Assembly: GCA_947495035.1 (NCBI GenBank)
Contig: CANLXI010000001.1
Coordinates: 496,001-560,000 of the forward strand
DNA from: an uncultured Granulosicoccus sp.
Lineage (GTDB): Bacteria > Pseudomonadota > Gammaproteobacteria > Granulosicoccales > Granulosicoccaceae
Length of the DNA: 64,000 bases
Reading direction: 5' to 3'
Part shown: piece by piece, positions 1-64,000 of the stretch
Layout: each line of letters starts with the position of its first letter
Position numbering within the stretch: position 1 is the first letter of the stretch
Made by a program: the position numbers and the translations under genes
The notes under the pieces: generated by a model
What the model was told of the DNA's origin: nothing
Database searches by the model: none
The model's input: the letters and a program-made list of their open reading frames with translations, nothing else

Positions 1-127
1 CCTTGGCGCTGTTCACACGCAGTCCGGAGCTCAGACGTTCCATGGACGTGGACAGAGAAGACTGTGACTGAGAGAGGTTTCTCTGAGCAGTCAGTGACAT
101 GACGTTCGTGTTGATTGTTTGTGCCAT
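1..127 (-). CDS. fliC: Flagellin, N-terminal part (cut by window edge)
   Basis: This is the first 42 codons of a second flagellin gene; the rest lies outside the window. The protein begins [20 protein letters not shown] and continues to a [10 protein letters not shown] segment, the conserved D0 start of flagellin. These 42 residues are identical to the start of the complete flagellin at 707-1519, so the two are recent paralogues or are kept alike by gene conversion. The ATG at 125-127 follows an AGGA element. The product is the exported subunit of the flagellar filament. A sigma28-like promoter lies 103 bp upstream of the start. Flagellin identity is certain; which paralogue should be named fliC is not. 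Confidence 0.95.
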
Positions 128-182
128 TGTATTATCAGTTTCCTGGAGTGTCGTGGGTCCCTGTTTTTATGAGATGTGGCGT

Positions 183-194
183 CTTCTCCTGAAG
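183..194 (-). promoter_or_regulatory. Possible CsrA-type GGA hairpin in flagellin leader
   Basis: On the minus strand the leader reads CTTC-AGGA-GAAG, a perfect 4-bp stem that presents GGA in a tetraloop. This is the classical shape of a CsrA/RsmA binding site. A second GGA lies at the Shine-Dalgarno of the same gene (about 149-153), and a csrA gene lies at 16432-16647. The binding role is inferred; the paralogous leader at 1563-1613 keeps the surrounding sequence but not the GGA in the loop. Confidence 0.35.
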
Positions 195-229
195 TGATTC
201 GTGATTCGAACCATGCGCACATGAAACCG

Positions 230-256
230 TTATCGGGCGCTCTGTGCGTCAACTGA
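230..256 (-). promoter_or_regulatory. Sigma28 (FliA) promoter candidate for partial flagellin
   Basis: On the minus strand TCAG (256-253), a 15-nt spacer and CCCGATAA (237-230) match the flagellar sigma28 pattern TAAA-N15-GCCGATAA with one -10 mismatch. The -10 box ends 103 bp from the ATG. The paralogous flagellin has a similar box at exactly the same distance, which supports the call. Confidence 0.55.
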
Positions 257-641
257 AGGGGTGTGGCGAGAAAATCGAGATAATCGCGGAACGACCCCCC
301 ATTTCCCGAACTTGTCGGTCGGATGACTGCCCTGAAACCACGACTCTGTCGCTGAACGGGAAGCACTACATGGCGTGCCGGTGCTGAACTCGAGCCGTCC
401 TGGGGATGTCCCCGGCCACATCTCTATCGGTGGCGGGCGAGTTCATCGGCAATGTCGCCTTGCGTGGACGAGGAGGGCAGGAGGGTCGTGAAGACCAGGA
501 AGACCAGGAGGGCAGGGCAAGCGGATTCGGGCTTACCGTGTGATGATCGGAAGAAGGATGACTCGTCTCGGAGAGGAAATCACGAGGGGCAGCTCTTCGG
601 ATCGGGTGTCGCCGTGCGGCATTGCGAGTCGAAGTGATCGG

Positions 642-667
642 AACCTCGGGAGAGAACTCCCGAGGTT
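642..667 (-). terminator. Hairpin after complete flagellin gene
   Basis: An 11-bp perfect inverted repeat (642-652 with 657-667, 4-nt loop) lies 40 bp downstream of the flagellin stop codon. It lacks a clear U-tract on the minus strand, so it may be a terminator or a 3'-end stabiliser. Confidence 0.5.
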
Positions 668-706
668 CGGGTGCTGCAGCAGTGGCTGCGTAATGAATAC
701 AGCTGT

Positions 707-1519
707 CTATCCGAGCAGCTGCAATACACTCTGTGGAGCGGAGTTGGCCTGTGAGACCATGGCATTGCCTGCCTGCTGCAGAATCTGCGCGCGTGTCATA
801 TTGGCTGTTTCAACGGCGAAATCGGCATCCACGATGCGTCCACGGGCCGCAGCCTGATTCTCCATGCCCACCTGCAGATTGTTGATGGCGCTTTCAAAGC
901 GGCTTTGCATGGCACCGAAATCGGCGCGGGACGCGGTGACATCGTCAATCATGCTGTCGATCGCGGAGATCGCACCGGAAGCGCCGGTTACGGTCGAGAC
1001 GGTTGCACCTGCAATTGACGTGATTTCGGTGAGTGCGATGGTCAGGGTGTTGGCTGCACCGTTATTGGCACCTACCTGAAAGCCGACGCTGCCACCTGCG
1101 CTGTTGATGACCGATTGTCCGTTGTAGACGGTGGTCTCTGCGATTCGTCCTATTTCCTCGTTCAGGGCGGAGAATTCGGCATCCAGGTTTGCACGATCGC
1201 TGGTCGAGTTGGTACCGTTCTTGGACTGTACCGCCAGTTCACGCATGCGTTGCAGCATGTTGTTCACTTCCTGCAAACCACCTTCCGCAGTCTGTGCCAG
1301 GGAGATACCATCGTTGGCGTTGCGGATGGCGACGTTCATGCCACGGACCTGAGTGTTCATGCGTTCGGCGATGGCCAGACCGGCGGCATCATCCTTGGCG
1401 CTGTTGACACGCAAGCCGGAACTGAGTCGTTCCATCGAAGTTGACAATGAAGACTGCGACTGCGAGAGGTTTCTCTGAGCAGTCAGTGACATGACGTTTG
1501 TATTTATTGTTTGTGCCAT
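707..1519 (-). CDS. fliC: Flagellin
   Basis: A 270-residue flagellin, the secreted filament subunit polymerised under the FliD cap. The conserved N-terminal D0/D1 helices fill roughly residues 1-140 (NDGISLAQTAEGGL region) and the C-terminal D1/D0 helices roughly 185-270, ending in the typical LQLLG-like tail. The hypervariable middle is very short, so the protein is close to a minimal D0-D1 flagellin. It starts with the same 42 residues as the truncated paralogue at 1-127. It is transcribed alone, downstream of flgL, behind its own sigma28-like promoter, and is followed by a strong hairpin. Having two flagellins side by side suggests a mixed or switchable filament. Confidence 0.97.
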   Translation of the reverse strand: MAQTINTNVMSLTAQRNLSQSQSSLSTSMERLSSGLRVNSAKDDAAGLAIAERMNTQVRGMNVAIRNANDGISLAQTAEGGLQEVNNMLQRMRELAVQSKNGTNSTSDRANLDAEFSALNEEIGRIAETTVYNGQSVINSAGGSVGFQVGANNGAANTLTIALTEITSIAGATVSTVTGASGAISAIDSMIDDVTASRADFGAMQSRFESAINNLQVGMENQAAARGRIVDADFAVETANMTRAQILQQAGNAMVSQANSAPQSVLQLLG

Positions 1520-1621
1520 TGTTTTCTATTTTCTCTCTATTCCTGAAGTCCTTTGAATGGGTGGATGTGGCGTCTTGTCGTGAAGTGGATCTGCGAACAG
1601 AACCATGCACACATGTGTTAT

Positions 1622-1649
1622 TTATCGGAAGGCACGCGGCTCGAATAAA
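1622..1649 (-). promoter_or_regulatory. Sigma28 promoter candidate for fliC
   Basis: The minus strand carries TCCGATAA (1629-1622), matching the sigma28 -10 element GCCGATAA at 7 of 8 positions, 103 bp upstream of the fliC start. The -35 is weak (TTTA with a 16-nt spacer). The identical distance to the start in the paralogous gene, and a shared leader segment (1564-1613 versus 173-223), make it more believable. Confidence 0.45.
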
Positions 1650-1740
1650 CGGAACTACCACAAATATCAGGAAGAAAACGAATGACTTTTGTAAACCTGT
1701 GAGTTGTTGAACGTTGTTTGCCGGTATTACCGGGCGATCA

Positions 1741-2946
1741 TCAGCCTATGTAATTGAACAGCGACAGACTTTCGACCTTGCCATAGGTCTGTTGCAGTAC
1801 CTGCAGCGACGTCATTTGCGTCTGCAGGGACGTAATGGCCTCCGCGATGTCGATATCTTCGACTTCCGCACGTGTTCGTTCTATCTGCAGTGTGATATCG
1901 GCATTCTCTTCCCGGCTGCTGTCGATATTGTTCAGGCGAGTACCCACCTGGGCACGGACGGTATTGATATGGTCCAGGCTCAGGTCGAGGTTGCCGATCA
2001 GAACATCGATATCCTGTTGCATGCGCGCTCGCTCTGCCTCCGAGCTCGGTGAGCTGTCGAGCATGTCGACGAAATTCGATACAGTGGTGAAGATGTCCTG
2101 ATTGCTGCTGGGTGCAACATGGAATACGTCACCTGTTTGCGGATTGCCCGAGATGCTGGTCGTGATGCCGTTGAATTCGATGGAACCTCCAGACTCGTAT
2201 GCACCCGATTGCAACGTCGTTCCGGTGGAGGTGTCGATGATGTCGTAGGTACCGGGCGTAGAGAAGGTGATGTCGAATGGCTTGTTCTCATATTCACTGC
2301 GATTCAGTACCGATCCCTGGGCAATGGTGCCTGTGCCGGTGTTGGCCGCATCCATCTCGACCTGGAATGTGCCGTTGCCGTTGCGAATGCGCATGAAGGC
2401 ATCAGCTCCCGAATCCCCGGTCTGAATCTTTCTGCCCAGACCGATGGACGTCAGTTGCGCGTCGTCGCTGCCGTTGTACCTGACCTCCGGATCGCGGGTG
2501 AAGGGTTGCGTCTGTGTATTGGATCCGCTGAACAGATAGTTGCCGAGCGTATCCTGCGCGTTGGCCATGTCGTAGAGCTCATCCAGCCGCAATTTGACTT
2601 CCGCATTGTGAGCGGCCCGCGTCGTATCGTCCACCGCGCCACTGTTGGCAGTCAACGCCAGTTCACGTATGCGTAACAGGGTGTTGGCAGTGCCTGTCAG
2701 AGCGGCCTCTTCCAGTGAGAGTTGTGATTCGGCGATCGATGCATTGCGCTGGTACTGACTCAGCTGGCTTTCCGCTTCCTGCATCTTGACTATATGAGCC
2801 GACTGCGCAGGATCATCCGAAGGGGTATTGATCCTCCTTCCGGTACTGATCTGTTCCTGGACACGCGCCAGTTCATTCTGTTTCTGGACCAGATCGGTGG
2901 CGATTCTCGAGGCCAGAATATTGGATGACATTCGTGTACTGATCAT
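1741..2946 (-). CDS. flgL: Flagellar hook-filament junction protein FlgL
   Basis: A 401-residue hook-associated protein 3, the second of the two junction proteins joining hook to filament. The N-terminus has the flagellin-like D0 helix (STGRRINTPSDDPA, about residues 34-47) and the C-terminus is again helical. A middle segment around residues 225-285 (YDIID, then IEFNG and GD-F-V signatures) resembles a segment of the neighbouring FlgK. Its ATG overlaps the flgK stop codon (ATGA), so it is translationally coupled as the last gene of the flgB-L operon. It is longer than the 317-residue E. coli FlgL, mostly because of the middle insertion. Confidence 0.96.
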   Translation of the reverse strand: MISTRMSSNILASRIATDLVQKQNELARVQEQISTGRRINTPSDDPAQSAHIVKMQEAESQLSQYQRNASIAESQLSLEEAALTGTANTLLRIRELALTANSGAVDDTTRAAHNAEVKLRLDELYDMANAQDTLGNYLFSGSNTQTQPFTRDPEVRYNGSDDAQLTSIGLGRKIQTGDSGADAFMRIRNGNGTFQVEMDAANTGTGTIAQGSVLNRSEYENKPFDITFSTPGTYDIIDTSTGTTLQSGAYESGGSIEFNGITTSISGNPQTGDVFHVAPSSNQDIFTTVSNFVDMLDSSPSSEAERARMQQDIDVLIGNLDLSLDHINTVRAQVGTRLNNIDSSREENADITLQIERTRAEVEDIDIAEAITSLQTQMTSLQVLQQTYGKVESLSLFNYIG

Positions 2947-4832
2947 CGGACTGCTCCCAGTATGGTCTGAAACATATCGTCGGCTGCCGATATGATCTGT
3001 GCTGAAGCCTGGTACGCTTGCTGAAAGCGGGTCAGGTTGATGGCTTCCTCGTCAAGGCTGACCGATTGCGTTGCCTGCTGTCGTTCAATGGCGTTGTCCC
3101 TGAGCGATTCCAGTGCGGTGGCGCGGGTTTCTGCCGAATTCGTCTGAGCGCCGATCCGGGACACCATCGAGCCATAGGCTTCATTGAAGGTCTGGTTGCC
3201 GCCGATACTCAGCGAATTCTGCAGTTCGGCCAGGGCCATGCCATTGCTGTTGTTGCCGATTCCCGACAGATTGGCTTCCACACGATGGGAATCGCCCTCC
3301 TGGATGTCACCACTGATGGAGACTTGCCAGCCATTGAACTCGATGGCATCGCCTTCGGAATAATCCGTGGCGCTGGCGAGTGTCGCTCCGGAACCCGAAT
3401 CGATGATGTCGTAGCTGCTGTTCGAGGTAAATACGATGTCGACCGAATCGGTCAGGGACGAGTTGCCTGTATCGACAACTCTGGCGCTGCTGATACGCGA
3501 ATCCCCGAGATTGCTGATGTCACTGCGCGTGCTCAGCTGACCGGAGAGGGCGATATCTTCGGCATTGTTCAGTACCGTGTTCATCGTCGCGGCCACTCTG
3601 CCCGTTGCGGACAGCACGAAGGTGTCGCCGACGTCAGGTGAACCGCTCAGACTCAGGGACACGCCATCGAGTTCCAGTGGCATGGGCCCACTGACCGCCT
3701 TGCCGTCGGAATTGCGGGTTGCCGTGAAGTTCGCACCATCGAAGCGAAGCAGGTAGTCGGAGGCTTCCAGAGCGCTGGTGTCACTGATTTCAGCACTGAG
3801 TACGCCGGATCCGGTGTTTCTGCTGCTGGCGTATGTCTGTGGTGCGGCCAGTTCGAATATCGGCTCACCGGCTTCTCCATTGATGTCGATTCCCAGAGCG
3901 TGCTGCTGATTGACTGCGTCACTGATACTCAGGGCGAGTCGGCCCAGTTCTGCCATCGCGGGCTGCAGTGTCTGATTGGCAAACTCACTCAGACCACCGA
4001 TTTCTCCGCCCTGCAAGCGTGCCGAAACGTTCTGTTCGCTACCCTCGCTGCCAACCTGGATCTGCATGCGATCAGGGTAGGTATCATCAGGTACGGCCTT
4101 GACTTCCTGAGCGACGTTGTCGATGACCAGACTGATGCCTTTGCCCATGAACACGTTGAGAGCGCCGTTTTCCTGCAGATTCGTGTCGATGTCGATATAG
4201 GCGGACAATTCCTTGACCAGTTGATCCCGTTGGTCCAGCAGATCATTGGCAGCCTCGGTATTTCTGGAATCGGAGATGCTGGTGATTCGCTTGTTCACAT
4301 CCGCGATCGATCGTGCCAGGTCGCTGACTGATTCGGTCGCCGCCTGTATGCGTTCACTGACTTCACTACGAGTATCATCGAACTGGCCTTGCAGACTCTG
4401 GAATCGCTGCGCCAGTTGCTCGGCACGATCCAGTACGACCTCGCGCGTTGCCACGGAAGAGGGGTCGGCGTTGGCGTCCTGCAGCGCGTTGAAGAAATCG
4501 TTCATTGCCGGGGCGACGCTGCCGCTTTCGGATGCCATCAGATTATCCAGACGGCTGGCCATTGCATGATAGGTGTTCTGTTCCTCGAAGGCGCTGGTGC
4601 TGGAATTGACACGGGCGGTCGCGAACTGATCCTGCAGACGCTCTATGGAGACAATCTGAACTCCGCCTCCCGGTTGGTTTTGCAGGCCGGTGTTGGCAGG
4701 CACCGCCTCCATGTCCACTCTCTGGCGGGAATAGCCCTCGGTGTTGACATTGGCAATGTTGTGAGAGGTGGTCGCCAGTGCTCGTTGAAACGCGAACAGG
4801 GCTGATTTTCCGGTGTTCAGTAAGTCATTCAT
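2943..4832 (-). CDS. flgK: Flagellar hook-filament junction protein FlgK
   Basis: A 629-residue hook-associated protein 1 that forms the first junction ring on the hook. The N-terminal rod/hook motif (LATTSHNIANVNTEGYSRQR, about residues 18-38) and the C-terminal helix with TRFQQAYQASAQ are diagnostic. The region around residues 465-525 contains the YDIID, IEFNG and GD signature also present in FlgL. It overlaps flgJ upstream and flgL downstream by ATGA junctions. Somewhat longer than the E. coli protein (547). Confidence 0.97.
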   Translation of the reverse strand: MNDLLNTGKSALFAFQRALATTSHNIANVNTEGYSRQRVDMEAVPANTGLQNQPGGGVQIVSIERLQDQFATARVNSSTSAFEEQNTYHAMASRLDNLMASESGSVAPAMNDFFNALQDANADPSSVATREVVLDRAEQLAQRFQSLQGQFDDTRSEVSERIQAATESVSDLARSIADVNKRITSISDSRNTEAANDLLDQRDQLVKELSAYIDIDTNLQENGALNVFMGKGISLVIDNVAQEVKAVPDDTYPDRMQIQVGSEGSEQNVSARLQGGEIGGLSEFANQTLQPAMAELGRLALSISDAVNQQHALGIDINGEAGEPIFELAAPQTYASSRNTGSGVLSAEISDTSALEASDYLLRFDGANFTATRNSDGKAVSGPMPLELDGVSLSLSGSPDVGDTFVLSATGRVAATMNTVLNNAEDIALSGQLSTRSDISNLGDSRISSARVVDTGNSSLTDSVDIVFTSNSSYDIIDSGSGATLASATDYSEGDAIEFNGWQVSISGDIQEGDSHRVEANLSGIGNNSNGMALAELQNSLSIGGNQTFNEAYGSMVSRIGAQTNSAETRATALESLRDNAIERQQATQSVSLDEEAINLTRFQQAYQASAQIISAADDMFQTILGAVR

Positions 4833-5845
4833 GGCTGTAATCTATGTTGTTCGACCTGATGCATGACCGAGATGGCCTTGTCGGCGTAACGGGGATCTGT
4901 GGCGTAACCGGCGTCATGCAGTTCCCTGAGAAAGCGCTCAGGGTTGCCGGCGTGTTGCAGAGCGGTCGAATAACGGGGGTTCTCCAACAGGAAATCCGCG
5001 AATCCTTCAACGGAATCGGCAGTCGTGTTGTAGGACTTGAATCTGGCTTCCACGTTTTGTGACTTGCCATTGAAGTATTCGGTGGTGGTGTTGCTGGTGA
5101 AGTTCTGGTCATCTGCACCAGCCTTGATGCCAAAGTAGTTGTTGGAGGACTGGCCGGAGGCGTCCTTCAGCATGGATTGCCCCCAGCCGGTTTCCAGTGC
5201 GGCGATTGCCAGTATGGCGCTGGGTGAGGTGCCCAGCCGGCGAGCGCTGCGTTGGGCGTGGGGTGCCAGTGATTGCAGAAACTCCGTCTTGCCGGAACCG
5301 CTGTCGGCCGGAGAATCATCCCCTTGTCCCCATAGCCTGGATAACAGCTTGAGGCGAGCCAGCCCCTTTTCCGGAGCGCTCATTGCCTGGGTTGTGGAAA
5401 CGGCAGTCTGCGTCTCCTTGCCAGAGTCGGGCGGTGACTCCTTGAGTGACAGGGCCAGTTCACGCAATTTCAGTCGATCCCGCGTCAGGTTGGCATGATT
5501 ACCGGTATGAACGCTGCCATCTGTGGATGACTTGCTGGTCTTGCCGCCCAGCTGACCCATCAGTTGGTCGGCAATGCCGAGACCACCGGCCTTGATCATG
5601 GAATCGGCAAGGTTCTTGTCCAGCATGTCGTCGTACAGGGCTTGCTGATTCGAGGTGTTCTCGGCCATGGTCGTCTTGCGCATGCTCTTCAGCATGCTGT
5701 GAATCAGCAGTGATTCGAACTTGTTCGCCGCGTCGCGGGCCTTGGCCTGCTCGGCATCGTCCGCCACCCGAGAGTCGGATGCCTGCAGTCTGCCGATGTC
5801 GGCAGAGCTGCGCTGAACCTGTATCAATGCGCTCAGATCAGTCAT
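4829..5845 (-). CDS. flgJ: Flagellar rod assembly protein / muramidase FlgJ
   Basis: A 338-residue two-domain FlgJ. The N-terminal rod-cap domain (FESLLIHSMLKSMRKT near residue 45, then LYDDMLDKNLADSM) guides rod assembly. The C-terminal beta-N-acetylglucosaminidase domain carries the ALETGWG motif around residue 215, which supplies the catalytic Glu, followed by NNYFGIKAG. It cuts peptidoglycan locally so that the rod can pass. The start overlaps the flgI stop by one base and the stop overlaps flgK. Confidence 0.97.
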   Translation of the reverse strand: MTDLSALIQVQRSSADIGRLQASDSRVADDAEQAKARDAANKFESLLIHSMLKSMRKTTMAENTSNQQALYDDMLDKNLADSMIKAGGLGIADQLMGQLGGKTSKSSTDGSVHTGNHANLTRDRLKLRELALSLKESPPDSGKETQTAVSTTQAMSAPEKGLARLKLLSRLWGQGDDSPADSGSGKTEFLQSLAPHAQRSARRLGTSPSAILAIAALETGWGQSMLKDASGQSSNNYFGIKAGADDQNFTSNTTTEYFNGKSQNVEARFKSYNTTADSVEGFADFLLENPRYSTALQHAGNPERFLRELHDAGYATDPRYADKAISVMHQVEQHRLQP

Positions 5846-6993
5846 CAGATGATGATCAGTTGCGCCCGCAGCGCACCTGCCTGTTTCAGGGCCTCGAGTA
5901 TGGCGACCAGATCGCCGGGGGCAGCGCCGACACTGTTGATGGCCTGTACGATATCCGACAAGGTGGTACCTCGCGGGAGCTCGAACATGCGGGACTGTTC
6001 TTCAACCACATCGATTTCCGTGTCCGGAACCGCAGCAGTGACACCGTCCGTGAAGGGTTCGGGCTGCGAGATCTGGGTGTCTTCCCGGATCGTGACGGTC
6101 AGGCTGCCATGCGTAACGGCTGCCGGGCCCACGGTGACGTGGCTACCGATGACGATGGTACCGGTGCGCGAATTGACGATGATCTTGCCTGCACCTTCAC
6201 CCGGATCGATGGTCAGTTCTTCCAGGTAGCCGATGAAGGCAACGCGTTTGGATACTTCCATGGGGGCGTTGACAGCAACGGACACTGCATCCAGGGCCTC
6301 GGCTTCGGGTGTGCCCAGTGCGGCGTTGATGGCTTCGACAGCGCGACGGGCGGTCGTGAAGTCCGGGTCATGCAGATTGAAGACGACCCGCCGGGAGTCG
6401 GCGAAGGGGTTCGGAACAGCGCGTTCCACTGTGGCACCGCCGGGAATTCTGCCCACACTGGGTACATTGATGGCGATGGATGAGCCGTCCGCGCCGGAGA
6501 CTCCCAGACCACCGACGGCCAGATTTCCCTGGGCGATGGCATAGACTTCTCCATTGGCTCCTCGCAGCGGCGACATGAGCAGGGTGCCACCACGCAGTGA
6601 TTTGGAATTTCCCAGGGAGGATGCGGTAATGTCGATCTTCTGCCCGGGTTTGGCGAAGGGGGGCAGCACGGCATGTATCGATACCGCGGCGACGTTCTTC
6701 GAGGAGATATTGACTGAAGGTGGGACCGTGACACCGTACTGAACCAGCATGCTGCGCAGGCTTTGTTCGGTGAATGGCGACGTCGTATCACCCGTGCCAT
6801 CGAGCCCGACCACCAGACCATAGCCCAGTAGAGGGTTATCCCGGACGCCAGCCACACTGGCCAGATCCTTCAGGCGTTCTGCATGAGCCGGTGCGCAGAG
6901 CAGCGGCAGGAACAGTGCCAGCAAGGCAAGGCTCAGGCCGCTTCGGGTACGGGCGCGCCGGGCGCAGTACTTGTATCGTTGTCGCGAATCCAT
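5845..6993 (-). CDS. flgI: Flagellar P-ring protein FlgI
   Basis: A 382-residue periplasmic P-ring subunit. A Sec signal peptide (hydrophobic core about residues 19-33, cleavage after APAHA near residue 38) is followed by the conserved [31 protein letters not shown] start of the mature protein, seen here as ERLKD...GLDGTGD, and it ends in a hydrophobic LIII tail. The ring surrounds the rod in the peptidoglycan layer and shows that the organism has an outer membrane. The 91-bp gap to flgH is the widest inside the operon apart from small spacers and contains two hairpins. Confidence 0.97.
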
Positions 6994-7035
6994 CGTTCGT
7001 TTTCCTTGTCGTCTCAGGCGTTCAGGCCTTTGGTC

Positions 7036-7088
7036 TCCCGGTCAGCCGGGAAGGGCACCGCTTGTCGCTCTAGCCTCATTGAGGCTAG
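7036..7088 (-). other. Two hairpins in the flgH-flgI gap
   Basis: CTAGCCTCA-T-TGAGGCTAG (7070-7088) is a perfect palindrome whose arm includes the flgH stop codon. A second perfect hairpin (7036-7041 with 7046-7051, 4-nt loop) follows toward flgI. Neither has a U-tract, so I read them as mRNA stability or processing elements rather than terminators. Confidence 0.45.
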
Positions 7089-7771
7089 AATGGCCAGATC
7101 GGACTGGTAAACAGGCGAGTCATCCAGCCGGCCCGGTTACTGTCTGCCAGCAGACCCCGGCCACCGTAGGTGATGTTGGCATCGGCAATCTGGTTCGATT
7201 GAATGGTGTTTTCCGGGGTGATATCCACAGGTCGTATCAACCCGGATACCTGAACCACTTCGCTCCCCTGATTCAGAGTGAGGCGTTTCTGACCTCGGAT
7301 CCACAGATTGCCATTGGACAACACCTTGTCGACGACGACGGCAATACTGCCGGTCAGCTGATTGCTCTGACTGCTGTCAGCGCTGCCGGCGAAGTCGGAA
7401 CTGGCCGTTATCTCATTGGCCAGCAGGTCACGACCCATGGCGGTAACGGTACCGCCAAACAGTATCGGGCTGGGCAGGCCTACCGAGCTGCCCTTGGCGG
7501 CATTGGTGGAAGCCGTCTTGCTGGCGTTGGTCTGCTCATCCAGAATGACATTGATCACATCGCCGACACGTCGGGCGCGAATGTCTTCGAAGAAGAATCG
7601 GTTCGTTGCCGACTGGTAGATGGCCCCGCTGGCCTTTTCTTCGTGAATGACAACCGGCGGATCTGCCGGCGTGAAATCCATGTCATCGCCTGGCGTGAGG
7701 GAGCAGGCGGACATGCTCGTCAGTGTGAGTATTGCCAGCGCCTTGCTGATGTTATCCATGGGCAGGTACAT
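7085..7771 (-). CDS. flgH: Flagellar L-ring lipoprotein FlgH
   Basis: A 228-residue outer-membrane L-ring subunit. The N-terminus is a lipoprotein signal with the predicted lipidated Cys23 in SMSAC. The segment FFEDIRARRVGDVINVILDE, with the later VSGLIRPVDITPENTIQSN, is characteristic of FlgH. The ATG at 7771 is chosen because AGGGG lies 6 nt upstream. It works with FlgI as the bushing of the rod. Confidence 0.97.
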   Translation of the reverse strand: MYLPMDNISKALAILTLTSMSACSLTPGDDMDFTPADPPVVIHEEKASGAIYQSATNRFFFEDIRARRVGDVINVILDEQTNASKTASTNAAKGSSVGLPSPILFGGTVTAMGRDLLANEITASSDFAGSADSSQSNQLTGSIAVVVDKVLSNGNLWIRGQKRLTLNQGSEVVQVSGLIRPVDITPENTIQSNQIADANITYGGRGLLADSNRAGWMTRLFTSPIWPF

Positions 7772-7780
7772 GATCAGCCC

Positions 7781-8566
7781 CTAGAGGTTGTTGTTGATGT
7801 ATTGCAGCATTCCGTCCGTGGTGGAAATGGCCTTCGAGCTGATTTCATAGGCGCGCTGTGTTTCGATCATGCTGACCAGTTCCTCGACGATGTTGACGTT
7901 CGATGTCTCCACCGAACCCTGTATCAGGCTGCCCAGACCACCGACTCCAGCCGTACCCTGGAGGGGGGCGCCGCTGGAAGCTGTCTCCTGGTACAGGTTT
8001 CCACCCTTGGCTTCCAGTCCTGCAGGATTGATGAAGTCGGCCAGACCGATGACTCCCAGTTGTTGCGGAGCGGCATTGCCGGGCAGGGATGCGGTTACCG
8101 TGCCATCCTGACCAATCGTGATGCCCGTGGCGTATTCCGGAATGTTGATTCCCGGTTGCAGGGTATAACCGATCGAGGTCACCATCTGACCTTCGGAGTC
8201 GATCTGAAAGGAGCCATCGCGGGTATAGGCCAGTGTGCCATCCGGCGTCAGCACTTCAAAGAAGCCACGGCCCTGGATGGCAAGATCCAGGGGGTCTTCC
8301 GTCTGCGACAGATTGCCTTGTGAATGCAGCTTTTCGGTACTGACCACCCGCACACCGGTACCGGTACTCAGTCCCGATGGCAGCTGTGTATTCTGCGATG
8401 ACTGTGCACCTGGCTGTCGGACGGTCTGATACAGCAGATCCTGAAAGACGGCACGATCTCGCTTGAATCCCGTGGTATTGGTATTGGCCAGGTTGTTCGA
8501 GATGACCTGCATGCGCGTCTGCTGCGCATCAAGGCCGGTCTTGGCGGTCCAGAGTGCTCCGTTCAT
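7781..8566 (-). CDS. flgG: Flagellar distal rod protein FlgG
   Basis: A 261-residue distal-rod protein, the usual family length (E. coli 260). The N-terminal [16 protein letters not shown] motif (about residues 28-43) and the C-terminal [20 protein letters not shown] are diagnostic. It builds the distal drive shaft crossing the P and L rings and is exported by the flagellar type III system. It lies 9 bp upstream of flgH in the operon. Confidence 0.97.
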
Positions 8567-8606
8567 TGTTTATCCTTTCTCGTGTTCGGTTTTCAGCCGA
8601 TGACTA

Positions 8607-9344
8607 TCAGCTGATCTTCAGTAGTTGGGCGGCCGAGACGTCGTTCTCCTTGGCCGTGCTCATCATCTTTACCTGCGTCTCGTACTGTCGTGACAGCTCG
8701 ATCATCGTCACCAGAGCCTGTATGGAGTTCACATTGCTGGTCTCCAGTGACTCGGTTGCCAGTTTTACTTCGGCATCAGCAGGTTCTTCTTCGTTCGGCG
8801 TCGTGAACAAGCCGCGCTCGTTGCGCTTGATCTCGTCGCGTTCCGGGTTGACGAGCTTGATTCGGTCAAGTACTGCAAGTTCGCCACCATCCTGACCCAG
8901 GGGCTGAATCGTGACGGTTCCATCACGACCAATGAGGATGCTGTCATAGGGGGAGAGGGTGATCGGACCCCCTTCACCCAGAACCGGTTGACCGCTGGAA
9001 GTCACCAGCAGGCCCTGTTCGGTGACACGCAGGCTACCGTTTCGGGTATAGGCCTCCGAGCCATCCGTGTCCTGAACGGCGATGAATCCATCACCGTCCA
9101 GGGCCACGTCCAGCGGTACTCCCGTGCTGATGAGTTGCCCGGGTGAATGATCGATCCCCGAGCGATGATTCTCACCATAGACGCGACCGGGCATGCCTGG
9201 TCCGTAGACGGGCATTGCCTTGAAGTTGTCGATATCGGCCTTGAACCCATTTGTGTTCAGGTTGGCGAGATTGTGGCTGTTGCTGGCTTGCTTCAGCATC
9301 ACCTGCCGCGCACCGGACATCGCCACATACATCATTCTATCCAT
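8607..9344 (-). CDS. flgF: Flagellar proximal rod protein FlgF
   Basis: A 245-residue proximal-rod protein paralogous to FlgG. It begins MDRMMYVAMSGARQVMLKQA, then HNLANLNTNGFKADIDNF, and has SNVNSIQALVTMIELSRQYE at the C-terminal end. It sits 40 bp upstream of flgG and 15 bp downstream of flgE, as in other gammaproteobacterial flg operons. Confidence 0.96.
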   Translation of the reverse strand: MDRMMYVAMSGARQVMLKQASNSHNLANLNTNGFKADIDNFKAMPVYGPGMPGRVYGENHRSGIDHSPGQLISTGVPLDVALDGDGFIAVQDTDGSEAYTRNGSLRVTEQGLLVTSSGQPVLGEGGPITLSPYDSILIGRDGTVTIQPLGQDGGELAVLDRIKLVNPERDEIKRNERGLFTTPNEEEPADAEVKLATESLETSNVNSIQALVTMIELSRQYETQVKMMSTAKENDVSAAQLLKIS

Positions 9345-9359
9345 CAGCGTCTACTCGTA

Positions 9360-10616
9360 TTAACGTCGAATGTTGATAACGGTCTGCGTCAGAGTGTCAC
9401 CGGTACTGATGACCTGTGCGTTCGCCTGGAAGCTGCGCTGGGCACCGATCATGGACACCAGCTCTTGCGTGATATCAACGTTGCTGCCTTCCAGCGCACC
9501 CGATTGCAGCTTGCCAAGACTGGCACTGCCCGGGGCACCCGTTGCAGGTTCACCAGAGGTGAATGTTTCCGTCCAACTGGTGGTGCCAACCTGACGCAAG
9601 CCGGATTCATTGGCAAAATTGGACAGGGTTACCTGACCCATGGTCTTTGCCTGGCCATTGGAGAATCGACCGAAAATGATGCCGGTGGAATCCACATCGA
9701 AGTCTTCCAGACGACCCGCGGAAAAACCATCCTGGGAGATGCGATTGACACCGAATGCGTCATCGAACTGTGTGATGTCACCGAAGTTGAAACTCAGGGT
9801 CATTGCCGCAGCGCCGCCGGAAGCCGGCGTGTACTGATTGGACTCGAACGTGGTGGAACCACCATCGATGTTGGTCAGCATGCCTGATTCATCGAAGTTC
9901 AGTTGCACGCCACCAGCATCACTCACTTCCTGGTCGCCGACAAAGGTATAGGCATTCCAGCTGGTGTCGGTTCCTTTCTGAAAGTAGACGTTGGCCACTT
10001 CAGCCGAACCGAGGGAGTCATATACCAGCGTCGATGTCGAGAAGTTGTAGGTGCTCGAGTCGTTGACGTCGAAGGGCACGAGTGTCTGATTGCCCAAGTC
10101 GTCCGTGATCACGGGTGCCTGCGCCTTGGAATCCAGGTTGGCAATCAGTTCGACATTGGTCGAGCGGTTGGGTTGCAGATCGGTGTAGTCGATCTGCAGA
10201 TCCGTGACAATCGGCACGATCTCGGCGTTCGAGTCAACACTGTAGCCCTGCAGCCGGTTGCCCTGTGTGTTGACGAGATAGCCATCCTGATCCAGACCGA
10301 AGTTTCCCGAGCGGGTGTACAGGGCAGTGCCATCGTCATCCAGGCGGAACATGCCGAGACCTTCAACCGCAAGGTCGAGATTTCGTTCGGTGAACAGCAT
10401 GTCACCCTGAGTATGTTCCTGTCGGATGTTGGCAACACGCACGCCCTGGCCCACGGTCGAGCTGCTGGAACTGGAAGCGCTGGTTGCATAAACATCGGCA
10501 AATTCAGCGCGAGAGCGTTTGAAGCCGGTTGTGGCGTTGTTGGCGATATTGTTGGATATCGTATTCAATTCGGTCGACGCGGCATTGATGCCGGTCAGTG
10601 CTATCTGGAAGGTCAT
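9360..10616 (-). CDS. flgE: Flagellar hook protein FlgE
   Basis: A 418-residue hook subunit (E. coli 402). The N-terminal ISNNIANNATTGFKRSRAEF segment (about residues 20-40) and the C-terminal SNVDITQELVSMIGAQRSFQ are the shared rod/hook helices. The middle residues 150-350 form the surface domains. The polymer is the flexible universal joint; its length is set outside this window (fliK not present here). Confidence 0.97.
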   Translation of the reverse strand: MTFQIALTGINAASTELNTISNNIANNATTGFKRSRAEFADVYATSASSSSSSTVGQGVRVANIRQEHTQGDMLFTERNLDLAVEGLGMFRLDDDGTALYTRSGNFGLDQDGYLVNTQGNRLQGYSVDSNAEIVPIVTDLQIDYTDLQPNRSTNVELIANLDSKAQAPVITDDLGNQTLVPFDVNDSSTYNFSTSTLVYDSLGSAEVANVYFQKGTDTSWNAYTFVGDQEVSDAGGVQLNFDESGMLTNIDGGSTTFESNQYTPASGGAAAMTLSFNFGDITQFDDAFGVNRISQDGFSAGRLEDFDVDSTGIIFGRFSNGQAKTMGQVTLSNFANESGLRQVGTTSWTETFTSGEPATGAPGSASLGKLQSGALEGSNVDITQELVSMIGAQRSFQANAQVISTGDTLTQTVINIRR

Positions 10617-10632
10617 GCTGTTTCCTCAACGT

Positions 10633-11337
10633 TTATTGTTCTGATTCGCTGGCCGTGTCGGGCGCGACGGAGCGAATCTGTCTGATGTCAGCCAATGTCA
10701 ATATTTCTCCTTGTCTGGTGTTCAGGGTTGCCGCACCGCCTGCACCGAATTCGACTGAATCTATGATTCGTGTCGACAGCACCGAAGCGGATACGAATTC
10801 TTCTCCTTGTTGAGCAGTTACCACTGCCTGATAGGAACCGGGCGAGACACGCTCGCCGAATTCATTCAGGCCATTCCACGTGAAATCATGTCGTCCAGCA
10901 GGGTACTCACCCAGGTCGATCTGTCTGACCACGGTGCCGCTGGCATCCGCGATATCCACCCGTACCTTGCCGGAGCCGGCATCCAGTTCAAAGGAGCCAC
11001 CAATGGGACCCGAATCGGGCAGCTCCATGTAGCCGCTCTCGATCATGACTTCCTGACCAACCAGCTGCACTGACTGCAAGGTCTGGCCGGTGGCGTAGGT
11101 GGCACTCAGATTGTCGAGTGACTCCTGCATGGCCTCGATTCCCGATACGGTACTGAACTGCGCCATTTGTCCAAGAAACTCACCGTTGTCCATGGGAGCC
11201 ATGGGGTCCTGATTCTCAAGCTGTGCAGTCATGAGTTCCAGAAACTCATCCTGACCCAGCTCCTTGGTGTGGTTCGTGGTTGTCGCTTGGCTGAGCGTGT
11301 ACTGATCATTCAGCGTTGCCGCGGAAACGGTAGCCAT
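10633..11337 (-). CDS. flgD: Flagellar hook assembly scaffold FlgD
   Basis: A 234-residue hook-cap protein required to polymerise FlgE and shed afterwards. The N-terminal signature QDEFLELMTAQLENQDPMAP, then FLGQMAQFSTVSGIEAM (about residues 29-75), is typical, followed by the FlgD tudor/Ig-like domains with FTWNGLNEFGERVSPG. Its start overlaps the flgC stop by one base (TGATG). Confidence 0.96.
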   Translation of the reverse strand: MATVSAATLNDQYTLSQATTTNHTKELGQDEFLELMTAQLENQDPMAPMDNGEFLGQMAQFSTVSGIEAMQESLDNLSATYATGQTLQSVQLVGQEVMIESGYMELPDSGPIGGSFELDAGSGKVRVDIADASGTVVRQIDLGEYPAGRHDFTWNGLNEFGERVSPGSYQAVVTAQQGEEFVSASVLSTRIIDSVEFGAGGAATLNTRQGEILTLADIRQIRSVAPDTASESEQ

Positions 11338-11735
11338 CAGGAGTCTCCCATCTTCAGCGTCTGCAGCATGAGCTGGCGTACGGTCGAGATCATGTCGACA
11401 TTGCTCTGATAGCTGCGAGAGGCGGACATCATGTTGGCCATTTCCTCGACGTTGTCTACATTGGAGCCGAAGACATAGCCCTCTTCATTGGCCATCGGGT
11501 GACCGGGTTCGTAGCGCATTTCAGGGTCGCGAGTGGATTCCACAACCCCGCGACTGCGTACTCCGCCAATCTCGTTTTCAAGTACTGCGGCAAACACCGG
11601 ATGACGCGCACGGTAGGCCTCCTCTGGTGTACTGGCCACAGAGCTGGCATTGGCCAGGTTGCTCGCGGTCGTGTTCAGGCGCAGGCTTTGCGCGCGCATG
11701 GCGCTGCCGGCAATATCAAATATGCTTTGTGCCAT
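11337..11735 (-). CDS. flgC: Flagellar proximal rod protein FlgC
   Basis: A proximal-rod subunit of 132 residues from the ATG at 11735. An alternative ATG at 11741 overlaps the flgB stop and adds two residues, but AGGAG is only 3 nt from it and 9 nt from the chosen start. The sequence SIFDIAGSAMRAQSLRLNTT followed by SNLANA is the FlgC N-terminus, and the C-terminal MMSASRSYQSNVDM is conserved. Confidence 0.95.
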   Translation of the reverse strand: MAQSIFDIAGSAMRAQSLRLNTTASNLANASSVASTPEEAYRARHPVFAAVLENEIGGVRSRGVVESTRDPEMRYEPGHPMANEEGYVFGSNVDNVEEMANMMSASRSYQSNVDMISTVRQLMLQTLKMGDS

Positions 11736-11737
11736 GA

Positions 11738-12172
11738 TCATTCACTCCTGAGTGCGCGAATCAGACCGTTGACTCGGCTTTTGATGAATTCCAGACTGGC
11801 CTGGTAGCGGACATTGTTCTCCGCAAAGCGGGCCTGTTCGAGGTCCTTGTCCACGGTATTGCCATCCAGAGAGGCCTCCTGAGGTTGACGATACATGAGG
11901 GGGACTGATGTGCCGCCTGTCTGGCGGGTGGACAGATGCCGAGCGTTGGTAACCGCCATCCTGCCGTTACTTCCGTTCACGCCCTTCAGGGCCAGCCTTG
12001 TGCTGGAGAAGCGTTGTGTGCCACCAGCGTCCCGCAGTACCTCAGCGAATGCCATGTCACGCGCCTTGTAGTTCGGTGTATCGGCATTGGCGATATTGCT
12101 GGCCAGCACCTTGGTTCTCTGTGATCGCAACTTCAACGCGTTTGCGTGAGTCGACAGGTAATCATCAATCAT
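11738..12172 (-). CDS. flgB: Flagellar proximal rod protein FlgB
   Basis: A 144-residue proximal-rod protein and first gene of the flgB-L operon. The LASNIANADTPNYKARDMAF motif (about residues 24-43) is diagnostic. A strong AGGAG precedes the ATG. The operon promoter should lie upstream, but I could not find a convincing sigma54 or sigma70 match in the 105 bp to the next gene. Confidence 0.96.
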   Translation of the reverse strand: MIDDYLSTHANALKLRSQRTKVLASNIANADTPNYKARDMAFAEVLRDAGGTQRFSSTRLALKGVNGSNGRMAVTNARHLSTRQTGGTSVPLMYRQPQEASLDGNTVDKDLEQARFAENNVRYQASLEFIKSRVNGLIRALRSE

Positions 12173-12250
12173 GAGAGCTTCGACTCCTTTTTTTCGAATG
12201 CCTGATACAGATCTCGGCCTGCCTTCTGTATTCGTGAGACCGAATCGCGG

Positions 12251-12262
12251 TTGTTACCGTTA
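12251..12262. repeat. 12-bp direct repeat, left copy
   Basis: TTGTTACCGTTA occurs here and again at 13902-13913 in the same orientation, on either side of the repeat lipoprotein gene. It could mark an insertion boundary or be chance. Confidence 0.35.
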
Positions 12263-12277
12263 GCTTGCGTCGTGGTG

Positions 12278-13831
12278 TCATGGTTGCACCGGAATGTTGA
12301 CGAATCTGGGGTTCCAGCGTGGCACGGGGCTGTCCTGATAGAGAACCAGCGAGAGTTCGTTGAGAGTGGTTGGAGTGGCCGCGTTCTTGGAAAAGATGAC
12401 TGATCCGTTCACGGCGTAGCCGCCGTAGGCCTCGTTGATGATTTTCTTGTAACCGATAACGCTACCGAGAGTATGTGTGCGGCCCTGGAACCGTACACCT
12501 GAACTGCTCATTGCGACGGCACCTTCATCCAGTGCAATGAACATCGACTCCGAAGGCAGCACTGTGAAGGTCGTGCTCAGCTGACCGTTGGTCGAGTAAC
12601 CACCTGCGGTGGTCAGCGTGATGGTGACGTCGCCATCGGGCGTATTCCACACGCAGGGGAGGACGTCTTCACAATCGGCGTAGGCGCTTGTCACCGTACC
12701 CACGGGAATGTTCGTGAATGCCGGCTGACGGGCAATTCCACCGTCGAGTACCGTCAGGGACCATTCACTGAGCGTGTTGCTGCCCGATTCCTGGTCAAAG
12801 ACGATCGAGCCGTCCATGGAAGCACCCGCCATCAGCGTTCTGGCGGTGCCACTGGCACCTGCGCCAAGCAATTGTTCGGAAGGCTGGTACTGGTCACCGC
12901 GACTGTCCACCGCCTGACCGCCGCCGGTGACGGACACCTGAGTGTCATGCAGGGTGTCGATGGTGTAGTTGAGTTGCAGTCGGTCAAGGGATCCGATGTT
13001 GTCTGCATTGGTCACCGTGAGCGAGAACTGTGAGTCCTCACTGGTCCAGCTGCAAGGAACGGTTCTGTCGCAATCCACCGTGGCACCCGGATCGCCGATC
13101 ACCGAATCTCCACCAGATTGCACCGGATCCTCAAGCAGGTCGGAATCTGCATCTGCATCTGCATCTGCATCCGTGTCCGCGTCACTGTCCGCGTCACTGT
13201 CCGAGTCGCTATCCGAGTCGCTATCTGAGTCGCTATCTGAGTCGCTATCTGAGTCGCTATCCGAATCCGAGTCACTATCCGAATCCGAGTCACTATCCGG
13301 ATCGACGTCAGCGTCTACCTCTGTGTCGGTGTCCGAATTGGCATCGCCGGTTCCCGTGTCGGAGTCGTCATCCGTATCCGTATCCATATCGGTGTCGGTG
13401 TCGGTGTCGTCAGTCACCATGTTGGAGTCGCCATCGGTATCGGCGTCGGTATCTGTATCGCCGGTTACCATGTTGGATTCGTCATCGGTATCGGCGTCGG
13501 CATCCGTATCGCCGGTTACCATGTTGGAGTCGTCATCGGTATCGATGTCGGTATCCGTGTCGCCAGTCACCATGTTGGAGCCGTCGTCGGTATCGGCGTC
13601 CGTGTCCATTTCACCACTGTCCACATCGGCCTCGCTCTCATCGGCGTCGGTATCCGAACCGTCGGTCGTGTCAGGGGTGTCCGTGGTGATGCCATCATCC
13701 AGTTCATCCTCCGAAGAGCCGGATTCCGATGACGCTGCAGGAACTTCTCTGATAATCGTTTTTTCTGTACACCCACCGATGGCCAGACAGCCAATCAACA
13801 GGATCCAACGTCGCTTGATGCGTATAGACAT
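12278..13831 (-). CDS. Asp/Ser/Thr-repeat lipoprotein with duplicated C-terminal domain
   Basis: Not a family I recognise. From the ATG at 13831 (AGGAG about 9 nt upstream) it is 517 residues. The lipoprotein signal ends IGGC with Cys21. About residues 30-245 are extremely rich in Asp, Ser and Thr: four 17-residue units carrying SNMVTGDTD (about 77-145) and a long Ser-Asp dipeptide run. The rest is two related domains of about 130 residues: each opens with a Cys pair ([22 protein letters not shown]) and closes with F-NIPV ([18 protein letters not shown]). A possible role is a Ca2+-binding, stalk-like surface lipoprotein; this is inference. An in-frame upstream extension runs antisense through flgA and is rejected. 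It is divergent from flgA and lies immediately upstream of flgB. Confidence 0.85.
13141..13310. repeat. Short-period Ser-Asp/Ala-Asp coding repeat
   Basis: The minus-strand gene here has 6- and 12-bp near-repeats (GAGTCGCTATCT and variants on the plus strand) coding Ser-Asp and Ala-Asp dipeptides. Such arrays change length by slippage, in steps that keep the reading frame. Confidence 0.8.
13411..13614. repeat. Four 51-bp tandem repeats in the lipoprotein gene
   Basis: The ACCATGTTGGA core recurs at 13416, 13467, 13518 and 13569, exactly 51 bp apart, encoding 17-residue units with NMVTGDTD or NMVTDDTD. The units differ by a few substitutions. Confidence 0.85.
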
Positions 13832-13901
13832 GATGTCTCTCCTTTCCGAAATATGTCCACGTTGTCGACCGCCATCGGGTTTAGTGAAGCACCTCTCAAA
13901 C

Positions 13902-13913
13902 TTGTTACCGTTA
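13902..13913. repeat. 12-bp direct repeat, right copy
   Basis: Second copy of TTGTTACCGTTA (see 12251-12262), located between the lipoprotein start and the flgA start. Confidence 0.35.
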
Positions 13914-13972
13914 ACTACAGTTTGGAGTGCCGTGATTCCGCTGTATGGACCGATGCTTGCGCTAACGGAAGA

Positions 13973-14713
13973 ATGGATATACGAATCAACCGGCTTTGCA
14001 GCTGGCACAGCAGTATTCTGTGCAGCCTCTTGTTGTTGGCACTGCCAGGTACAGGCGGTGCGGCAGAACTCCAGTCCCTCGAGGCGATATCCCAGGCCGT
14101 CAGGGAATTTGTCGTTGCCGAGCAACCTTCGGACAGAGGTATCCAGGTTGAAGTCAATTCCGTTGACAGTCGACTCCGACTGGCGCGTTGCGAGGGTCCG
14201 TTGCAAACGTTCTGGTCGCCCGGTAGCCGCAGCATCGGACGGGTGACAGTACAGGTCGAATGTCCTGGTCCGAAGCCCTGGCGTCTGCATGTTCAATCAA
14301 CCGTGACTCTGGAAGGAGAGGTGTGGGTACTGTCCCGAGGTGTGCAACGCGGTGACTTGCTGGATGAAAGCGTGTTGGTCAGGCAGGCGGTGACACTGGG
14401 CGCCAACAATGCCGCATTCACTTCCCTGGGAGCCCCGATCACGGATCTGGCGCCCTGGATGGGTTATTCATTCACTCAGCGAGTGTCTGCCGGCAAGGTT
14501 CTGAACGAACGCATGCTGAAGCCGGCCAGGCTGGTGCGCAAGGGGGAGGCAGTACTGATTCGAATGGAGACTGCGGGCCTGAAGCTGCAAACCAAGGGTG
14601 TCGCCCTGAAAGATGCTGCGGCCGGCAAGGCTGTTCAGGTCAGGAACAGCAGGTCAGGCAAGGTGATAGACGCGATTGTGGTCGGCAAAGGCGTCGTCGC
14701 CGTTCTGAACTGA
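13973..14713 (+). CDS. flgA: Flagellar P-ring chaperone FlgA
   Basis: A periplasmic chaperone for P-ring (FlgI) assembly, 246 residues from the ATG at 13973. An upstream in-frame ATG would place 40 unlikely residues ahead of the Sec signal ([15 protein letters not shown]). The mature part contains the SAF-like region ([17 protein letters not shown], about residues 120-140) and a C-terminal [14 protein letters not shown] segment ([19 protein letters not shown]), both typical. It is divergent from the flgB operon and precedes flgN by 43 bp, with no flgM between them. Confidence 0.93.
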
Positions 14714-14756
14714 CGACGGGAAATTCTACTTTCAAGCTAATCTGAACATCACGAAT

Positions 14757-15209
14757 ATGAAGAACAACAAGTCGATAGCCACTGTCCGTGAATTTGACAG
14801 GCCGGATATTCAGTCACGTCTTGCCGAGGTGCAGGACAGGATCGAGCAGTTCAGGAGACTTCTGGCCGATGAGGCTGCCTTGATGAAGGTGCGCAACGCT
14901 GCCGACCTGCCGGTTCTTGTGGAGAAGAAGAATCAGGCCATTGCCGAATTGTCGCGAAGCGAGGCGTTCCTGATTCACCTGTTCGAGGCCCACATGGATG
15001 AACCTTCGGTGGTGGAGCTTCGTGAGCAGTTGAATGCCTGCCGCGAGTTGAATCGAATCAACAAGGCGGTTGCGATGTCAGAGCTGAATGCCACGCGCAA
15101 GAGCCTGGACCTGCTGCGTTCCCTGCAGAGGATGGACGATCTGCCGCTGTATGGCGCGGCGGGCAAGATCAATGTCGTTCGCGAAAAACGCAGGCTTGGA
15201 GAAGCCTGA
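14757..15209 (+). CDS. flgN: Flagellar export chaperone FlgN
   Basis: A 150-residue, almost wholly helical protein that fits FlgN, the cytosolic chaperone delivering FlgK and FlgL to the export apparatus. Supporting features are its position after flgA, the length (E. coli 138), the coiled-coil pattern, a VEKKNQAIAEL segment near residue 50 and the C-terminal YGAAGKI motif (family YG..G). The family is poorly conserved, so context carries much of the call. Confidence 0.85.
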   Translation: MKNNKSIATVREFDRPDIQSRLAEVQDRIEQFRRLLADEAALMKVRNAADLPVLVEKKNQAIAELSRSEAFLIHLFEAHMDEPSVVELREQLNACRELNRINKAVAMSELNATRKSLDLLRSLQRMDDLPLYGAAGKINVVREKRRLGEA

Positions 15210-15339
15210 ACCTCAAGCCGGAGACGTCATTGTGAGCCTTGCGGACAGGGCTCATTGATTGTACGGGTTGAAGGGATCCACAACGGCTGTTGCTGCGGAA
15301 TGTGTCGCGACCGGGGCATCCGGTCCGCCATCCCGACCT

Positions 15340-15420
15340 GCCAACCCGTGACGCTACAGAGTGTTCGCCGCTTGCGCGAAGACGTGGACGAGACTCCGGG
15401 AGTCAGCAGGTTGGCTTTTT
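15340..15420 (+). terminator. Branched terminator candidate after flgN
   Basis: GCCAACC (15340-15346) pairs with GGTTGGC (15409-15415) and is followed by TTTTT. The enclosed segment folds into two more hairpins (about 15364-15380 and 15392-15404). It lies between convergent genes. The flgN-proximal inverted repeat at 15234-15253 is weaker. Confidence 0.4.
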
Positions 15421-15440
15421 CGTAGGCAATCGGGTCGGCC

Positions 15441-15992
15441 TCAGGCTACCTTCGAGGCAGTCTTGTATGCCTGCCAGAGTTGGTTGATACCGGTGTTTCT
15501 GTCCGACTGATTCTCGGTGACAGCGTCATTGGTTTCGCCTTGTGGTGCAGGACTCGAGGTAGTCGTCGAGGTGTGTGGGGCCGTGTCCTGGTAGCTGGGT
15601 GCTTGCTGGGCGGTTGGTGATTTCTTCATTTCGCTGCGCAGCAGAAATTTTGGCACGTAGGAGCCCGGCTTCATCTCGATGAACACGGTGGTGTCCGGAT
15701 TCTGCACGTAATAGGTCTCCAGAGAAGAGCGCAGGCGTTTGGCCAGCACACGAACTGAAGGGTCGGTCTGGGGGTCGAAGCTGGCTGGTTTTCCGAGGGC
15801 TTCGATTCCGACAGTGAATGCCTTTATCCGTCTGGTGTTGCCAATGAGTGTCTGTTCGACAACATATTTCAGGAATGCCGACATTTGCGGGGAGGCCGCG
15901 AACTTGTCGGTGGTCAGTATGCCGTTGAGTGCAAGAGTCACTTCTTCGGCGCTGATAGGGGATACGGCTTGTTCGCTGTCTTGAATCATCAT
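15441..15992 (-). CDS. Solitary winged-helix-like regulatory domain protein
   Basis: About 183 residues from the ATG at 15992 (GGGAG upstream); a longer in-frame N-terminus exists but looks non-coding. Residues 15-115 (LNGILTTDKFAASPQMSAFL, then GIEALGKPASFDPQTDPSVRV and RLRSSLETYY...GSYVPKF) match the N-terminal module seen in many TPR-containing or cyclase-type regulators, which resembles a winged helix. Here it stands alone, followed by a Ser/Thr/Pro/Gln-rich tail without domains. Its position between flgN and csrA suggests a regulatory role in motility, which is inference. Confidence 0.65.
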   Translation of the reverse strand: MMIQDSEQAVSPISAEEVTLALNGILTTDKFAASPQMSAFLKYVVEQTLIGNTRRIKAFTVGIEALGKPASFDPQTDPSVRVLAKRLRSSLETYYVQNPDTTVFIEMKPGSYVPKFLLRSEMKKSPTAQQAPSYQDTAPHTSTTTSSPAPQGETNDAVTENQSDRNTGINQLWQAYKTASKVA

Positions 15993-16431
15993 GGTTTCGC
16001 TTTGCTCCCTGGTGAATTTGCCGAAATTGGCACGGGTATGAAGGAAGGAGCAAGAATGGGACGCAATCGGCATGTTATGTAACGTGGGAGGCGCAGTGGC
16101 CGGTAGTTTCAAGGCCATGAAACCCCGTTAAATGGGGCTTTGGCAGCCTCGAAAAGTAACAGTTACAAATTGGATAAATTTCGGATTGCTGCTTCGAGTA
16201 ACGTGCCAAAACGTGATTTGTGTCTGATTTCTCACACGCCGACAAATACATGACGGATTGGTTCCCGCGTTGTGTTGGAAATTTGGCGTTTGCTCGGCGC
16301 GGTGTCATGGATCAGAGACACTGTACTGCGTATTACCCTATGTACGACGTCAGGGGTTCAGTCGTGGTCGCAGCCAGCCGTCAACGTAGGGAAGACGAAA
16401 GCATGCAAAAACCCACACAGAGAACGAGCAG
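15993..16431. other. Intergenic region upstream of csrA
   Basis: This divergent spacer should hold the promoters of csrA (plus) and the regulator-domain gene (minus), but I found no hexamer pair I trust. There is a perfect short palindrome GTAACAGTTAC at 16156-16166 and a weak CCCC/GGGG hairpin at 16123-16137. No credible gene. Confidence 0.5.
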
Positions 16432-16647
16432 ATGCTGATATTGACAAGAAGGGTAGATGAAAGGATCTTCATTGGTGAGGACATCACACTGTGTGTGCTC
16501 GATATAGAAGGCAATCGTGTTCGCCTGGGTCTCGAAGCGCCCAGAGATATTGCCATACTGCGTGAAGAGGTACAGCAGCGTTATGATGTCGAGGCATCCA
16601 ATGATGCCCACCATTCTGCAGAGATGGATTCCAAGCGATCAGCCTGA
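16432..16647 (+). CDS. csrA: Carbon storage regulator CsrA (RsmA)
   Basis: A 71-residue post-transcriptional regulator that binds GGA motifs in mRNA leaders as a dimer. It starts MLILTRRVDERIFIGEDITL. Leu4 and Arg44, the key RNA-contacting residues of the family, are present (ILREE at 42-46, where E. coli has VHREE). The C-terminal tail beyond residue 52 is variable, as usual. It sits between the flagellar genes and the str operon; CsrA commonly controls motility, so the link to the flagellin leaders deserves testing. Confidence 0.94.
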   Translation: MLILTRRVDERIFIGEDITLCVLDIEGNRVRLGLEAPRDIAILREEVQQRYDVEASNDAHHSAEMDSKRSA

Positions 16648-16812
16648 CGTTCCATTCTGGCACTCGGAGTCGTCCACGCTGAATCTCTCCGGATTGTCAG
16701 ATTCAAGGCCTTCCTCGTGGACTCTTCAAGAGACGCACTGGTGAAAATGGCACAACTGTGAGGAAATCCACCCGCGAGTAGCCACCCGATGTGAAAATCT
16801 CTTGCGTAGCTG

Positions 16813-16841
16813 TTGACACCCCAGCTCACCGACCTTACAAT
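16813..16841 (+). promoter_or_regulatory. Sigma70 promoter of the str operon
   Basis: TTGACA (16813-16818), a 17-nt spacer and TACAAT (16836-16841) give an 11 of 12 match to the sigma70 consensus with ideal spacing, about 180 bp before rpsL. Confidence 0.8.
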
Positions 16842-16910
16842 TCCGGAGCTCGATAGCAGGCCAATCATTTTGTTGGTCTGTCTTTCGTTCAGGCCCTCGA
16901 AATTTTCTCC

Positions 16911-16938
16911 GGATCAGCTCCGGGGTCTGATCAGTTTT
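16911..16938 (+). promoter_or_regulatory. Leader hairpin before rpsL
   Basis: GATCAG pairs with CTGATC across a 9-nt loop and is followed by AGTTTTC. It could be a weak attenuator in the str leader; a stem this short would terminate inefficiently. Confidence 0.35.
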
Positions 16939-17020
16939 CAACGGAATTCCCGACCCATGTCCGGGTGCAGGGCTGTGCTGCGAAGCATGCCTGACCAGGC
17001 CGGACCAACGACAGCATTGT

Positions 17021-17395
17021 ATGGCGACGATCAATCAACTTGTCCGCAAGCCGCGTAAGCGCAAGGCGGAGAAATCCAATGTACCGGCTCTGCAAGCCTG
17101 CCCGCAGAAGCGTGGGGTTTGCACTCGTGTGTATACCACTACACCGAAGAAGCCGAACTCGGCGATGCGTAAGGTCGCCCGTGTACGCCTGACCAACGGT
17201 TACGAAGTCACTTCGTACATCGGTGGTGAAGGCCACAACCTTCAGGAACACTCTGTTGTGCTCATTCGTGGCGGTCGAGTCAAGGATTTGCCGGGTGTTC
17301 GATATCACACCGTTCGCGGCAGTCTTGATACCCAGGGTGTAGATTCACGCCGTCAGGGTCGTTCCAAGTACGGCGCCAAGCGTCCCAAGGGTTAA
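17021..17395 (+). CDS. rpsL: 30S ribosomal protein S12
   Basis: A 124-residue S12, the same length as E. coli. The decoding-centre loops [11 protein letters not shown] and [10 protein letters not shown] are intact, with Lys at the two positions where streptomycin-resistance changes usually occur. First gene of the str operon. The region before the ATG (AACGACAGCATTGT) has no good Shine-Dalgarno, unusual for such a highly expressed gene. Confidence 0.99.
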
Positions 17396-17872
<477 letters not shown>

Positions 17873-17917
17873 GCGGATCTGGTGTGAAGCTAATTTAGTC
17901 TGGACCCGAGTCTGTCT

Positions 17918-20005
17918 GTGGCACGCATCACGCCTATATCTCTGTATCGCAACGTCGGCATCATGGCTCACATCGATGCCGGCAAGACGACCACGACCGA
18001 ACGTATCCTGTTCTATACGGGTGTGTCTCACAAGATAGGTGAGGTGCACCACGGATCAGCCACCATGGACTGGATGGCGCAGGAACAGGAACGTGGAATC
18101 ACCATCACGTCTGCGGCGACAACCTGTTTCTGGAAGGGAATGGATGGTTCGCGCCAGCAGCACCGCATCAATATCATCGATACACCCGGCCACGTCGATT
18201 TCACCATTGAAGTCGAGCGTAGTCTGCGCGTGCTCGATGGGGCGGTGGCTGTGTTCGATTCCGTCGGTGGGGTGGAGCCTCAGTCGGAAACGGTCTGGCG
18301 TCAGGCGAACAAGTATTCGGTGCCCCGAGTCGCCTTTGTCAACAAGATGGATCGTGTTGGTGCGGATTTCGATCGGGTGCTGAAACAGATCAGGGAGCGT
18401 CTGGGTGCGAATCCGGTTGCCATTCAGATTCCCATCGGCGCTGAAGAAACCTTTGCCGGTGTCGTGGACCTGCTCGGCATGAAGTCCATTCTGTGGAACG
18501 AGGCGGATCAGGGGCTGACTTTCACCGTTGGTGACATTCCACCGGAGCTGCTGGAGAAGGCGCAGGCGGCCAGAGAGTTTCTGGTAGAGGCAGCCGCCGA
18601 GGCCGATGAAGCTCTGATGGACGAATACCTGGAATCCGGCGAATTGTCGGAATCCGATATTCGTCGAGGTCTGCGTCAGCGCACGCTGTCCAACGATGTC
18701 GTGCCGGTGCTGTGTGGCTCTGCCTTCAAGAACAAGGGTGTGCAGTCCTTGCTGGATGCCATCATCGATTTCATGCCGGCGCCCGACGATGTGGCTGCCG
18801 TGGAAGGTGTGTTGCCCGACGAGTCGATCGGTGAGCGACCCGCCAACGACGAAGCGCCATTCTCGGCGTTGGTGTTCAAGATCGCCAATGACAGTTATGT
18901 CGGCTCATTGGCGTTTCTGAGGGTGTATTCCGGGGTCGTGAAAACCGGGGACATGGTCTTCAATCCGCTGCGCGGCAAGAAGGAGCGCATTGGTCGCCTG
19001 TTGCAGATGCATGCCAACAACCGCGAAGAGATCAAGGAAGTGCGCGCTGGCGATATCGCCGCTGCGGTCGGTCTGAAGGAAGTAGGCACCGGTGACACCT
19101 TGTGCGAGCAGAAACATTCCATCGCCCTGGAGAGAATGGAGTTTCCCGAGCCGGTCATTGCAGTGGCTGTCGAGCCGAAGACACTGGCAGATCAGGAAAA
19201 GATGGCATCTGCTCTGGGGCGACTGGCGAAGGAAGACCCGTCGTTTCGTGTTCGAACCGATGACGATTCGGGGCAGACAATCATCAGTGGTATGGGTGAG
19301 CTGCATCTGGACATCATCGTTGATCGCATGAAACGCGAGTTCAATGTGGAGGCCAATGTCGGCAAGCCGCAGGTGTCCTATCGTGAAACGATTCGCCAAT
19401 CTGTCGAGGCGGAAGGCAAGTTCATTCGTCAGACAGGTGGAACAGGTCAGTATGGTCATGTGCTGTTGCGCATGGAGCCGCTGGAGCGTGGTGCCGGTTT
19501 CGAATTCGTCAGCGAAATCGTTGGCGGCAGCGTGCCGAAGGAGTATATTCCTGCGGTCCAGAAGGGAGTCGAGGATGCACTTGCCAACGGCGTGCTGGGT
19601 GGCTTTCCGATGGTTGACCTGAAGGTGACGCTGTATGATGGGTCCTATCATGATGTGGATTCGAACGAGATAGCCTTCAAGATTGCTGGCTCGATGGGAT
19701 TTCGTAATGGTGCCAACGAAGCCAGTCCGGCATTGCTGGAGCCGGTCATGAAGGTAGAAGTGGTGACTCCCGAGGAATACATGGGAGACGTCATGGGAGA
19801 TTTGAACCGACGTCGGGGTGTTGTCGTCGGTATGGACGAGCAACCGGGCGGCAAAGTCATCCGGGCTCAGGTACCATTGGCAGAAATGTTCGGTTATTCA
19901 ACCGACTTGCGCTCTGCCACGCAGGGCAGAGCAGTGTATTCAATGGAATTCGAGAGTTATGAAGTACCACCTCAGGCGGTGGTTGATGCAGTACTGCATC
20001 GTTAG
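17918..20005 (+). CDS. fusA: Elongation factor G
   Basis: A 695-residue translocase GTPase starting at GTG (17918). G motifs are clear: [13 protein letters not shown] (P-loop, about residues 17-29), DTPGHVDF (G3) and NKMDR (G4). The domain IV region ([12 protein letters not shown] and [12 protein letters not shown]) and the ending with [13 protein letters not shown] are normal for EF-G. Drives mRNA-tRNA translocation. Lies 45 bp after rpsG. Confidence 0.99.
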
Positions 20006-20128
20006 CCTTACTAAATGTAGTCATTAATACTGTATCATCCGCAGCCCAGACCCGATTCAAGACCTGACGTCGGTCTGTGAAACCAGGGATCGCATGGGCG
20101 ATCAATCGAAAACGAGGCCAGAACTTAA

Positions 20129-21319
<1,191 letters not shown>

Positions 21320-21325
21320 TTCATT

Positions 21326-21640
21326 ATGGCAGCCAGTCAAACAATCCGTATTCGTCTCAAGGCTTTCGATCATCGTTTGATCGACCGTTCTGCGAAGGAA
21401 ATTCTTGAAACCGCCAAGCGTACCGGCGCCCGAGTTCTGGGTCCGATTCCTTTGCCAACCAAGAAAGAGCGCTTCACTATCCTGGTTTCTCCACACGTCA
21501 ACAAGGACGCGCGAGACCAGTACGAGCTGCGTACTCACAAGCGTCTGATGGATATCGTTGATCCAACAGAAAAGACGGTAGACGCCCTGATGAAGCTGGA
21601 CCTGGCCGCCGGTGTGGACGTTCAGATCAAGTTGAACTAA
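21326..21640 (+). CDS. rpsJ: 30S ribosomal protein S10
   Basis: A 104-residue S10 (NusE), a component of the 30S head and of NusB antitermination complexes. It has the [20 protein letters not shown] start and the [25 protein letters not shown] core. Normally it is the first gene of the S10 operon, directly before rplC. Here it ends the str operon, is followed by a terminator, and rplC lies 22.5 kb away. Confidence 0.99.
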
Positions 21641-21667
21641 TCAGTCGGTAGTAAGGTAGTACCTTCC

Positions 21668-21701
21668 GGAAAGGCTCGCTCAGGCGGGCCTTTCCTGTTT
21701 T
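21668..21701 (+). terminator. Intrinsic terminator after rpsJ
   Basis: A 12-bp stem (21668-21679 with 21684-21695, one G-T pair) closes a TCAG tetraloop and is followed by TGTTTTC. It ends str-rpsJ transcription before cobD. Confidence 0.85.
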
Positions 21702-21739
21702 CGTGGCTCCGGAATGATCTGATCAGGGAAAGCTGACCG

Positions 21740-22681
21740 ATGTTGATGCTGGCAGCATTGCTGCTCGAGTTGCTGCTGGGCTGGCCACGCTGGCTGTTTG
21801 CTCGTGTTCGTCACCCGGTCGTCTGGTTGGGGGCACTGATCAGCTTGCTGGAGCAACGCTTCAACAAGCCTTCAGCCAGCGATCGCCAACGCTACATTGC
21901 CGGCGCCCTGGGTTCGTTGCTGCTCATCGGGCTCAGTGCTGCAGTTGCCGGCTTGCTGGTTCGCCTGTTGCCGGACAATCCGTTCGGTTTTCTGCTGGAG
22001 GCCATGCTGGCTTCCAGTCTGCTGGCGGCAAGGAGTCTGTACCAGCATGTCGCGGCAGTATTGGCGCCCTTGCGTTGCCAGGATGTACCGGCAGCCCGGC
22101 AGGCCGTATCGATGATCGTTGGCCGGGATACACGAGAGCTGGAAGAATCCGGCATCTGCTCGGCAGCATTGGAGAGTCTGGCCGAGAATGCCTCGGATGG
22201 GGTCATTGCCCCGCTATTCTGGGGCGTTCTGTTGGGCTTGCCGGGAATGGCTGCCTACAAGGCCATCAACACCCTCGACTCGATGATCGGGCACAGGAGT
22301 GAGCAATACAAGGATTACGGCAGATTTGCGGCACGCCTGGACGACGTGGCCAATTTTCTGCCTGCCAGAGTCTGCGCGGCTCTTTTCTGGCTGGCCGCTG
22401 CCGGTCGCATTTCGTTTGCCGCCGTTGCCCGACAGGCCGATCACCACCGGTCACCCAACGCCGGCTGGCCGGAATCGGCCATGGCATTTGCGCTGGATGT
22501 GCGTCTGTCCGGTCCGCGTGTCTATCAACACACGATCAGTGACGAGCCGTGGTTGAATCCGACGGGTGCGGCACCTGGAGTGTCTGCGTTGCAGCAGGGG
22601 CTGCGACTGTATGCGACGGCGGTGATGCTGAGCGCGGCATTGCTGCTTGCCGCCCTGTTGGGGATGATGCTGCTGCGTTGA
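21740..22681 (+). CDS. cobD: Adenosylcobinamide-phosphate synthase CobD/CbiB
   Basis: A 313-residue integral membrane enzyme that attaches aminopropanol (phosphate) to adenosylcobyric acid, late in B12 synthesis. The diagnostic block SLAENASDGVIAPLFWG, then AAYKAINTLDSMIGHRSEQY and FGRFAARLDD-like YGRFAARLDDVANF, lies around residues 147-210. Several hydrophobic segments flank it. It starts 99 bp after rpsJ, immediately past the terminator, and precedes the cobalamin riboswitch, so it is transcribed separately from the downstream operon. Confidence 0.95.
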   Translation: MLMLAALLLELLLGWPRWLFARVRHPVVWLGALISLLEQRFNKPSASDRQRYIAGALGSLLLIGLSAAVAGLLVRLLPDNPFGFLLEAMLASSLLAARSLYQHVAAVLAPLRCQDVPAARQAVSMIVGRDTRELEESGICSAALESLAENASDGVIAPLFWGVLLGLPGMAAYKAINTLDSMIGHRSEQYKDYGRFAARLDDVANFLPARVCAALFWLAAAGRISFAAVARQADHHRSPNAGWPESAMAFALDVRLSGPRVYQHTISDEPWLNPTGAAPGVSALQQGLRLYATAVMLSAALLLAALLGMMLLR

Positions 22682-22814
22682 TGTTGCTTGCCATCATGCC
22701 GCAGTGACCGATGCGTCTGCGTATGGGTGTATCTCTGCATCGACCTGCGCTGCGCTGCTCTGCGTCGCTCGAGGCAATCGAACATTGACGTACCTGCACT
22801 GAAATGCAACCATA

Positions 22815-23020
22815 TCGGTGTTCGGGTTCTCTGGCGGAGTGTTCCTTGCCAGGGTGAAAAGGGAAGTCCGGTGACAATCGTTCGCGAGAATCGATTCATT
22901 CCGGCGCAGCCCCCGCTGCTGTAAGCCAGACGGTTACGTCTCATGCCACTGAGGTTCGCGATAGCGACTTGACTCGGGAAGGTGACGCAAACCGGAAGAT
23001 GGTAAGCCAGAAGACCTGCC
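22815..23020 (+). promoter_or_regulatory. Cobalamin (adenosylcobalamin-class) riboswitch
   Basis: The leader has the conserved features in order: GGGAA followed by GGTG (22861-22873), the B12-box-like core GCAGCCCCCGCTGCTGTAA (22906-22924), GCCACTG (22945-22951), then CGGGAAGGTGACG and GTAAGCCAGAAGACCTGCC ending near 23020. It lies about 195 bp upstream of the adenosyltransferase gene and should lower expression of the downstream corrinoid operon when cobalamin is plentiful. The upstream 22682-22814 should hold a promoter; TTGACG at about 22786 is a possible -35. Confidence 0.93.
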
Positions 23021-23215
23021 TGACACTGTGTTTCATCTGGTATCTGCTCCGGGGTGAGAGCATGACCGACGATCCGCTTCAGGCGTCGGGATGGTTGAAT
23101 GATCGATTCTGTTTCAGGCAGCAGCGTTCAACTCTCCAACAACGATATCTGAGCTCTTTGTCCGTCAGTTCGTTCTCTTCCCCATGCAGATCGTTTGCGT
23201 CAGCGGGAGTCGGGA

Positions 23216-23827
23216 ATGGAAGAGCAAGGCAAACAGAAGCATGCGGAACGCATGCAGCGGAAGAAAGCCGTTGTCGATGCCGGGATCGAAAAGGCACAGA
23301 TCGAGCGCGGTATCGTCATTCTGATCACCGGTAATGGCAAGGGCAAGACGACATCCGGGTTCGGCACTCTCTACCGTGCACTGGGACATGGACACCGCTG
23401 TGGAGTCGTGCAGTTCATCAAGGGCACGCAGTCAACCGGCGAGGTGATATTCCTGCAGCAGCGGCTGGGGCTGGACAGTGTGCAATACCACGCCATGGCC
23501 ACAGGCTTTACCTGGAACACACAGAACTGGGATGCGGACAAGGCCGCAGCCGATGAAGCCTGGGCGCATGCGGAGAGGATGCTGCAGGATGACAGCCTGA
23601 ACCTGGTACTGCTCGATGAACTGACGTACATGCTCAAGTACCGTTTTCTGGAAACGGACGCCGTCATCGCTGCCATTAAGGCGCGTCCGGCGCATCAGAC
23701 GGTAGTCGTGACCGGGCGTGCTGCCAAGCCCGAGCTGCATGATGTGGCGGATACGGTCAGCGAGATTGCCGACAGGAAACACGCCTTCAAGGCAGGGGTC
23801 AAGGCACAGGCCGGTATCGATTTCTGA
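23216..23827 (+). CDS. cobO: Cob(I)yrinic acid a,c-diamide adenosyltransferase (CobO/BtuR type)
   Basis: A 203-residue ATP:corrinoid adenosyltransferase. The P-loop GNGKGKTT is at residues 39-46, followed by the family features GHGHRCGVVQFIKG, DELTYML and TGRAAKPELHDVADTVSE. It forms the Co-C bond of adenosylcobalamin. The ATG at 23216 is chosen over an in-frame TTG 21 bp upstream because GGGAG sits about 7 nt before it. First gene behind the riboswitch. The region 23021-23215 has no credible gene. Confidence 0.95.
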   Translation: MEEQGKQKHAERMQRKKAVVDAGIEKAQIERGIVILITGNGKGKTTSGFGTLYRALGHGHRCGVVQFIKGTQSTGEVIFLQQRLGLDSVQYHAMATGFTWNTQNWDADKAAADEAWAHAERMLQDDSLNLVLLDELTYMLKYRFLETDAVIAAIKARPAHQTVVVTGRAAKPELHDVADTVSEIADRKHAFKAGVKAQAGIDF

Positions 23828-23870
23828 CGAGCCGACAGACGTGTCGGAAACAGAGGGAGCGGACCGGCCG

Positions 23871-24905
23871 ATGCCAGGCAGAGGCCTGTCGTTGAGGCAG
23901 GCTTCAGTCTATCTGCCTGTCCTTGCGCAGTCGGGTCGGGGGCGCAGTGGCGGCAATTCTTCCGGGTGCCCTGCTCATTGCCAGTTTGTTGCCGGAGTTG
24001 CATTGTTGTGCATCACTGCCTTTAGCTCGATGGTAGAGGCGGGGAACGATGCCGCTGAAGAGGATTCTTCAGCAGCTGTCCTCAACTCGAACCCGTCGCC
24101 TGCCACTTCCGGCCACGCATTACCGCGCGTCATGTCGACCAATCTGTGCGCCGACATGCTGCTGTTGGGCCTGGCCGATGAGTCACAGATCACGTCGGTG
24201 TCGCAACAGGCTCAGGATCCGAGGCGGTCGTCGTTTTCCGCTGCGGCCTTGCGCTATCCGGCAAACCGCGCCAGTGCCGAAGAAGTCATCATGCAACAGC
24301 CCGACGTGGTGCTGGCGTCACGGCGCTGGCAGGCACAACATCAGTCCGATCTGTTTGCCAGGTTCGGTATCCGCGTTGTGAATGTTCCGTATCCGAATGA
24401 CTGGCCGGGAATCTTCAGCAGTCTTCTGCAGGTGGGGGAGCTGATCGGCCGGCGTGATCGGGCCGAAGAGATATTGCGGCAGACAAGGGCAAGATTGCAG
24501 CGGATCCCGTCACCGCAGTCAGCTCTCAGCGTTCTGTACTTGCGTGGCAATGGCGGAACGGCAGCTGGCGGCACCTATATCGATGCGTTGCTGCAGGGGC
24601 TGAACGTCAGCAACAAGGCGGAAGACTATGGTCTGACGGGGTGGAGCCATGTGTCGCTGGAATCGATACTGCTGTCACCCCCTGATGCCTTTCTTGTCAG
24701 TCAGACGCGACATGATGTCGCACCGGGTGGTTCAGCCGTCACGCGCCACCCTCTGTTACGCCAACTGCTGGAGGATCGCCCGGTTCTCACCCTCAGCAGT
24801 CTGGATAGTGGTTGCAGCAACTGGGGGCAAGTGGACACCGTCGAGCAGCTTGCCGTGCGACTGGAGAGCCGTTCGCAGGCCGTTCCGGCTAGAGGCAGGC
24901 CATGA
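23871..24905 (+). CDS. Cobalamin/iron-siderophore-type periplasmic binding protein (BtuF-like)
   Basis: About 344 residues from the ATG at 23871; the start is uncertain because several in-frame starts exist. A hydrophobic segment (VAGVALLCITAFSSMVEA, about residues 40-57) acts as signal peptide or anchor. After it come RVMSTNLCADMLLLGLADES, PDVVLAS and the C-terminal substrate-binding lobe (ESILLSPPDAFLVSQ), typical of the helical-backbone binding proteins (BtuF/FhuD class). Its gene overlaps the FecCD permease start. Riboswitch control makes a corrinoid substrate likely; iron chelates are the alternative. Confidence 0.8.
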   Translation: MPGRGLSLRQASVYLPVLAQSGRGRSGGNSSGCPAHCQFVAGVALLCITAFSSMVEAGNDAAEEDSSAAVLNSNPSPATSGHALPRVMSTNLCADMLLLGLADESQITSVSQQAQDPRRSSFSAAALRYPANRASAEEVIMQQPDVVLASRRWQAQHQSDLFARFGIRVVNVPYPNDWPGIFSSLLQVGELIGRRDRAEEILRQTRARLQRIPSPQSALSVLYLRGNGGTAAGGTYIDALLQGLNVSNKAEDYGLTGWSHVSLESILLSPPDAFLVSQTRHDVAPGGSAVTRHPLLRQLLEDRPVLTLSSLDSGCSNWGQVDTVEQLAVRLESRSQAVPARGRP

Positions 24906-25945
24906 AGTTGCGCCAGGATCTGTGGCTCAATACCATCCTGCTGCTCAGTCTGGCTGGTCTGATGGTTCTGTCCCTGACTGTCGGTCCTCTGCAACTGTCG
25001 ACGCAGGAGGTGCTGGCAGCGCTGTTCCACGCGGACTCGGCCAGTTCCTTGCCGGAATCCCTGGCCGGCATCGACAGAGCGTCTCGCCTTCATCTGATCG
25101 TGACCGAAATTCGGCTACCGCGGGTTCTGCTGGCCATCATTGTCGGTGCATCCCTGGGTGTCTCGGGTGCTGCCTTGCAGGGTCTGCTGCGCAACCCTCT
25201 GGCTGAACCGGGTCTGCTTGGTGTCAGTGCCAGTGCCAGTCTGGGAGCGGTGCTGTGCCTGTATTTCGGTCTGGCCGGTATCAGCGCCTGGTTGCTGCCG
25301 CTGTCGGCGATGGCCTGTGCTGCCCTGTCGACACTGATACTGGCCCTGTTCGCCCGGCGGGCGGTCGGTAACCTGACCCTGATTCTGGCCGGTATCGGCC
25401 TGTCCTCACTGGCTGCGGCCCTGATCTCCCTGGCCATCAATCTGGCGCCGACTCCGGCTGATGTACAGGATATCGTGCTGTGGCTGATGGGCTCCATAGC
25501 CGATCGCAGCTTTGATGACATACGCCTGTGCCTGCCGTTCGTTCTGGCGGGTACCGGTCTGCTGTTCTCCTGCGGCAGGGAGCTGGATGCCTTGACGCTT
25601 GGCGAGGAGGAGGCGTGCAGTCTGGGCGTCAGCCCATCTCGGCTTCGCCTGAAGGTCATCATCGGGACAGCCTTGTGTGTGGGAGCCAGTGTTGCAGTTG
25701 CGGGTGCCATCGGATTCATTGGCCTGGTGGTTCCCCACATGTTGCGTCGCGCCACGGGCTATCATCCGGCTCGGCTGTTGCCGGCCAGCGCTCTGGGTGG
25801 TGCATTGCTGTTGCTGTCTGCCGATATTGTTCTGCGCCTGGTCAGTCAGGACTTCGAACTGATGCTCGGTGTGGTGACCGCACTGATCGGGGCACCCTTT
25901 TTCCTGTTGCTTGTCATGCGCAGCCAGACGGAGATGCTGCGATGA
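24902..25945 (+). CDS. btuC: FecCD-family ABC permease (BtuC-like)
   Basis: A 347-residue polytopic inner-membrane permease of the BtuC/FecCD family. Hallmarks are GASLGVSGAALQGLLRNPLAEPGLLGVSAS (written here as GASLGVSGAALQ and NPLAEPGLLGVS), LMGSIADRSF and GAIGFIGLVVPHMLR. It forms the translocation pathway with the BtuD-like ATPase. Translation is coupled at both ends by ATGA overlaps. The specificity call rests on riboswitch context. Confidence 0.88.
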   Translation: MKLRQDLWLNTILLLSLAGLMVLSLTVGPLQLSTQEVLAALFHADSASSLPESLAGIDRASRLHLIVTEIRLPRVLLAIIVGASLGVSGAALQGLLRNPLAEPGLLGVSASASLGAVLCLYFGLAGISAWLLPLSAMACAALSTLILALFARRAVGNLTLILAGIGLSSLAAALISLAINLAPTPADVQDIVLWLMGSIADRSFDDIRLCLPFVLAGTGLLFSCGRELDALTLGEEEACSLGVSPSRLRLKVIIGTALCVGASVAVAGAIGFIGLVVPHMLRRATGYHPARLLPASALGGALLLLSADIVLRLVSQDFELMLGVVTALIGAPFFLLLVMRSQTEMLR

Positions 25946-26820
25946 TTGATCTTGACCTGCAGAACATGACGGTGCAACGCAATGGGCGCTGTCTGGTGAA
26001 TGACGTCAGTCTGCTGATCCCCGGTGGCTCCCTGTGTGGATTGACAGGACCCAACGGTGCCGGCAAGAGCAGCCTGTTGCGAGCAGTGGCTCAGCTGCTG
26101 CCCCATACCGGGCATTGCCGGCTGGGGGCGCAGTGGCTGGAGCAGAGCTCTGCAGACTGGCGTGCCCGAAGCCTGGCCTATCTGGCGCAGACCGGAGAGC
26201 TTGCCTGGCCCATGGCTGTCAGGGACTTCGTCTCCCTGGGTCGCCTGCCGCATCGACGACGCGGTGTGTTGCTCAGGCGACAGGCGGTCGATGACAAGTC
26301 GGGTTCGAGTCAAGTTCGAACAGACACGGAGGCGGTTGCGCTGGCGCTGGACCAAACCGGTCTCACAGAGCTGGCCACACGACCGCTGAATCAGCTTTCC
26401 GGTGGCGAACTGGCACGAGTGCGGCTGGCACGTGCACTGGCAGTGGATGCCGATGTCTTGCTGGCGGATGAGCCCTGCGCTTCGCTTGATCCCCATCATC
26501 AGCTCAAGGTGATGGAGTTGTTGCACGCGCAGAGTCGTCGCGGGCGGGTCGTGCTGGTTGTATTGCACGACCTGACCCTGGCCAGCCGATTCTGCGATCA
26601 GTTGCTGCTGCTGCATGAAGGGGTCGAAGTGGCCAGTGGGGAGCCACGTCGCGTGCTGACCCCTGACAATCTGCAAAGCGTCTATCAGTTGCAGGCCATC
26701 CACGGCGAGTTTCGCAATCAGTCCTATATCGTGCCTTGGCAAAGCTCTCATGCGGCGCCGCATGCTCATTCCATGAACCAGTCAGGTTGCGGCCTGCAAG
26801 AAGAGGTTTCCGTTCGATGA
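25942..26820 (+). CDS. btuD: ABC transporter ATP-binding protein (BtuD-like)
   Basis: A 292-residue ATPase starting at 25942 within the btuC stop. Walker A GPNGAGKSS (about 36-44), signature [15 protein letters not shown], Walker B VLLADEPCASLD and the switch His in VLHDLT are intact. It has a basic insertion (RRRGVLLRRQAVDDKS) before the signature and a His-containing C-terminal tail (SSHAAPHAHSMNQ). Energises the BtuC/BtuF-like importer. Confidence 0.9.
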   Translation: MIDLDLQNMTVQRNGRCLVNDVSLLIPGGSLCGLTGPNGAGKSSLLRAVAQLLPHTGHCRLGAQWLEQSSADWRARSLAYLAQTGELAWPMAVRDFVSLGRLPHRRRGVLLRRQAVDDKSGSSQVRTDTEAVALALDQTGLTELATRPLNQLSGGELARVRLARALAVDADVLLADEPCASLDPHHQLKVMELLHAQSRRGRVVLVVLHDLTLASRFCDQLLLLHEGVEVASGEPRRVLTPDNLQSVYQLQAIHGEFRNQSYIVPWQSSHAAPHAHSMNQSGCGLQEEVSVR

Positions 26821-27260
26821 TAACCGTCGTTGTGTGTACGACCTGCGGGCAGCAGGAGGACAGTGTCGATGGCCTGCGTCCGGGTGAACACTTTGCCAAT
26901 CGCGTCGAAGAGGCATTGAAACAACATGCCCTTGCCGATGTCGGCGCACCGGTCGTGCAGTTGCAACGCACACGCTGCCTGATGTCATGCAAGCGCTCCT
27001 GTTCGGCAGCCCTGCACCAGAGTGGGAAATACAGCTACGTGTTCGGTGAGTTCAGTCCCGATGTCGACAGTGCCGAGGCCCTGCTGGATTTCACAGCCGG
27101 GTATCGGGTATCGGAAACGGGACAAGTGCCATTCAAGCAGTGGCCGCAGGGGATCAAGGGGCATTTCGTTGCACGTATACCACCCTTGCAGTTCTCCGAG
27201 GTGGCAGATCGCAGGGAATCATCAGACACCAATGACAACACCGAGGTATCCCATGGCTGA
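26817..27260 (+). CDS. DUF1636 metal-binding protein
   Basis: A 147-residue small protein starting MITVVVCTTCGQQED, with Cys at VCTTCG and a second cluster RTRCLMSCKRSCS, followed by YSYVFGEFSP. This matches the DUF1636 family, a thioredoxin-like fold with cysteines suited to an Fe-S cluster or metal. Members often sit beside cobW/cobN, but no biochemical role is established to my knowledge. Its start overlaps btuD by 4 nt and its end overlaps cobW by 8 nt. Confidence 0.8.
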   Translation: MITVVVCTTCGQQEDSVDGLRPGEHFANRVEEALKQHALADVGAPVVQLQRTRCLMSCKRSCSAALHQSGKYSYVFGEFSPDVDSAEALLDFTAGYRVSETGQVPFKQWPQGIKGHFVARIPPLQFSEVADRRESSDTNDNTEVSHG

Positions 27261-28386
27261 CGTACGGAAAATTCCTGCCACGATCGTTACCGGTTTTCTG
27301 GGCAGTGGCAAGACCACCCTTGTTCGCAACATGCTCGAATCGGCTGCGGGACTGCGAATTGCGGTGATCGTCAATGAATTCGGCGAACTCGGTATCGACG
27401 GCGACATTCTGGAGCGCTGCAGTCTGGGTTGCGAGGAGGACGTTGCAGGCATGGAGACTTCCGGCAACGTCTACGAGCTGGCCAATGGCTGCCTGTGCTG
27501 CACCGTGCAGGAGGAATTCTACCCGGTCATGCGCCAGTTGCTGGAACGCAGCGATCGGATAGATCATGTCGTGATCGAGACCTCCGGCCTGGCTCTGCCG
27601 AAGCCATTGGTACAGGCATTCAACTGGCCCGAGATACGCAATGCCTTTACCGTTGATGCGGTTGTGACCGTGGTCGACACACCGGCAACGGCTGCGGGTC
27701 AGTTCGCCAGCAATCCACAGGCGGTTCAGCAGCAACGCCTGGCCGATCCGAATCTGGATCATCAGTCGGCTCTGCACGAATTGTTCGAGGATCAGTTGCT
27801 GGCCGCCGATCTGGTGGTCCTCTCCAAGACGGATCTGGTGGGCGAGCCGCAATGCCGGCAGGTCGAGGAGGTGGTGAGGCAGGAGCTGCCGGCACAGGTC
27901 AAGATCATCCGAAGCGAACAAGGCAAGGTGTCCAACAGCCTGTTGCTGGGCCTGGGGAGTGCCAGTGAGGAGACGATCGATCAGCGCAGGGGTCATCACG
28001 AGCACGACGAGGGTCATGAGCATGACCATGATCACGATCAGTTCGATTCCATGGTCGTGACGCTGCCGGTAGTGGATCGCAGTCGTCTGATGGAGGTGCT
28101 GGACAGACTGGTAGAGGAGCACACCCTGTTCCGGATAAAGGGATTCGTGGCAATCGACGGCAAACCGATGAGACTGGTGGTGCAAGGCGTGGGACGGCGC
28201 TTCGACAGTTATTACGATCGTCGCTGGCGCGACGCTGAAACTCCCCATACCCAGCTGGTGCTGATCGGGCAGCAACTCGACGAGAAATTGTTGCAGGATG
28301 CCCTGATGACGGCCAGCGTTCAGGGCAGCGAAGTGTCTGCCGTGGTCAGTAGTGGTGGACATGCCGGACAGGCCGAGCTCATCTGA
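27253..28386 (+). CDS. cobW: CobW-type GTPase metallochaperone
   Basis: A 377-residue COG0523 G3E GTPase. It has GFLGSGKTT (P-loop, about residues 15-23), the metal-binding CXCC motif in NGCLCCTV, SKTDLV, and a His/Asp-rich linker (HHEHDEGHEHDHDHDQ) before the CobW C-terminal domain. In B12 loci it is thought to supply Co2+ to the CobN chelatase. The ATG at 27253 has GAGG 7 nt upstream; an ATG at 27232 is an alternative. It overlaps cobN by one base. Confidence 0.94.
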   Translation: MADVRKIPATIVTGFLGSGKTTLVRNMLESAAGLRIAVIVNEFGELGIDGDILERCSLGCEEDVAGMETSGNVYELANGCLCCTVQEEFYPVMRQLLERSDRIDHVVIETSGLALPKPLVQAFNWPEIRNAFTVDAVVTVVDTPATAAGQFASNPQAVQQQRLADPNLDHQSALHELFEDQLLAADLVVLSKTDLVGEPQCRQVEEVVRQELPAQVKIIRSEQGKVSNSLLLGLGSASEETIDQRRGHHEHDEGHEHDHDHDQFDSMVVTLPVVDRSRLMEVLDRLVEEHTLFRIKGFVAIDGKPMRLVVQGVGRRFDSYYDRRWRDAETPHTQLVLIGQQLDEKLLQDALMTASVQGSEVSAVVSSGGHAGQAELI

Positions 28387-31300
28387 TGCATCTGCTGTCC
28401 TCACAACCCGGTGCCTACGTCGACGATGCATCGGTCATCACCCGGATTGATCAGGATCCGGGTGAGCTGGTCATCCTCAGTGCCGCAGACACGACGCTGG
28501 CCTTGTTGTCGGCAGCCCATCCGAGCCTCGGTGCAGAGGCCTCCGCGAACGCCTACCCGACTGTGCGCCTGACCAATCAGATGCACTTGCGACAACCGGC
28601 GTCGGTGGATCTGTACATCGAACAGATCCTGCAACATGCCCGAGTCATCATCATTGATCTGCTTGGCGGTGAGAGCTATTGGCCCTATGCCGTGGATCGC
28701 ATTGTCGAATTGTGCGAGGCGCGCGGCATTCATCTGGTCATGTTTTCCGGTGACAATGCCGAGGACGGCAATCTGCTGATGAAAAGCACTGTCGAGGCCG
28801 AAGTTTGTCGGCAACTGTGGCGCTATCTTCGTGAAGGCGGGATGCATAATGCCCGCAATTTCTACCGTTTGCTCGGCGACAGATTCTTCGGGCTGCCGGC
28901 GCAGCTGGATGAACCTGAGCCACTGCCCGCCTTGAGCATCCTGCCGCCGACTGCCGGTGAAGAGAGCGACTGGCCGAGTCGCTGGCTGCCGGGAGCCCCT
29001 TGCGTTGCCGTGATCTTCTACCGGGCGCACCTGCAATCGGGTAATACCTCGGTGTTTCTGCAACTGTGCGACGCACTGCAGACTCAGCAACTCAACCCCC
29101 TGCCTCTGGCGGTGGCCTCATTGAAGGATCCGCATTGCATGAGTGGCATCCAGCTACTGTGTGACCGACATGGTGTGGACCTGATACTCAATACCACTGC
29201 CTTTTCACAATCATCCATGGAAGATCCTGGCGATCATGCATTGATGGGGGATATTCCCGTGATGCAGGTGATTCTCTCCGGCAGCAATCAGGATAGCTGG
29301 GAGTCCGACACGCAGGGGCTGACCCCGAGTGATATTGCCATGCACGTGGCCTTGCCGGAGGTCGATGGCCGAATCATCAGTCGGGCGGTCAGCTTCAAGG
29401 GACTGCAAAGGCGCTGTGAGTTGACGCAATGCGATATCGTGGGATATCAGGCTCATGGCGAACGCCTGCGGTTCGTCGCCGAGTTGACTCGACGCTGGTG
29501 CCGGTTACGCTCAATGAACAACGGCGACAAGCGATTGGCTCTGATTCTCGCGAATTATCCGACCCGTGAGGGGCGACTGGGCAATGGCGTGGGCCTGGAT
29601 ACGCCGGCTTCAGTCATCAACATACTGCGACGACTGAGCGATGAAGGCTATCGCACGCAGGATATTCCTGACGATGGCAATGCCCTGATGAAGGCCCTCA
29701 GGGAAGGCATAACCAACGATCCCTCGCAATGGCTGTTGCGCCCGGCTCGCCAGAGTCTGGACCTGTCGGATTATCTGAATTTCTTCTCTCGCTTGCCGGC
29801 ATCCGTTCGCTGCGCCCTGGATGAGCGCTGGGGACCGGCGGATACTGACCCGATGCTGCGGCAGGGGCGCTTCATGATCGCCGGCTTGCGATGCGGTCAG
29901 GTCTTCGTCGGCATACAGCCTGCGCGGGGTTACGAGCTGGATCTGATGGCCAGCTATCACGATCCGGACCTCATCCCGCCGCATCATTATCTGGCTTTCC
30001 ATGTCTGGTTGCGTGAGCAATGGCAGTCGGATGCCGTCGTGCATGTGGGCAAACATGGCAATCTGGAGTGGCTGCCAGGCAAGAGTATTGCCCTGAGCGG
30101 GGAATGCTGGCCGGATCTGGTTCTGGGGCCCATGCCACATCTTTATCCGTTCATCGTCAATGACCCCGGAGAAGGTTCACAAGCCAAGCGTCGGGCCCAG
30201 GCGGTCATCATCGACCACCTGATGCCTCCATTGACTCGTGCTGACAGCCATGGACCGCTACGTGATCTGGAACGGCAGATCGATGAATACTACGAGGCTC
30301 TGCTGCTGGATCGTCGCCGTGCCGATGTGCTGCGCCAGCAGATTCTGGGACATATCGTCGAGCACGATCTGCATCGCGATGTCAATCTGCCTGCTCCTGC
30401 CGATGCCGAACAGGAGCAGGCTCTGCTCAACAGCATCGATGCCTATCTGTGTGAATTGAAGGAGAGCCAGATCCGGGACGGCTTGCATGTATTCGGTGAG
30501 TCCCCGACCGGACGTCTGCGACGCGATACGTTGTTGGCCTTGGCACGTCACCCGGTCGGTAGCGGTGAGGCATCGGACAACAGTCTGATACGGGCCCTGT
30601 CGCAGGATCTGCAACTGGGTGGCTTCGACCCGCTCGTGATGGACGACTGGAGTGCCGAGTGGTCGGGCAATCGACCGTTCCTATTGCAAGCCTGCTCGTC
30701 CGAACCATGGCGAAATGTGGCTGATACCCGGGAACGGCTCGAGATTCTGGCCTTGCAGCTGATCGATCCGGACACACCGGATCAGGGCGACTCGGTTCTG
30801 AGGGGGCTGGATCCCGAGGCCGTGCAGCAGCACCTGGTCCAATGGCCGAAGACGCAGGCAGTCATGTCGCGGTTGCGACTGCAGCTGCGTCCGAGTCTGG
30901 ATGCCTGCGGGGAGCAGGAGTTGTATCAGTTGACTCGCGGCCTGTGCGGTCGATTCGTGCCGGCGGGCCCGAGTGGCGCGCCTTCGCGCGGGCGACCGGA
31001 TGTGTTGCCGACCGGCAGGAATTTCTATTCGGTGGATACCCGTTCCATACCGACCATGACCAGCTACGGCCTGGGCTCGCGCTCGGCCGAGCAACTGCTG
31101 GTTCGCTACATGCAGGAACACGGTGATTACCCGAAAAGCATTGGCCTGTCGGTCTGGGGAACATCCACCATGCGTACCGGCGGTGATGATATTTCGCAGG
31201 CCCTCGCCCTGATGGGTGTTCGTCCTCGATGGGCTGATGGCAGCCATCGCGTCAGCGGTTTCGAGATTCTTCCCATGTCGGTGGTGGATCGGCCTCGTGT

Positions 31301-32270
31301 GGACGTGACCCTGCGTGTATCGGGCTTTTTCCGTGACGCCTTTGCCTCGGTGATGCGCCTGTTCGATGCAGCCGTGCAGGCGGTTGCAGAGCTTGATGAA
31401 CCGGAATCGCTGAATCCGATACGCGCCCGCATTCAGCGGGATGCGCAGCGTCTGCAGGCACAGGGTCTGTCGACAGAGGAAGCGCGTCGTCTGGCCGGTC
31501 ATCGCGTGTTCGGATCAGCTCCCGGCAGTTACGGTGCCGGTCTGCAAGGGCTCATCGATCAGAAGCACTGGACAGATGACGGGGATCTCGCCACAGCCTA
31601 TCTGAACTGGGGAGGATATGCCTATGGTCAGCATGACCATGGCACGGAAGCAAGGGAGCAGTTTTCAACCCGGCTGCAGAATCTGGATCTGGTCATGCAG
31701 AACCAGGACAATCGAGAGCACGATCTGCTCGATTCGGATGACTACTATCAGTTTCAGGGCGGCATGACAGCCGCAGCAAGGCATCTCAGTGGCAGGCAAC
31801 CGAGTGTCATGTTCGGTGATCACAGCAATACACTGGCGCCAGCCATTCGTACGCTGGAAGAGGAGATCAGTCGAGTGGTACGTTCTCGAGTCACCAATCC
31901 CAAGTGGATTGCAGGTGTCATGCGCCATGGCTACAAGGGGGCGTTCGAGATGGCCGCAACGGTCGACTACCTGTTTGCCTATGACGCAACGGCTCATGTG
32001 GTTCGTGATGATCAATACGCGCGAGTCACTGATGCCTACGTCGAGGACGATGAGGTCCGGCAATTCCTGAAGGAGCACAACCCGGATGCCTTGCGAGAGA
32101 TCTGCGAGCGCTTGCTGGAGGCCATGCAGCGGGGCCTCTGGCAGGAGCCCGGAGACTACCAGGCACGTATCGAAGCACAACTGCTGGCCATTGAGGAGTC
32201 GCTGGAGGGTGTCTCGCTCGGCGCTGGCAGAGCGTCCAGTCAAGTCGACGACAGTGGAGTCCCTGCATGA
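28386..32270 (+). CDS. cobN: Cobaltochelatase subunit CobN
   Basis: A 1294-residue large subunit of the aerobic (late-insertion) cobaltochelatase, which puts Co2+ into hydrogenobyrinic acid a,c-diamide. The block VHVGKHGNLEWLPGKSIALS, then DLVLGPMPHLYPFIVNDPGE and the later VFGSAPGSYGAGL and NWGGYAYG, is diagnostic of CobN/BchH. Length is normal for CobN. The partner ATPase genes follow directly and are ChlI/ChlD-like rather than CobS/CobT. It overlaps both neighbours. Confidence 0.97.
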   Translation: MHLLSSQPGAYVDDASVITRIDQDPGELVILSAADTTLALLSAAHPSLGAEASANAYPTVRLTNQMHLRQPASVDLYIEQILQHARVIIIDLLGGESYWPYAVDRIVELCEARGIHLVMFSGDNAEDGNLLMKSTVEAEVCRQLWRYLREGGMHNARNFYRLLGDRFFGLPAQLDEPEPLPALSILPPTAGEESDWPSRWLPGAPCVAVIFYRAHLQSGNTSVFLQLCDALQTQQLNPLPLAVASLKDPHCMSGIQLLCDRHGVDLILNTTAFSQSSMEDPGDHALMGDIPVMQVILSGSNQDSWESDTQGLTPSDIAMHVALPEVDGRIISRAVSFKGLQRRCELTQCDIVGYQAHGERLRFVAELTRRWCRLRSMNNGDKRLALILANYPTREGRLGNGVGLDTPASVINILRRLSDEGYRTQDIPDDGNALMKALREGITNDPSQWLLRPARQSLDLSDYLNFFSRLPASVRCALDERWGPADTDPMLRQGRFMIAGLRCGQVFVGIQPARGYELDLMASYHDPDLIPPHHYLAFHVWLREQWQSDAVVHVGKHGNLEWLPGKSIALSGECWPDLVLGPMPHLYPFIVNDPGEGSQAKRRAQAVIIDHLMPPLTRADSHGPLRDLERQIDEYYEALLLDRRRADVLRQQILGHIVEHDLHRDVNLPAPADAEQEQALLNSIDAYLCELKESQIRDGLHVFGESPTGRLRRDTLLALARHPVGSGEASDNSLIRALSQDLQLGGFDPLVMDDWSAEWSGNRPFLLQACSSEPWRNVADTRERLEILALQLIDPDTPDQGDSVLRGLDPEAVQQHLVQWPKTQAVMSRLRLQLRPSLDACGEQELYQLTRGLCGRFVPAGPSGAPSRGRPDVLPTGRNFYSVDTRSIPTMTSYGLGSRSAEQLLVRYMQEHGDYPKSIGLSVWGTSTMRTGGDDISQALALMGVRPRWADGSHRVSGFEILPMSVVDRPRVDVTLRVSGFFRDAFASVMRLFDAAVQAVAELDEPESLNPIRARIQRDAQRLQAQGLSTEEARRLAGHRVFGSAPGSYGAGLQGLIDQKHWTDDGDLATAYLNWGGYAYGQHDHGTEAREQFSTRLQNLDLVMQNQDNREHDLLDSDDYYQFQGGMTAAARHLSGRQPSVMFGDHSNTLAPAIRTLEEEISRVVRSRVTNPKWIAGVMRHGYKGAFEMAATVDYLFAYDATAHVVRDDQYARVTDAYVEDDEVRQFLKEHNPDALREICERLLEAMQRGLWQEPGDYQARIEAQLLAIEESLEGVSLGAGRASSQVDDSGVPA

Positions 32271-33544
32271 ACAAGTCGAACCGACAGTCTGCATCGCTGA
32301 ATACTGTGCCGGTTTATCCGTTTTCCGCCTTGCAGGGGCAGCCCAGGCTGCAATTGGCCCTGAAACTGGTGGCTGTCGATCCGCGTCTGGGAGGCGTGCT
32401 GATCGAGGGCGCGCGCGGGACGGCGAAAACAACCAGCGCGCGAGCACTGGCCGATATTCTGCCGGAGGGCGAGTTCGTCAACCTGCCGCTGGGAGCCAGT
32501 GAAGAGCAGCTGGTGGGGACGCTGGATCTCGAGCTGGTCCTGCAAGAGGGCAAGACGGCGTTCCAGCCGGGGCTGTTGTCACGGGCGCACCGCGGTGTGC
32601 TGTATGTGGACGAGGTCAATCTGTTGGCAGACAGCCTGGTTGATCTGTTGCTGGATGTCTGCAGCAGTGGGGTCAACCGCATGGAACGGGATGGCATCTC
32701 TCATCAGCATGCGGCCGATATCGTGCTGATCGGAACCATGAATCCGGAGGAAGGCGAATTGAGACCTCAGCTGCTGGATCGTTTCGGTCTGTATGTGGCA
32801 GTCGAGGATACGATGGATCTGAATCTGCGACAGACGATCGTGCGTTCGAGGCTGGCCTTTGATGACGAGCCGCTGGCCTTTCTGCAAGCACATGCACAGC
32901 GTCAGCAGGATCTGCTTGAGCAGCTGTTGCAGGCCAGACAGCGCAAGTCAGGTATCGCGTTCACTGACCAGGCTCATGATCTGGTATCCCGGCGCTGCCA
33001 TGACGCCGGCGTCGACGGGGTGAGGGCCGACCTGGTGATGCTACGAGCCAGTCGTGCCATGGCTGCATTGCAGGGACGCACATCGATAGAGCCCAGCGAT
33101 ATCGAGACAGTCGCCGAATTGGTGTTGGCGCACCGGCGTCGCGCGGAGTCGGCGAGCGCGGGTCCCCGGGGGGCTGCGGAATCCGGCCGATCGGATCGCG
33201 ATGCACAGCCAGGTGACGAGGCGAATTCACAGAAACAAGGCGAGTCGTCGTCGGCATCTCAGGACTCTACCTCGAACCCGGCACAAGGCAGCAGACCATC
33301 GATGAATTCCTTGCCTGAGGGGCAGGGCGACGGGGTCGAACCGGGTTCGACAGCACCGCATGAAGCCACGCCGGGGCAGTCGTTGGAGACTGAAATCAGT
33401 CAGGAGATGTTGCAGGCTCTGGCGACTTCCTCGACATCGACAAGCAGGGATGCCGGCGACCGGCAGTGGGGTGCCTTGCCTGCGCAGCCTGTGCCGGTGC
33501 TGCCGCTTCGGCATGCGGGAGATGCAATGCGAAAAAAGCCGTGA
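32267..33544 (+). CDS. ChlI/BchI-like AAA+ chelatase ATPase
   Basis: A 425-residue AAA+ motor subunit. Walker A GARGTAKT (about residues 48-55), Walker B VLYVDEVNLL (about 110-119), GTMNPEEGELRPQLLDRFGL and the sensor region DGVRADLVMLRASRAMAAL are typical of magnesium-chelatase ChlI. Residues about 290-425 form a Ser/Pro/Gln/Asp-rich extension without domain content, like the linker of ChlD. Coupled by ATGA to cobN and by TGATG to the VWA gene. Probably drives CobN. Confidence 0.9.
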   Translation: MNKSNRQSASLNTVPVYPFSALQGQPRLQLALKLVAVDPRLGGVLIEGARGTAKTTSARALADILPEGEFVNLPLGASEEQLVGTLDLELVLQEGKTAFQPGLLSRAHRGVLYVDEVNLLADSLVDLLLDVCSSGVNRMERDGISHQHAADIVLIGTMNPEEGELRPQLLDRFGLYVAVEDTMDLNLRQTIVRSRLAFDDEPLAFLQAHAQRQQDLLEQLLQARQRKSGIAFTDQAHDLVSRRCHDAGVDGVRADLVMLRASRAMAALQGRTSIEPSDIETVAELVLAHRRRAESASAGPRGAAESGRSDRDAQPGDEANSQKQGESSSASQDSTSNPAQGSRPSMNSLPEGQGDGVEPGSTAPHEATPGQSLETEISQEMLQALATSSTSTSRDAGDRQWGALPAQPVPVLPLRHAGDAMRKKP

Positions 33545-34239
33545 TGCGTTCGGTGGCTGACGCGGAGTCAGTTGCCGGGCGCACCGACAGGCTACGATGG
33601 CAGCGTCACCAGGTGGAAGCAGAGACCCGTCGTATCCACTGGCCGAACACGCTGAAAGCGCGCCGCAATGCCCGGTTGCTGCATGAGCATCTGCGATTCA
33701 AGGCGGTGCGCAAGAGTATTTCCGAGTTGCATTGTGTGCTGCTGGATTGCTCGGCTTCGATGATGACTGCCGGGCAGCTGGCAGCGGCCAAAGGCGTTCT
33801 GCTGGACCTTGGCCAGCAGGCCTATCGCCGGCGAGATGCCCTGGCTGTCATCAGTTTCGCTGGAAACAAGGTGCAGGTGTTGCACGACCCGCACAAGGCC
33901 GGCGCGCATGCCCGTGCCTGGATTGAACCTATCAGCGGTGGTGGAGGCAGTCCCGTCCACCTCGCCATACAACGTGCCGAGCAGTTGATGTTGCATCAGC
34001 AGAAACGCTTCCCGGATCGACGTCGGGTGCTGTGGCTGCTCAGTGATGGGCGATACGAGCCGCTGCCTGCCTTGCCCCGCCACGTGCATGAATGCCATGT
34101 GGTGGATTTCGAATCCGGCTTCCTGACCTTGGGACGTATCAGGCAGCTGGCTGAACTCTGGCAGGCGACCTATACGCCAGCCAGTCATTGGGTCGGTGTC
34201 AGGGACAAGCAGTCTCCCGGCAATCGTACCTTCCGCTAG
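33544..34239 (+). CDS. VWA-domain protein (ChlD/BchD C-terminal-like)
   Basis: 231 residues from the ATG at 33544, which overlaps the preceding stop by one base. The MIDAS motif D68-C-S70-A-S72 in VLLDCSASM, the GGGGSPVHLAI segment and VLWLLSDGRYE place it with the C-terminal integrin-I domain of ChlD/CobT. It has no AAA+ domain of its own. Likely bridges the ChlI-like ATPase and CobN. Confidence 0.88.
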   Translation: MRSVADAESVAGRTDRLRWQRHQVEAETRRIHWPNTLKARRNARLLHEHLRFKAVRKSISELHCVLLDCSASMMTAGQLAAAKGVLLDLGQQAYRRRDALAVISFAGNKVQVLHDPHKAGAHARAWIEPISGGGGSPVHLAIQRAEQLMLHQQKRFPDRRRVLWLLSDGRYEPLPALPRHVHECHVVDFESGFLTLGRIRQLAELWQATYTPASHWVGVRDKQSPGNRTFR

Positions 34240-34259
34240 CCTTTCAGGAGTCAGCAAAC

Positions 34260-34943
34260 ATGCATATGGAACCGGGTATTGTCGAAGGATCAAAGATCCT
34301 TCTGAGTCATGCAACAGCGGCCACCGCCCTGGTGCTGGGTGTCAGCCACGTCAGGGACGCAATCAGACAGGCAGGCGTCTTGCCACTGGCGATACGTTCG
34401 ATGGTTGCCAGTGTGCTGGTATTCCTGTTTTTCGAGGTGTTTCCCCATGTCGCCGTAGGTATATCCGAAGTCCATCTCATACTGGGTACGACCTTGCTCC
34501 TGCTGTTTGGCGTAGCGCCAGCGGCTATCGGACTGATGCTGGGTCTGTTGTCGCAGGGACTGCTGTTTGCACCGGCGGATCTGCCGCAATACGGCATGAA
34601 CGTGACGACTCTGTTGTTGCCCCTGTTTGCCACCCATGCCATTGCACAACGAATCATTCCGGCCAATACGGCCTATGTCGATATCGGTTATGCCCAGGCT
34701 TTCAAGTTGTCGCTGGCGTATCAGGGAGGCATCGTTCTATGGGTCGGCTTCTGGGCGATTTACGGCAATGGTATTGGCGCGGAGAACATGGCTCAGGTCA
34801 CCACGTTCGGATTGGCGTACATGACGGTGGTTCTGATAGAACCACTGATCGACCTGGCCGTACTGGCGGGAGCCAGGATGTTCAGGGGACGCCTGGCAAG
34901 TTCGTTGTTGCATCATCGTTTGCACGCGCCGCTGGCTGAATAG
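34260..34943 (+). CDS. CbiM-like cobalt transport permease
   Basis: A 227-residue polytopic membrane protein from the ATG at 34260 (AGGAG 9 nt upstream). It starts MHMEPGIVEGSK; in CbiM/NikM the free N-terminus and His2 bind the metal. Hydrophobic segments fill most of the protein, with VHLILGTTLLLLFGVAPAAIGLMLG typical (VHLILGTTLLLLFG quoted). No CbiQ, CbiO or CbiN is seen nearby, so it either works alone or with ECF modules elsewhere. Last gene of the corrinoid operon, consistent with Co2+ supply. Confidence 0.85.
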   Translation: MHMEPGIVEGSKILLSHATAATALVLGVSHVRDAIRQAGVLPLAIRSMVASVLVFLFFEVFPHVAVGISEVHLILGTTLLLLFGVAPAAIGLMLGLLSQGLLFAPADLPQYGMNVTTLLLPLFATHAIAQRIIPANTAYVDIGYAQAFKLSLAYQGGIVLWVGFWAIYGNGIGAENMAQVTTFGLAYMTVVLIEPLIDLAVLAGARMFRGRLASSLLHHRLHAPLAE

Positions 34944-34971
34944 GGACACCGCAGGACGCTACTCACCCCGC

Positions 34972-35445
34972 TCAGGCGGCTGGTGGGTAGTGTCTGGCAA
35001 ACAGCCTTTCCAGGTTCTCGCGCGATTGCGCTCCAACGACCGTATCCAGCAGGTTCCCCCTGCCATCGAACAGCAGCAGAGTGGTTTTCTGAACCCCGTA
35101 TTGCCTTTGCAAGGCCTGTCCTTCGCCGGTTGCGATATCGGCTATCCGGAACCGGATGTGCGGATGATCCGCGATGACCTTGGTCGTGATGGACTTGAGG
35201 CTCCGGCAGATGGGGCAACTGGTATCGTGTACCTGCACGACCACCGGTTCGCCGGCACCGACGCTGGTCAGATCATGCAATTCACGTTGTCTGCTGTCGT
35301 AATCCGAGATGGCTCCGGCACCGATTCCCAGAATACCGAGGCCCACCGCTGACTTGAGCAGCAATCGACGTTTTCTCTCGGCCGGCAATCGGGCAAAGCG
35401 TTCCAGGGTGTTGCCACTGTGGCTGTTCTGCTTTTTTCTCTTCAT
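34972..35445 (-). CDS. Membrane-anchored thioredoxin-fold protein
   Basis: 157 residues. A basic N-terminus (MKRKKQNSHSG) leads to one hydrophobic segment (LLKSAVGLGILGIGAGAIS, about residues 29-47), probably an uncleaved anchor. A thioredoxin-like domain follows, with CPIC in VQVHDTSCPICRSL and a YGVQKTTLLLFDG strand with Thr where thioredoxins have cis-Pro. This suggests a periplasm-facing thiol protein of unknown partner. It is convergent with the corrinoid operon. Confidence 0.7.
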   Translation of the reverse strand: MKRKKQNSHSGNTLERFARLPAERKRRLLLKSAVGLGILGIGAGAISDYDSRQRELHDLTSVGAGEPVVVQVHDTSCPICRSLKSITTKVIADHPHIRFRIADIATGEGQALQRQYGVQKTTLLLFDGRGNLLDTVVGAQSRENLERLFARHYPPAA

Positions 35446-35630
35446 GAACGCTGGGTGTGTTCTCAGGGTGTCTGGACGTGAGGCTGCGGCGGCGAATCCT
35501 GAGCGCTCGCATCACCGGATGGACAGTCAGTTCGATCAATCGTTCACCGGGCGGCTGCCGCGGCCGTTGTCGAGTTACGGATGCTATGCTCGTCACCTGT
35601 CTGTCCGGCGAACAATAGCGAGTACGGTTG

Positions 35631-36713
35631 ATGAATACAGAGAAGGCTGAAGGCAATGCACGAGGGCGGGTATTCGATGGACATAACGACATACTCACGC
35701 GATTGATGCAGGCAGGTGGAGCTTCGGCGGCAGAGTTGTTTCTGCAATCCGGTGATTTTCATATAGATCGGCTAAAGGCCAGAGCCGGAAATTTTGGCGG
35801 TGGATTCTTCGCCATGTGGGTGTCCTCGCCGTCCAGTGGTGACTACCAGACCATGATGACGCAGGCCGAGTACGATGTTCCGCTGCCCGAGCTGGTTGAT
35901 CGACGAAGCGCACTGGATGTGGTCATGCGCGAGGCGGCCATTCTGATCAGGTTGCAGGAGATGGGCGTGGCCGAGATCTGCACCACTGTGCCTGCATTGA
36001 AAAAGTGTTTCTCCAGTGATCGGCTGGCGACCATTCTTCACCTGGAAGGGTGCGAAGCCATCGACCCCGAATTCCATGCGCTGGATGTGCTTTACGAGGC
36101 CGGTCTGCGCTCACTGGGGCCGGTGTGGAGTCGTCCGACCATCTTCGGAGAAGGGGTTCCGTTTCGCTTCCCGGCAACGCCCGACATCGGTGCAGGTCTG
36201 ACTGATCTGGGATTGGAGCTGGTACGTCGCTGTAATGAGAAAGGCATCCTGATCGATTTGTCGCACCTCAACCAGAAGGGGTTTGACGACGTTGCCCGCC
36301 ATAGCCGACACCCTCTGGTAGCGACGCATTCCAATGCTCATGCATTGTGCAATCATGCACGTAATCTGACCGATGCGCAGCTGGAGCAGGTCAAGGCAAG
36401 TCGTGGCATGGTCGGTCTCAATTTTGCCTCGGCCTTTCTGCGTAGTGACGGTCGCATGCTGACCGATGTGCCGGTCGAGCAGATGCTGCGACACCTGGAT
36501 TACCTGATTGAGTTTTTGGGCGAGGACAGTGTAGGCTTGGGGTCGGATTTTGATGGTGCCGAGATTCCCGATTTCATTGGCGATGTCAGTGGCCTGCCTC
36601 GATTGGTAGCGGCCATGCAAAGCCATGGCTACGGTGAACAGCTGATCGACAAGCTGTGTCACGGTAACTGGTTTCGGGTACTGGAAGAAACCTGGCACAG
36701 CAACGATTCATGA
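35631..36713 (+). CDS. Membrane-dipeptidase family (M19) peptidase
   Basis: A 360-residue zinc dipeptidase of the renal-dipeptidase family. Zinc ligands are visible as H18-x-D20 (DGHNDIL), the Glu in HLEGCEAI, and His in LSHLNQ and ATHSNAH, followed by GSDFDG. No signal peptide is seen, so it is probably cytosolic. It lies 49 bp before an oligopeptide importer, suggesting that imported dipeptides are split inside the cell. Family members can cleave dipeptides with D-residues at the C-terminus; the substrate here is unknown. Confidence 0.92.
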   Translation: MNTEKAEGNARGRVFDGHNDILTRLMQAGGASAAELFLQSGDFHIDRLKARAGNFGGGFFAMWVSSPSSGDYQTMMTQAEYDVPLPELVDRRSALDVVMREAAILIRLQEMGVAEICTTVPALKKCFSSDRLATILHLEGCEAIDPEFHALDVLYEAGLRSLGPVWSRPTIFGEGVPFRFPATPDIGAGLTDLGLELVRRCNEKGILIDLSHLNQKGFDDVARHSRHPLVATHSNAHALCNHARNLTDAQLEQVKASRGMVGLNFASAFLRSDGRMLTDVPVEQMLRHLDYLIEFLGEDSVGLGSDFDGAEIPDFIGDVSGLPRLVAAMQSHGYGEQLIDKLCHGNWFRVLEETWHSNDS

Positions 36714-36762
36714 CACAGGTCGACCGTCGGTCGACGTTTTCGAACACAGGAGATCATTCAAG

Positions 36763-38388
36763 ATGACAGGAAATTCGAGCCGTTCACTGAAGCGGCGAGT
36801 ATTCTTCAAACGCTCATTGGCCTCCCTGGCATTGGGTGCCGCGATAGGTCTGGGTGGTCTGGCGGAAGCCAGGACACCGGACAACATGCTGGTCATTGCG
36901 CACCGCATCGATGACATCACCACGCTCGACCCGGCTCAGTCCTTCGAATTCGCCGGTAGTGACGTCATCATGAATGTCTACCGCAAGCTGGTCAATTTCG
37001 ACCCGCTGAATCTTGAAGCCGGATTCCAGCCCGATCTTGCCGAGAGCTGGGAGGTATCCGAAGACGGACTGTCGATCACGTTCACCATGCGAGAAGGCGT
37101 GACCTTCCACTCAGGCAATCCGGTCACGGCGGAAGACGCAGCTTTCTCCCTGCAGCGCGCGGTCAAGCTCAACAAGACTCCCTCGTTCATCCTTACGCAA
37201 TTCGGTTTCACTCCCGAGAACGTCGAGGAAACCATCGTGGCCGACGGCAACACGCTGACCATCACCACCGACAAGAAATACGCGACTTCCTTCATACTGA
37301 ACTGTCTGACAGCCACGATCGGCGGTATCGTGGACAAGACGCTGGTCCTGGAAAACGAGCAGGATGGCGATCTGGGAAATGCCTGGCTGGCAACCAATTC
37401 GGCGGGCTCCGGAGCCTACGAGATCGTCAGCTGGAAGCCGTCCGAGTCCTATACCCTGGCTGCCAATCCTGATTTCTATCTGGGTGCGCCAAGCATGAAG
37501 CGCGTTATCGTCCAGCACATTCAGGAGTCGGCCACACAGCGCCTGCTGCTCGAGAAAGGGGACGTTGACATCGCTCGCAATCTGAATCCCGAAGATATCG
37601 CCGGACTGGAAGGGCAGGAGAATCTCGCCGTCGACACGGACCAGAAGGGAAACCTGATGTACGTCTCCTTCAATCAGAAGCACCCGCAACTGTCGAATCC
37701 CAAGGTGGTGGAAGCGCTGAAATACCTGATTGACTACAAGGGCATGGAAGGCAGTTTTCTGAAGGGTCAGTGGCGTGAACACCAGAGTTTTCTGCCGGCA
37801 GGTTATCTGGGCGCCATCGACGACAAGCCGTACAGTTACAACCTCGAGAAAGCGAAGGAGCTGCTGGCAGAGGCAGGTGTCGAGAATCTCGAGTTCGAAG
37901 CAGGTGTCCGCGAAGCGCAGGAACGAATCGAAATCGCCCAGTCATTGCAGAACACCTTTGCGCAGGCCGGTGTCACGATGAACATCACGATCGGTACGGG
38001 CAAGCAGATTCTGACCCGTTATCGGGCGCGCGAACTGGACATGTATCTGGGTGCCTGGGGACCGGACTATCCCGATCCACAGACCAATGCGGGTACGTTC
38101 GCGTTCAATCCCGACAACTCCGATGAAGCCCAGGCCACCGGTCTGCTGGCCTATCGAAATGCCTGGGATCCGGGCCCGCTGACGGCAGCTGTTGAAGCCG
38201 CTGTCATCGAGGGTGATACCGACAAGCGTCGCGAGATGTATGAACAGATGCAGCGTGACTTTCAGGCGGTGGCACCCTTCGGCATCATGTTCCAGAAAAC
38301 GGAACAGACTGCACGGCAGGCCTCCGTCAAGGATTTCACCATCGGTGGGGCTGTGACGGCCACGGCGTACTGGCCGGTCACCAAGTAA
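36763..38388 (+). CDS. Family 5 peptide-binding protein of ABC importer
   Basis: A 541-residue extracytoplasmic solute-binding protein (DppA/OppA class). The N-terminus has a twin-arginine-like signal, KRRVFFK, then a hydrophobic stretch ending near GLAEA. The mature domain has TLDPAQSFEFAGSDV and QPDLAESWEVSEDGLSITF, typical of the family. It precedes two permease and two ATPase genes in the same direction and follows the M19 dipeptidase. Confidence 0.93.
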   Translation: MTGNSSRSLKRRVFFKRSLASLALGAAIGLGGLAEARTPDNMLVIAHRIDDITTLDPAQSFEFAGSDVIMNVYRKLVNFDPLNLEAGFQPDLAESWEVSEDGLSITFTMREGVTFHSGNPVTAEDAAFSLQRAVKLNKTPSFILTQFGFTPENVEETIVADGNTLTITTDKKYATSFILNCLTATIGGIVDKTLVLENEQDGDLGNAWLATNSAGSGAYEIVSWKPSESYTLAANPDFYLGAPSMKRVIVQHIQESATQRLLLEKGDVDIARNLNPEDIAGLEGQENLAVDTDQKGNLMYVSFNQKHPQLSNPKVVEALKYLIDYKGMEGSFLKGQWREHQSFLPAGYLGAIDDKPYSYNLEKAKELLAEAGVENLEFEAGVREAQERIEIAQSLQNTFAQAGVTMNITIGTGKQILTRYRARELDMYLGAWGPDYPDPQTNAGTFAFNPDNSDEAQATGLLAYRNAWDPGPLTAAVEAAVIEGDTDKRREMYEQMQRDFQAVAPFGIMFQKTEQTARQASVKDFTIGGAVTATAYWPVTK

Positions 38389-38446
38389 TATTGCTTATGT
38401 GGATCAACCGCAGGTTGTCGCATCGCGCGACGAGGACAACGCGCCG

Positions 38447-39535
38447 ATGAGTCAACCGGCGGCCGATCCATCGGCAACGCTGGCACATCGTCCACCACGT
38501 TCCCTGTGGTGGGCGAAGGCCGGCATCAGTGTGCTGCGCACACTGGGCATGATCGTCGTGACCATGCTGGGCCTGCTGTTCGTCACCTTCATCATCGGCC
38601 GAGTGATGCCCATCGATCCGGTCATCTCGGTTGTGGGGGAGCGGGCCAGCAAGGAGGTATACGATGCCGCCTTCATCAGCATGGGCCTGGACAAGCCGCT
38701 GCTGGTTCAGTTTCTGGTCTATCTCGGCGATGTCATTCAGGGGGATTTCGGGCAATCGCTGCTCAACTCGCGACCCGTCATCGACGATATCAAGCGCGTC
38801 TTCCCGGCCACGCTGGAGCTGGCCACGCTGGGCACTCTGGTTGGCGTGTTCATCGGCGTGCCGCTGGGTGTGATCAGTGCGGTCAAGCGCGATTCCTGGA
38901 TCGATCAGATCACTCGGGTCATTGCTCTCGTCGGCTATTCGATGCCCATCTTCTGGCTCGGACTGGTCGGTTTGCTGGTGTTCTATGGCGTGCTGGGCTG
39001 GGTGGGTGGTCCGGGCAGGGTAGGCATCTTCTACGTGGATGTCGTGCCGGTGGTGACCGGCATGATTCTGGTGGACAGTGCTCTGGATGGCCAATGGGAC
39101 GTGTTTCGCGATGCGCTGAGCCATATCGTCCTGCCAGCCGGAATTCTGGGATATTACAGCCTTGCCTACATCAGTCGCATGACGCGTTCGTTCATGCTGG
39201 AACAGCTCGGATCCGAGTACATCACCACGGCGCGCGTCAAGGGACTTTCGGAGTGGACCGTCATCACCCGGCATGCCTTCGGCAACATCAAGGTGCAGCT
39301 GATCACGGTGATAGCCCTGAGTTACGCCAGTCTGCTGGAAGGCTCGGTTCTCACCGAGATCATCTTTGCCTGGCCGGGCATCGGCAGTTACATCACGACA
39401 GCACTGTTGTCAGCTGACATGAACGCGGTTCTGGGCGGCACGGTCGTCATCGGTCTGGTCTTCGTCTGTCTCAATGTCTTTTCCGATTTGCTGTATGCCT
39501 TCTTTGATCCTCGGGCCCGGGACAATGCCTCGTGA
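38447..39535 (+). CDS. Peptide ABC transporter permease (DppB/OppB-like)
   Basis: A 362-residue inner-membrane permease. The ATG at 38447 has GAGGA about 10 nt upstream; an upstream GTG at 38399 lacks any ribosome site. It has an N-terminal cytosolic stretch of about 20 residues, then TM segments, GDFGQSLLNSRPV, and the EAA loop region SEYITTARVKGLSEWTVITRH that contacts the ATPase. It overlaps the next gene by GTGA. Confidence 0.93.
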   Translation: MSQPAADPSATLAHRPPRSLWWAKAGISVLRTLGMIVVTMLGLLFVTFIIGRVMPIDPVISVVGERASKEVYDAAFISMGLDKPLLVQFLVYLGDVIQGDFGQSLLNSRPVIDDIKRVFPATLELATLGTLVGVFIGVPLGVISAVKRDSWIDQITRVIALVGYSMPIFWLGLVGLLVFYGVLGWVGGPGRVGIFYVDVVPVVTGMILVDSALDGQWDVFRDALSHIVLPAGILGYYSLAYISRMTRSFMLEQLGSEYITTARVKGLSEWTVITRHAFGNIKVQLITVIALSYASLLEGSVLTEIIFAWPGIGSYITTALLSADMNAVLGGTVVIGLVFVCLNVFSDLLYAFFDPRARDNAS

Positions 39536-40440
39536 GTAGTCTCAGAACGTGGCTCAACAGCGAAAGCCCCGAGTCGAGAATGCAGGCTCGGGCAGCAGCC
39601 ATCTACCATGGCTGGCTGGAGTTTCGTACCAACCGATTGGCGCTGCTGGGCCTGTGGATTCTGATTCTTCTGGTACTCATTGCCATCTTCGCGCCGTGGC
39701 TCAGCCCGCATGACCCCTTCGAACAGAATCTTGCCAATCGCTTGCTGCCGCTGGGCACCGAGGGTCATCTGCTGGGCACCGATTCACTGGGTCGGGATAT
39801 TCTCAGCCGCCTGATTCATGGTTCACGCATCACGCTGTACATCGTGGGACTGGTGGCCTTGATCGCGCCGGTGCTGGGTCTGTTCATCGGTACCGTGGCC
39901 GGTTATCTCGGTGGATGGACAGACACCGTGCTGATGCGCTTCACCGATATCTTTCTGGCCTTTCCCAGACTGGTTCTGGCGCTGGCATTCGTGGCGGCTC
40001 TGGGTGCTGGTATCGAAAATGCCGTACTCGCCATCGCACTGACTGCCTGGCCACCTTATGCACGCATTGCGCGTGCCGAGACATTGAGCATTCGACGCTC
40101 CGACTACATCAGCGCAGTGAAACTGCAAGGCGCGGGCGCCTTGCGGATCATCACCCGACATATCTGGCCGCTGTGCATTGCATCGCTGGTGGTACGGATC
40201 ACACTGGACATGGCGGGCATCATTCTGGCAGCAGCCGGTCTCGGATTTCTTGGACTGGGCGCTCGCCCCCCATCACCGGAGTGGGGCGCCATGATCGCCG
40301 AGGGCCGACGCTTCATACTCGACTACTGGTGGGTGGCCACGATCCCCGGCATTGCCATCTTCATCGTCAGTCTGGCGTTCAATCTGCTGGGCGACGGCTT
40401 GCGTGATCTGCTGGATCCCAAGAGTGGTGGTAGCTCATGA
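39532..40440 (+). CDS. Peptide ABC transporter permease (DppC/OppC-like)
   Basis: A 302-residue second permease starting at GTG inside the previous stop. It has FRTNRLALLGLWILILLVLI, HLLGTDSLGRDILSRLIHGSR and the EAA-type RRSDYISAVKLQGAGALRI, all typical of DppC. Five to six TM segments. Confidence 0.94.
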   Translation: MSSLRTWLNSESPESRMQARAAAIYHGWLEFRTNRLALLGLWILILLVLIAIFAPWLSPHDPFEQNLANRLLPLGTEGHLLGTDSLGRDILSRLIHGSRITLYIVGLVALIAPVLGLFIGTVAGYLGGWTDTVLMRFTDIFLAFPRLVLALAFVAALGAGIENAVLAIALTAWPPYARIARAETLSIRRSDYISAVKLQGAGALRIITRHIWPLCIASLVVRITLDMAGIILAAAGLGFLGLGARPPSPEWGAMIAEGRRFILDYWWVATIPGIAIFIVSLAFNLLGDGLRDLLDPKSGGSS

Positions 40441-41288
40441 ATCTGCTGGAAGTGGAAGATCTGAAGGTCTCATTCCCGACGCGGACCGGCGTGTTCGAGG
40501 CCGTCCGGGGCGTGTCGTTCTCGCTGGGACAGGAACGGCTCGGCATTGTAGGTGAGTCCGGTTCCGGAAAGTCCCTGACCGGACGCGCCATCCTGCGCCT
40601 CATACGACCACCGGGTCGGGTTTCCGCCGGGCGCATGGCACTGGGTGACGAGGATCTGCTGGCAAAGAGCGACAGGCAGATGCGCGAAGTTCGTGGACAG
40701 CGTATTTCCATGGTGATGCAGGACCCGAAGTTCTCGCTGAACCCGGTCATGACGGTCGGGGAACAGATCATGGAAGCCTATGCGCAGAGCCGCCGTGGCA
40801 ATCGACGGGAGCGTCGGCAGAAGACCATCGAGATGCTGGAAGCGGTTGCGATCCGTGACCCGGAGCGCGTGTTCAAGGCCTATCCGCATGAACTGTCGGG
40901 CGGCATGGGGCAGCGCATCATGATCGCCATGATGCTGATTCCGAACCCGAGCATTCTCATTGCCGATGAGCCGACCTCGGCGCTGGACGTAACCGTGCAG
41001 ATGCAAGTCCTCAACATCATGGACAAGCTCGTATCCGAACGCGGCATGGGTCTGATCTTCATCAGTCATGATCTGAACCTCGTGTCATCGTTTTGCGATC
41101 GTGTTCTGATCATGTATGCCGGACGTGTTGTGGAATCGTGTCGTGCCGACGAGTTGTATCAGGCAAGGCATCCCTACACTCAAGGTCTGCTCGAGTCCAT
41201 GCCCCGGCTGGATGCGCCCAGTGAGCGTTTGTCGGTGCTCGAACGGGATCCGGCGTGGCGAGAGACTGATCCGGATCAAGGCTCATGA
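40437..41288 (+). CDS. Peptide ABC transporter ATPase (DppD/OppD-like)
   Basis: A 283-residue ATPase. It has GESGSGKSLTGRA (Walker A), LSGGMGQRIMIAMML (signature), ILIADEPTSALD (Walker B) and the FISHDLN switch. The C-terminal HPYTQGLLESMP motif is present, but the extension that usually follows is cut to about 30 residues, making it shorter than E. coli DppD (327). ATGA overlaps at both ends. Confidence 0.94.
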   Translation: MNLLEVEDLKVSFPTRTGVFEAVRGVSFSLGQERLGIVGESGSGKSLTGRAILRLIRPPGRVSAGRMALGDEDLLAKSDRQMREVRGQRISMVMQDPKFSLNPVMTVGEQIMEAYAQSRRGNRRERRQKTIEMLEAVAIRDPERVFKAYPHELSGGMGQRIMIAMMLIPNPSILIADEPTSALDVTVQMQVLNIMDKLVSERGMGLIFISHDLNLVSSFCDRVLIMYAGRVVESCRADELYQARHPYTQGLLESMPRLDAPSERLSVLERDPAWRETDPDQGS

Positions 41289-41362
41289 CTGATCTTTCCA
41301 ACCCGGTACCGTCCGGGCTTTCCCTGGAGGCGTTTACCGTGCCGACGGCTTTCATTTCATGA
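41285..41362 (+). CDS. Possible 25-codon ORF bridging the two ATPase genes
   Basis: ATG at 41285 overlaps the dppD-like stop and its TGA (41360-41362) overlaps the dppF-like ATG (41359), so ATGA couplings exist on both sides. The peptide starts MTDLSNPVPSGLS and has no recognisable features. A GGAGG at about 41326-41330 sits 29 nt before the next ATG, too far to serve it. It may be a real coupling peptide or the degraded N-terminus of the next gene. Confidence 0.35.
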   Translation: MTDLSNPVPSGLSLEAFTVPTAFIS

Positions 41363-42135
41363 AGCAGGGTATCGTTGTCGAAGGGCTTGACGTCTGGTTC
41401 GGTGAACATGCCGATCGAGTTCAGGCCGTCAGGGATGTCAGTCTTCAAGTGCCGGCCGGAGAGTCCGTGGGTCTGGTGGGGGAGAGTGGTTCGGGCAAGT
41501 CCACGATTCTGCGAGCATTGACAGGACTGGTCAGCTCCTGGTCCGGTCACATGGAAGTGGATGGCGAAACGCTCGGCAAGCGCCGAACCCGCGCCTTCTA
41601 CGACAAGGTGCAGATGGTCTTTCAGGACCCCTATGCCTCATTGCATCCACGTCATTCCGTTGATCAGGTTCTCAGCGAGACACTGGCCCTGCACAAGCTC
41701 GGTGATGTCGATCGGCGTATCGTCAACCTGCTCGAGGATGTCGGTCTGGGTCGGCAGTTCCGCTTTCGCTACCCGCATCAGCTGTCCGGGGGGCAGCGAC
41801 AACGAGTGGCGATAGCCAGGGCGCTGGCGGCAGAGCCGGCCATTCTGCTGCTGGACGAGCCGACGTCGGCGCTGGATGTCTCGGTACAGGCGGAGATTCT
41901 CAATCTGTTGAGTGATCTGCGAGAGCAGCGTCAACTGACGTATCTGATGGTGTCGCACAATCTGGCCGTCGTGGCCCACCTGTGCGAGTCGATTGCCGTC
42001 ATGCAGAACGGGCGTCTGGTGGAAAACCTGAGTGTGCAGGATCTGCGTGCGATGCGGGCCAGCGAGCCGTATACGCAGCAACTGCTGAAGAGTTCACTGG
42101 GCTATGTCCGTTCAGACACCCCGGCTGACGACTGA
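41359..42135 (+). CDS. Peptide ABC transporter ATPase (DppF/OppF-like)
   Basis: A 258-residue ATPase. It has GESGSGKSTILRA (Walker A), LSGGQRQRVAIARAL (signature), ILLLDEPTSALD (Walker B) and MVSHNL. It ends soon after SEPYTQQLLKSSLG, so the usual C-terminal extension of DppF (about 330 residues in E. coli) is missing. The N-terminus begins directly at the first beta strand, and no Shine-Dalgarno lies near the ATG, so translation probably depends on coupling. Confidence 0.92.
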   Translation: MKQGIVVEGLDVWFGEHADRVQAVRDVSLQVPAGESVGLVGESGSGKSTILRALTGLVSSWSGHMEVDGETLGKRRTRAFYDKVQMVFQDPYASLHPRHSVDQVLSETLALHKLGDVDRRIVNLLEDVGLGRQFRFRYPHQLSGGQRQRVAIARALAAEPAILLLDEPTSALDVSVQAEILNLLSDLREQRQLTYLMVSHNLAVVAHLCESIAVMQNGRLVENLSVQDLRAMRASEPYTQQLLKSSLGYVRSDTPADD

Positions 42136-42146
42136 GAGCCGATGTC

Positions 42147-42171
42147 AGCCGGGTTGCTGTCAAGCCCGGCT
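42147..42171. terminator. Terminator hairpin between convergent genes
   Basis: AGCCGGG (42147-42153) pairs with CCCGGCT (42165-42171), with further TTG/CAA pairing inside. It sits in the 39-bp gap between the importer operon and the DUF1499 gene and may serve both. No strong U-tract. Confidence 0.55.
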
Positions 42172-42174
42172 AGT

Positions 42175-42906
42175 TCAGAATGCCTCGATGAAGGCTCTGA
42201 TACGCGCTGCATTGACGCCTCTGTCACTGCGCCCGATGCGTGACACGCTGCGTATGTCGACCCGGCTTGCGCCATCTTCAGGTGTCACGACGACAACGAC
42301 ATCGTCGGCGAATTGGAATACCGGGGTGCGTGCGGTCGCTTCGAATCGCAGATTGTCGTCATCCTGTGACACGATTTCCCATTTCATGGAGTGCGCAACG
42401 TCAAGCGCTCGGGCGAACGCGGCCTCGGCGGTTGATTGCGATTGTATGGGGGCGATATCCGGATAGGCGGATTGCTGTTGTGCTGCTATCTCCGGTCCGC
42501 CATGGACAAGGGTGTTGCGCGCGCCTTCTCGGCTGTCATCCAGTACCAGGAACCGGGGCGGGTTGTCGGTATCGGTCGTGATGTCATGGATGGGAGGTAC
42601 AGGCGCCGGTGGTGAGATGCGGTCTTTCAACGTCGGGTAGAGCAAGGCCAGACCGAGAATGCACGCCAGACCGGTCTTGACGATACCCGCAGAGTTTCGT
42701 TTTACCAGCATGAAGAGCAGGCCGGCCAGGCTCAGTCCGCTGACTGCATAGGCCAGCGGAGCGGCATACTCGCGGTAGTAGCCGAAGCCGACAATGGGCT
42801 CCCAGAGACCCAGACGTGCTCCGAACATCATGATGGCGGTAGCCAGTGCGGCACATACGGCAATTATCAGTAGCAGGGTAGCTGTACGGGAAGATCTGGT
42901 GCTCAT
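42175..42906 (-). CDS. DUF1499 membrane protein
   Basis: 243 residues. Three hydrophobic segments lie near residues 10-28, 48-66 and 74-92, followed by a soluble domain of about 140 residues containing RNTLVHGGPEIAAQQ, DVAHSMKWEIVSQDDDNLRFEA and VDIRSVSRIGRSDRGVNAARI. This last region is the DUF1499 signature; the function is unknown. Its start is preceded immediately by five 11-bp tandem repeats and lacks a strong ribosome site. Confidence 0.85.
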   Translation of the reverse strand: MSTRSSRTATLLLIIAVCAALATAIMMFGARLGLWEPIVGFGYYREYAAPLAYAVSGLSLAGLLFMLVKRNSAGIVKTGLACILGLALLYPTLKDRISPPAPVPPIHDITTDTDNPPRFLVLDDSREGARNTLVHGGPEIAAQQQSAYPDIAPIQSQSTAEAAFARALDVAHSMKWEIVSQDDDNLRFEATARTPVFQFADDVVVVVTPEDGASRVDIRSVSRIGRSDRGVNAARIRAFIEAF

Positions 42907-42918
42907 GGTCTGGTGTCC

Positions 42919-42973
42919 GGGATTGAGTCGGGATTGAGTCGGGATTGAGTCGGGATTGAGTCGGGATTGAGTC
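42919..42973. repeat. Five exact 11-bp tandem repeats
   Basis: GGGATTGAGTC is repeated five times without error from 42919 to 42973, ending 13 bp upstream of the DUF1499 start codon (minus strand). The period is close to one helical turn. Copy-number change would move whatever promoter lies upstream. Confidence 0.95.
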
Positions 42974-43042
42974 GCATTCTGCGACAGATGGATACCGCTG
43001 AGGTTCGACGTTCGGCGGCACAGTCATGATTGTCGGCAGTTG

Positions 43043-43651
43043 TCAGGTGCCGGGTCGAGTGAAAGCCTGACGAGCGCGTTGCACGGTCAGGCGTGCAGAG
43101 CAGCCGCTGACGTGGTCGTTGACCAGCCCCAACGCCTGCATCAGTGCGTACATGTTGGTCGGGCCAACGTAGGTCCAGCCGCGCTTTTTCAAGGCCCCGG
43201 CAAGTGCGCTTGACTCCGGCGTTGTCGGGTTGTCATTCAGCCAGCTGCAAGACATGCTGGCGGGTCGTGTGGCAGGGGCGGGCTCGTATTGCCAGAAGAA
43301 GGCAGCCAGACTGCCGTAGTCACGTTGCAGCTCCAGGGCACGGCGGGCATTGTTGATGGCCGAGCAGATCTTGCGCCGATTGCGAATGATGCCGGCATCC
43401 TGCATCAGTCTGTCGATATCAACGTCATCGAAGTCGGCAACGGCAGGAATATCGAAATCGGCAAAGGCGCGGCGCAGGGCAGCACGGCGATGCAGAATCG
43501 TGCGCCAGCTGAGCCCGGATTGAAATCCTTCAAGGCAGACCTTCTCATAGAAGGTCTGGTCGGAGTCTGTCGGAATGCCCCATTCGGTGTCGTGATAGGC
43601 CTTGTACAGGGCATCATCAGCAGGTATGGGGCAACGGTCGGTCTCGCACAT
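43043..43651 (-). CDS. tag: DNA-3-methyladenine glycosylase I
   Basis: A 202-residue Tag, which removes 3-methyladenine from alkylated DNA. The N-terminal Cys7 and His20 (YHDTEWG) and the C-terminal VNDHVSGC pair provide the zinc-snap residues. LEGFQSGLSWRTIL and QDAGIIRNRRKI, with LKKRGWTYVGPTNMYALMQA, are diagnostic. Monocistronic on the minus strand, upstream of and divergent from rplC. Confidence 0.95.
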   Translation of the reverse strand: MCETDRCPIPADDALYKAYHDTEWGIPTDSDQTFYEKVCLEGFQSGLSWRTILHRRAALRRAFADFDIPAVADFDDVDIDRLMQDAGIIRNRRKICSAINNARRALELQRDYGSLAAFFWQYEPAPATRPASMSCSWLNDNPTTPESSALAGALKKRGWTYVGPTNMYALMQALGLVNDHVSGCSARLTVQRARQAFTRPGT

Positions 43652-43916
43652 GAGCCGATGTCTCTGAAGTGAGCTGATCGAGCAGTGATATCATCCAGTA
43701 TGGCGCATCCGTCAGTGATTGCCGAATTGAAACCTGTGTTCGAATTTCACAAGTTACGTGGTCAAGCTCAAGTTTATCGACTGCATGGCCGAAAGAAGCC
43801 GGTCTGACTGCGGTTTGTCTGGTGTTTTCGCTGTGGTCAGAAGCGCCATGTACGACATTTCGTGACACCCGAATGAACAAAAACCCGTCGAAGGGGTAGC
43901 AATCGCAAGATTTGGG

Positions 43917-43925
43917 TGTTATTAT
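43917..43925 (+). promoter_or_regulatory. Extended -10 promoter for the rplC operon
   Basis: TGTTATTAT (TG at 43917-43918, TATTAT at 43920-43925) is an extended -10 element. The -35 is poor (TAGCAA, 17-nt spacer). Transcription would start near 43932. Confidence 0.5.
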
Positions 43926-43937
43926 GGTGCGCTAACC

Positions 43938-43975
43938 AACCCGGCGTGGATACCCCGTCGGGTTTTGTTTATTTC
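43938..43975 (+). terminator. Early attenuator-like terminator in rplC leader
   Basis: AACCCGGCG (43938-43946) pairs with CGTCGGGTT (43956-43964, one G-T pair) and is followed by TTGTTTATTT. No plus-strand gene precedes it, and it starts within about 10 nt of the predicted transcript start, so it looks like an attenuator. Confidence 0.55.
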
Positions 43976-43992
43976 GGTTTTATTACTTCGTT

Positions 43993-44010
43993 CCGAGCTG
44001 CACTGCTCGG
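43993..44010 (+). other. Perfect leader hairpin before rplC
   Basis: CCGAGC-TGCACT-GCTCGG, a 6-bp perfect stem with a 6-nt loop in the rplC leader. It has no U-tract. It may be part of a ribosomal-protein binding site. Confidence 0.45.
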
Positions 44011-44130
44011 CTGCAAATCAACCTCCGATAAACAGTTCGCCGCCAAGCGTTCTGCACCACATGGGGGGATGGCAAGCGGTCCCACTGTGCGTGCTGTTCT
44101 GGGCGTGATTAGAGTGTGTGGGAGAAAACG

Positions 44131-44784
44131 ATGACTCTTGGTGTAGTTGGCCGCAAACTGGGCATGACGCGCGTATTCGATGACGCGGGCGTTTCAACGC
44201 CTGTTACGGTTATCGAAGTAGCAAAGAACCGAATCACTGCCAGGAAGACCGTCGAACGTGACGGCTATGTCAGCGTCCAGGTCACAACTGGTGACAAGAA
44301 AACCAATCAATTGAGCAAGGCAGAGGCCGGGCATTTCGCCAAGGCGGGTGTCGGTGCTGGTCGTGGTCTGTGGGAATTCCGCCTCGAAGGTGAAGAAGGC
44401 AGCGATCTCGAGGTTGGTGGTGAATTCGGTATGGAAATGTTTGAAGCCGGCCAGAAGGTCGATGTCACCGGTACCAGTATCGGTAAGGGCTTCGCAGGTG
44501 GCGTGAAGCGTCACAACTTCCAGATGCAGGACGCGACTCACGGTAACTCTCTGTCCCACCGTGCGCCAGGTTCCATTGGTCAGAACCAGACGCCGGGACG
44601 AGTGTTCAAAGGCAAGAAAATGGCAGGTCACATGGGTGCTGTGAAGCGCACTACCCAGAACCTCCAGGTAGTTCGAATCGATGAGGGTCGCGAGGTCATT
44701 CTCATCAAGGGTGCAGTGCCCGGCGCCGATGGCAGCGACGTCATCATCAAGCCGGCCGTCAAGCAGAAGAACGCGAAGAGCTAA
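44131..44784 (+). CDS. rplC: 50S ribosomal protein L3
   Basis: 217 residues starting [18 protein letters not shown], with the conserved [13 protein letters not shown] and [26 protein letters not shown] region that reaches the peptidyl-transferase centre. GGGAG precedes the ATG at 44131. First gene of this S10-derived unit because rpsJ is separated from it. Confidence 0.98.
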
Positions 44785-44788
44785 GACG

Positions 44789-45391
44789 ATGGATTTGAAA
44801 ACACACAGCGGCGGATCGGTATCCGTTGCAGATTCCGTATTCGGAGTCACTTATAACGAAGGTCTGGTTCACCAGATCGTGACTGCCTATCTGGCGGCGG
44901 CTCGTGCCGGTACTTCAGCGCAGAAGACGCGTTCGGAAGTGCGCGGTGGCGGTGCCAAGCCATGGCGGCAGAAAGGTACGGGCCGTGCGCGTGCCGGTAC
45001 TTCACGCAGTCCAATCTGGACTGGTGGTGGTGTGACATTCGCTGCCAAGACTCGTGACTACTCACAGAAGGTCAACAAGAAGATGTACCGCGGAGCCATC
45101 CGTTCCATCCTGTCTCACGCAGCGGCCGAAGGTCGTCTGATCGTGGTTGACAGCCTGGAGCTGGACGCCCCCAAGACCAAGCTGATGAAGGCGAAGATGG
45201 CCGAGCTGGGTGTCGAGAAGGTGCTGTTCCTGATGGACGATGTCACCGAGTCTGTCTATCTGGCCAGCCGCAACATCCCTTACGTCCAGGTGCTGGATGT
45301 CGAAGGTGTTGATCCTGTCAGTCTGGTGCGATTTCCGCACATCGTCGCCACGGCTGCTGCCGTGAAGCAACTGGAGGAGCGCTTCGCATGA
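44789..45391 (+). CDS. rplD: 50S ribosomal protein L4
   Basis: 200 residues (E. coli 201). The exit-tunnel loop [24 protein letters not shown] is intact (parts quoted: [14 protein letters not shown]). In enteric bacteria L4 represses the S10 operon by acting on the leader of rpsJ. Here the leader in front of rplC and L4 no longer includes rpsJ, so S10 would escape that loop. Confidence 0.98.
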
Positions 45392-45687
45392 ATGACCAAC
45401 GTCTCTATCAGGTGATTCTGGCACCTCATATTTCCGAGAAGACTGCCACAGCCTCTGAAATGGAAGGTCGTCACACATTCCGTGTTGCCAATAACGCAAC
45501 AAAGCTGGAAGTGCGCAAGGCGGTTGAAAAGCTGTTCGACGTTACCGTTCGCAGCGTGCAGATCGTCAACGTTCACGGCAAGACCAAGCGTTTCGGTCAG
45601 AGTGAAGGTAAGCGTTCCGATTGGAAAAAGGCCATCGTCCGCCTGGCTGAAGGGCAGGACATCGACTTCATGGGTATGGAGGGTTAG
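45388..45687 (+). CDS. rplW: 50S ribosomal protein L23
   Basis: 99 residues. It has [36 protein letters not shown] and the [10 protein letters not shown] extension toward the tunnel exit where trigger factor and SRP dock. ATGA overlap with rplD. Confidence 0.98.
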
Positions 45688-45690
45688 ATC

Positions 45691-46518
45691 ATGGCTCTGG
45701 TAAAGTCAAAACCGACATCGCCCGGAAAGCGATTTCAGGTCCGCGTAGTCAACAAGGAGCTTTCAAAGGAAGGCCCTTACGAGCCATTGGTCGAAAGCCT
45801 GTCCAAGTCCGGTGGTCGTAACAACAAGGGTCGCATCACGACTCGCCACGTAGGTGGTGGTCACAAGCGACGCTATCGTGTCATCGACTTCAAGCGCAAC
45901 AAGGACGGCATTCCTGCCGTTGTCGAGCGCGTCGAATACGATCCGAACCGCACGGCACACATCGCACTGCTGAAATATGCAGACGGTGAGCGTCGTTACA
46001 TCCTGGCGCCCAAGGGTGTCGCAGCCGGCGCTGCGTTGATGTCCGGTCGCGAATCGGCCATCAAGCCCGGCAACTGCCTGCCACTGGCCAACATTCCGGT
46101 GGGTTCGACAGTACACGCCATCGAGCTGAAGCCTGGTCGTGGTGCTCAGGTTGCACGAAGTGCCGGTGCTGCGGTACAGCTGGTTGCCCGTGAAGGCATG
46201 TATGCAACCCTGCGTCTGCGCTCTGGCGAGATGCGTCGGGTACAGAGCGATTGCCGCGCCACCATCGGTGAAGTCGGTAACGGTGAGCATTCCCTGCAGA
46301 AGCTCGGCAAGGCTGGTGCGAAGCGCTGGCGCGGTGTTCGTCCTACCGTTCGCGGTGTGGCCATGAACCCGGTCGATCATCCGCACGGTGGTGGTGAAGG
46401 TCGTACGTCGGGTGGTCGTCATCCGGTCAGTCCATGGGGTACCCCTACCAAGGGTTACAAGACTCGTTCAAACAAGCGCACCGATAACATGATCGTGCGT
46501 CGTCGCAGCAAGAAATAG
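45691..46518 (+). CDS. rplB: 50S ribosomal protein L2
   Basis: 275 residues. It has the conserved [13 protein letters not shown] start and the C-terminal [20 protein letters not shown] loop carrying the His implicated in peptidyl transfer. Three bp after rplW. Confidence 0.99.
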
Positions 46519-46531
46519 GAGGTAGAGACTC

Positions 46532-46804
46532 GTGCCACGTTCCCTGAAAAAAGGCCCGTTCGTCGACTATCACCTCGTCAAGAAGGTCGATGAAGCTCGC
46601 GCCGCAAATAGCAAGCGTCCAATCAAGACATGGTCGCGTCGTTCAATGATCCTGCCGGACATGGTAGGTCTGACCATCGCCGTGCACAACGGTCGTGTAC
46701 ATGTGCCGGTGCTGGTTTCCGAAAACATGGTAGGGCACAAGCTGGGTGAGTTCGCGGCAACGCGTACTTACAAAGGCCACGTCGCTGACAAGAAATCGAG
46801 ATAG
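46532..46804 (+). CDS. rpsS: 30S ribosomal protein S19
   Basis: 90 residues with a GTG start preceded by GGAGG. The start [18 protein letters not shown] and the [18 protein letters not shown] block are typical. Partner of S13 at the head of the small subunit. Confidence 0.98.
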
Positions 46805-46806
46805 TC

Positions 46807-47145
46807 ATGCAAGTCGAATCAACATTGAAGATGGCCCGCATCTCTCCGCAGAAAGCGCGCCTGGTGGCTGATCAGATCCGTGGTCTGCCGGTTGAAGGTG
46901 CGCTGGAAGTCCTCACGTTCAGTGAGAAGAAAGCGGGTGCACTCATCAAGAAGCTGGTTGACAGTGCGATTGCCAACGCCGAGCACAATGAAGGCGCTGA
47001 TATCGACGAGCTGAAGGTGTCGGCCGTTCAGGTCAATGCAGGACCGGTCATGAAGCGTCTGCGAGCCAGAGCCAAGGGCCGAGCCAACCGAATTCTCAAG
47101 CGTACAAGTCATATTACCGTGACCGTTTCGGACGGCAGGAGCTAA
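46807..47145 (+). CDS. rplV: 50S ribosomal protein L22
   Basis: 112 residues. It has [16 protein letters not shown] near the start and the tunnel hairpin [22 protein letters not shown] (the tunnel loop is around residues 80-100), where macrolide-resistance changes occur in other species. Two bp after rpsS. Confidence 0.98.
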
Positions 47146-47148
47146 ACG

Positions 47149-47832
47149 ATGGGTCAAAAAGTACATCCGATTGGTATTCGTCTGGGTATCTCCCAGGACT
47201 GGAATTCAACCTGGTATGCCGGCAACGAAGACTATGCCGATTACCTGAATGACGATATCAAGATCCGTCAGTTCCTGAAGAAGGAGCTGTCTCACGCATC
47301 TGTCAGTCGTATCCAGATCCAGCGACCTGCCAAGTCCATCATCATCACGATTCACTCTGCACGTCCTGGTATCGTCATCGGCAAGAAGGGTGAAGATGTC
47401 GAGCGTCTGCGTCGCGCTCTGGCACCCATGCTGGGCATCAATATCAACAATGTGAAGATCAACATTGCCGAGATCCGCAAGCCGGAACTCGATGCTCAAC
47501 TGGTCGCTGAAGGCGTTGCACAGCAGCTCGAGCGTCGTGTCATGTTCCGTCGTGCCATGAAGCGCGTGTTGACCAACACCATGCGTCTGGGCGCTCAGGG
47601 CGTGAAGATTGCGGTATCCGGTCGTCTCAATGGTGCAGAGATTGCCCGTCGCGAGTGGTACCACGACGGTCGTGTGCCATTGCACACCCTGCGTGCCGAC
47701 ATCGACTACGGTGTTGCCGAAGCTCATACAACCTACGGTGTCATCGGCATCAAGGTCTGGATCTGCCACGGCGAAGTGTTCGACCTCGAAGAAAAACGCT
47801 CCAAAAGCGTTGCTAACACCGCCAGCAAGTAA
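47149..47832 (+). CDS. rpsC: 30S ribosomal protein S3
   Basis: 227 residues. [13 protein letters not shown] at the N-terminus and the KH-domain [14 protein letters not shown] (GXXG type) around residues 80-93 are clear. It lines the mRNA entry channel. An unusually wide 101-bp gap with a perfect hairpin follows. Confidence 0.99.
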
Positions 47833-47867
47833 GGCTGACGAATTCAATCAAGAGACCTGGCTGAGAT

Positions 47868-47887
47868 CGCATCCTCTGAAGGATGCG
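47868..47887 (+). other. Perfect hairpin in rpsC-rplP gap
   Basis: CGCATCC-TCTGAA-GGATGCG, a 7-bp perfect stem with a 6-nt loop, no U-tract. rpsC and rplP are normally almost adjacent, so the extra spacer with a hairpin stands out. Confidence 0.6.
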
Positions 47888-47933
47888 GGCTCTGCAAAAC
47901 AACGAGTCTCGGCAGTAATCAGAGCAACGAGAA

Positions 47934-48347
47934 ATGCTTCAACCAAAACGAACGAAATTCAGGAAACAGCACACGGGGCGTAACCGTGGTCTGGCCCAGA
48001 ACGGCAACAAGGTGAGCTTCGGCGAGTACGGCCTGAAGGCAACCGGACGTGGCCGTCTGACTGCTCGCCAGATCGAATCCGCGCGTCGTGCCATGACACG
48101 TCACATCAAGCGTGGCGGCAAGATCTGGATCCGCATCTTCCCCGATACACCGGTCACCAAGAAGCCTATCGAAGTACGTATGGGTAAGGGTAAGGGTAAT
48201 GTCGAGTACTGGGTAGCCAAGATCCAGCCCGGCAAGATGCTCTACGAGATGGAAGGTGTGACCGAAGAGATTGCGCGCGAAGCATTTGCTCTCGCTGCTG
48301 CCAAGTTGCCGATTGCCACTAGTTTTGTTGTGAGGACTGCAGCGTAA
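47934..48347 (+). CDS. rplP: 50S ribosomal protein L16
   Basis: 137 residues. It starts [19 protein letters not shown] and has the [23 protein letters not shown] region ([13 protein letters not shown] quoted). It positions A-site tRNA. Its stop overlaps the rpmC start by one base. Confidence 0.98.
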
Positions 48348-48553
48348 TGGCTGATTCAAAAGCATCAGAGCTCAAGACCAAGTCGGTCGATGAGCTGAAC
48401 ACCGAGCTCAGCGGACTGTTCCGTGAACAATTCAACCTGCGTATGCAGCGTGGATCCGGCCAGGACGTGAAGCCACATAATTTCAAGCGTGTACGTCGCC
48501 AGATTGCGCGTATCAAGACCATCATCCACCAGAAGCAGTCTGCAGAGGCCTGA
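48347..48553 (+). CDS. rpmC: 50S ribosomal protein L29
   Basis: 68 residues. It has the family helices [20 protein letters not shown] and [15 protein letters not shown]. It sits at the tunnel exit beside L23. The start overlaps rplP. Confidence 0.97.
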
Positions 48554-48555
48554 TC

Positions 48556-48837
48556 ATGAGTGAGCAGAACGAATCAGCCGCAGTAGGCACAAGTACACGT
48601 ACCGTTACCGGTCGTGTTACCAGCAACAAGATGGAACAGACTGCAACTGTGCAGGTCGAGCGTCGCATCAAGCACCCCATCTACGGCAAGTACATGCGTC
48701 GTAGCAAGAAGTACCATGTGCATGATGAAAAGAACGAACTGAACGTTGGCGATACGGTTCAGATCAAGGAGTGCCGCCCGATGTCCAAGACCAAATCCTG
48801 GACTCTGGACAAGGTACTCGTCGAAGCGGCTGAATAA
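48556..48837 (+). CDS. rpsQ: 30S ribosomal protein S17
   Basis: 93 residues. An OB-fold protein with [20 protein letters not shown] and the [13 protein letters not shown] loop followed by [19 protein letters not shown]. It has a slightly longer N-terminus than E. coli (84). Confidence 0.98.
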
Positions 48838-48892
48838 GGCCGTTGTCGACAATGAACATTAACAAGCGTGGCTGGAAAAAGAGTAGCGTCCG

Positions 48893-49261
48893 ATGATTCA
48901 AATGCAAACTGTCCTGAATGTGGCAGATAACAGTGGCGCGCGCCGAGTACAGTGCATCAAGGTACTGGGCGGCTCGCACCGTCGATACGCTCGAGTAGGC
49001 GATGTCATCAAGGTCAGCGTGAAAGACGCGATTCCTCGAGGCAAGGTAAAGAAAGGCGAGGTCTACAACGCAGTGGTTGTTCGTACTGCCAAGGCCATTC
49101 GTCGCGGTGATGGTTCTGCCATTCGTTTCGACGCCAATGCGGCGGTCATTCTGAATGCAAAACTGGAGCCGGTAGGCACACGTATCTTTGGCCCCGTGAC
49201 GCGTGAACTTCGCAACGAGAAGTTCATGAAGATCGTCTCCCTCGCACCAGAAGTGCTGTAG
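48893..49261 (+). CDS. rplN: 50S ribosomal protein L14
   Basis: 122 residues. It starts [20 protein letters not shown] and has the [21 protein letters not shown]-terminus, both invariant in the family. Start of the former spc operon segment; only 55 bp separate it from rpsQ and no promoter is obvious. Confidence 0.99.
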
Positions 49262-49295
49262 GGACCGGATAGCCAATCGGCGAATAGGCAAGAAT

Positions 49296-49610
49296 ATGCA
49301 ACGTATCAAGCAAGGCGACGACGTCATCGTACTCGTCGGTAAAGACAAGGGTCGACGCGGCAAGGTGGAAACCGTGCTGGAAGATCGTGTGATTGTTGAC
49401 GGTATCAACCTGGTCAAGAAGCACGCCAAGGGCAACCCTCAGATGGGCGATCCGGGCGGCATCCAGGAAAAGGAACTGTCGATTCACATTTCGAATGTTG
49501 CGCTGTTCAACCCGGCTAGCAAGAAGGGTGAGCGCATCGGTTTTCGCACAAACGACGAAGGTCAGAAGGAACGTTTTTTCCGTTCTGACGCTTCTTCAGT
49601 GGACGGTTGA
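49296..49610 (+). CDS. rplX: 50S ribosomal protein L24
   Basis: 104 residues. A KOW motif ([20 protein letters not shown]) is at residues 6-25 and [14 protein letters not shown] follows. An early 50S assembly initiator. Confidence 0.98.
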
Positions 49611-49615
49611 AGGTC

Positions 49616-50155
49616 ATGGCCAGGCTAATAGCAGAGTATCGCGAGAAAATCGTTCCTCAGATGATGGAGGAGCACAAGTACCAGAGCGTCATGCAGGTAC
49701 CTCGCATCGAGAAGATCACCATCAACATGGGTCTCGGTGAGGCCATTGGTGACAAGAAGGTGCTGGAGCACGCTGTCAACGACATGACCGCCATCAGTGG
49801 TCAGAAGCCTGTCGTGACGGTTGCACGCAAGTCGATTGCGGGCTTCAAGATCCGTGACGGCTACCCGATCGGTGCCAAGGTGACACTGCGTCGCGAGCGC
49901 ATGTACGAATTCCTGGATCGTCTCGTTGCGGTATCCATTCCGCGTATCCGTGACTTCCGTGGTATCAACGCTCGTTCATTCGACGGCCGTGGCAACTACA
50001 GCATGGGTGTGAAAGAACAGATCATCTTCCCGGAAATCGATTACGACAAGATCGACGCCGTGCGCGGTATGGACATCACCATCACCACCTCAGCGAAGAC
50101 GGACGCAGAAGCCTTGTCACTGTTGAAGAAATTCAACTTTCCTTTCCGCCAATAG
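49616..50155 (+). CDS. rplE: 50S ribosomal protein L5
   Basis: 179 residues from the ATG at 49616 (a TTG at 49607 is in frame but less likely; the E. coli protein is also 179). It has [14 protein letters not shown] and [18 protein letters not shown]. It binds 5S rRNA. Confidence 0.98.
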
Positions 50156-50168
50156 GAGCGCGACATTC

Positions 50169-50474
50169 ATGGCAAAGAAATCAATGATTGCTCGCGAGAC
50201 AAAGCGCAGCAAACTGGTAAAGCGACACGCTGACAAGCGTGCGGCACTGAAGAAGACCATTGCTTCGGAAGAAGTGGGCTTCGACGAGAAAATGGAAGCG
50301 GTCACCGCTTTGCAGAAACTGCCGCGTGATTCTTCACCGGCTCGTCAGCGTAACCGCTGCCGTATCACTGGTAGGCCTCATGGCTATTACCGTAAATTTG
50401 GCCTGAGCCGTAACAAGCTTCGTGAAGCAGCCATGCGCGGAGATGTTCCGGGCCTGGTCAAGGCGAGCTGGTAG
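50169..50474 (+). CDS. rpsN: 30S ribosomal protein S14 (zinc-free form)
   Basis: 101 residues, the long form without the CXXC zinc pair. The C-terminal [22 protein letters not shown] block is conserved. It starts [19 protein letters not shown]. Confidence 0.98.
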
Positions 50475-50486
50475 GAGATCTAACAC

Positions 50487-50882
50487 ATGAGTATGTCTGA
50501 CCCCATAGCCGACATGCTGACCCGTATTCGTAACGGTCAGCAGGCACGTAAGGTATCGGTATCCATGCCCGCAGCGAAGCTGAAGTCCAGCGTCGCGCAG
50601 GTATTGCAGGACGAAGGCTATATATCCGGCTTCAATACTGAAGTCGTCGATGGCAAGCCCACTCTGACCGTTACATTGAAGTATTTCGATGGCAAGCCCG
50701 TTATCGACAAGATCAAGCGCATCAGTCGCCCCGGTCTGCGTCAGTATTCGGGTGCCAACTCTATCCCTGAAGTACTCGGTGGGCTGGGTATTGCGGTGGT
50801 TTCCACGTCCCATGGTGTGATGACTGGCAAGCAGGCCAGTGCTCAGGGCTTTGGTGGCGAAATCATCTGCACCGTCAGTTAA
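50487..50882 (+). CDS. rpsH: 30S ribosomal protein S8
   Basis: 131 residues. It has [15 protein letters not shown] at the start and the C-terminal [19 protein letters not shown]-type segment. In E. coli S8 represses the spc operon by binding near rplE. GGAG is 10 nt before the first ATG; a second ATG lies two codons later. Confidence 0.98.
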
Positions 50883-50905
50883 TCGGCGAGCCGGAGAATA
50901 AAACA

Positions 50906-51439
50906 ATGTCACGCGTAGCAAAACAACCGATCGAGGTGCCCAAGGGCGTCGAGGTCACAATCAATGGTCAGGCGGTCAGTGCCAAGGGACCCAAGGGGCA
51001 AGAGTCACTGACTCTGCACGAGGACGTTACCGCTTCTCTGGAAGACGGTGTCCTGGGTGTCAAGTCCACCCGTACCGACCAGAAGTCCGTTGCCATGACC
51101 GGCACCATGCGTTCATTGCTGAACAACCTGGTAACAGGCGTCAGCACGGGTTTCCAGAAGAAGCTCGAATTGCGTGGAGTGGGTTATCGTGCGCAGGCTC
51201 AGGGCAGCAATCTGAACCTGACACTCGGTTTTTCACACCCGGTTGTTCACAAGGTGCCAGCCGGCATCACTGTTGAAACACCAAGTCAGACCGAGATCGT
51301 GGTCAGTGGTACCAACAAGCAGGTCGTTGGTCAGGTCGCCGCTGACATTCGTGGTTATCGTCCACCAGAGCCTTACAAGGGCAAGGGTGTGCGGTATGTC
51401 GACGAATACGTCGCCATGAAAGAAGCCAAGAAGAAGTAG
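50906..51439 (+). CDS. rplF: 50S ribosomal protein L6
   Basis: 177 residues, the same length as E. coli. It has SRVAKQPIEVPKGVEVTING at the start and RPPEPYKGKGVRYVDEYV near the end. It sits at the factor-binding site. Confidence 0.98.
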   Translation: MSRVAKQPIEVPKGVEVTINGQAVSAKGPKGQESLTLHEDVTASLEDGVLGVKSTRTDQKSVAMTGTMRSLLNNLVTGVSTGFQKKLELRGVGYRAQAQGSNLNLTLGFSHPVVHKVPAGITVETPSQTEIVVSGTNKQVVGQVAADIRGYRPPEPYKGKGVRYVDEYVAMKEAKKK

Positions 51440-51463
51440 AGCAGCGCAGAAGAGCAATCGAGA

Positions 51464-51817
51464 ATGGATAAGAAAACTAGTCGTCTGCGTCGTGCCAAGC
51501 GCACACGCGCCAAGATCCGCGAGCTCAGCGTGCCTCGCCTGACGGTTCATCGCACACCTCGGCATATCTACGCCCAGGTCATCGATGCCGATGGCGGACG
51601 CGTACTGGCTTCTGCTTCATCAGTCGGCAAGGACCTGCGTGGTTCTCTGTCGAACGGTGGAAATGTCGATGCCGCAGTCACTGTCGGCAAGAGCATCGCC
51701 GAGAAAGCGACAGCAGCTGGCGTCAGCCAGGTCGCCTTCGACCGCGCTGGCTTCAAATACCATGGTCGTGTGAAAGCGCTGGCCGATGCAGCCCGTGAAA
51801 ACGGTCTGAAATTCTGA
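51464..51817 (+). CDS. rplR: 50S ribosomal protein L18
   Basis: 117 residues. It has [20 protein letters not shown] and the C-terminal [20 protein letters not shown]. It binds 5S rRNA with L5. Confidence 0.98.
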
Positions 51818-51838
51818 TTACGGCGCAGATTGCGGCAA

Positions 51839-51856
51839 GGCTGCCCTGGTGCAGCC
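51839..51856 (+). other. Perfect hairpin in rplR-rpsE gap
   Basis: GGCTGC-CCTGGT-GCAGCC, a 6-bp perfect stem with a 6-nt loop inside a 65-bp spacer, no U-tract. Confidence 0.5.
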
Positions 51857-51882
51857 AGAACCCCGGGACTCGGTAAAAAAGT

Positions 51883-52392
51883 ATGGCACAGAACGATTAC
51901 AATCAAAGCAGTGACGGCTACATCGAAAAGCTGGTCACCATCAACCGCGTGGCGAAGGTCGTCAAGGGCGGTCGTCAGTTCGGTTTCACCGCACTGACAG
52001 TTGTCGGCGACGGCAATGGAAGAGTCGGGCTTGGCTACGGCAAGGCACGAGAAGTACCTTTGGCTATCCAGAAGGCCATGGAGAAGGCCCGTCGTGACAT
52101 GAAGACGGTTTCTCTGAACGACGGCACTCTGCAGTACCCCCTGAAAGGCCGACACGGCGCTGCCCGGGTTTACATGCAACCAGCTTCTGAAGGTACCGGA
52201 ATCATCGCTGGCGGCGCCATGCGCGCCGTTTTCGAAGCGGTCGGTGTGCGTAATGTTCTGGCAAAGATCATCGGCACCAACAATCCGATCAACGTTGTTC
52301 GCGCCACCATCAATGGCCTGAGCACCATGCAAAGCCCTGAGACTGTTGCTGCAAAGCGTGGCAAGACAGTCGCAGAGATCAAGGGAGAGTAA
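51883..52392 (+). CDS. rpsE: 30S ribosomal protein S5
   Basis: 169 residues. It has [20 protein letters not shown] and [20 protein letters not shown], and the [11 protein letters not shown]-terminal part. Involved in decoding accuracy. The ATG lacks a strong Shine-Dalgarno (ACTCGGTAAAAAAGT). Confidence 0.98.
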
Positions 52393-52393
52393 G

Positions 52394-52582
52394 ATGAGCG
52401 GCAAAACTCTCAAGGTCACGCTGGTCAAGAGCATGAACGGCCGCCTGAAGAATCATCAGGCAAGCGTTCGTGGTCTGGGACTGCGCCGTATGCACCAGAC
52501 GGTCGAGGTCATCGATACGCCTGAAAACCGCGGCATGATCAACAAGGCGTACTACATGTTGCGCGTCGAAGAAACTGCATAA
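52394..52582 (+). CDS. rpmD: 50S ribosomal protein L30
   Basis: 62 residues from the ATG at 52394, one base after the rpsE stop. It has [20 protein letters not shown] and [20 protein letters not shown], the whole conserved L30 fold. Confidence 0.97.
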
Positions 52583-52611
52583 GGCAGTTCTTCATATCAA
52601 TTTTCCGGCGG

Positions 52612-52628
52612 GGCGACCTGACGTCGCC
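52612..52628 (+). other. Perfect hairpin in rpmD-rplO gap
   Basis: GGCGAC-CTGAC-GTCGCC, a 6-bp perfect stem with a 5-nt loop in an 81-bp spacer, no U-tract. Confidence 0.5.
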
Positions 52629-52663
52629 TGGCCTTATCGAAATGACAGACAAGAGCTTACGTC

Positions 52664-53119
52664 ATGAGTCTCAATAATCTGAAACCAGCGGCTGGCAGCC
52701 GCAAGGTCGGTAACCGTGTAGGTCGCGGCATCGGATCTGGAAGCGGCAAGACCTGTGGCCGTGGCCACAAGGGTCAGAAGTCACGTTCCGGCGGCTGGCA
52801 CAAGGTCGGTTTTGAAGGTGGACAGATGCCTATCCAGCGTCGTCTGCCGAAGTTCGGCTTCACGTCTCGCATGGCTCGGCATTACGCCGAAGTTCGCCTG
52901 CACGAGCTCGACGGTATCGAAGGCGGCAACGTCAACGTCGAGACACTGATCGCCGCTGGCCTGGTGCCACAGCAGACCAAGACGGTAAAGATCATCCTGT
53001 CTGGTCAGGTCAACTCGGCTTGCACAGTGACTGGCTGCCGTGTAACGAAGGGTGCCAAGGCAGCAATCGAAGCTGCTGGCGGATCCGTCACGGAACCTGC
53101 TGCATCGGCTGCCAGCTAA
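52664..53119 (+). CDS. rplO: 50S ribosomal protein L15
   Basis: 151 residues. It has the Gly/Arg/Lys-rich start [20 protein letters not shown] and then [17 protein letters not shown]. The C-terminus has an Ala/Ser-rich tail slightly longer than in E. coli (144). Confidence 0.98.
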
Positions 53120-53123
53120 GATC

Positions 53124-54464
53124 ATGGCCGCTGACAAGAACAAGCCTGCGTTGTCCGGTCTCGGCGGTACTGCCGAACTGCGCTCGCGCCTGTTGTTCGT
53201 CCTGTTTGCGATGATTATCTTTCGCACTGGCTCGCACATCACCATTCCCGGTGTTGACCCGCGAGTCATGGCGGATCTGTTTGATCAGCAGAGTGGTGGC
53301 ATTCTGGGCATGTTGAACATGTTCGGAGGTGGCGCCCTGTCGCGAATGTCATTGTTCGCGCTGGGTGTCATGCCCTACATCTCTGCCTCGATCATCATGC
53401 AATTGATGACTCATGTCATTCCCCAGCTGGAGCAGCTGCGCAAGGAAGGCGAGAGTGGTCGACGTGTCATTACCAAGTACACGCGTTACGGCACACTCGT
53501 GCTGGCATCCGTACAGGCGGTGGGAATCGCCATTGCCTTGCAGAACCAGGGAGCCAATGGTCAGAGTGTGGTATTCCTGACAGGACCCGGCTTTGTACTG
53601 ACAGCTGCCATCACGCTGGTCACCGGCACCATGTTCCTGATGTGGCTGGGCGAGCAGATCACCGAGCGAGGCATTGGTAACGGAATATCCATCATCATCT
53701 TTACAGGCATTGTTGCAGGATTGCCGGCTGCCATTGGCGGAACCCTGCAGCTGGCCCGTACCGGTGAGCTGGGTTATTTCGTCGTCATCCTGTTGTTCAC
53801 GATGGTCGTTGCAGTCACGGCATTCGTGGTGTTTGTCGAACGTGGACAGCGGCGCATCACTGTCAACTACGCCAAGCGACAGCAGGGTCGCAAGATGTTT
53901 GCAGCCCAGACAAGTCATCTGCCATTGAAATTGAACATGGCTGGGGTCATTCCTCCCATCTTTGCCTCGAGCATCATTCTGTTCCCGGCAACTCTGGGAG
54001 ACATCGCCACCAGCAATTCGAATTCATTTCTCAACACCATCGTGTCGACGCTGCAGCCCGGTCAGCCGGTCTATATACTCTTGTATGCATCGGCAATAAT
54101 CTTTTTCTGTTTTTTCTATACCGCCCTGGTGTTCAACGCCAAGGAAACAGCGGATAATCTGAAGAAATCGGGTGCGTTCATTCCCGGTATCCGCCCAGGC
54201 GAAAAAACAGCCCGATACATCGATGGTGTGCTGACAAGGTTGACCTTTTACGGTGCGTTGTATATAACGCTCGTTTGCCTGTTGCCCGAGTTCCTGATCC
54301 TGTTCTGGAATGTTCCCTTCTACTTTGGTGGGACGTCCTTGCTGATCATTGTCGTGGTGGTCATGGATTTTGTCGGGCAGGCACAAGCACACATGATGAG
54401 CCATCAGTACGAAGGCTTGATGAAGAAGCAAGGTACCAAGGGAGTTCCGAAAGGAGCACGCTGA
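53124..54464 (+). CDS. secY: Protein translocase subunit SecY
   Basis: 446 residues from the ATG at 53124, five bases after rplO. Ten hydrophobic segments form the Sec channel. It has [14 protein letters not shown] near the start, [44 protein letters not shown] ([16 protein letters not shown] quoted) and the terminal YEGLMKKQG. Works with SecE/G, which are outside the window. Confidence 0.98.
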
Positions 54465-54524
54465 GGCAGGCGTGCCCCTGTCAGCGTTATTCGGTCGGCA
54501 TTTCCTTATCTGGAGAGAAGCACA

Positions 54525-54638
54525 ATGAAAGTCAGAGCATCAGTGAAGAAGATCTGTCGCAACTGCAAGGTTGTCAAGCGCAAGGGCGTGATTCGCGTCA
54601 TTTGCACTGACACCCGGCACAAGCAGCGTCAGGGTTAG
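54525..54638 (+). CDS. rpmJ: 50S ribosomal protein L36
   Basis: 37 residues: [20 protein letters not shown] followed by a C-terminal part ending RHKQRQG. Cys11, Cys14, Cys27 and His32 form the zinc ribbon of the zinc-containing L36 type. A strong GGAGAG precedes the ATG. It lies between secY and rpsM as in other gammaproteobacteria. Confidence 0.97.
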
Positions 54639-54664
54639 TTAAAAATACTTAGGCGGAGATAAGC

Positions 54665-55021
54665 ATGGCACGTATTGCCGGCATTAACATTCCGGTCCAG
54701 AAGCACACCTGGATCGCATTGACATCGATTTACGGTATCGGAAGAACACGAGCACGCCAGATCTGTGAGGCAGCGAGTGTGGCACCGGATGTCAAGGTTC
54801 GGAATCTCTCGGAAGTCGAGATCGAGAACCTGCGAACGGAAGTAGGAAAATTTACAGTCGAAGGCGACTTGCGTCGCGATGTTTCGATGAACATAAAGCG
54901 TCTGATGGACCTCGGTTGTTACCGTGGAATTCGCCATCGTCGGGGCTTACCCCTTCGCGGTCAACGTACGAAGACCAATGCGCGCACGCGCAAAGGTCCG
55001 CGTCGGCCGCTCAAGCGTTAA
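54665..55021 (+). CDS. rpsM: 30S ribosomal protein S13
   Basis: 118 residues. It has [53 protein letters not shown] and a basic tail. It forms the head bridge to L5. First gene of the former alpha operon; stops at tandem TAA-TAG. Confidence 0.98.
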
Positions 55022-55032
55022 TAGAGAAAGTT

Positions 55033-55416
55033 ATGGCAGCTAGTAGCACCAAGAAGAAGGTTCGCCGTACCGTCACTGACGGTATCGCCCATATTCATGC
55101 ATCGTTCAACAACACGATTGTCATGATCACCGATCGACAGGGCAACGCCCTGTCATGGGCCACTGCTGGTGGTTCAGGTTTTCGTGGTTCCCGCAAGAGC
55201 ACACCCTTTGCCGCCCAGGTGGCAGCAGAGCGTGCTGGTGAAGCAGCCAAGGAATACGGTCTGAAGAACATCGACGTCCACGTCAAGGGCCCCGGTCCTG
55301 GTCGTGATTCAGCGGTTCGTTCGCTGAACAATGTCGGCTTCAAGATCAGCAGCATCCTTGATGTCACGCCAATCCCACACAACGGTTGCCGTCCGCCGAA
55401 AAAGCGCCGTGTGTGA
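55033..55416 (+). CDS. rpsK: 30S ribosomal protein S11
   Basis: 127 residues from the ATG at 55033. It has [20 protein letters not shown] and ending [13 protein letters not shown], both nearly invariant. Platform protein at the E/P site. Confidence 0.98.
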
Positions 55417-55469
55417 GATGACTCGCGTAATCAACCGACAAGACTTGAAGAAATCCAGGAGTGTGAACC

Positions 55470-56090
55470 GTGGCTAGATATATAGGCCCCAAGTGCAAAC
55501 TGAGCCGCCGAGAAGGCACCGACCTGTATTTGAAGTCGGGCATTCGTCCGCTTGAGTCCAAGTGCAACCTGGAGACTCCTCCAGGCATGCAAGGCGCCAA
55601 GCGTGGCCGTCCTTCAGACTACGCGATCCAGCTGCGTGAAAAGCAGAAAGTACGTCGCATGTATGGTGTGCTGGAAAAGCAATTCCGCAACTACTACAAA
55701 TCTGCTGCAGCACGCAAGGGATCAACCGGTGAAAACCTGTTGTCACTGCTGGAACAGAGACTGGACAACGTCGTATACCGCATGGGTTTCGGTTCTACAC
55801 GTGCTGAAGCTCGTCAGCTGGTGTCGCACAAGTCAGTCCTGGTAGACGGCAAGATCGTCAACATTGCTTCTTACCAGGTTCAACCGAATCAGGTTATCAC
55901 GATCCGCGAGAAAGCCCGAAAGCAAGCCCGTATCGCCGATGCACTGCAACTGGCTCAGCAGCGAGGTCTGCCTGGCTGGATTGAAGTCGACGCGAAGAAA
56001 TTCGAAGGCATGTTCAAGGCAGTCCCTGATCGTGCTGATCTGCCAGCCGAGATCAACGAATCTCTGGTTGTGGAGCTGTACTCGAAGTAA
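55470..56090 (+). CDS. rpsD: 30S ribosomal protein S4
   Basis: 206 residues with a GTG start and GGAG upstream. It has [20 protein letters not shown], an S4 RNA-binding segment ([20 protein letters not shown]) and the C-terminal [16 protein letters not shown]. In E. coli S4 represses the alpha operon at the rpsM leader. A 10-bp perfect hairpin follows. Confidence 0.98.
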
Positions 56091-56122
56091 GCGATTGTCT
56101 GCTTGCTTGTTACAGCTTTAGG

Positions 56123-56148
56123 GTGGAGCAGCGATCTGGCTGCTCCAC
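56123..56148 (+). other. 10-bp perfect hairpin before rpoA
   Basis: GTGGAGCAGC-GATCTG-GCTGCTCCAC, a 10-bp perfect stem in the 81-bp rpsD-rpoA spacer. What follows (TAACATATAGGGG) has no U-tract, so it is not a standard terminator; processing or partial attenuation is possible. Confidence 0.7.
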
Positions 56149-56171
56149 TAACATATAGGGGTTGAATTACG

Positions 56172-57173
56172 TTGAATGCCATGCAAACTGAATTCTTGAA
56201 GCCACGTATCGTCGATGTGTCGGCGTCCAACGCTAATCATGCGAAGGTCACGCTCGAGCCATTGGAACGTGGGTTCGGCCATACGCTGGGTAATGCGTTG
56301 CGCCGTATCCTGTTGTCATCCATGCCCGGTGCTGCCTTCTACGAGGCGGAAATCGAAGGTGTACTGCATGAGTACACCACCATGGAAGGCGTTCAGGAAG
56401 ATGTACTCGATATCCTGCTGAACCTGAAAGGTGTATCCATCGTGATGCATGCCAAGGATGAAGCAAATCTGAAGTTGGTCAAGCAGGGACCTTGCGTGGT
56501 TACTGCTGGCGATATCACTCTGGATCACGACATCGAAATCATCAACCCGGATCACGTTATCTGTCATCTGACAGGTGATGTCAATCTGAACATGACACTT
56601 CGTGCGCGCGTCGGACGAGGCTATGAGCCCGCTTCACATCGTACTCTGGAGGAAGGCGAGAGCCGTCCCATCGGTACCTTGCAGATCGATTCCTCATTCA
56701 GCCCTGTTCACCGTGTTGCCTACAACGTGGAAAGTGCCCGTGTAGAGCAACGCACCGATCTGGACAAACTGATTGTCGATCTGGAAACCAACGGTACCAT
56801 CGATCCTGAAGAAGCCATCCGCAAGGCGGCGACCATTCTGCAGGAGCAGCTTTCTGTCTTCGTTGACCTGAAAGCCGAGACCCAGACTCCGGAAGAGGAG
56901 CAGGCGTCGGATATCGATCCGATTCTGCTGCGTCCTGTAGACGATCTGGAACTGACCGTACGTTCAGCCAATTGCCTGAAGGCAGAAAACATCTATTACA
57001 TAGGTGATCTGATTCAGCGCACTGAAGTTGAACTGTTGAAAACGCCAAATCTGGGCAAGAAATCCCTGACAGAAATCAAGGATGTGCTGGCTCAGCAGGC
57101 ACTATCATTGGGCATGCGCCTGGAAAACTGGCCACCACCCGAGTTGCAGAAGCAACGCGAGATGGTCAAGTAG
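56172..57173 (+). CDS. rpoA: RNA polymerase alpha subunit
   Basis: 333 residues from TTG at 56172. This start puts AGGGG 11 nt upstream and makes the N-terminus ([12 protein letters not shown]) align in length with E. coli MQGSVTEFLKPR; an ATG at 56181 is the alternative. The alpha-NTD assembly region ([20 protein letters not shown]) and the CTD ([21 protein letters not shown]), including the Arg used for UP-element contact, are intact. Confidence 0.98.
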
Positions 57174-57188
57174 GAACGAGACAAGAAC

Positions 57189-57554
57189 ATGAGACATCGT
57201 AAGAGCGGGCGCAAGCTCAACCGTAATTCCAGCCATCGCAAGGCCATGTTTCGCAACATGGCAGCATCCCTGGTAGAGCACGAGTCGATCACGACTACCG
57301 TGCCCAAGGCCAAGGAGCTGCGCAAGGTCATCGAGCCGATGATCACCAGCGCCAAGCAGGACAATGTTGCAAAGCGTCGTCAGGCATTCGACCGTTTGCG
57401 TGACAAGGCTGCCGTTGGCAAGTTGTTCAGCGATCTGGGTCCTCGTTTTGCCAACCGTCCCGGCGGTTACACACGTATCCTCAAATGCGGCATGCGCCCG
57501 GGTGACAATGCACCCATGGCCATCATCGAATTTGTCGAGCGCGGCGAAGCGTAG
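57189..57554 (+). CDS. rplQ: 50S ribosomal protein L17
   Basis: 121 residues. It has [20 protein letters not shown], then [16 protein letters not shown] and [20 protein letters not shown]. Last gene of the ribosomal superoperon, 15 bp after rpoA. Confidence 0.98.
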
Positions 57555-57600
57555 TTTTTTGATGAAATGTACGGTCATCGGCAGATGACCGGCAGACAGG

Positions 57601-57636
57601 AAGGGTCCGTTGCTCGCAGAGCACGGGCCCTTTTTT
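57601..57636 (+). terminator. Intrinsic terminator after rplQ
   Basis: AAGGGTCC... (57601-57615) pairs with GAGCACGGGCCCTT (57619-57632), 14 bp with one bulge and one G-T pair, followed by TTTTTT. A textbook end to the rplC-rplQ transcript. Confidence 0.92.
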
Positions 57637-57733
57637 CGTTGATGGCATGGGCAAAGGTACCAGGGCGTTCAACGGATTCGATGTACGATGAGGGCCGTAA
57701 CGGTCAGCGACAGTGCAACCGCATGGTGATTTC

Positions 57734-58804
57734 ATGAGCAAAGCAGCGTCAGAACGCGATGGACTCGAGAACGGGTCGTCGGCGGCCGCACAGCCACCCA
57801 TTACCGTTATTGGTGCCGGTTCATGGGGAACAGCCCTGGCCATTCAGCTGGCCCGAGCTGGCAATGACGTCACCTTGTGGGGGCGCGACGAGTCATTGAT
57901 GCATCAATTGCAACAGGATCGTTGTAATGAGCGCTATCTGCCCGGTAGCGTCCTGCCCGAGAACCTCACGGTTGAATCGGACTGGATTCGTGCGGCCGGT
58001 ACGGCAGATCGCGTCCTGATTTCCGTTCCCAGTCATGCCTTTCGTCGTGTGCTGGAGCAATTGAAAACGGCACAGGGTGAGAAACTGAAGGATCTTGAAC
58101 TGGCATGGGCAACGAAAGGGTTCGAGCTCAGTACCGGTCTGCTACCGCACCAGCTGGCCCACCAACTGTTACCGGAATGTGGCAATTACGCGGTGGTTTC
58201 CGGGCCTACCTTTGCCCTGGAGGTCGGCGCAGGCTTGCCGACAGCCATCACCGTTGCCGGGTCCAACCCCGGTTGGTCGGCGCGCATGGCCGCTGCCTTG
58301 CGGACCCGGAATTTCATTGCCTATACCTCGGAAGACATGGTCGGTGTGGAGATTGGGGGCGCGGTCAAGAATGCCCTGGCCATTGGTGCCGGTCTTTCAG
58401 ACGGCCTCGGTTTCGGTGCCAATGCCCGCATTGCCTTGATCAACCGAGGGTTGCGTGAATTGTCTCGCCTGGGTCTGGCCATGGGGGCTCGAGCCGAAAC
58501 CTTCGTCGGGTTGGCGGGTATGGGGGATCTGGTACTCACCTGTACGGACAACCAGTCCCGTAATCGTCGAATGGGACTCGCCTTGGCCTCCGGCAAGAGC
58601 ATCGATGAAGCGGCCGAGGAGATTGGTCAGGTCGTGGAAGGGGTGGGAGCTGCTCGAGCTGTTTATGAGCAGGCACAACGGCTCGATGTGCGCATGCCGA
58701 TCATCGAACAGATATACCGTGTGGTGGTTGACGGGGTCGATCCGAAGGATGCCGTCGAAGCACTGTTGAGTCGGGAGCTGGGGGCGGGGGGCGAGCACGG
58801 TTGA
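57734..58804 (+). CDS. gpsA: Glycerol-3-phosphate dehydrogenase [NAD(P)+]
   Basis: 356 residues from the ATG at 57734 (GGTGA 5 nt upstream). It makes sn-glycerol-3-phosphate for phospholipids. The dinucleotide site GAGSWGTALA (about residues 28-37) follows an extra N-terminal stretch of about 25 residues not seen in E. coli. KNALAIGAGLSDGLGFGANA (with the catalytic Lys) and FVGLAGMGDLVLTCT are diagnostic. The last codons (SRELGAGGEHG) run into a heptamer repeat array. Confidence 0.96.
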   Translation: MSKAASERDGLENGSSAAAQPPITVIGAGSWGTALAIQLARAGNDVTLWGRDESLMHQLQQDRCNERYLPGSVLPENLTVESDWIRAAGTADRVLISVPSHAFRRVLEQLKTAQGEKLKDLELAWATKGFELSTGLLPHQLAHQLLPECGNYAVVSGPTFALEVGAGLPTAITVAGSNPGWSARMAAALRTRNFIAYTSEDMVGVEIGGAVKNALAIGAGLSDGLGFGANARIALINRGLRELSRLGLAMGARAETFVGLAGMGDLVLTCTDNQSRNRRMGLALASGKSIDEAAEEIGQVVEGVGAARAVYEQAQRLDVRMPIIEQIYRVVVDGVDPKDAVEALLSRELGAGGEHG

Positions 58805-58994
58805 GCCGGGTGCCGGAAGCCGGAAGCTGGGTGCTGGGTGCTGGGTGCTGGGTGCTGGGTGCTGGGTGCTGGGTGCTGGGTGCTGGGAGCCGGGAGCCGG
58901 GAGCTGGGAGCTGGGAGCTGGGAGCTGGGAGCCGGGAGCTGGGAGCCGGGAGCTGGGAGCTGGGTGTCGGAGGCCGTGGGCCAGCACGGTTGAG
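58794..58994. repeat. 23-unit heptamer array flanked by 12-bp direct repeat
   Basis: From 58805 to 58965 the sequence is 23 in-register heptamers of consensus G-C-Y-G-G-R-W: 8 consecutive GCTGGGT (58826-58881), then GCTGGGA and GCCGGGA mixed. AGCACGGTTGAG occurs on both sides (58794-58805, which contains the gpsA stop, and 58983-58994). The array reads open in several frames on both strands (for example LPAPGSQ-type on the minus strand), which I treat as a by-product of the repeat and not as a gene. Confidence 0.93.
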
Positions 58995-59033
58995 GAACAT
59001 GGAACCCGAGTGAGATTGGTGTAGTCTATCGAC

Positions 59034-60464
59034 ATGAGCCATATACCATCAGCATTGCCTGCCGAGCTCGCCATCGGCATCGTCCATCTCGGTCTTGGTG
59101 CCTTTCACCGCGCACACCAGGCGGTATATACCGAAGACGCCATCCAGCAGGCAGGTGGTGACTGGGGTATCTGCGCAGTCGCCATGCGTAGTCGAGAACT
59201 GGCAACCGTGATGTTGGAAAACAACGGTCGCTACTCGCTGATCGAGCAACAGGCAGATGGCCCTGAGCTGCGTGAGCTATCCGTCATACGTGAGGTACTC
59301 TGCCTGCCGGATTCACCGGGCATGGTGATCCAGCGCATCTCCGACCCTGCTGTTCATCTGGTGAGTGTCACGGTGACCGAAAAAGGCTACTGTTTCAGCG
59401 GTCCGGATCGGCACCTGAATACAGACGATCCACTGATCATGCATGATCTGGCGAATCCCTCTCAAGCCCGTTCGATGCCTGGCATTCTGGTGGCCGGTCT
59501 GCGCCAACGTCGCGAATCCGGTGGAACCGGACTGTCGATTCTTTCCTGTGACAACCTGCCCGCCAACGGCAAGTTGCTGCGCCAGATCGTGCTCTCCCAT
59601 GCTGCGCTGCTGGATGCCGAACTGGCGCAGTGGATCGAGCAGAACTGTCGATTTCCGGACTCCATGGTGGACCGAATCACGCCAGCTGCCACGGTTGCCA
59701 CCCTGACGCTGGCAAGCGATCTACTGGGGCGTGCGGATCCTGCTGCCATTGAAACCGAGCCCTTCAGACAGTGGGTCATCGAGGACGATTTTGCCGGACC
59801 ACGCCCGGCGTGGGAGAAGGCCGGTGCTCAATTCGTTGCGGATGTTGCACCATTCGAAGACATGAAACTGCGCATGCTCAATGGCGCGCACTCGTTGATT
59901 GCCTATCTGGGCGCTGTGTCTGGTCTGCCGGCGGTTCGCGACGTCATGCAAGTGTCTGCCTACCGGACACTGCTCGATCACCATATGGCCATGGCGGCAG
60001 AGACGCTCGAAGGCATGGACAAAGAGGACGCCGCTGGCTATCGTGCGCAATTGCTGGAACGCTTCGAAAACCCCGCTATCGATCACCGGTGCCTGCAGAT
60101 CGCGATGGACGGCAGTCAGAAGATGCCCCAGCGAATACTGACTCCTGCATCGATACGTCTGGCGCGCGGGATGACTGTCGATACCTATGCGCTCGCCACG
60201 GCCTTGTGGGTCCGCTATCTGATGGGTCGAGATGAGCAGGGCGCAGCAATCGACTGCAGTGACCCGCTGATTGGCCAGTTGCAGCTGATCTTCAATGCCA
60301 GCGATGCAATGAGTCAGCGTATAGCCGGTCTTGGCAGAATTCCGGGTGTTCCGCAAGATCTGTTCAATCAGGCGCACTGGGTCGACCAGGTAGCGGATCT
60401 GGTGAACGCATCCAATACACACGGTGTACGTGCCGTGGTGTCGGAACTGGTCGATTCCATTTGA
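59034..60464 (+). CDS. Mannitol dehydrogenase family protein (UxuB/MtlD-like long-chain reductase)
   Basis: 476 residues. N-terminal Rossmann region GIVHLGLGAFHRAHQAVYTED, central ITPAATVATLTL, and the family motif KLRMLNGAHS (catalytic Lys, then Asn and His) around residues 278-290. These NAD(P)-dependent enzymes interconvert polyols or sugar acids with ketoses (mannitol/fructose, mannonate/fructuronate). No sugar-transport or uronate genes are adjacent, so the substrate cannot be set. No strong ribosome site is seen before the ATG. Confidence 0.9.
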   Translation: MSHIPSALPAELAIGIVHLGLGAFHRAHQAVYTEDAIQQAGGDWGICAVAMRSRELATVMLENNGRYSLIEQQADGPELRELSVIREVLCLPDSPGMVIQRISDPAVHLVSVTVTEKGYCFSGPDRHLNTDDPLIMHDLANPSQARSMPGILVAGLRQRRESGGTGLSILSCDNLPANGKLLRQIVLSHAALLDAELAQWIEQNCRFPDSMVDRITPAATVATLTLASDLLGRADPAAIETEPFRQWVIEDDFAGPRPAWEKAGAQFVADVAPFEDMKLRMLNGAHSLIAYLGAVSGLPAVRDVMQVSAYRTLLDHHMAMAAETLEGMDKEDAAGYRAQLLERFENPAIDHRCLQIAMDGSQKMPQRILTPASIRLARGMTVDTYALATALWVRYLMGRDEQGAAIDCSDPLIGQLQLIFNASDAMSQRIAGLGRIPGVPQDLFNQAHWVDQVADLVNASNTHGVRAVVSELVDSI

Positions 60465-60642
60465 CCGGAAGCTGATTCGACGCGCAGAGGATCATCCTTT
60501 CCGGCCCGTGATTTCCTAACCTGTTACATCTCCAGTTATTTCGCCATTGCGTCGTTATGTCAGTGTAGCCGCAGGTATATCGCAGATCATTCACTGCGAA
60601 AACCGGTAATGCTCGACACACCGTCGATTGGAGATTGACACA

Positions 60643-61716
60643 ATGACAAGCATGTTTGGTGTTGTCCGCAGAATCAGACGACGCCACGGCCGATGGCTTC
60701 ATGTCATTGTTCTGCTGTCGTTGTCTGCCTGTGATCAGAATGATGACTGGCAGAAGTTCTCTCGTCTGGCTGCACAGCCGACAACGCTCAGTACCTTGCA
60801 GCGCGAGGCCATACCCCTGTCCGAGCCAGTCAGAGCATTACAGGCTCAGAATCCGGATTTCATCAATTCAGAGCTGGTGAGTCTGGGCAGGCAGCTCTTC
60901 CACGACAAACGGCTGTCGGGTGACGGGACGATCTCCTGTGCCTCTTGTCACAATGTCCAGGCTGGCGGCGACGATGGCCGGGCGACTTCCGTTGGCATGA
61001 AAGGGCAGATTGGCAATATCAATGCACCGACGGTGCTCAACAGTGGTCACAATTTTCGCCAGTTCTGGGACGGACGGGCGGATTCCCTTGTCGCACAGGC
61101 ATTGGGGCCCGTCGTCAACCCGATTGAAATGGGGGCAAACTGGCCTGAAGTATTGGAGAAGCTGTCAACCGACAAGGTACTGCTCTCCCGATTCGAGACG
61201 GTGTTCAACACACGGGAACTGACGCCTGAATTGCTGGCGGAAGCCATTGCAGCTTATGAAAGAACGCTGATTACGCCATCGCCATTCGATGATTACCTGA
61301 ATGGCAACACTCGCGCCATCAGCGCTCAGGCAGCTGCCGGCTATGAATTGTTCAAGGGCTATGGTTGCACTGCCTGTCATCAGGGAGTGAATCTCGGTGG
61401 CAATGTCATGCAGTACTTCGGTGCCTTTCATGCGGTCGATGTCGGCCATGGCCAAAGAGCAGGTAATGCCGACAAGGCTGGGACAATACCCGTGTACAAG
61501 GTGCCAACCTTGCGCAATGTGGCCATGACCTCACCCTATTTTCATACCGGTTCTGTCACCTTGTTGAGTGATGCCGTGAAAGTCATGGCCGCGGCTCAAC
61601 TCGGCCGTACGATCGGCGATGAGGATGTCGAGCTGATCGTGGCGTTTCTCGAGTCGCTGACCGGCGAAGTGCCCACTCACGCAATGAAGCCAACGCAAGT
61701 CACCTTTGCAGAATGA
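60643..61716 (+). CDS. Di-haem cytochrome c peroxidase-family lipoprotein
   Basis: 357 residues from the ATG at 60643 (GGAG 9 nt upstream). The N-terminus is a lipoprotein signal with lipobox LSAC and Cys30. Two CXXCH haem sites, CASCH at residue 99 and CTACH at residue 242, with LGRQLFHDKRLSGDGTISC and VPTLRNVAMTSPYFHTGS, place it in the bacterial CcpA/MauG family. Likely a periplasmic peroxidase or redox enzyme anchored by lipid. Its stop overlaps the start of a chemoreceptor gene. Confidence 0.92.
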   Translation: MTSMFGVVRRIRRRHGRWLHVIVLLSLSACDQNDDWQKFSRLAAQPTTLSTLQREAIPLSEPVRALQAQNPDFINSELVSLGRQLFHDKRLSGDGTISCASCHNVQAGGDDGRATSVGMKGQIGNINAPTVLNSGHNFRQFWDGRADSLVAQALGPVVNPIEMGANWPEVLEKLSTDKVLLSRFETVFNTRELTPELLAEAIAAYERTLITPSPFDDYLNGNTRAISAQAAAGYELFKGYGCTACHQGVNLGGNVMQYFGAFHAVDVGHGQRAGNADKAGTIPVYKVPTLRNVAMTSPYFHTGSVTLLSDAVKVMAAAQLGRTIGDEDVELIVAFLESLTGEVPTHAMKPTQVTFAE

Positions 61717-63986
61717 AAACTTTCGAAGCTGGATCATCGTGGGTGAAGTGGGCGATAGGCGGGCTGATCTGCCTGCTACTGATTCTGGTCATTCTCAAAC
61801 CGAGAGTGGAGAATGAATTCAATACCCGGTACCTGAACAACATCGCCGATATGCAGGCGCTGACAGGGCAGTTGCTGAGGGATCACCTGCTTGTCAGGCA
61901 GGGATTGGTCAAGCACTACGATTACCTGGAGGCCGATCTGGAGATGATGGAAAGAACTTCTCGTCTCGCCAGATATGTACCTGCCTATGTCGGTCAGGAA
62001 TACCGGGAGAGAAGCAGTGCATTGCTGGATGACTATACTTCGGCCGTTGTTGAACTGCGCAAGCAGGTAGACAAGAGCAAGCGTGGTGTCGGACTTCTCG
62101 AGAACGCCAGGGCTGCGTTCAGACGCTATCTTGGCGAACTGGCCAGTGTCACCACCAACCATGCGAACCCGGTAGTGAACGGATTGATGAATGACCTGGT
62201 TTTCGATGTGGTCTATCAGGAACCCGATGAGCAATGGCTGGGCAAGCTCGAGCAACTGCAAGGCGAGCTGCCGGTGACTGCCTCCGTCATCAATCCCCTG
62301 AGTCTTCATGCACGAATGATCATCGAGCAGCGTCACCAACTGGCAAGCTCATCCACGCGCCTGTATGAAGAACTCGAAGAGCTCGACCAGCCATTGCAGC
62401 TCAAGGCTCTCTTTGTCGATCAGTATGTGGGCGTTGCCTCGTTTACAGCGGCACTACTGTGGGCCAGCTACGCCATTGTTGCAGCATTGCTGGTCTTGTG
62501 CGGAATTCTGACGGTCGGTAGTCGAAAGGCACAGGAGCAGGCTCAACGCCTGACGCTGGTAGCGCAGCAGGCGCAGGCAGGGTCGGAAAAGCGGGTACAG
62601 GAAACCCAGATTGCAGTATCCCAGTGCAACGAATTGCTCTCGAAGATTGCCGAGGGAGACTTCGGTAGTCGACTGCAGGGCCCGTTTGACGAAGAGCTCG
62701 AATTGTTGCGCACGGGTATCAATCAAACGGCAGACAGCGTCGAATTCACCATGTCCGAACTGACACGCGTCATGCTGGCCATACAGGAAGGACGCTTCGA
62801 TGTGCGCCTGGATTCTCGAGTACAAGGTGATATCGGTCAGCAGGTTGATCAGACCATTACCGTGCTGGACACGACATTCGACACCATCTGCAGTGTCATG
62901 GACGATATGCGAGACGGTTGTTTCGGTGCGCGTGTCGATGTGCAGTGCCAGGGGCGCCTGGATGAGCTCAAGCAGTCCATAAACAGTTCCATGAGTGTCA
63001 TGGAGGGGGCCATAGCGGCGGTCGTGGAAGTTGCCGAATATCAGTCGCAGGGAGATTTCAACCGGCAGATACGGACCGGTGGGAAGGGCCAGATCGAACT
63101 GTTGGCCAATTCGATCAATGCAACTTCGGCCAAGGTTCACGAGATGGTGCAGCAGATCAGGCAGGCGTCGAGCACCGTGGCGACTTCCTCGGACAGCATG
63201 CAAGTCAATTCCCGGCGTCTGCAGGAACACACGACCGTACACAGTGACGGTGTGTCTCAGCTGCTCGAGAAAGTGGATCTGGTCAGGCAATCGATTCAGA
63301 CCAACCGCGATTCGGTCCAGCAGGCCACCAGACTGGTTGACCGTTCCAGACAGGCGGCAGACGAAGGCAGCAACATCGCCAGTCAGGCCATCGGATACAT
63401 GGACGACATCAATGAAAAGAGTCGGGAAATTGCCAGCAATACCCAGGTGCTGGACACCATAGCGAAGCAGACCAATCTGCTGGCGTTGAATGCAGCGGTG
63501 GAGGCTGCGCGTGCCGGAACTCACGGCAGTGGTTTCTCGGTGGTGGCCAATGAAGTCAAGGAGCTGGCCAGACAATCGGCGCAGGCATCGACCCATATCA
63601 CGGCACTGATCGCGGCGATCTCGAATGACATCCTGCAGGGAGCCGAATCAGTCTCGAATACCGGTCAGTCCCTGCAGGCGATCAACCAATCGATCAGCAA
63701 TGTGGAGCAGGCGACTCGTATCATCGTGGACGAATCCCTGCTGCAGGAGAGGGAAATGGATACGATCGTGGACATTGTGGAAGATGCGCGACGGATGATG
63801 GTCTCTGATTCGCAATTGGCAGAGACCAATATGGCGACCTCGGTGTCCCTGGGCGAGCTAGCCCATCGAGTGTCGGAATTGCTGGCCTTCTTCAAGGCCG
63901 GAGACAGAGACCTGCCGGTTGGTCGAGAATCAGCTGCCGTCGCTTCTTCCAGTGAGGCGGACAGCAGCTACCGCAAGGTAGCCTGA
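61713..63986 (+). CDS. Methyl-accepting chemotaxis protein with large helical sensor and HAMP repeats
   Basis: 757 residues. TM1 is about residues 12-30 and TM2 about 245-270, enclosing a mostly helical periplasmic domain of about 210 residues that resembles double-helical (DAHL-like) sensors. After TM2 come at least three HAMP-like units (EGDFGSRLQ, EGRFDVRLD, DGCFGARVD and perhaps QGDFNRQIR). The signalling tip QTNLLALNAAVEAARAG...GFSVVANEVKELARQS is at about 585-625. It begins inside the stop codon of the di-haem peroxidase gene, so the two are made together; a link to redox or peroxide sensing is inference. Confidence 0.93.
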   Translation: MKTFEAGSSWVKWAIGGLICLLLILVILKPRVENEFNTRYLNNIADMQALTGQLLRDHLLVRQGLVKHYDYLEADLEMMERTSRLARYVPAYVGQEYRERSSALLDDYTSAVVELRKQVDKSKRGVGLLENARAAFRRYLGELASVTTNHANPVVNGLMNDLVFDVVYQEPDEQWLGKLEQLQGELPVTASVINPLSLHARMIIEQRHQLASSSTRLYEELEELDQPLQLKALFVDQYVGVASFTAALLWASYAIVAALLVLCGILTVGSRKAQEQAQRLTLVAQQAQAGSEKRVQETQIAVSQCNELLSKIAEGDFGSRLQGPFDEELELLRTGINQTADSVEFTMSELTRVMLAIQEGRFDVRLDSRVQGDIGQQVDQTITVLDTTFDTICSVMDDMRDGCFGARVDVQCQGRLDELKQSINSSMSVMEGAIAAVVEVAEYQSQGDFNRQIRTGGKGQIELLANSINATSAKVHEMVQQIRQASSTVATSSDSMQVNSRRLQEHTTVHSDGVSQLLEKVDLVRQSIQTNRDSVQQATRLVDRSRQAADEGSNIASQAIGYMDDINEKSREIASNTQVLDTIAKQTNLLALNAAVEAARAGTHGSGFSVVANEVKELARQSAQASTHITALIAAISNDILQGAESVSNTGQSLQAINQSISNVEQATRIIVDESLLQEREMDTIVDIVEDARRMMVSDSQLAETNMATSVSLGELAHRVSELLAFFKAGDRDLPVGRESAAVASSSEADSSYRKVA

Positions 63987-64000
63987 TTTTGTCAGGAAAT

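Follow-up and report, generated by a model that had tools for sequence, protein, structure and literature searches.

Gene content of the rpsJ–rplC interval

The window, a 64-kb stretch of DNA from an uncultured Granulosicoccus sp., carries the ribosomal protein genes rpsJ, which ends at 21640, and rplC, which starts at 44131, with 22,490 bp between them. Normally rpsJ and rplC belong to one uninterrupted series of ribosomal genes, and the S10 operon of Escherichia coli starts with rpsJ. In the window, rpsJ (21326–21640) closes the str run, 6 bp behind tuf (20129–21319). The earlier note had read the interval as a block of cobalamin, peptide-transport and repair genes, and assignment of the cargo to Pfam and NCBIfam families confirmed this. 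The features are as follows.

20129–21319, plus strand: tuf (ORF call), next gene upstream in the str run
21326–21640, plus strand: rpsJ (S10), closes the str run; single match in the genome
21668–21702, plus strand: terminator-like hairpin behind rpsJ; stem 21668–21695, then T-rich sequence
21740–22681, plus strand: cargo, cobD/cbiB (PF03186, TIGR00380)
22807–23037, plus strand: cargo, cobalamin riboswitch (RF00174)
23195–34939, plus strand: cargo, cobO, BtuF/C/D-like importer, cobW, cobN, ChlI-like AAA protein, VWA protein and one ORF without a known family (Pfam/NCBIfam)
34972–35445, minus strand: cargo, thioredoxin-like protein (PF13098)
35628–42135, plus strand: cargo, M19 dipeptidase and Opp-type peptide importer with binding protein, two permeases and two ATPases (Pfam/NCBIfam)
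42175–42906, minus strand: cargo, DUF1499 protein (PF07386)
43043–43651, minus strand: cargo, tag, methyladenine glycosylase (PF03352)
43920–43933, plus strand: rplC promoter motif with −10 element (TATTAT), GC-rich discriminator and predicted start region
43932–44130, plus strand: putative structured rplC leader (5′ UTR); core model R1 spans 43985–44133
43938–43971, plus strand: 5′ hairpin of the leader; arms 43938–43946 and 43956–43964, then a U-rich run
44131–44784, plus strand: rplC (L3), opens the remaining S10 operon; single match in the genome

The riboswitch scored 100.4 bits with the covariance model against a gathering cut-off of 31.5, and the ChlI-like and VWA proteins are chelatase subunits by Pfam and NCBIfam. 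Two cargo genes were absent from the earlier note, the thioredoxin-like gene and the ORF without a known family (34196–34939). Weak Rfam matches near 21.5–21.7 kb (BASRCII26, RsmY) fell far under their gathering scores and were dismissed. The ATG of rplC at 44131 lies inside an ORF call that spans 44116–44784. A whole-assembly search returned one match each for rpsJ and rplC, so no second S10 operon was found.

Base composition gives a weak hint of transfer of the cargo, where eleven 2-kb steps have GC fractions of 0.564–0.618 (mean 0.594); the other 21 steps of the window range from 0.531 to 0.610 (mean 0.562).

Distribution of the split and turnover of its cargo

Adjacency of rpsJ and rplC was compared across relatives, as the earlier note had proposed. 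Both genes lie on the same contig in 17 of 27 Granulosicoccus genomes, and in 16 of these 17, including a genome assembled as one contig, they are split by 1.2–22.6 kb. The exception, G004, has a gap of 0.44 kb and no cargo, and nests in the tree among cargo-bearing species. Gaps measure 0.49–0.73 kb in sister genera (3 genomes), 153–192 bp in genus g4 (12 genomes) and 188 bp in genus g6 (1 genome). No measured genome outside Granulosicoccus exceeds 0.74 kb, in a class survey that covered 100 of 370 genomes, was skewed to good matches and included one (G031) from the window's family. By sequence comparison, the split is confined to the genus Granulosicoccus in this sample. The series of gaps, rising from g4 through the sister genera to Granulosicoccus, would fit an order in which small gaps came first and wider separation followed, on a tree without resolved deep forks.

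The cargo itself changes from clade to clade. In a comparison between species and not strains, with one genome per species, 22 genomes hold 101 cargo families (at least 150 aa), three of which are common to more than one clade group. The cob block occupies the site in four genomes (G000, G012, G024 and G023), and tag is the rplC-proximal resident in two Granulosicoccus clades, its family being present in clades A and B4 (11 genomes). The same core-gene interval thus holds different accessory genes in related genomes, as in an insertion hotspot, and a single 22.5-kb insertion, as the earlier note implied, is not supported because the cargo differs between clades.

The boundary between rpsJ and rplC

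The 6-bp spacing bears out the placement of rpsJ at the tail of the str gene run. It leaves no room for an E. coli-type S10 leader ahead of rpsJ, and that candidate was rejected. In all 32 family members measured by tblastn with tuf, split or unsplit, S10 follows tuf at a distance of 3–29 bp. Unsplit members outside the genus, with rpsJ–rplC gaps of 0.15–0.73 kb, have rpsJ 8–29 bp behind tuf in 9 of 9 cases, so that there, too, an E. coli-type leader would find no room; the earlier proposal that the insertion itself freed S10 from L4 feedback is not supported. Beyond the family the linkage is not general: it is tight in 23 of 33 class genomes fetched, but of the 36 named loci in which tuf was located just 7 show it.

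A hairpin followed by T-rich sequence lies where the earlier note had placed a terminator. Terminator-like sites occur in 21 of 25 Granulosicoccus rpsJ tails, where shuffles predict 1.1, and in none of three tails from sister genera; by the rule used, four of the 25 lack one, including those of the close relatives G012 and G024. A terminator, presumably active, appears to have been added behind rpsJ within Granulosicoccus.

At the other end of the cargo, a promoter motif and a conserved leader support the suggestion that rplC has a promoter and leader of its own, and we infer a transcription start within the motif. Its pattern, TANNNT-N6-CT, is present in all 27 sequences from the genus and sister genera. 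A promoter matrix built from the genus matched 6 of 6 tested family members with rpsJ–rplC gaps of 150–190 bp, 5 of 14 other class gaps of at least 100 bp and 1 of 17 shorter gaps. Since all six of these unsplit members carry the motif and rpsJ sits 8–29 bp behind tuf, the transcriptional split seems to have come before the insertion. A scan for hairpins behind the promoter was suggestive, if not clean: it found 20 of 23 in the genus (6.4 expected), though in G002 and G003 another hairpin stands between the promoter and the match; all four sequences from sister genera had one (1.8 expected), as did 7 of 20 class gaps (2.0 expected).

The leader is 98.0 and 99.5% identical to those of G012 and G024, compared with 68.5 and 59.2% for the DNA upstream and 85.8% for third codon positions of rplC. 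On these alignments the nearest relatives preserve it better than rplC; against the more distant G001, G016 and G006 its identity (67.5–72.0%) lies below that of rplC (75.8–79.7%). Eight related sequences point to a covarying structure directly upstream of rplC. In this set 90.4% of cells are paired and 10 pairs are changed on both sides, as high as in none of 500 shuffles, with one helix register picked on the same alignment and one of five measures failing to exceed shuffles. For the 5′ hairpin (helix 1), 94.4% of cells are paired and three pairs are changed on both sides. Folded as a whole, the leader is not unusually stable (z = −0.82), and it had no Rfam match up to E = 1. Its model matches 8 of 48 family genomes, namely the eight used to build it, so homology with the leaders of other clades is not demonstrable. 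Leader length and sequence vary between clades, and clade-wise alignments yielded no structure common to clades, with the start misplaced in G004 and not found in seven sequences.

The rplC leader may be a new ribosomal-protein operator. A fuller version, which we put forward tentatively as possible rather than probable, is that in the window's clade the ~200-nt leader is an operator of a kind not yet described, to which L4 or L3 binds. It would have a terminator-like hairpin at its 5′ end and would pair shut over both the Shine–Dalgarno sequence (UCCCAC with GUGGGA) and the bases immediately ahead of the start codon (UCGUU with AACGA). S10-operon feedback would thus have moved from rpsJ to rplC and S10 would have passed to str-operon control, freeing the junction as an insertion hotspot.

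Origin of the junction and related systems

In our view, an old transcription boundary at the rpsJ–rplC junction has likely become an integrase-free insertion hotspot in Granulosicoccus, probably fed by homologous recombination. In the family, rpsJ would close the str unit and rplC would open a separate unit from its own promoter and structured leader. In Granulosicoccus, a terminator would end the str unit behind rpsJ, with the rplC promoter and leader restarting transcription downstream, and cargo of up to ~22 kb between the units would be gained, lost and replaced, most likely through homologous recombination in the conserved flanks, the route that we infer. Through the hairpin at the 5′ end and the helix that covers the Shine–Dalgarno sequence, a ribosomal protein (L4 or L3) could adjust the output of the rplC unit, and S10 would follow the str unit. 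The rpsJ–rplC run was apparently interrupted because the break hit a long-standing boundary at which rplC was already equipped with its own promoter and RNA leader.

The reverse order, in which one large insertion broke an intact S10 operon, whose downstream part later evolved a promoter and leader, is unlikely. Leaders that vary between clades look as if renewed after insertion, but all six tested family members with adjacent genes share the promoter motif, and rpsJ already sits close behind tuf where there is no split. We give no greater chance to a mobile element or genomic island whose integrase has since been lost or was not recognised. Cargo that differs by clade and has no known link with ribosomes would suit such an element. 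Against it, 87 cargo proteins, a subset of the cargo ORFs, include no integrase or transposase family (0 of 68 outside the window and 0 of 19 within it, at E cut-offs of 1e-10 to 1e-3; 10 of the 87 match no family), in agreement with the earlier note, which saw no integrase or transposon at the borders. The 64-kb window holds no tRNA, and the longest direct match between its two borders is 8 bp, a length reached in 50 of 100 shuffles. With neither an integrase among the tested proteins nor the flanking repeats or tRNA target of an integrative mobile element found in the window, a mobile island was rejected.

Less likely still is that uncoupling of S10 (NusE) from the other S10-operon genes was itself selected and that the cargo only spaces the two units. 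The separation does persist in 16 of 17 same-contig genomes while the cargo changes; however, cargo-free family members already have rpsJ behind tuf and the rplC promoter motif, so distance would add little, and G004 returned to, or kept, a short gap. An assembly or binning artefact is highly improbable: the window's assembly is flagged as 6.89% contaminated and contigs of many relatives end near rpsJ, but the same overall gene order recurs on an 865-kb contig of G012 and, with diverged sequence, in G023, a single contig of 7,783,862 bp that lacks the thioredoxin and DUF1499 genes and has an APH-family gene, which argues against misassembly.

As an old boundary opened to insertion, the junction can be set beside known systems. 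The str–S10 region is among the most conserved bacterial gene neighbourhoods, and splits between str and S10 are already known: genes invade between the two operons and the pair then drifts apart, as with bfd–bfr in the ancestor of Enterobacterales, Vibrionales and related orders and ilv–leu in Sporolactobacillaceae (Brandis 2021, PMC8046335). Operons are defined there by E. coli nomenclature, so the break should lie before rpsJ, a gene never named in the text of that article. Granulosicoccus shares the invasion of the str–S10 region by genes, but its rpsJ stays with tuf, the promoter appears to have pre-existed and cargo was exchanged repeatedly. What is new is the position of the break, behind rpsJ, together with the repeated turnover, and a limited literature search found no report of an rpsJ–rplC split.

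Many hotspots of horizontal transfer contain no mobile element that can be recognised, and incoming genes tend to settle at the edges of operons (Oliveira et al. 2017, PMC5635113). Our site resembles these hotspots in the lack of recognisable mobility genes among the tested cargo proteins and differs in that its flanks are two normally adjacent ribosomal operons and species, not strains, are compared. The E. coli S10 leader is long and structured, with a terminator-like hairpin, and mediates L4 feedback ahead of the S10-operon genes (PMC10931766). The Granulosicoccus leader likewise appears long and structured, with a terminator-like hairpin before most S10-operon genes, but it precedes rplC rather than rpsJ, excludes S10 and matches no Rfam family.

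In cyanobacteria and plastids, rps10 lies behind tufA and apart from rpl3. S10 is there, too, joined to str genes and parted from L3; the lineage differs, and we know of no insertion hotspot at that separation.

The Granulosicoccus junction, repeatedly filled with unrelated cargo, suggests an order for the breakdown of synteny: promoter, then terminator, then invasion. Here nature provides a test of whether S10 (NusE) has to share the feedback control of the genes that were once in its operon. The junction also indicates a new candidate ribosomal-protein leader. Granulosicoccus is a marine bacterial genus, and the cargo at this site consists of exchangeable metabolic genes.

Extent of the rpsJ-rplC split

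An earlier note on this DNA, made from sequence alone, held that cobalamin, peptide-import, DUF1499 and tag genes separate rpsJ, the end of the str unit, from rplC, the first gene of a new unit with a leader of its own. This was borne out in the window, which lies at bases 496001-560000 of contig C1 in an assembly of 7.16 Mb (159 contigs, 99% complete, 6.89% contaminated). A second complete S10 operon, sought as a refutation, was not found; rpsJ and rplC each gave one match in the whole assembly. Genes between the two are referred to here as cargo.

Features of the locus in the window
tuf, ends at 21319, 6 bp before rpsJ
rpsJ, 21326-21640, adjoins tuf
cobD/cbiB, cargo
cobalamin riboswitch, cargo
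cobO, BtuFCD-like importer, cobW and cobN, cargo
two chelatase-subunit-like proteins, cargo
ORF of unknown family, 34196-34939, cargo
thioredoxin-like gene, 34972-35445, minus strand, cargo; missing from the earlier note's list
M19 dipeptidase and Opp-type importer, cargo
DUF1499 and tag, cargo
rplC, begins at 44131

The cobaltochelatase partners of CobN (32267-34239) resemble ChlI/VWA proteins (TIGR02442-like, scoring below its cut-off), and CobS/CobT models were absent among their matches.

Among 27 Granulosicoccus genomes, the window's included, 17 showed rpsJ and rplC on a single contig and five on separate contigs; three yielded rpsJ only, one rplC only and one neither. Same-contig gaps were 22.6 kb (G005), 22.5 (G012 and the window's own genome, G000), 22.0 (G023, a single contig of 7,783,862 bp), 15.3 (G001), 8.1 (G003), 7.8 (G018), 6.8 (G022), 6.5 (G002), 5.9 (G013), 4.7 (G021), 2.5 (G008, G019), 2.4 (G006), 2.3 (G016), 1.2 (G009) and 0.44 kb (G004). 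Many Granulosicoccus contigs (G004, G009, G018, G021 and others) stop inside tuf, ~150-200 bp before rpsJ, perhaps because duplicate tuf genes interrupt the assembly there.

Elsewhere in the family, 16 of 21 genomes were measurable (the others had rplC only, one, or neither gene, four), with gaps of 0.49-0.73 kb in sister genera g2 and g3 (n = 3), 153-192 bp in genus g4 (n = 12) and 188 bp in genus g6 (n = 1). Across the class, rpsJ and rplC shared contig and strand in 100/100 genomes among the matches listed (of 370 sampled), at 12-317 bp (median 70), G031 of the window's family included. Named-genome loci placed rpsJ <1 kb from rplC in 77/80 cases, the farthest at 683 bp; of the other three, one is a Granulosicoccus MAG and two start too near rplC for a reading. 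This comparison of adjacency, proposed in the earlier note, thus confines the large split to Granulosicoccus among the genomes measured.

In the invasion-separation of str and S10 that Brandis 2021 (PMC8046335) describes, the insert is bfd-bfr or ilv-leu. The Granulosicoccus case follows a similar course, but its break falls behind rpsJ and its cargo is still changing.

Turnover of the cargo

The cob block occupies the locus in four genomes, G000, G012, G024 (on two contigs) and G023. It retains the ORF at 34196-34939 in all four, which matched nothing in Pfam or NCBIfam. CobN matches occurred in 16/48 family genomes; outside these four, full-length matches were found in G026 (53% identity) and G031 (67%), on contigs other than those of rpsJ and rplC, and the remainder were weaker or partial. 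B12 genes in Granulosicoccus are reported in a kelp-microbiome paper (PMC9238374), the covered text of which does not mention the rpsJ-rplC locus.

With Pfam applied to one member per genome pair, cargo elsewhere comprised M19 and tag only (G016, G006), an HDOD/EAL gene and tag (G008, G019), or M19 and tag together with carbonic anhydrase and sugar-type ABC genes (G001). G005 and G017 have TRAP-transporter and dehydrogenase genes in common, G022 and G015 a tripartite tricarboxylate transporter, and the cargo of G003 includes a B12-dependent methionine synthase. Tad/Flp pilus genes follow rpsJ in G020, where rplC was not found. G014, on two contigs, has nitrate-reductase genes after rpsJ and the importer and tag before rplC; in this one species rpsJ is followed immediately by the nitrate-reductase genes and a transporter (L137, contig C161).

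Clustering of mechanically called cargo ORFs of at least 150 aa from 22 genomes, with thresholds of 40% identity and 70% coverage, gave 101 families. Three of these (tag, M19 and one ABC ATPase) were common to clade groups, of which eight were set by the analyst, four being parts of one clade, with the rpsJ-side contig of G014 left out. A tree built from the rplC, rplD, rplW and rplB proteins (30 rows; 17/27 inner branches strongly supported, seven open) places cargo-free G004 between G005/G017, a pair, and the group of G013, G015, G010 and G022. Its nesting among cargo-bearing genomes indicates repeated gain, loss or replacement, and comparison of these loci shows cargo turnover.

Integrase and transposase families matched none of the cargo proteins tested (0/68 from outside the window, 0/19 from within it), in agreement with the earlier note's report of neither at the borders. 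Cut-offs were E = 1e-10, 1e-6, 1e-5 or 1e-3 by batch, so weak matches could escape, and 10 of the 87 proteins matched no family. The longest direct match between the borders of the window's cargo was 8 bp, a length reached in 50/100 shuffles.

Promoter motif and terminator-like site at the boundary

Spacing between tuf and rpsJ was 3-29 bp in 32/32 family genomes (23 of the genus, nine others) and 2-29 bp in 23/33 other fetched class genomes, in a survey of 68 stretches that counted three genomes twice. It was ≤30 bp in only 7/36 named loci where tuf was found, so close linkage characterizes the family and some others rather than the class as a whole.

Upstream of rplC, TANNNT-N6-CT was present together with a GC-rich discriminator, a feature characteristic of promoters under stringent control, in 27/27 sequences (23 of the genus, four of sister genera; a count without shuffle control). 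A promoter matrix built from the 23 genus sites alone (p ≤ 0.05, 200 shuffles each, uncorrected for multiple tests) was positive in 6/6 family members with adjacent rpsJ-rplC, 5/14 other class gaps ≥100 bp long and 1/17 gaps of 16-99 bp; 4/41 fetched gaps were too short for scoring. By score, without shuffles, the motif was present in two Woeseiaceae MAGs (L225, L229; gaps 670 and 683 bp) and two unplaced gammaproteobacterial MAGs (L212, L158; 393 and 470 bp), with a leader of ~300 nt before rplC in L225 and L212, the two inspected for one. A GGTCAATCGAAATCGG-like motif, frequently preceded by a GC hairpin and T-run, was also seen upstream of rplC in several gammaproteobacteria of other families (for example L105, L118, L121, L123 and L132).

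Terminator-like sites lie 3' of rpsJ in 21/25 genus tails (1.1 expected), 0/3 sister-genus tails and 2/6 g4/g6 gaps (one weak, one inside the rplC leader). The rplC promoter thus appears to predate the cargo; the terminator behind rpsJ seems to have arrived with the genus. The boundary, on this reading, seems older than the insertion.

The rplC leader and a proposed mechanism

The leader (putative start ~43932, to 44130) is 98.0% identical to that of G012 and 99.5% to that of G024, versus 68.5% and 59.2% for the 150 bp before the promoter and 94.4% and 94.7% for the first 120 rplC codons (third positions 85.8%). Leader identity also exceeds that of rplC in G023 (90.5 vs 84.2%) and G014 (88.3 vs 86.9%); the order is reversed in the more distant G001, G016 and G006 (67.5-72.0% vs 75.8-79.7%). 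A structure of four helices was predicted over eight sequences (30 pairs; 90.4% of cells paired, 10 pairs changed on both sides), the register of one helix having been picked on the alignment used for testing. Its score exceeded all 500 shuffles and far exceeded slid versions; the count of further pair types was not above shuffles. RNAalifold added two helices, one covering the Shine-Dalgarno sequence and one immediately upstream of the start codon; both are invariant, which is not proof. Whole-leader fold energy was ordinary (z -0.82), and Rfam gave no family up to E = 1. R1, a covariance model of the leader core, finds the element once each in 8/48 family genomes, the same eight used to build it, always directly before rplC; among the fetched loci it gives a further two weak matches, before rplC in G019 and G008. 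Other clades carry leaders of other sequence, which fits the remark in PMC7247131 that a wide distribution is unusual for ribosomal leaders; that paper names rplC once, within an archaeal-leader entry.

We hypothesize that str transcripts stop behind rpsJ and a new transcript begins at the rplC promoter, so that DNA entering between the units would upset neither and be tolerated. Cargo could then be swapped without an integrase, through homologous recombination in the conserved flanks, as PMC5635113 proposes for many hotspots. Speculatively, the leader might be an operator for L4 or L3. The str unit is regulated by S7 in E. coli, and S10 might, again speculatively, follow the str unit here. 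Downstream, the Rfam model for the alpha-operon ribosome binding site, RF00140, matches at 54598-54697 with 39.4 bits, and classical control of that operon may therefore be kept.
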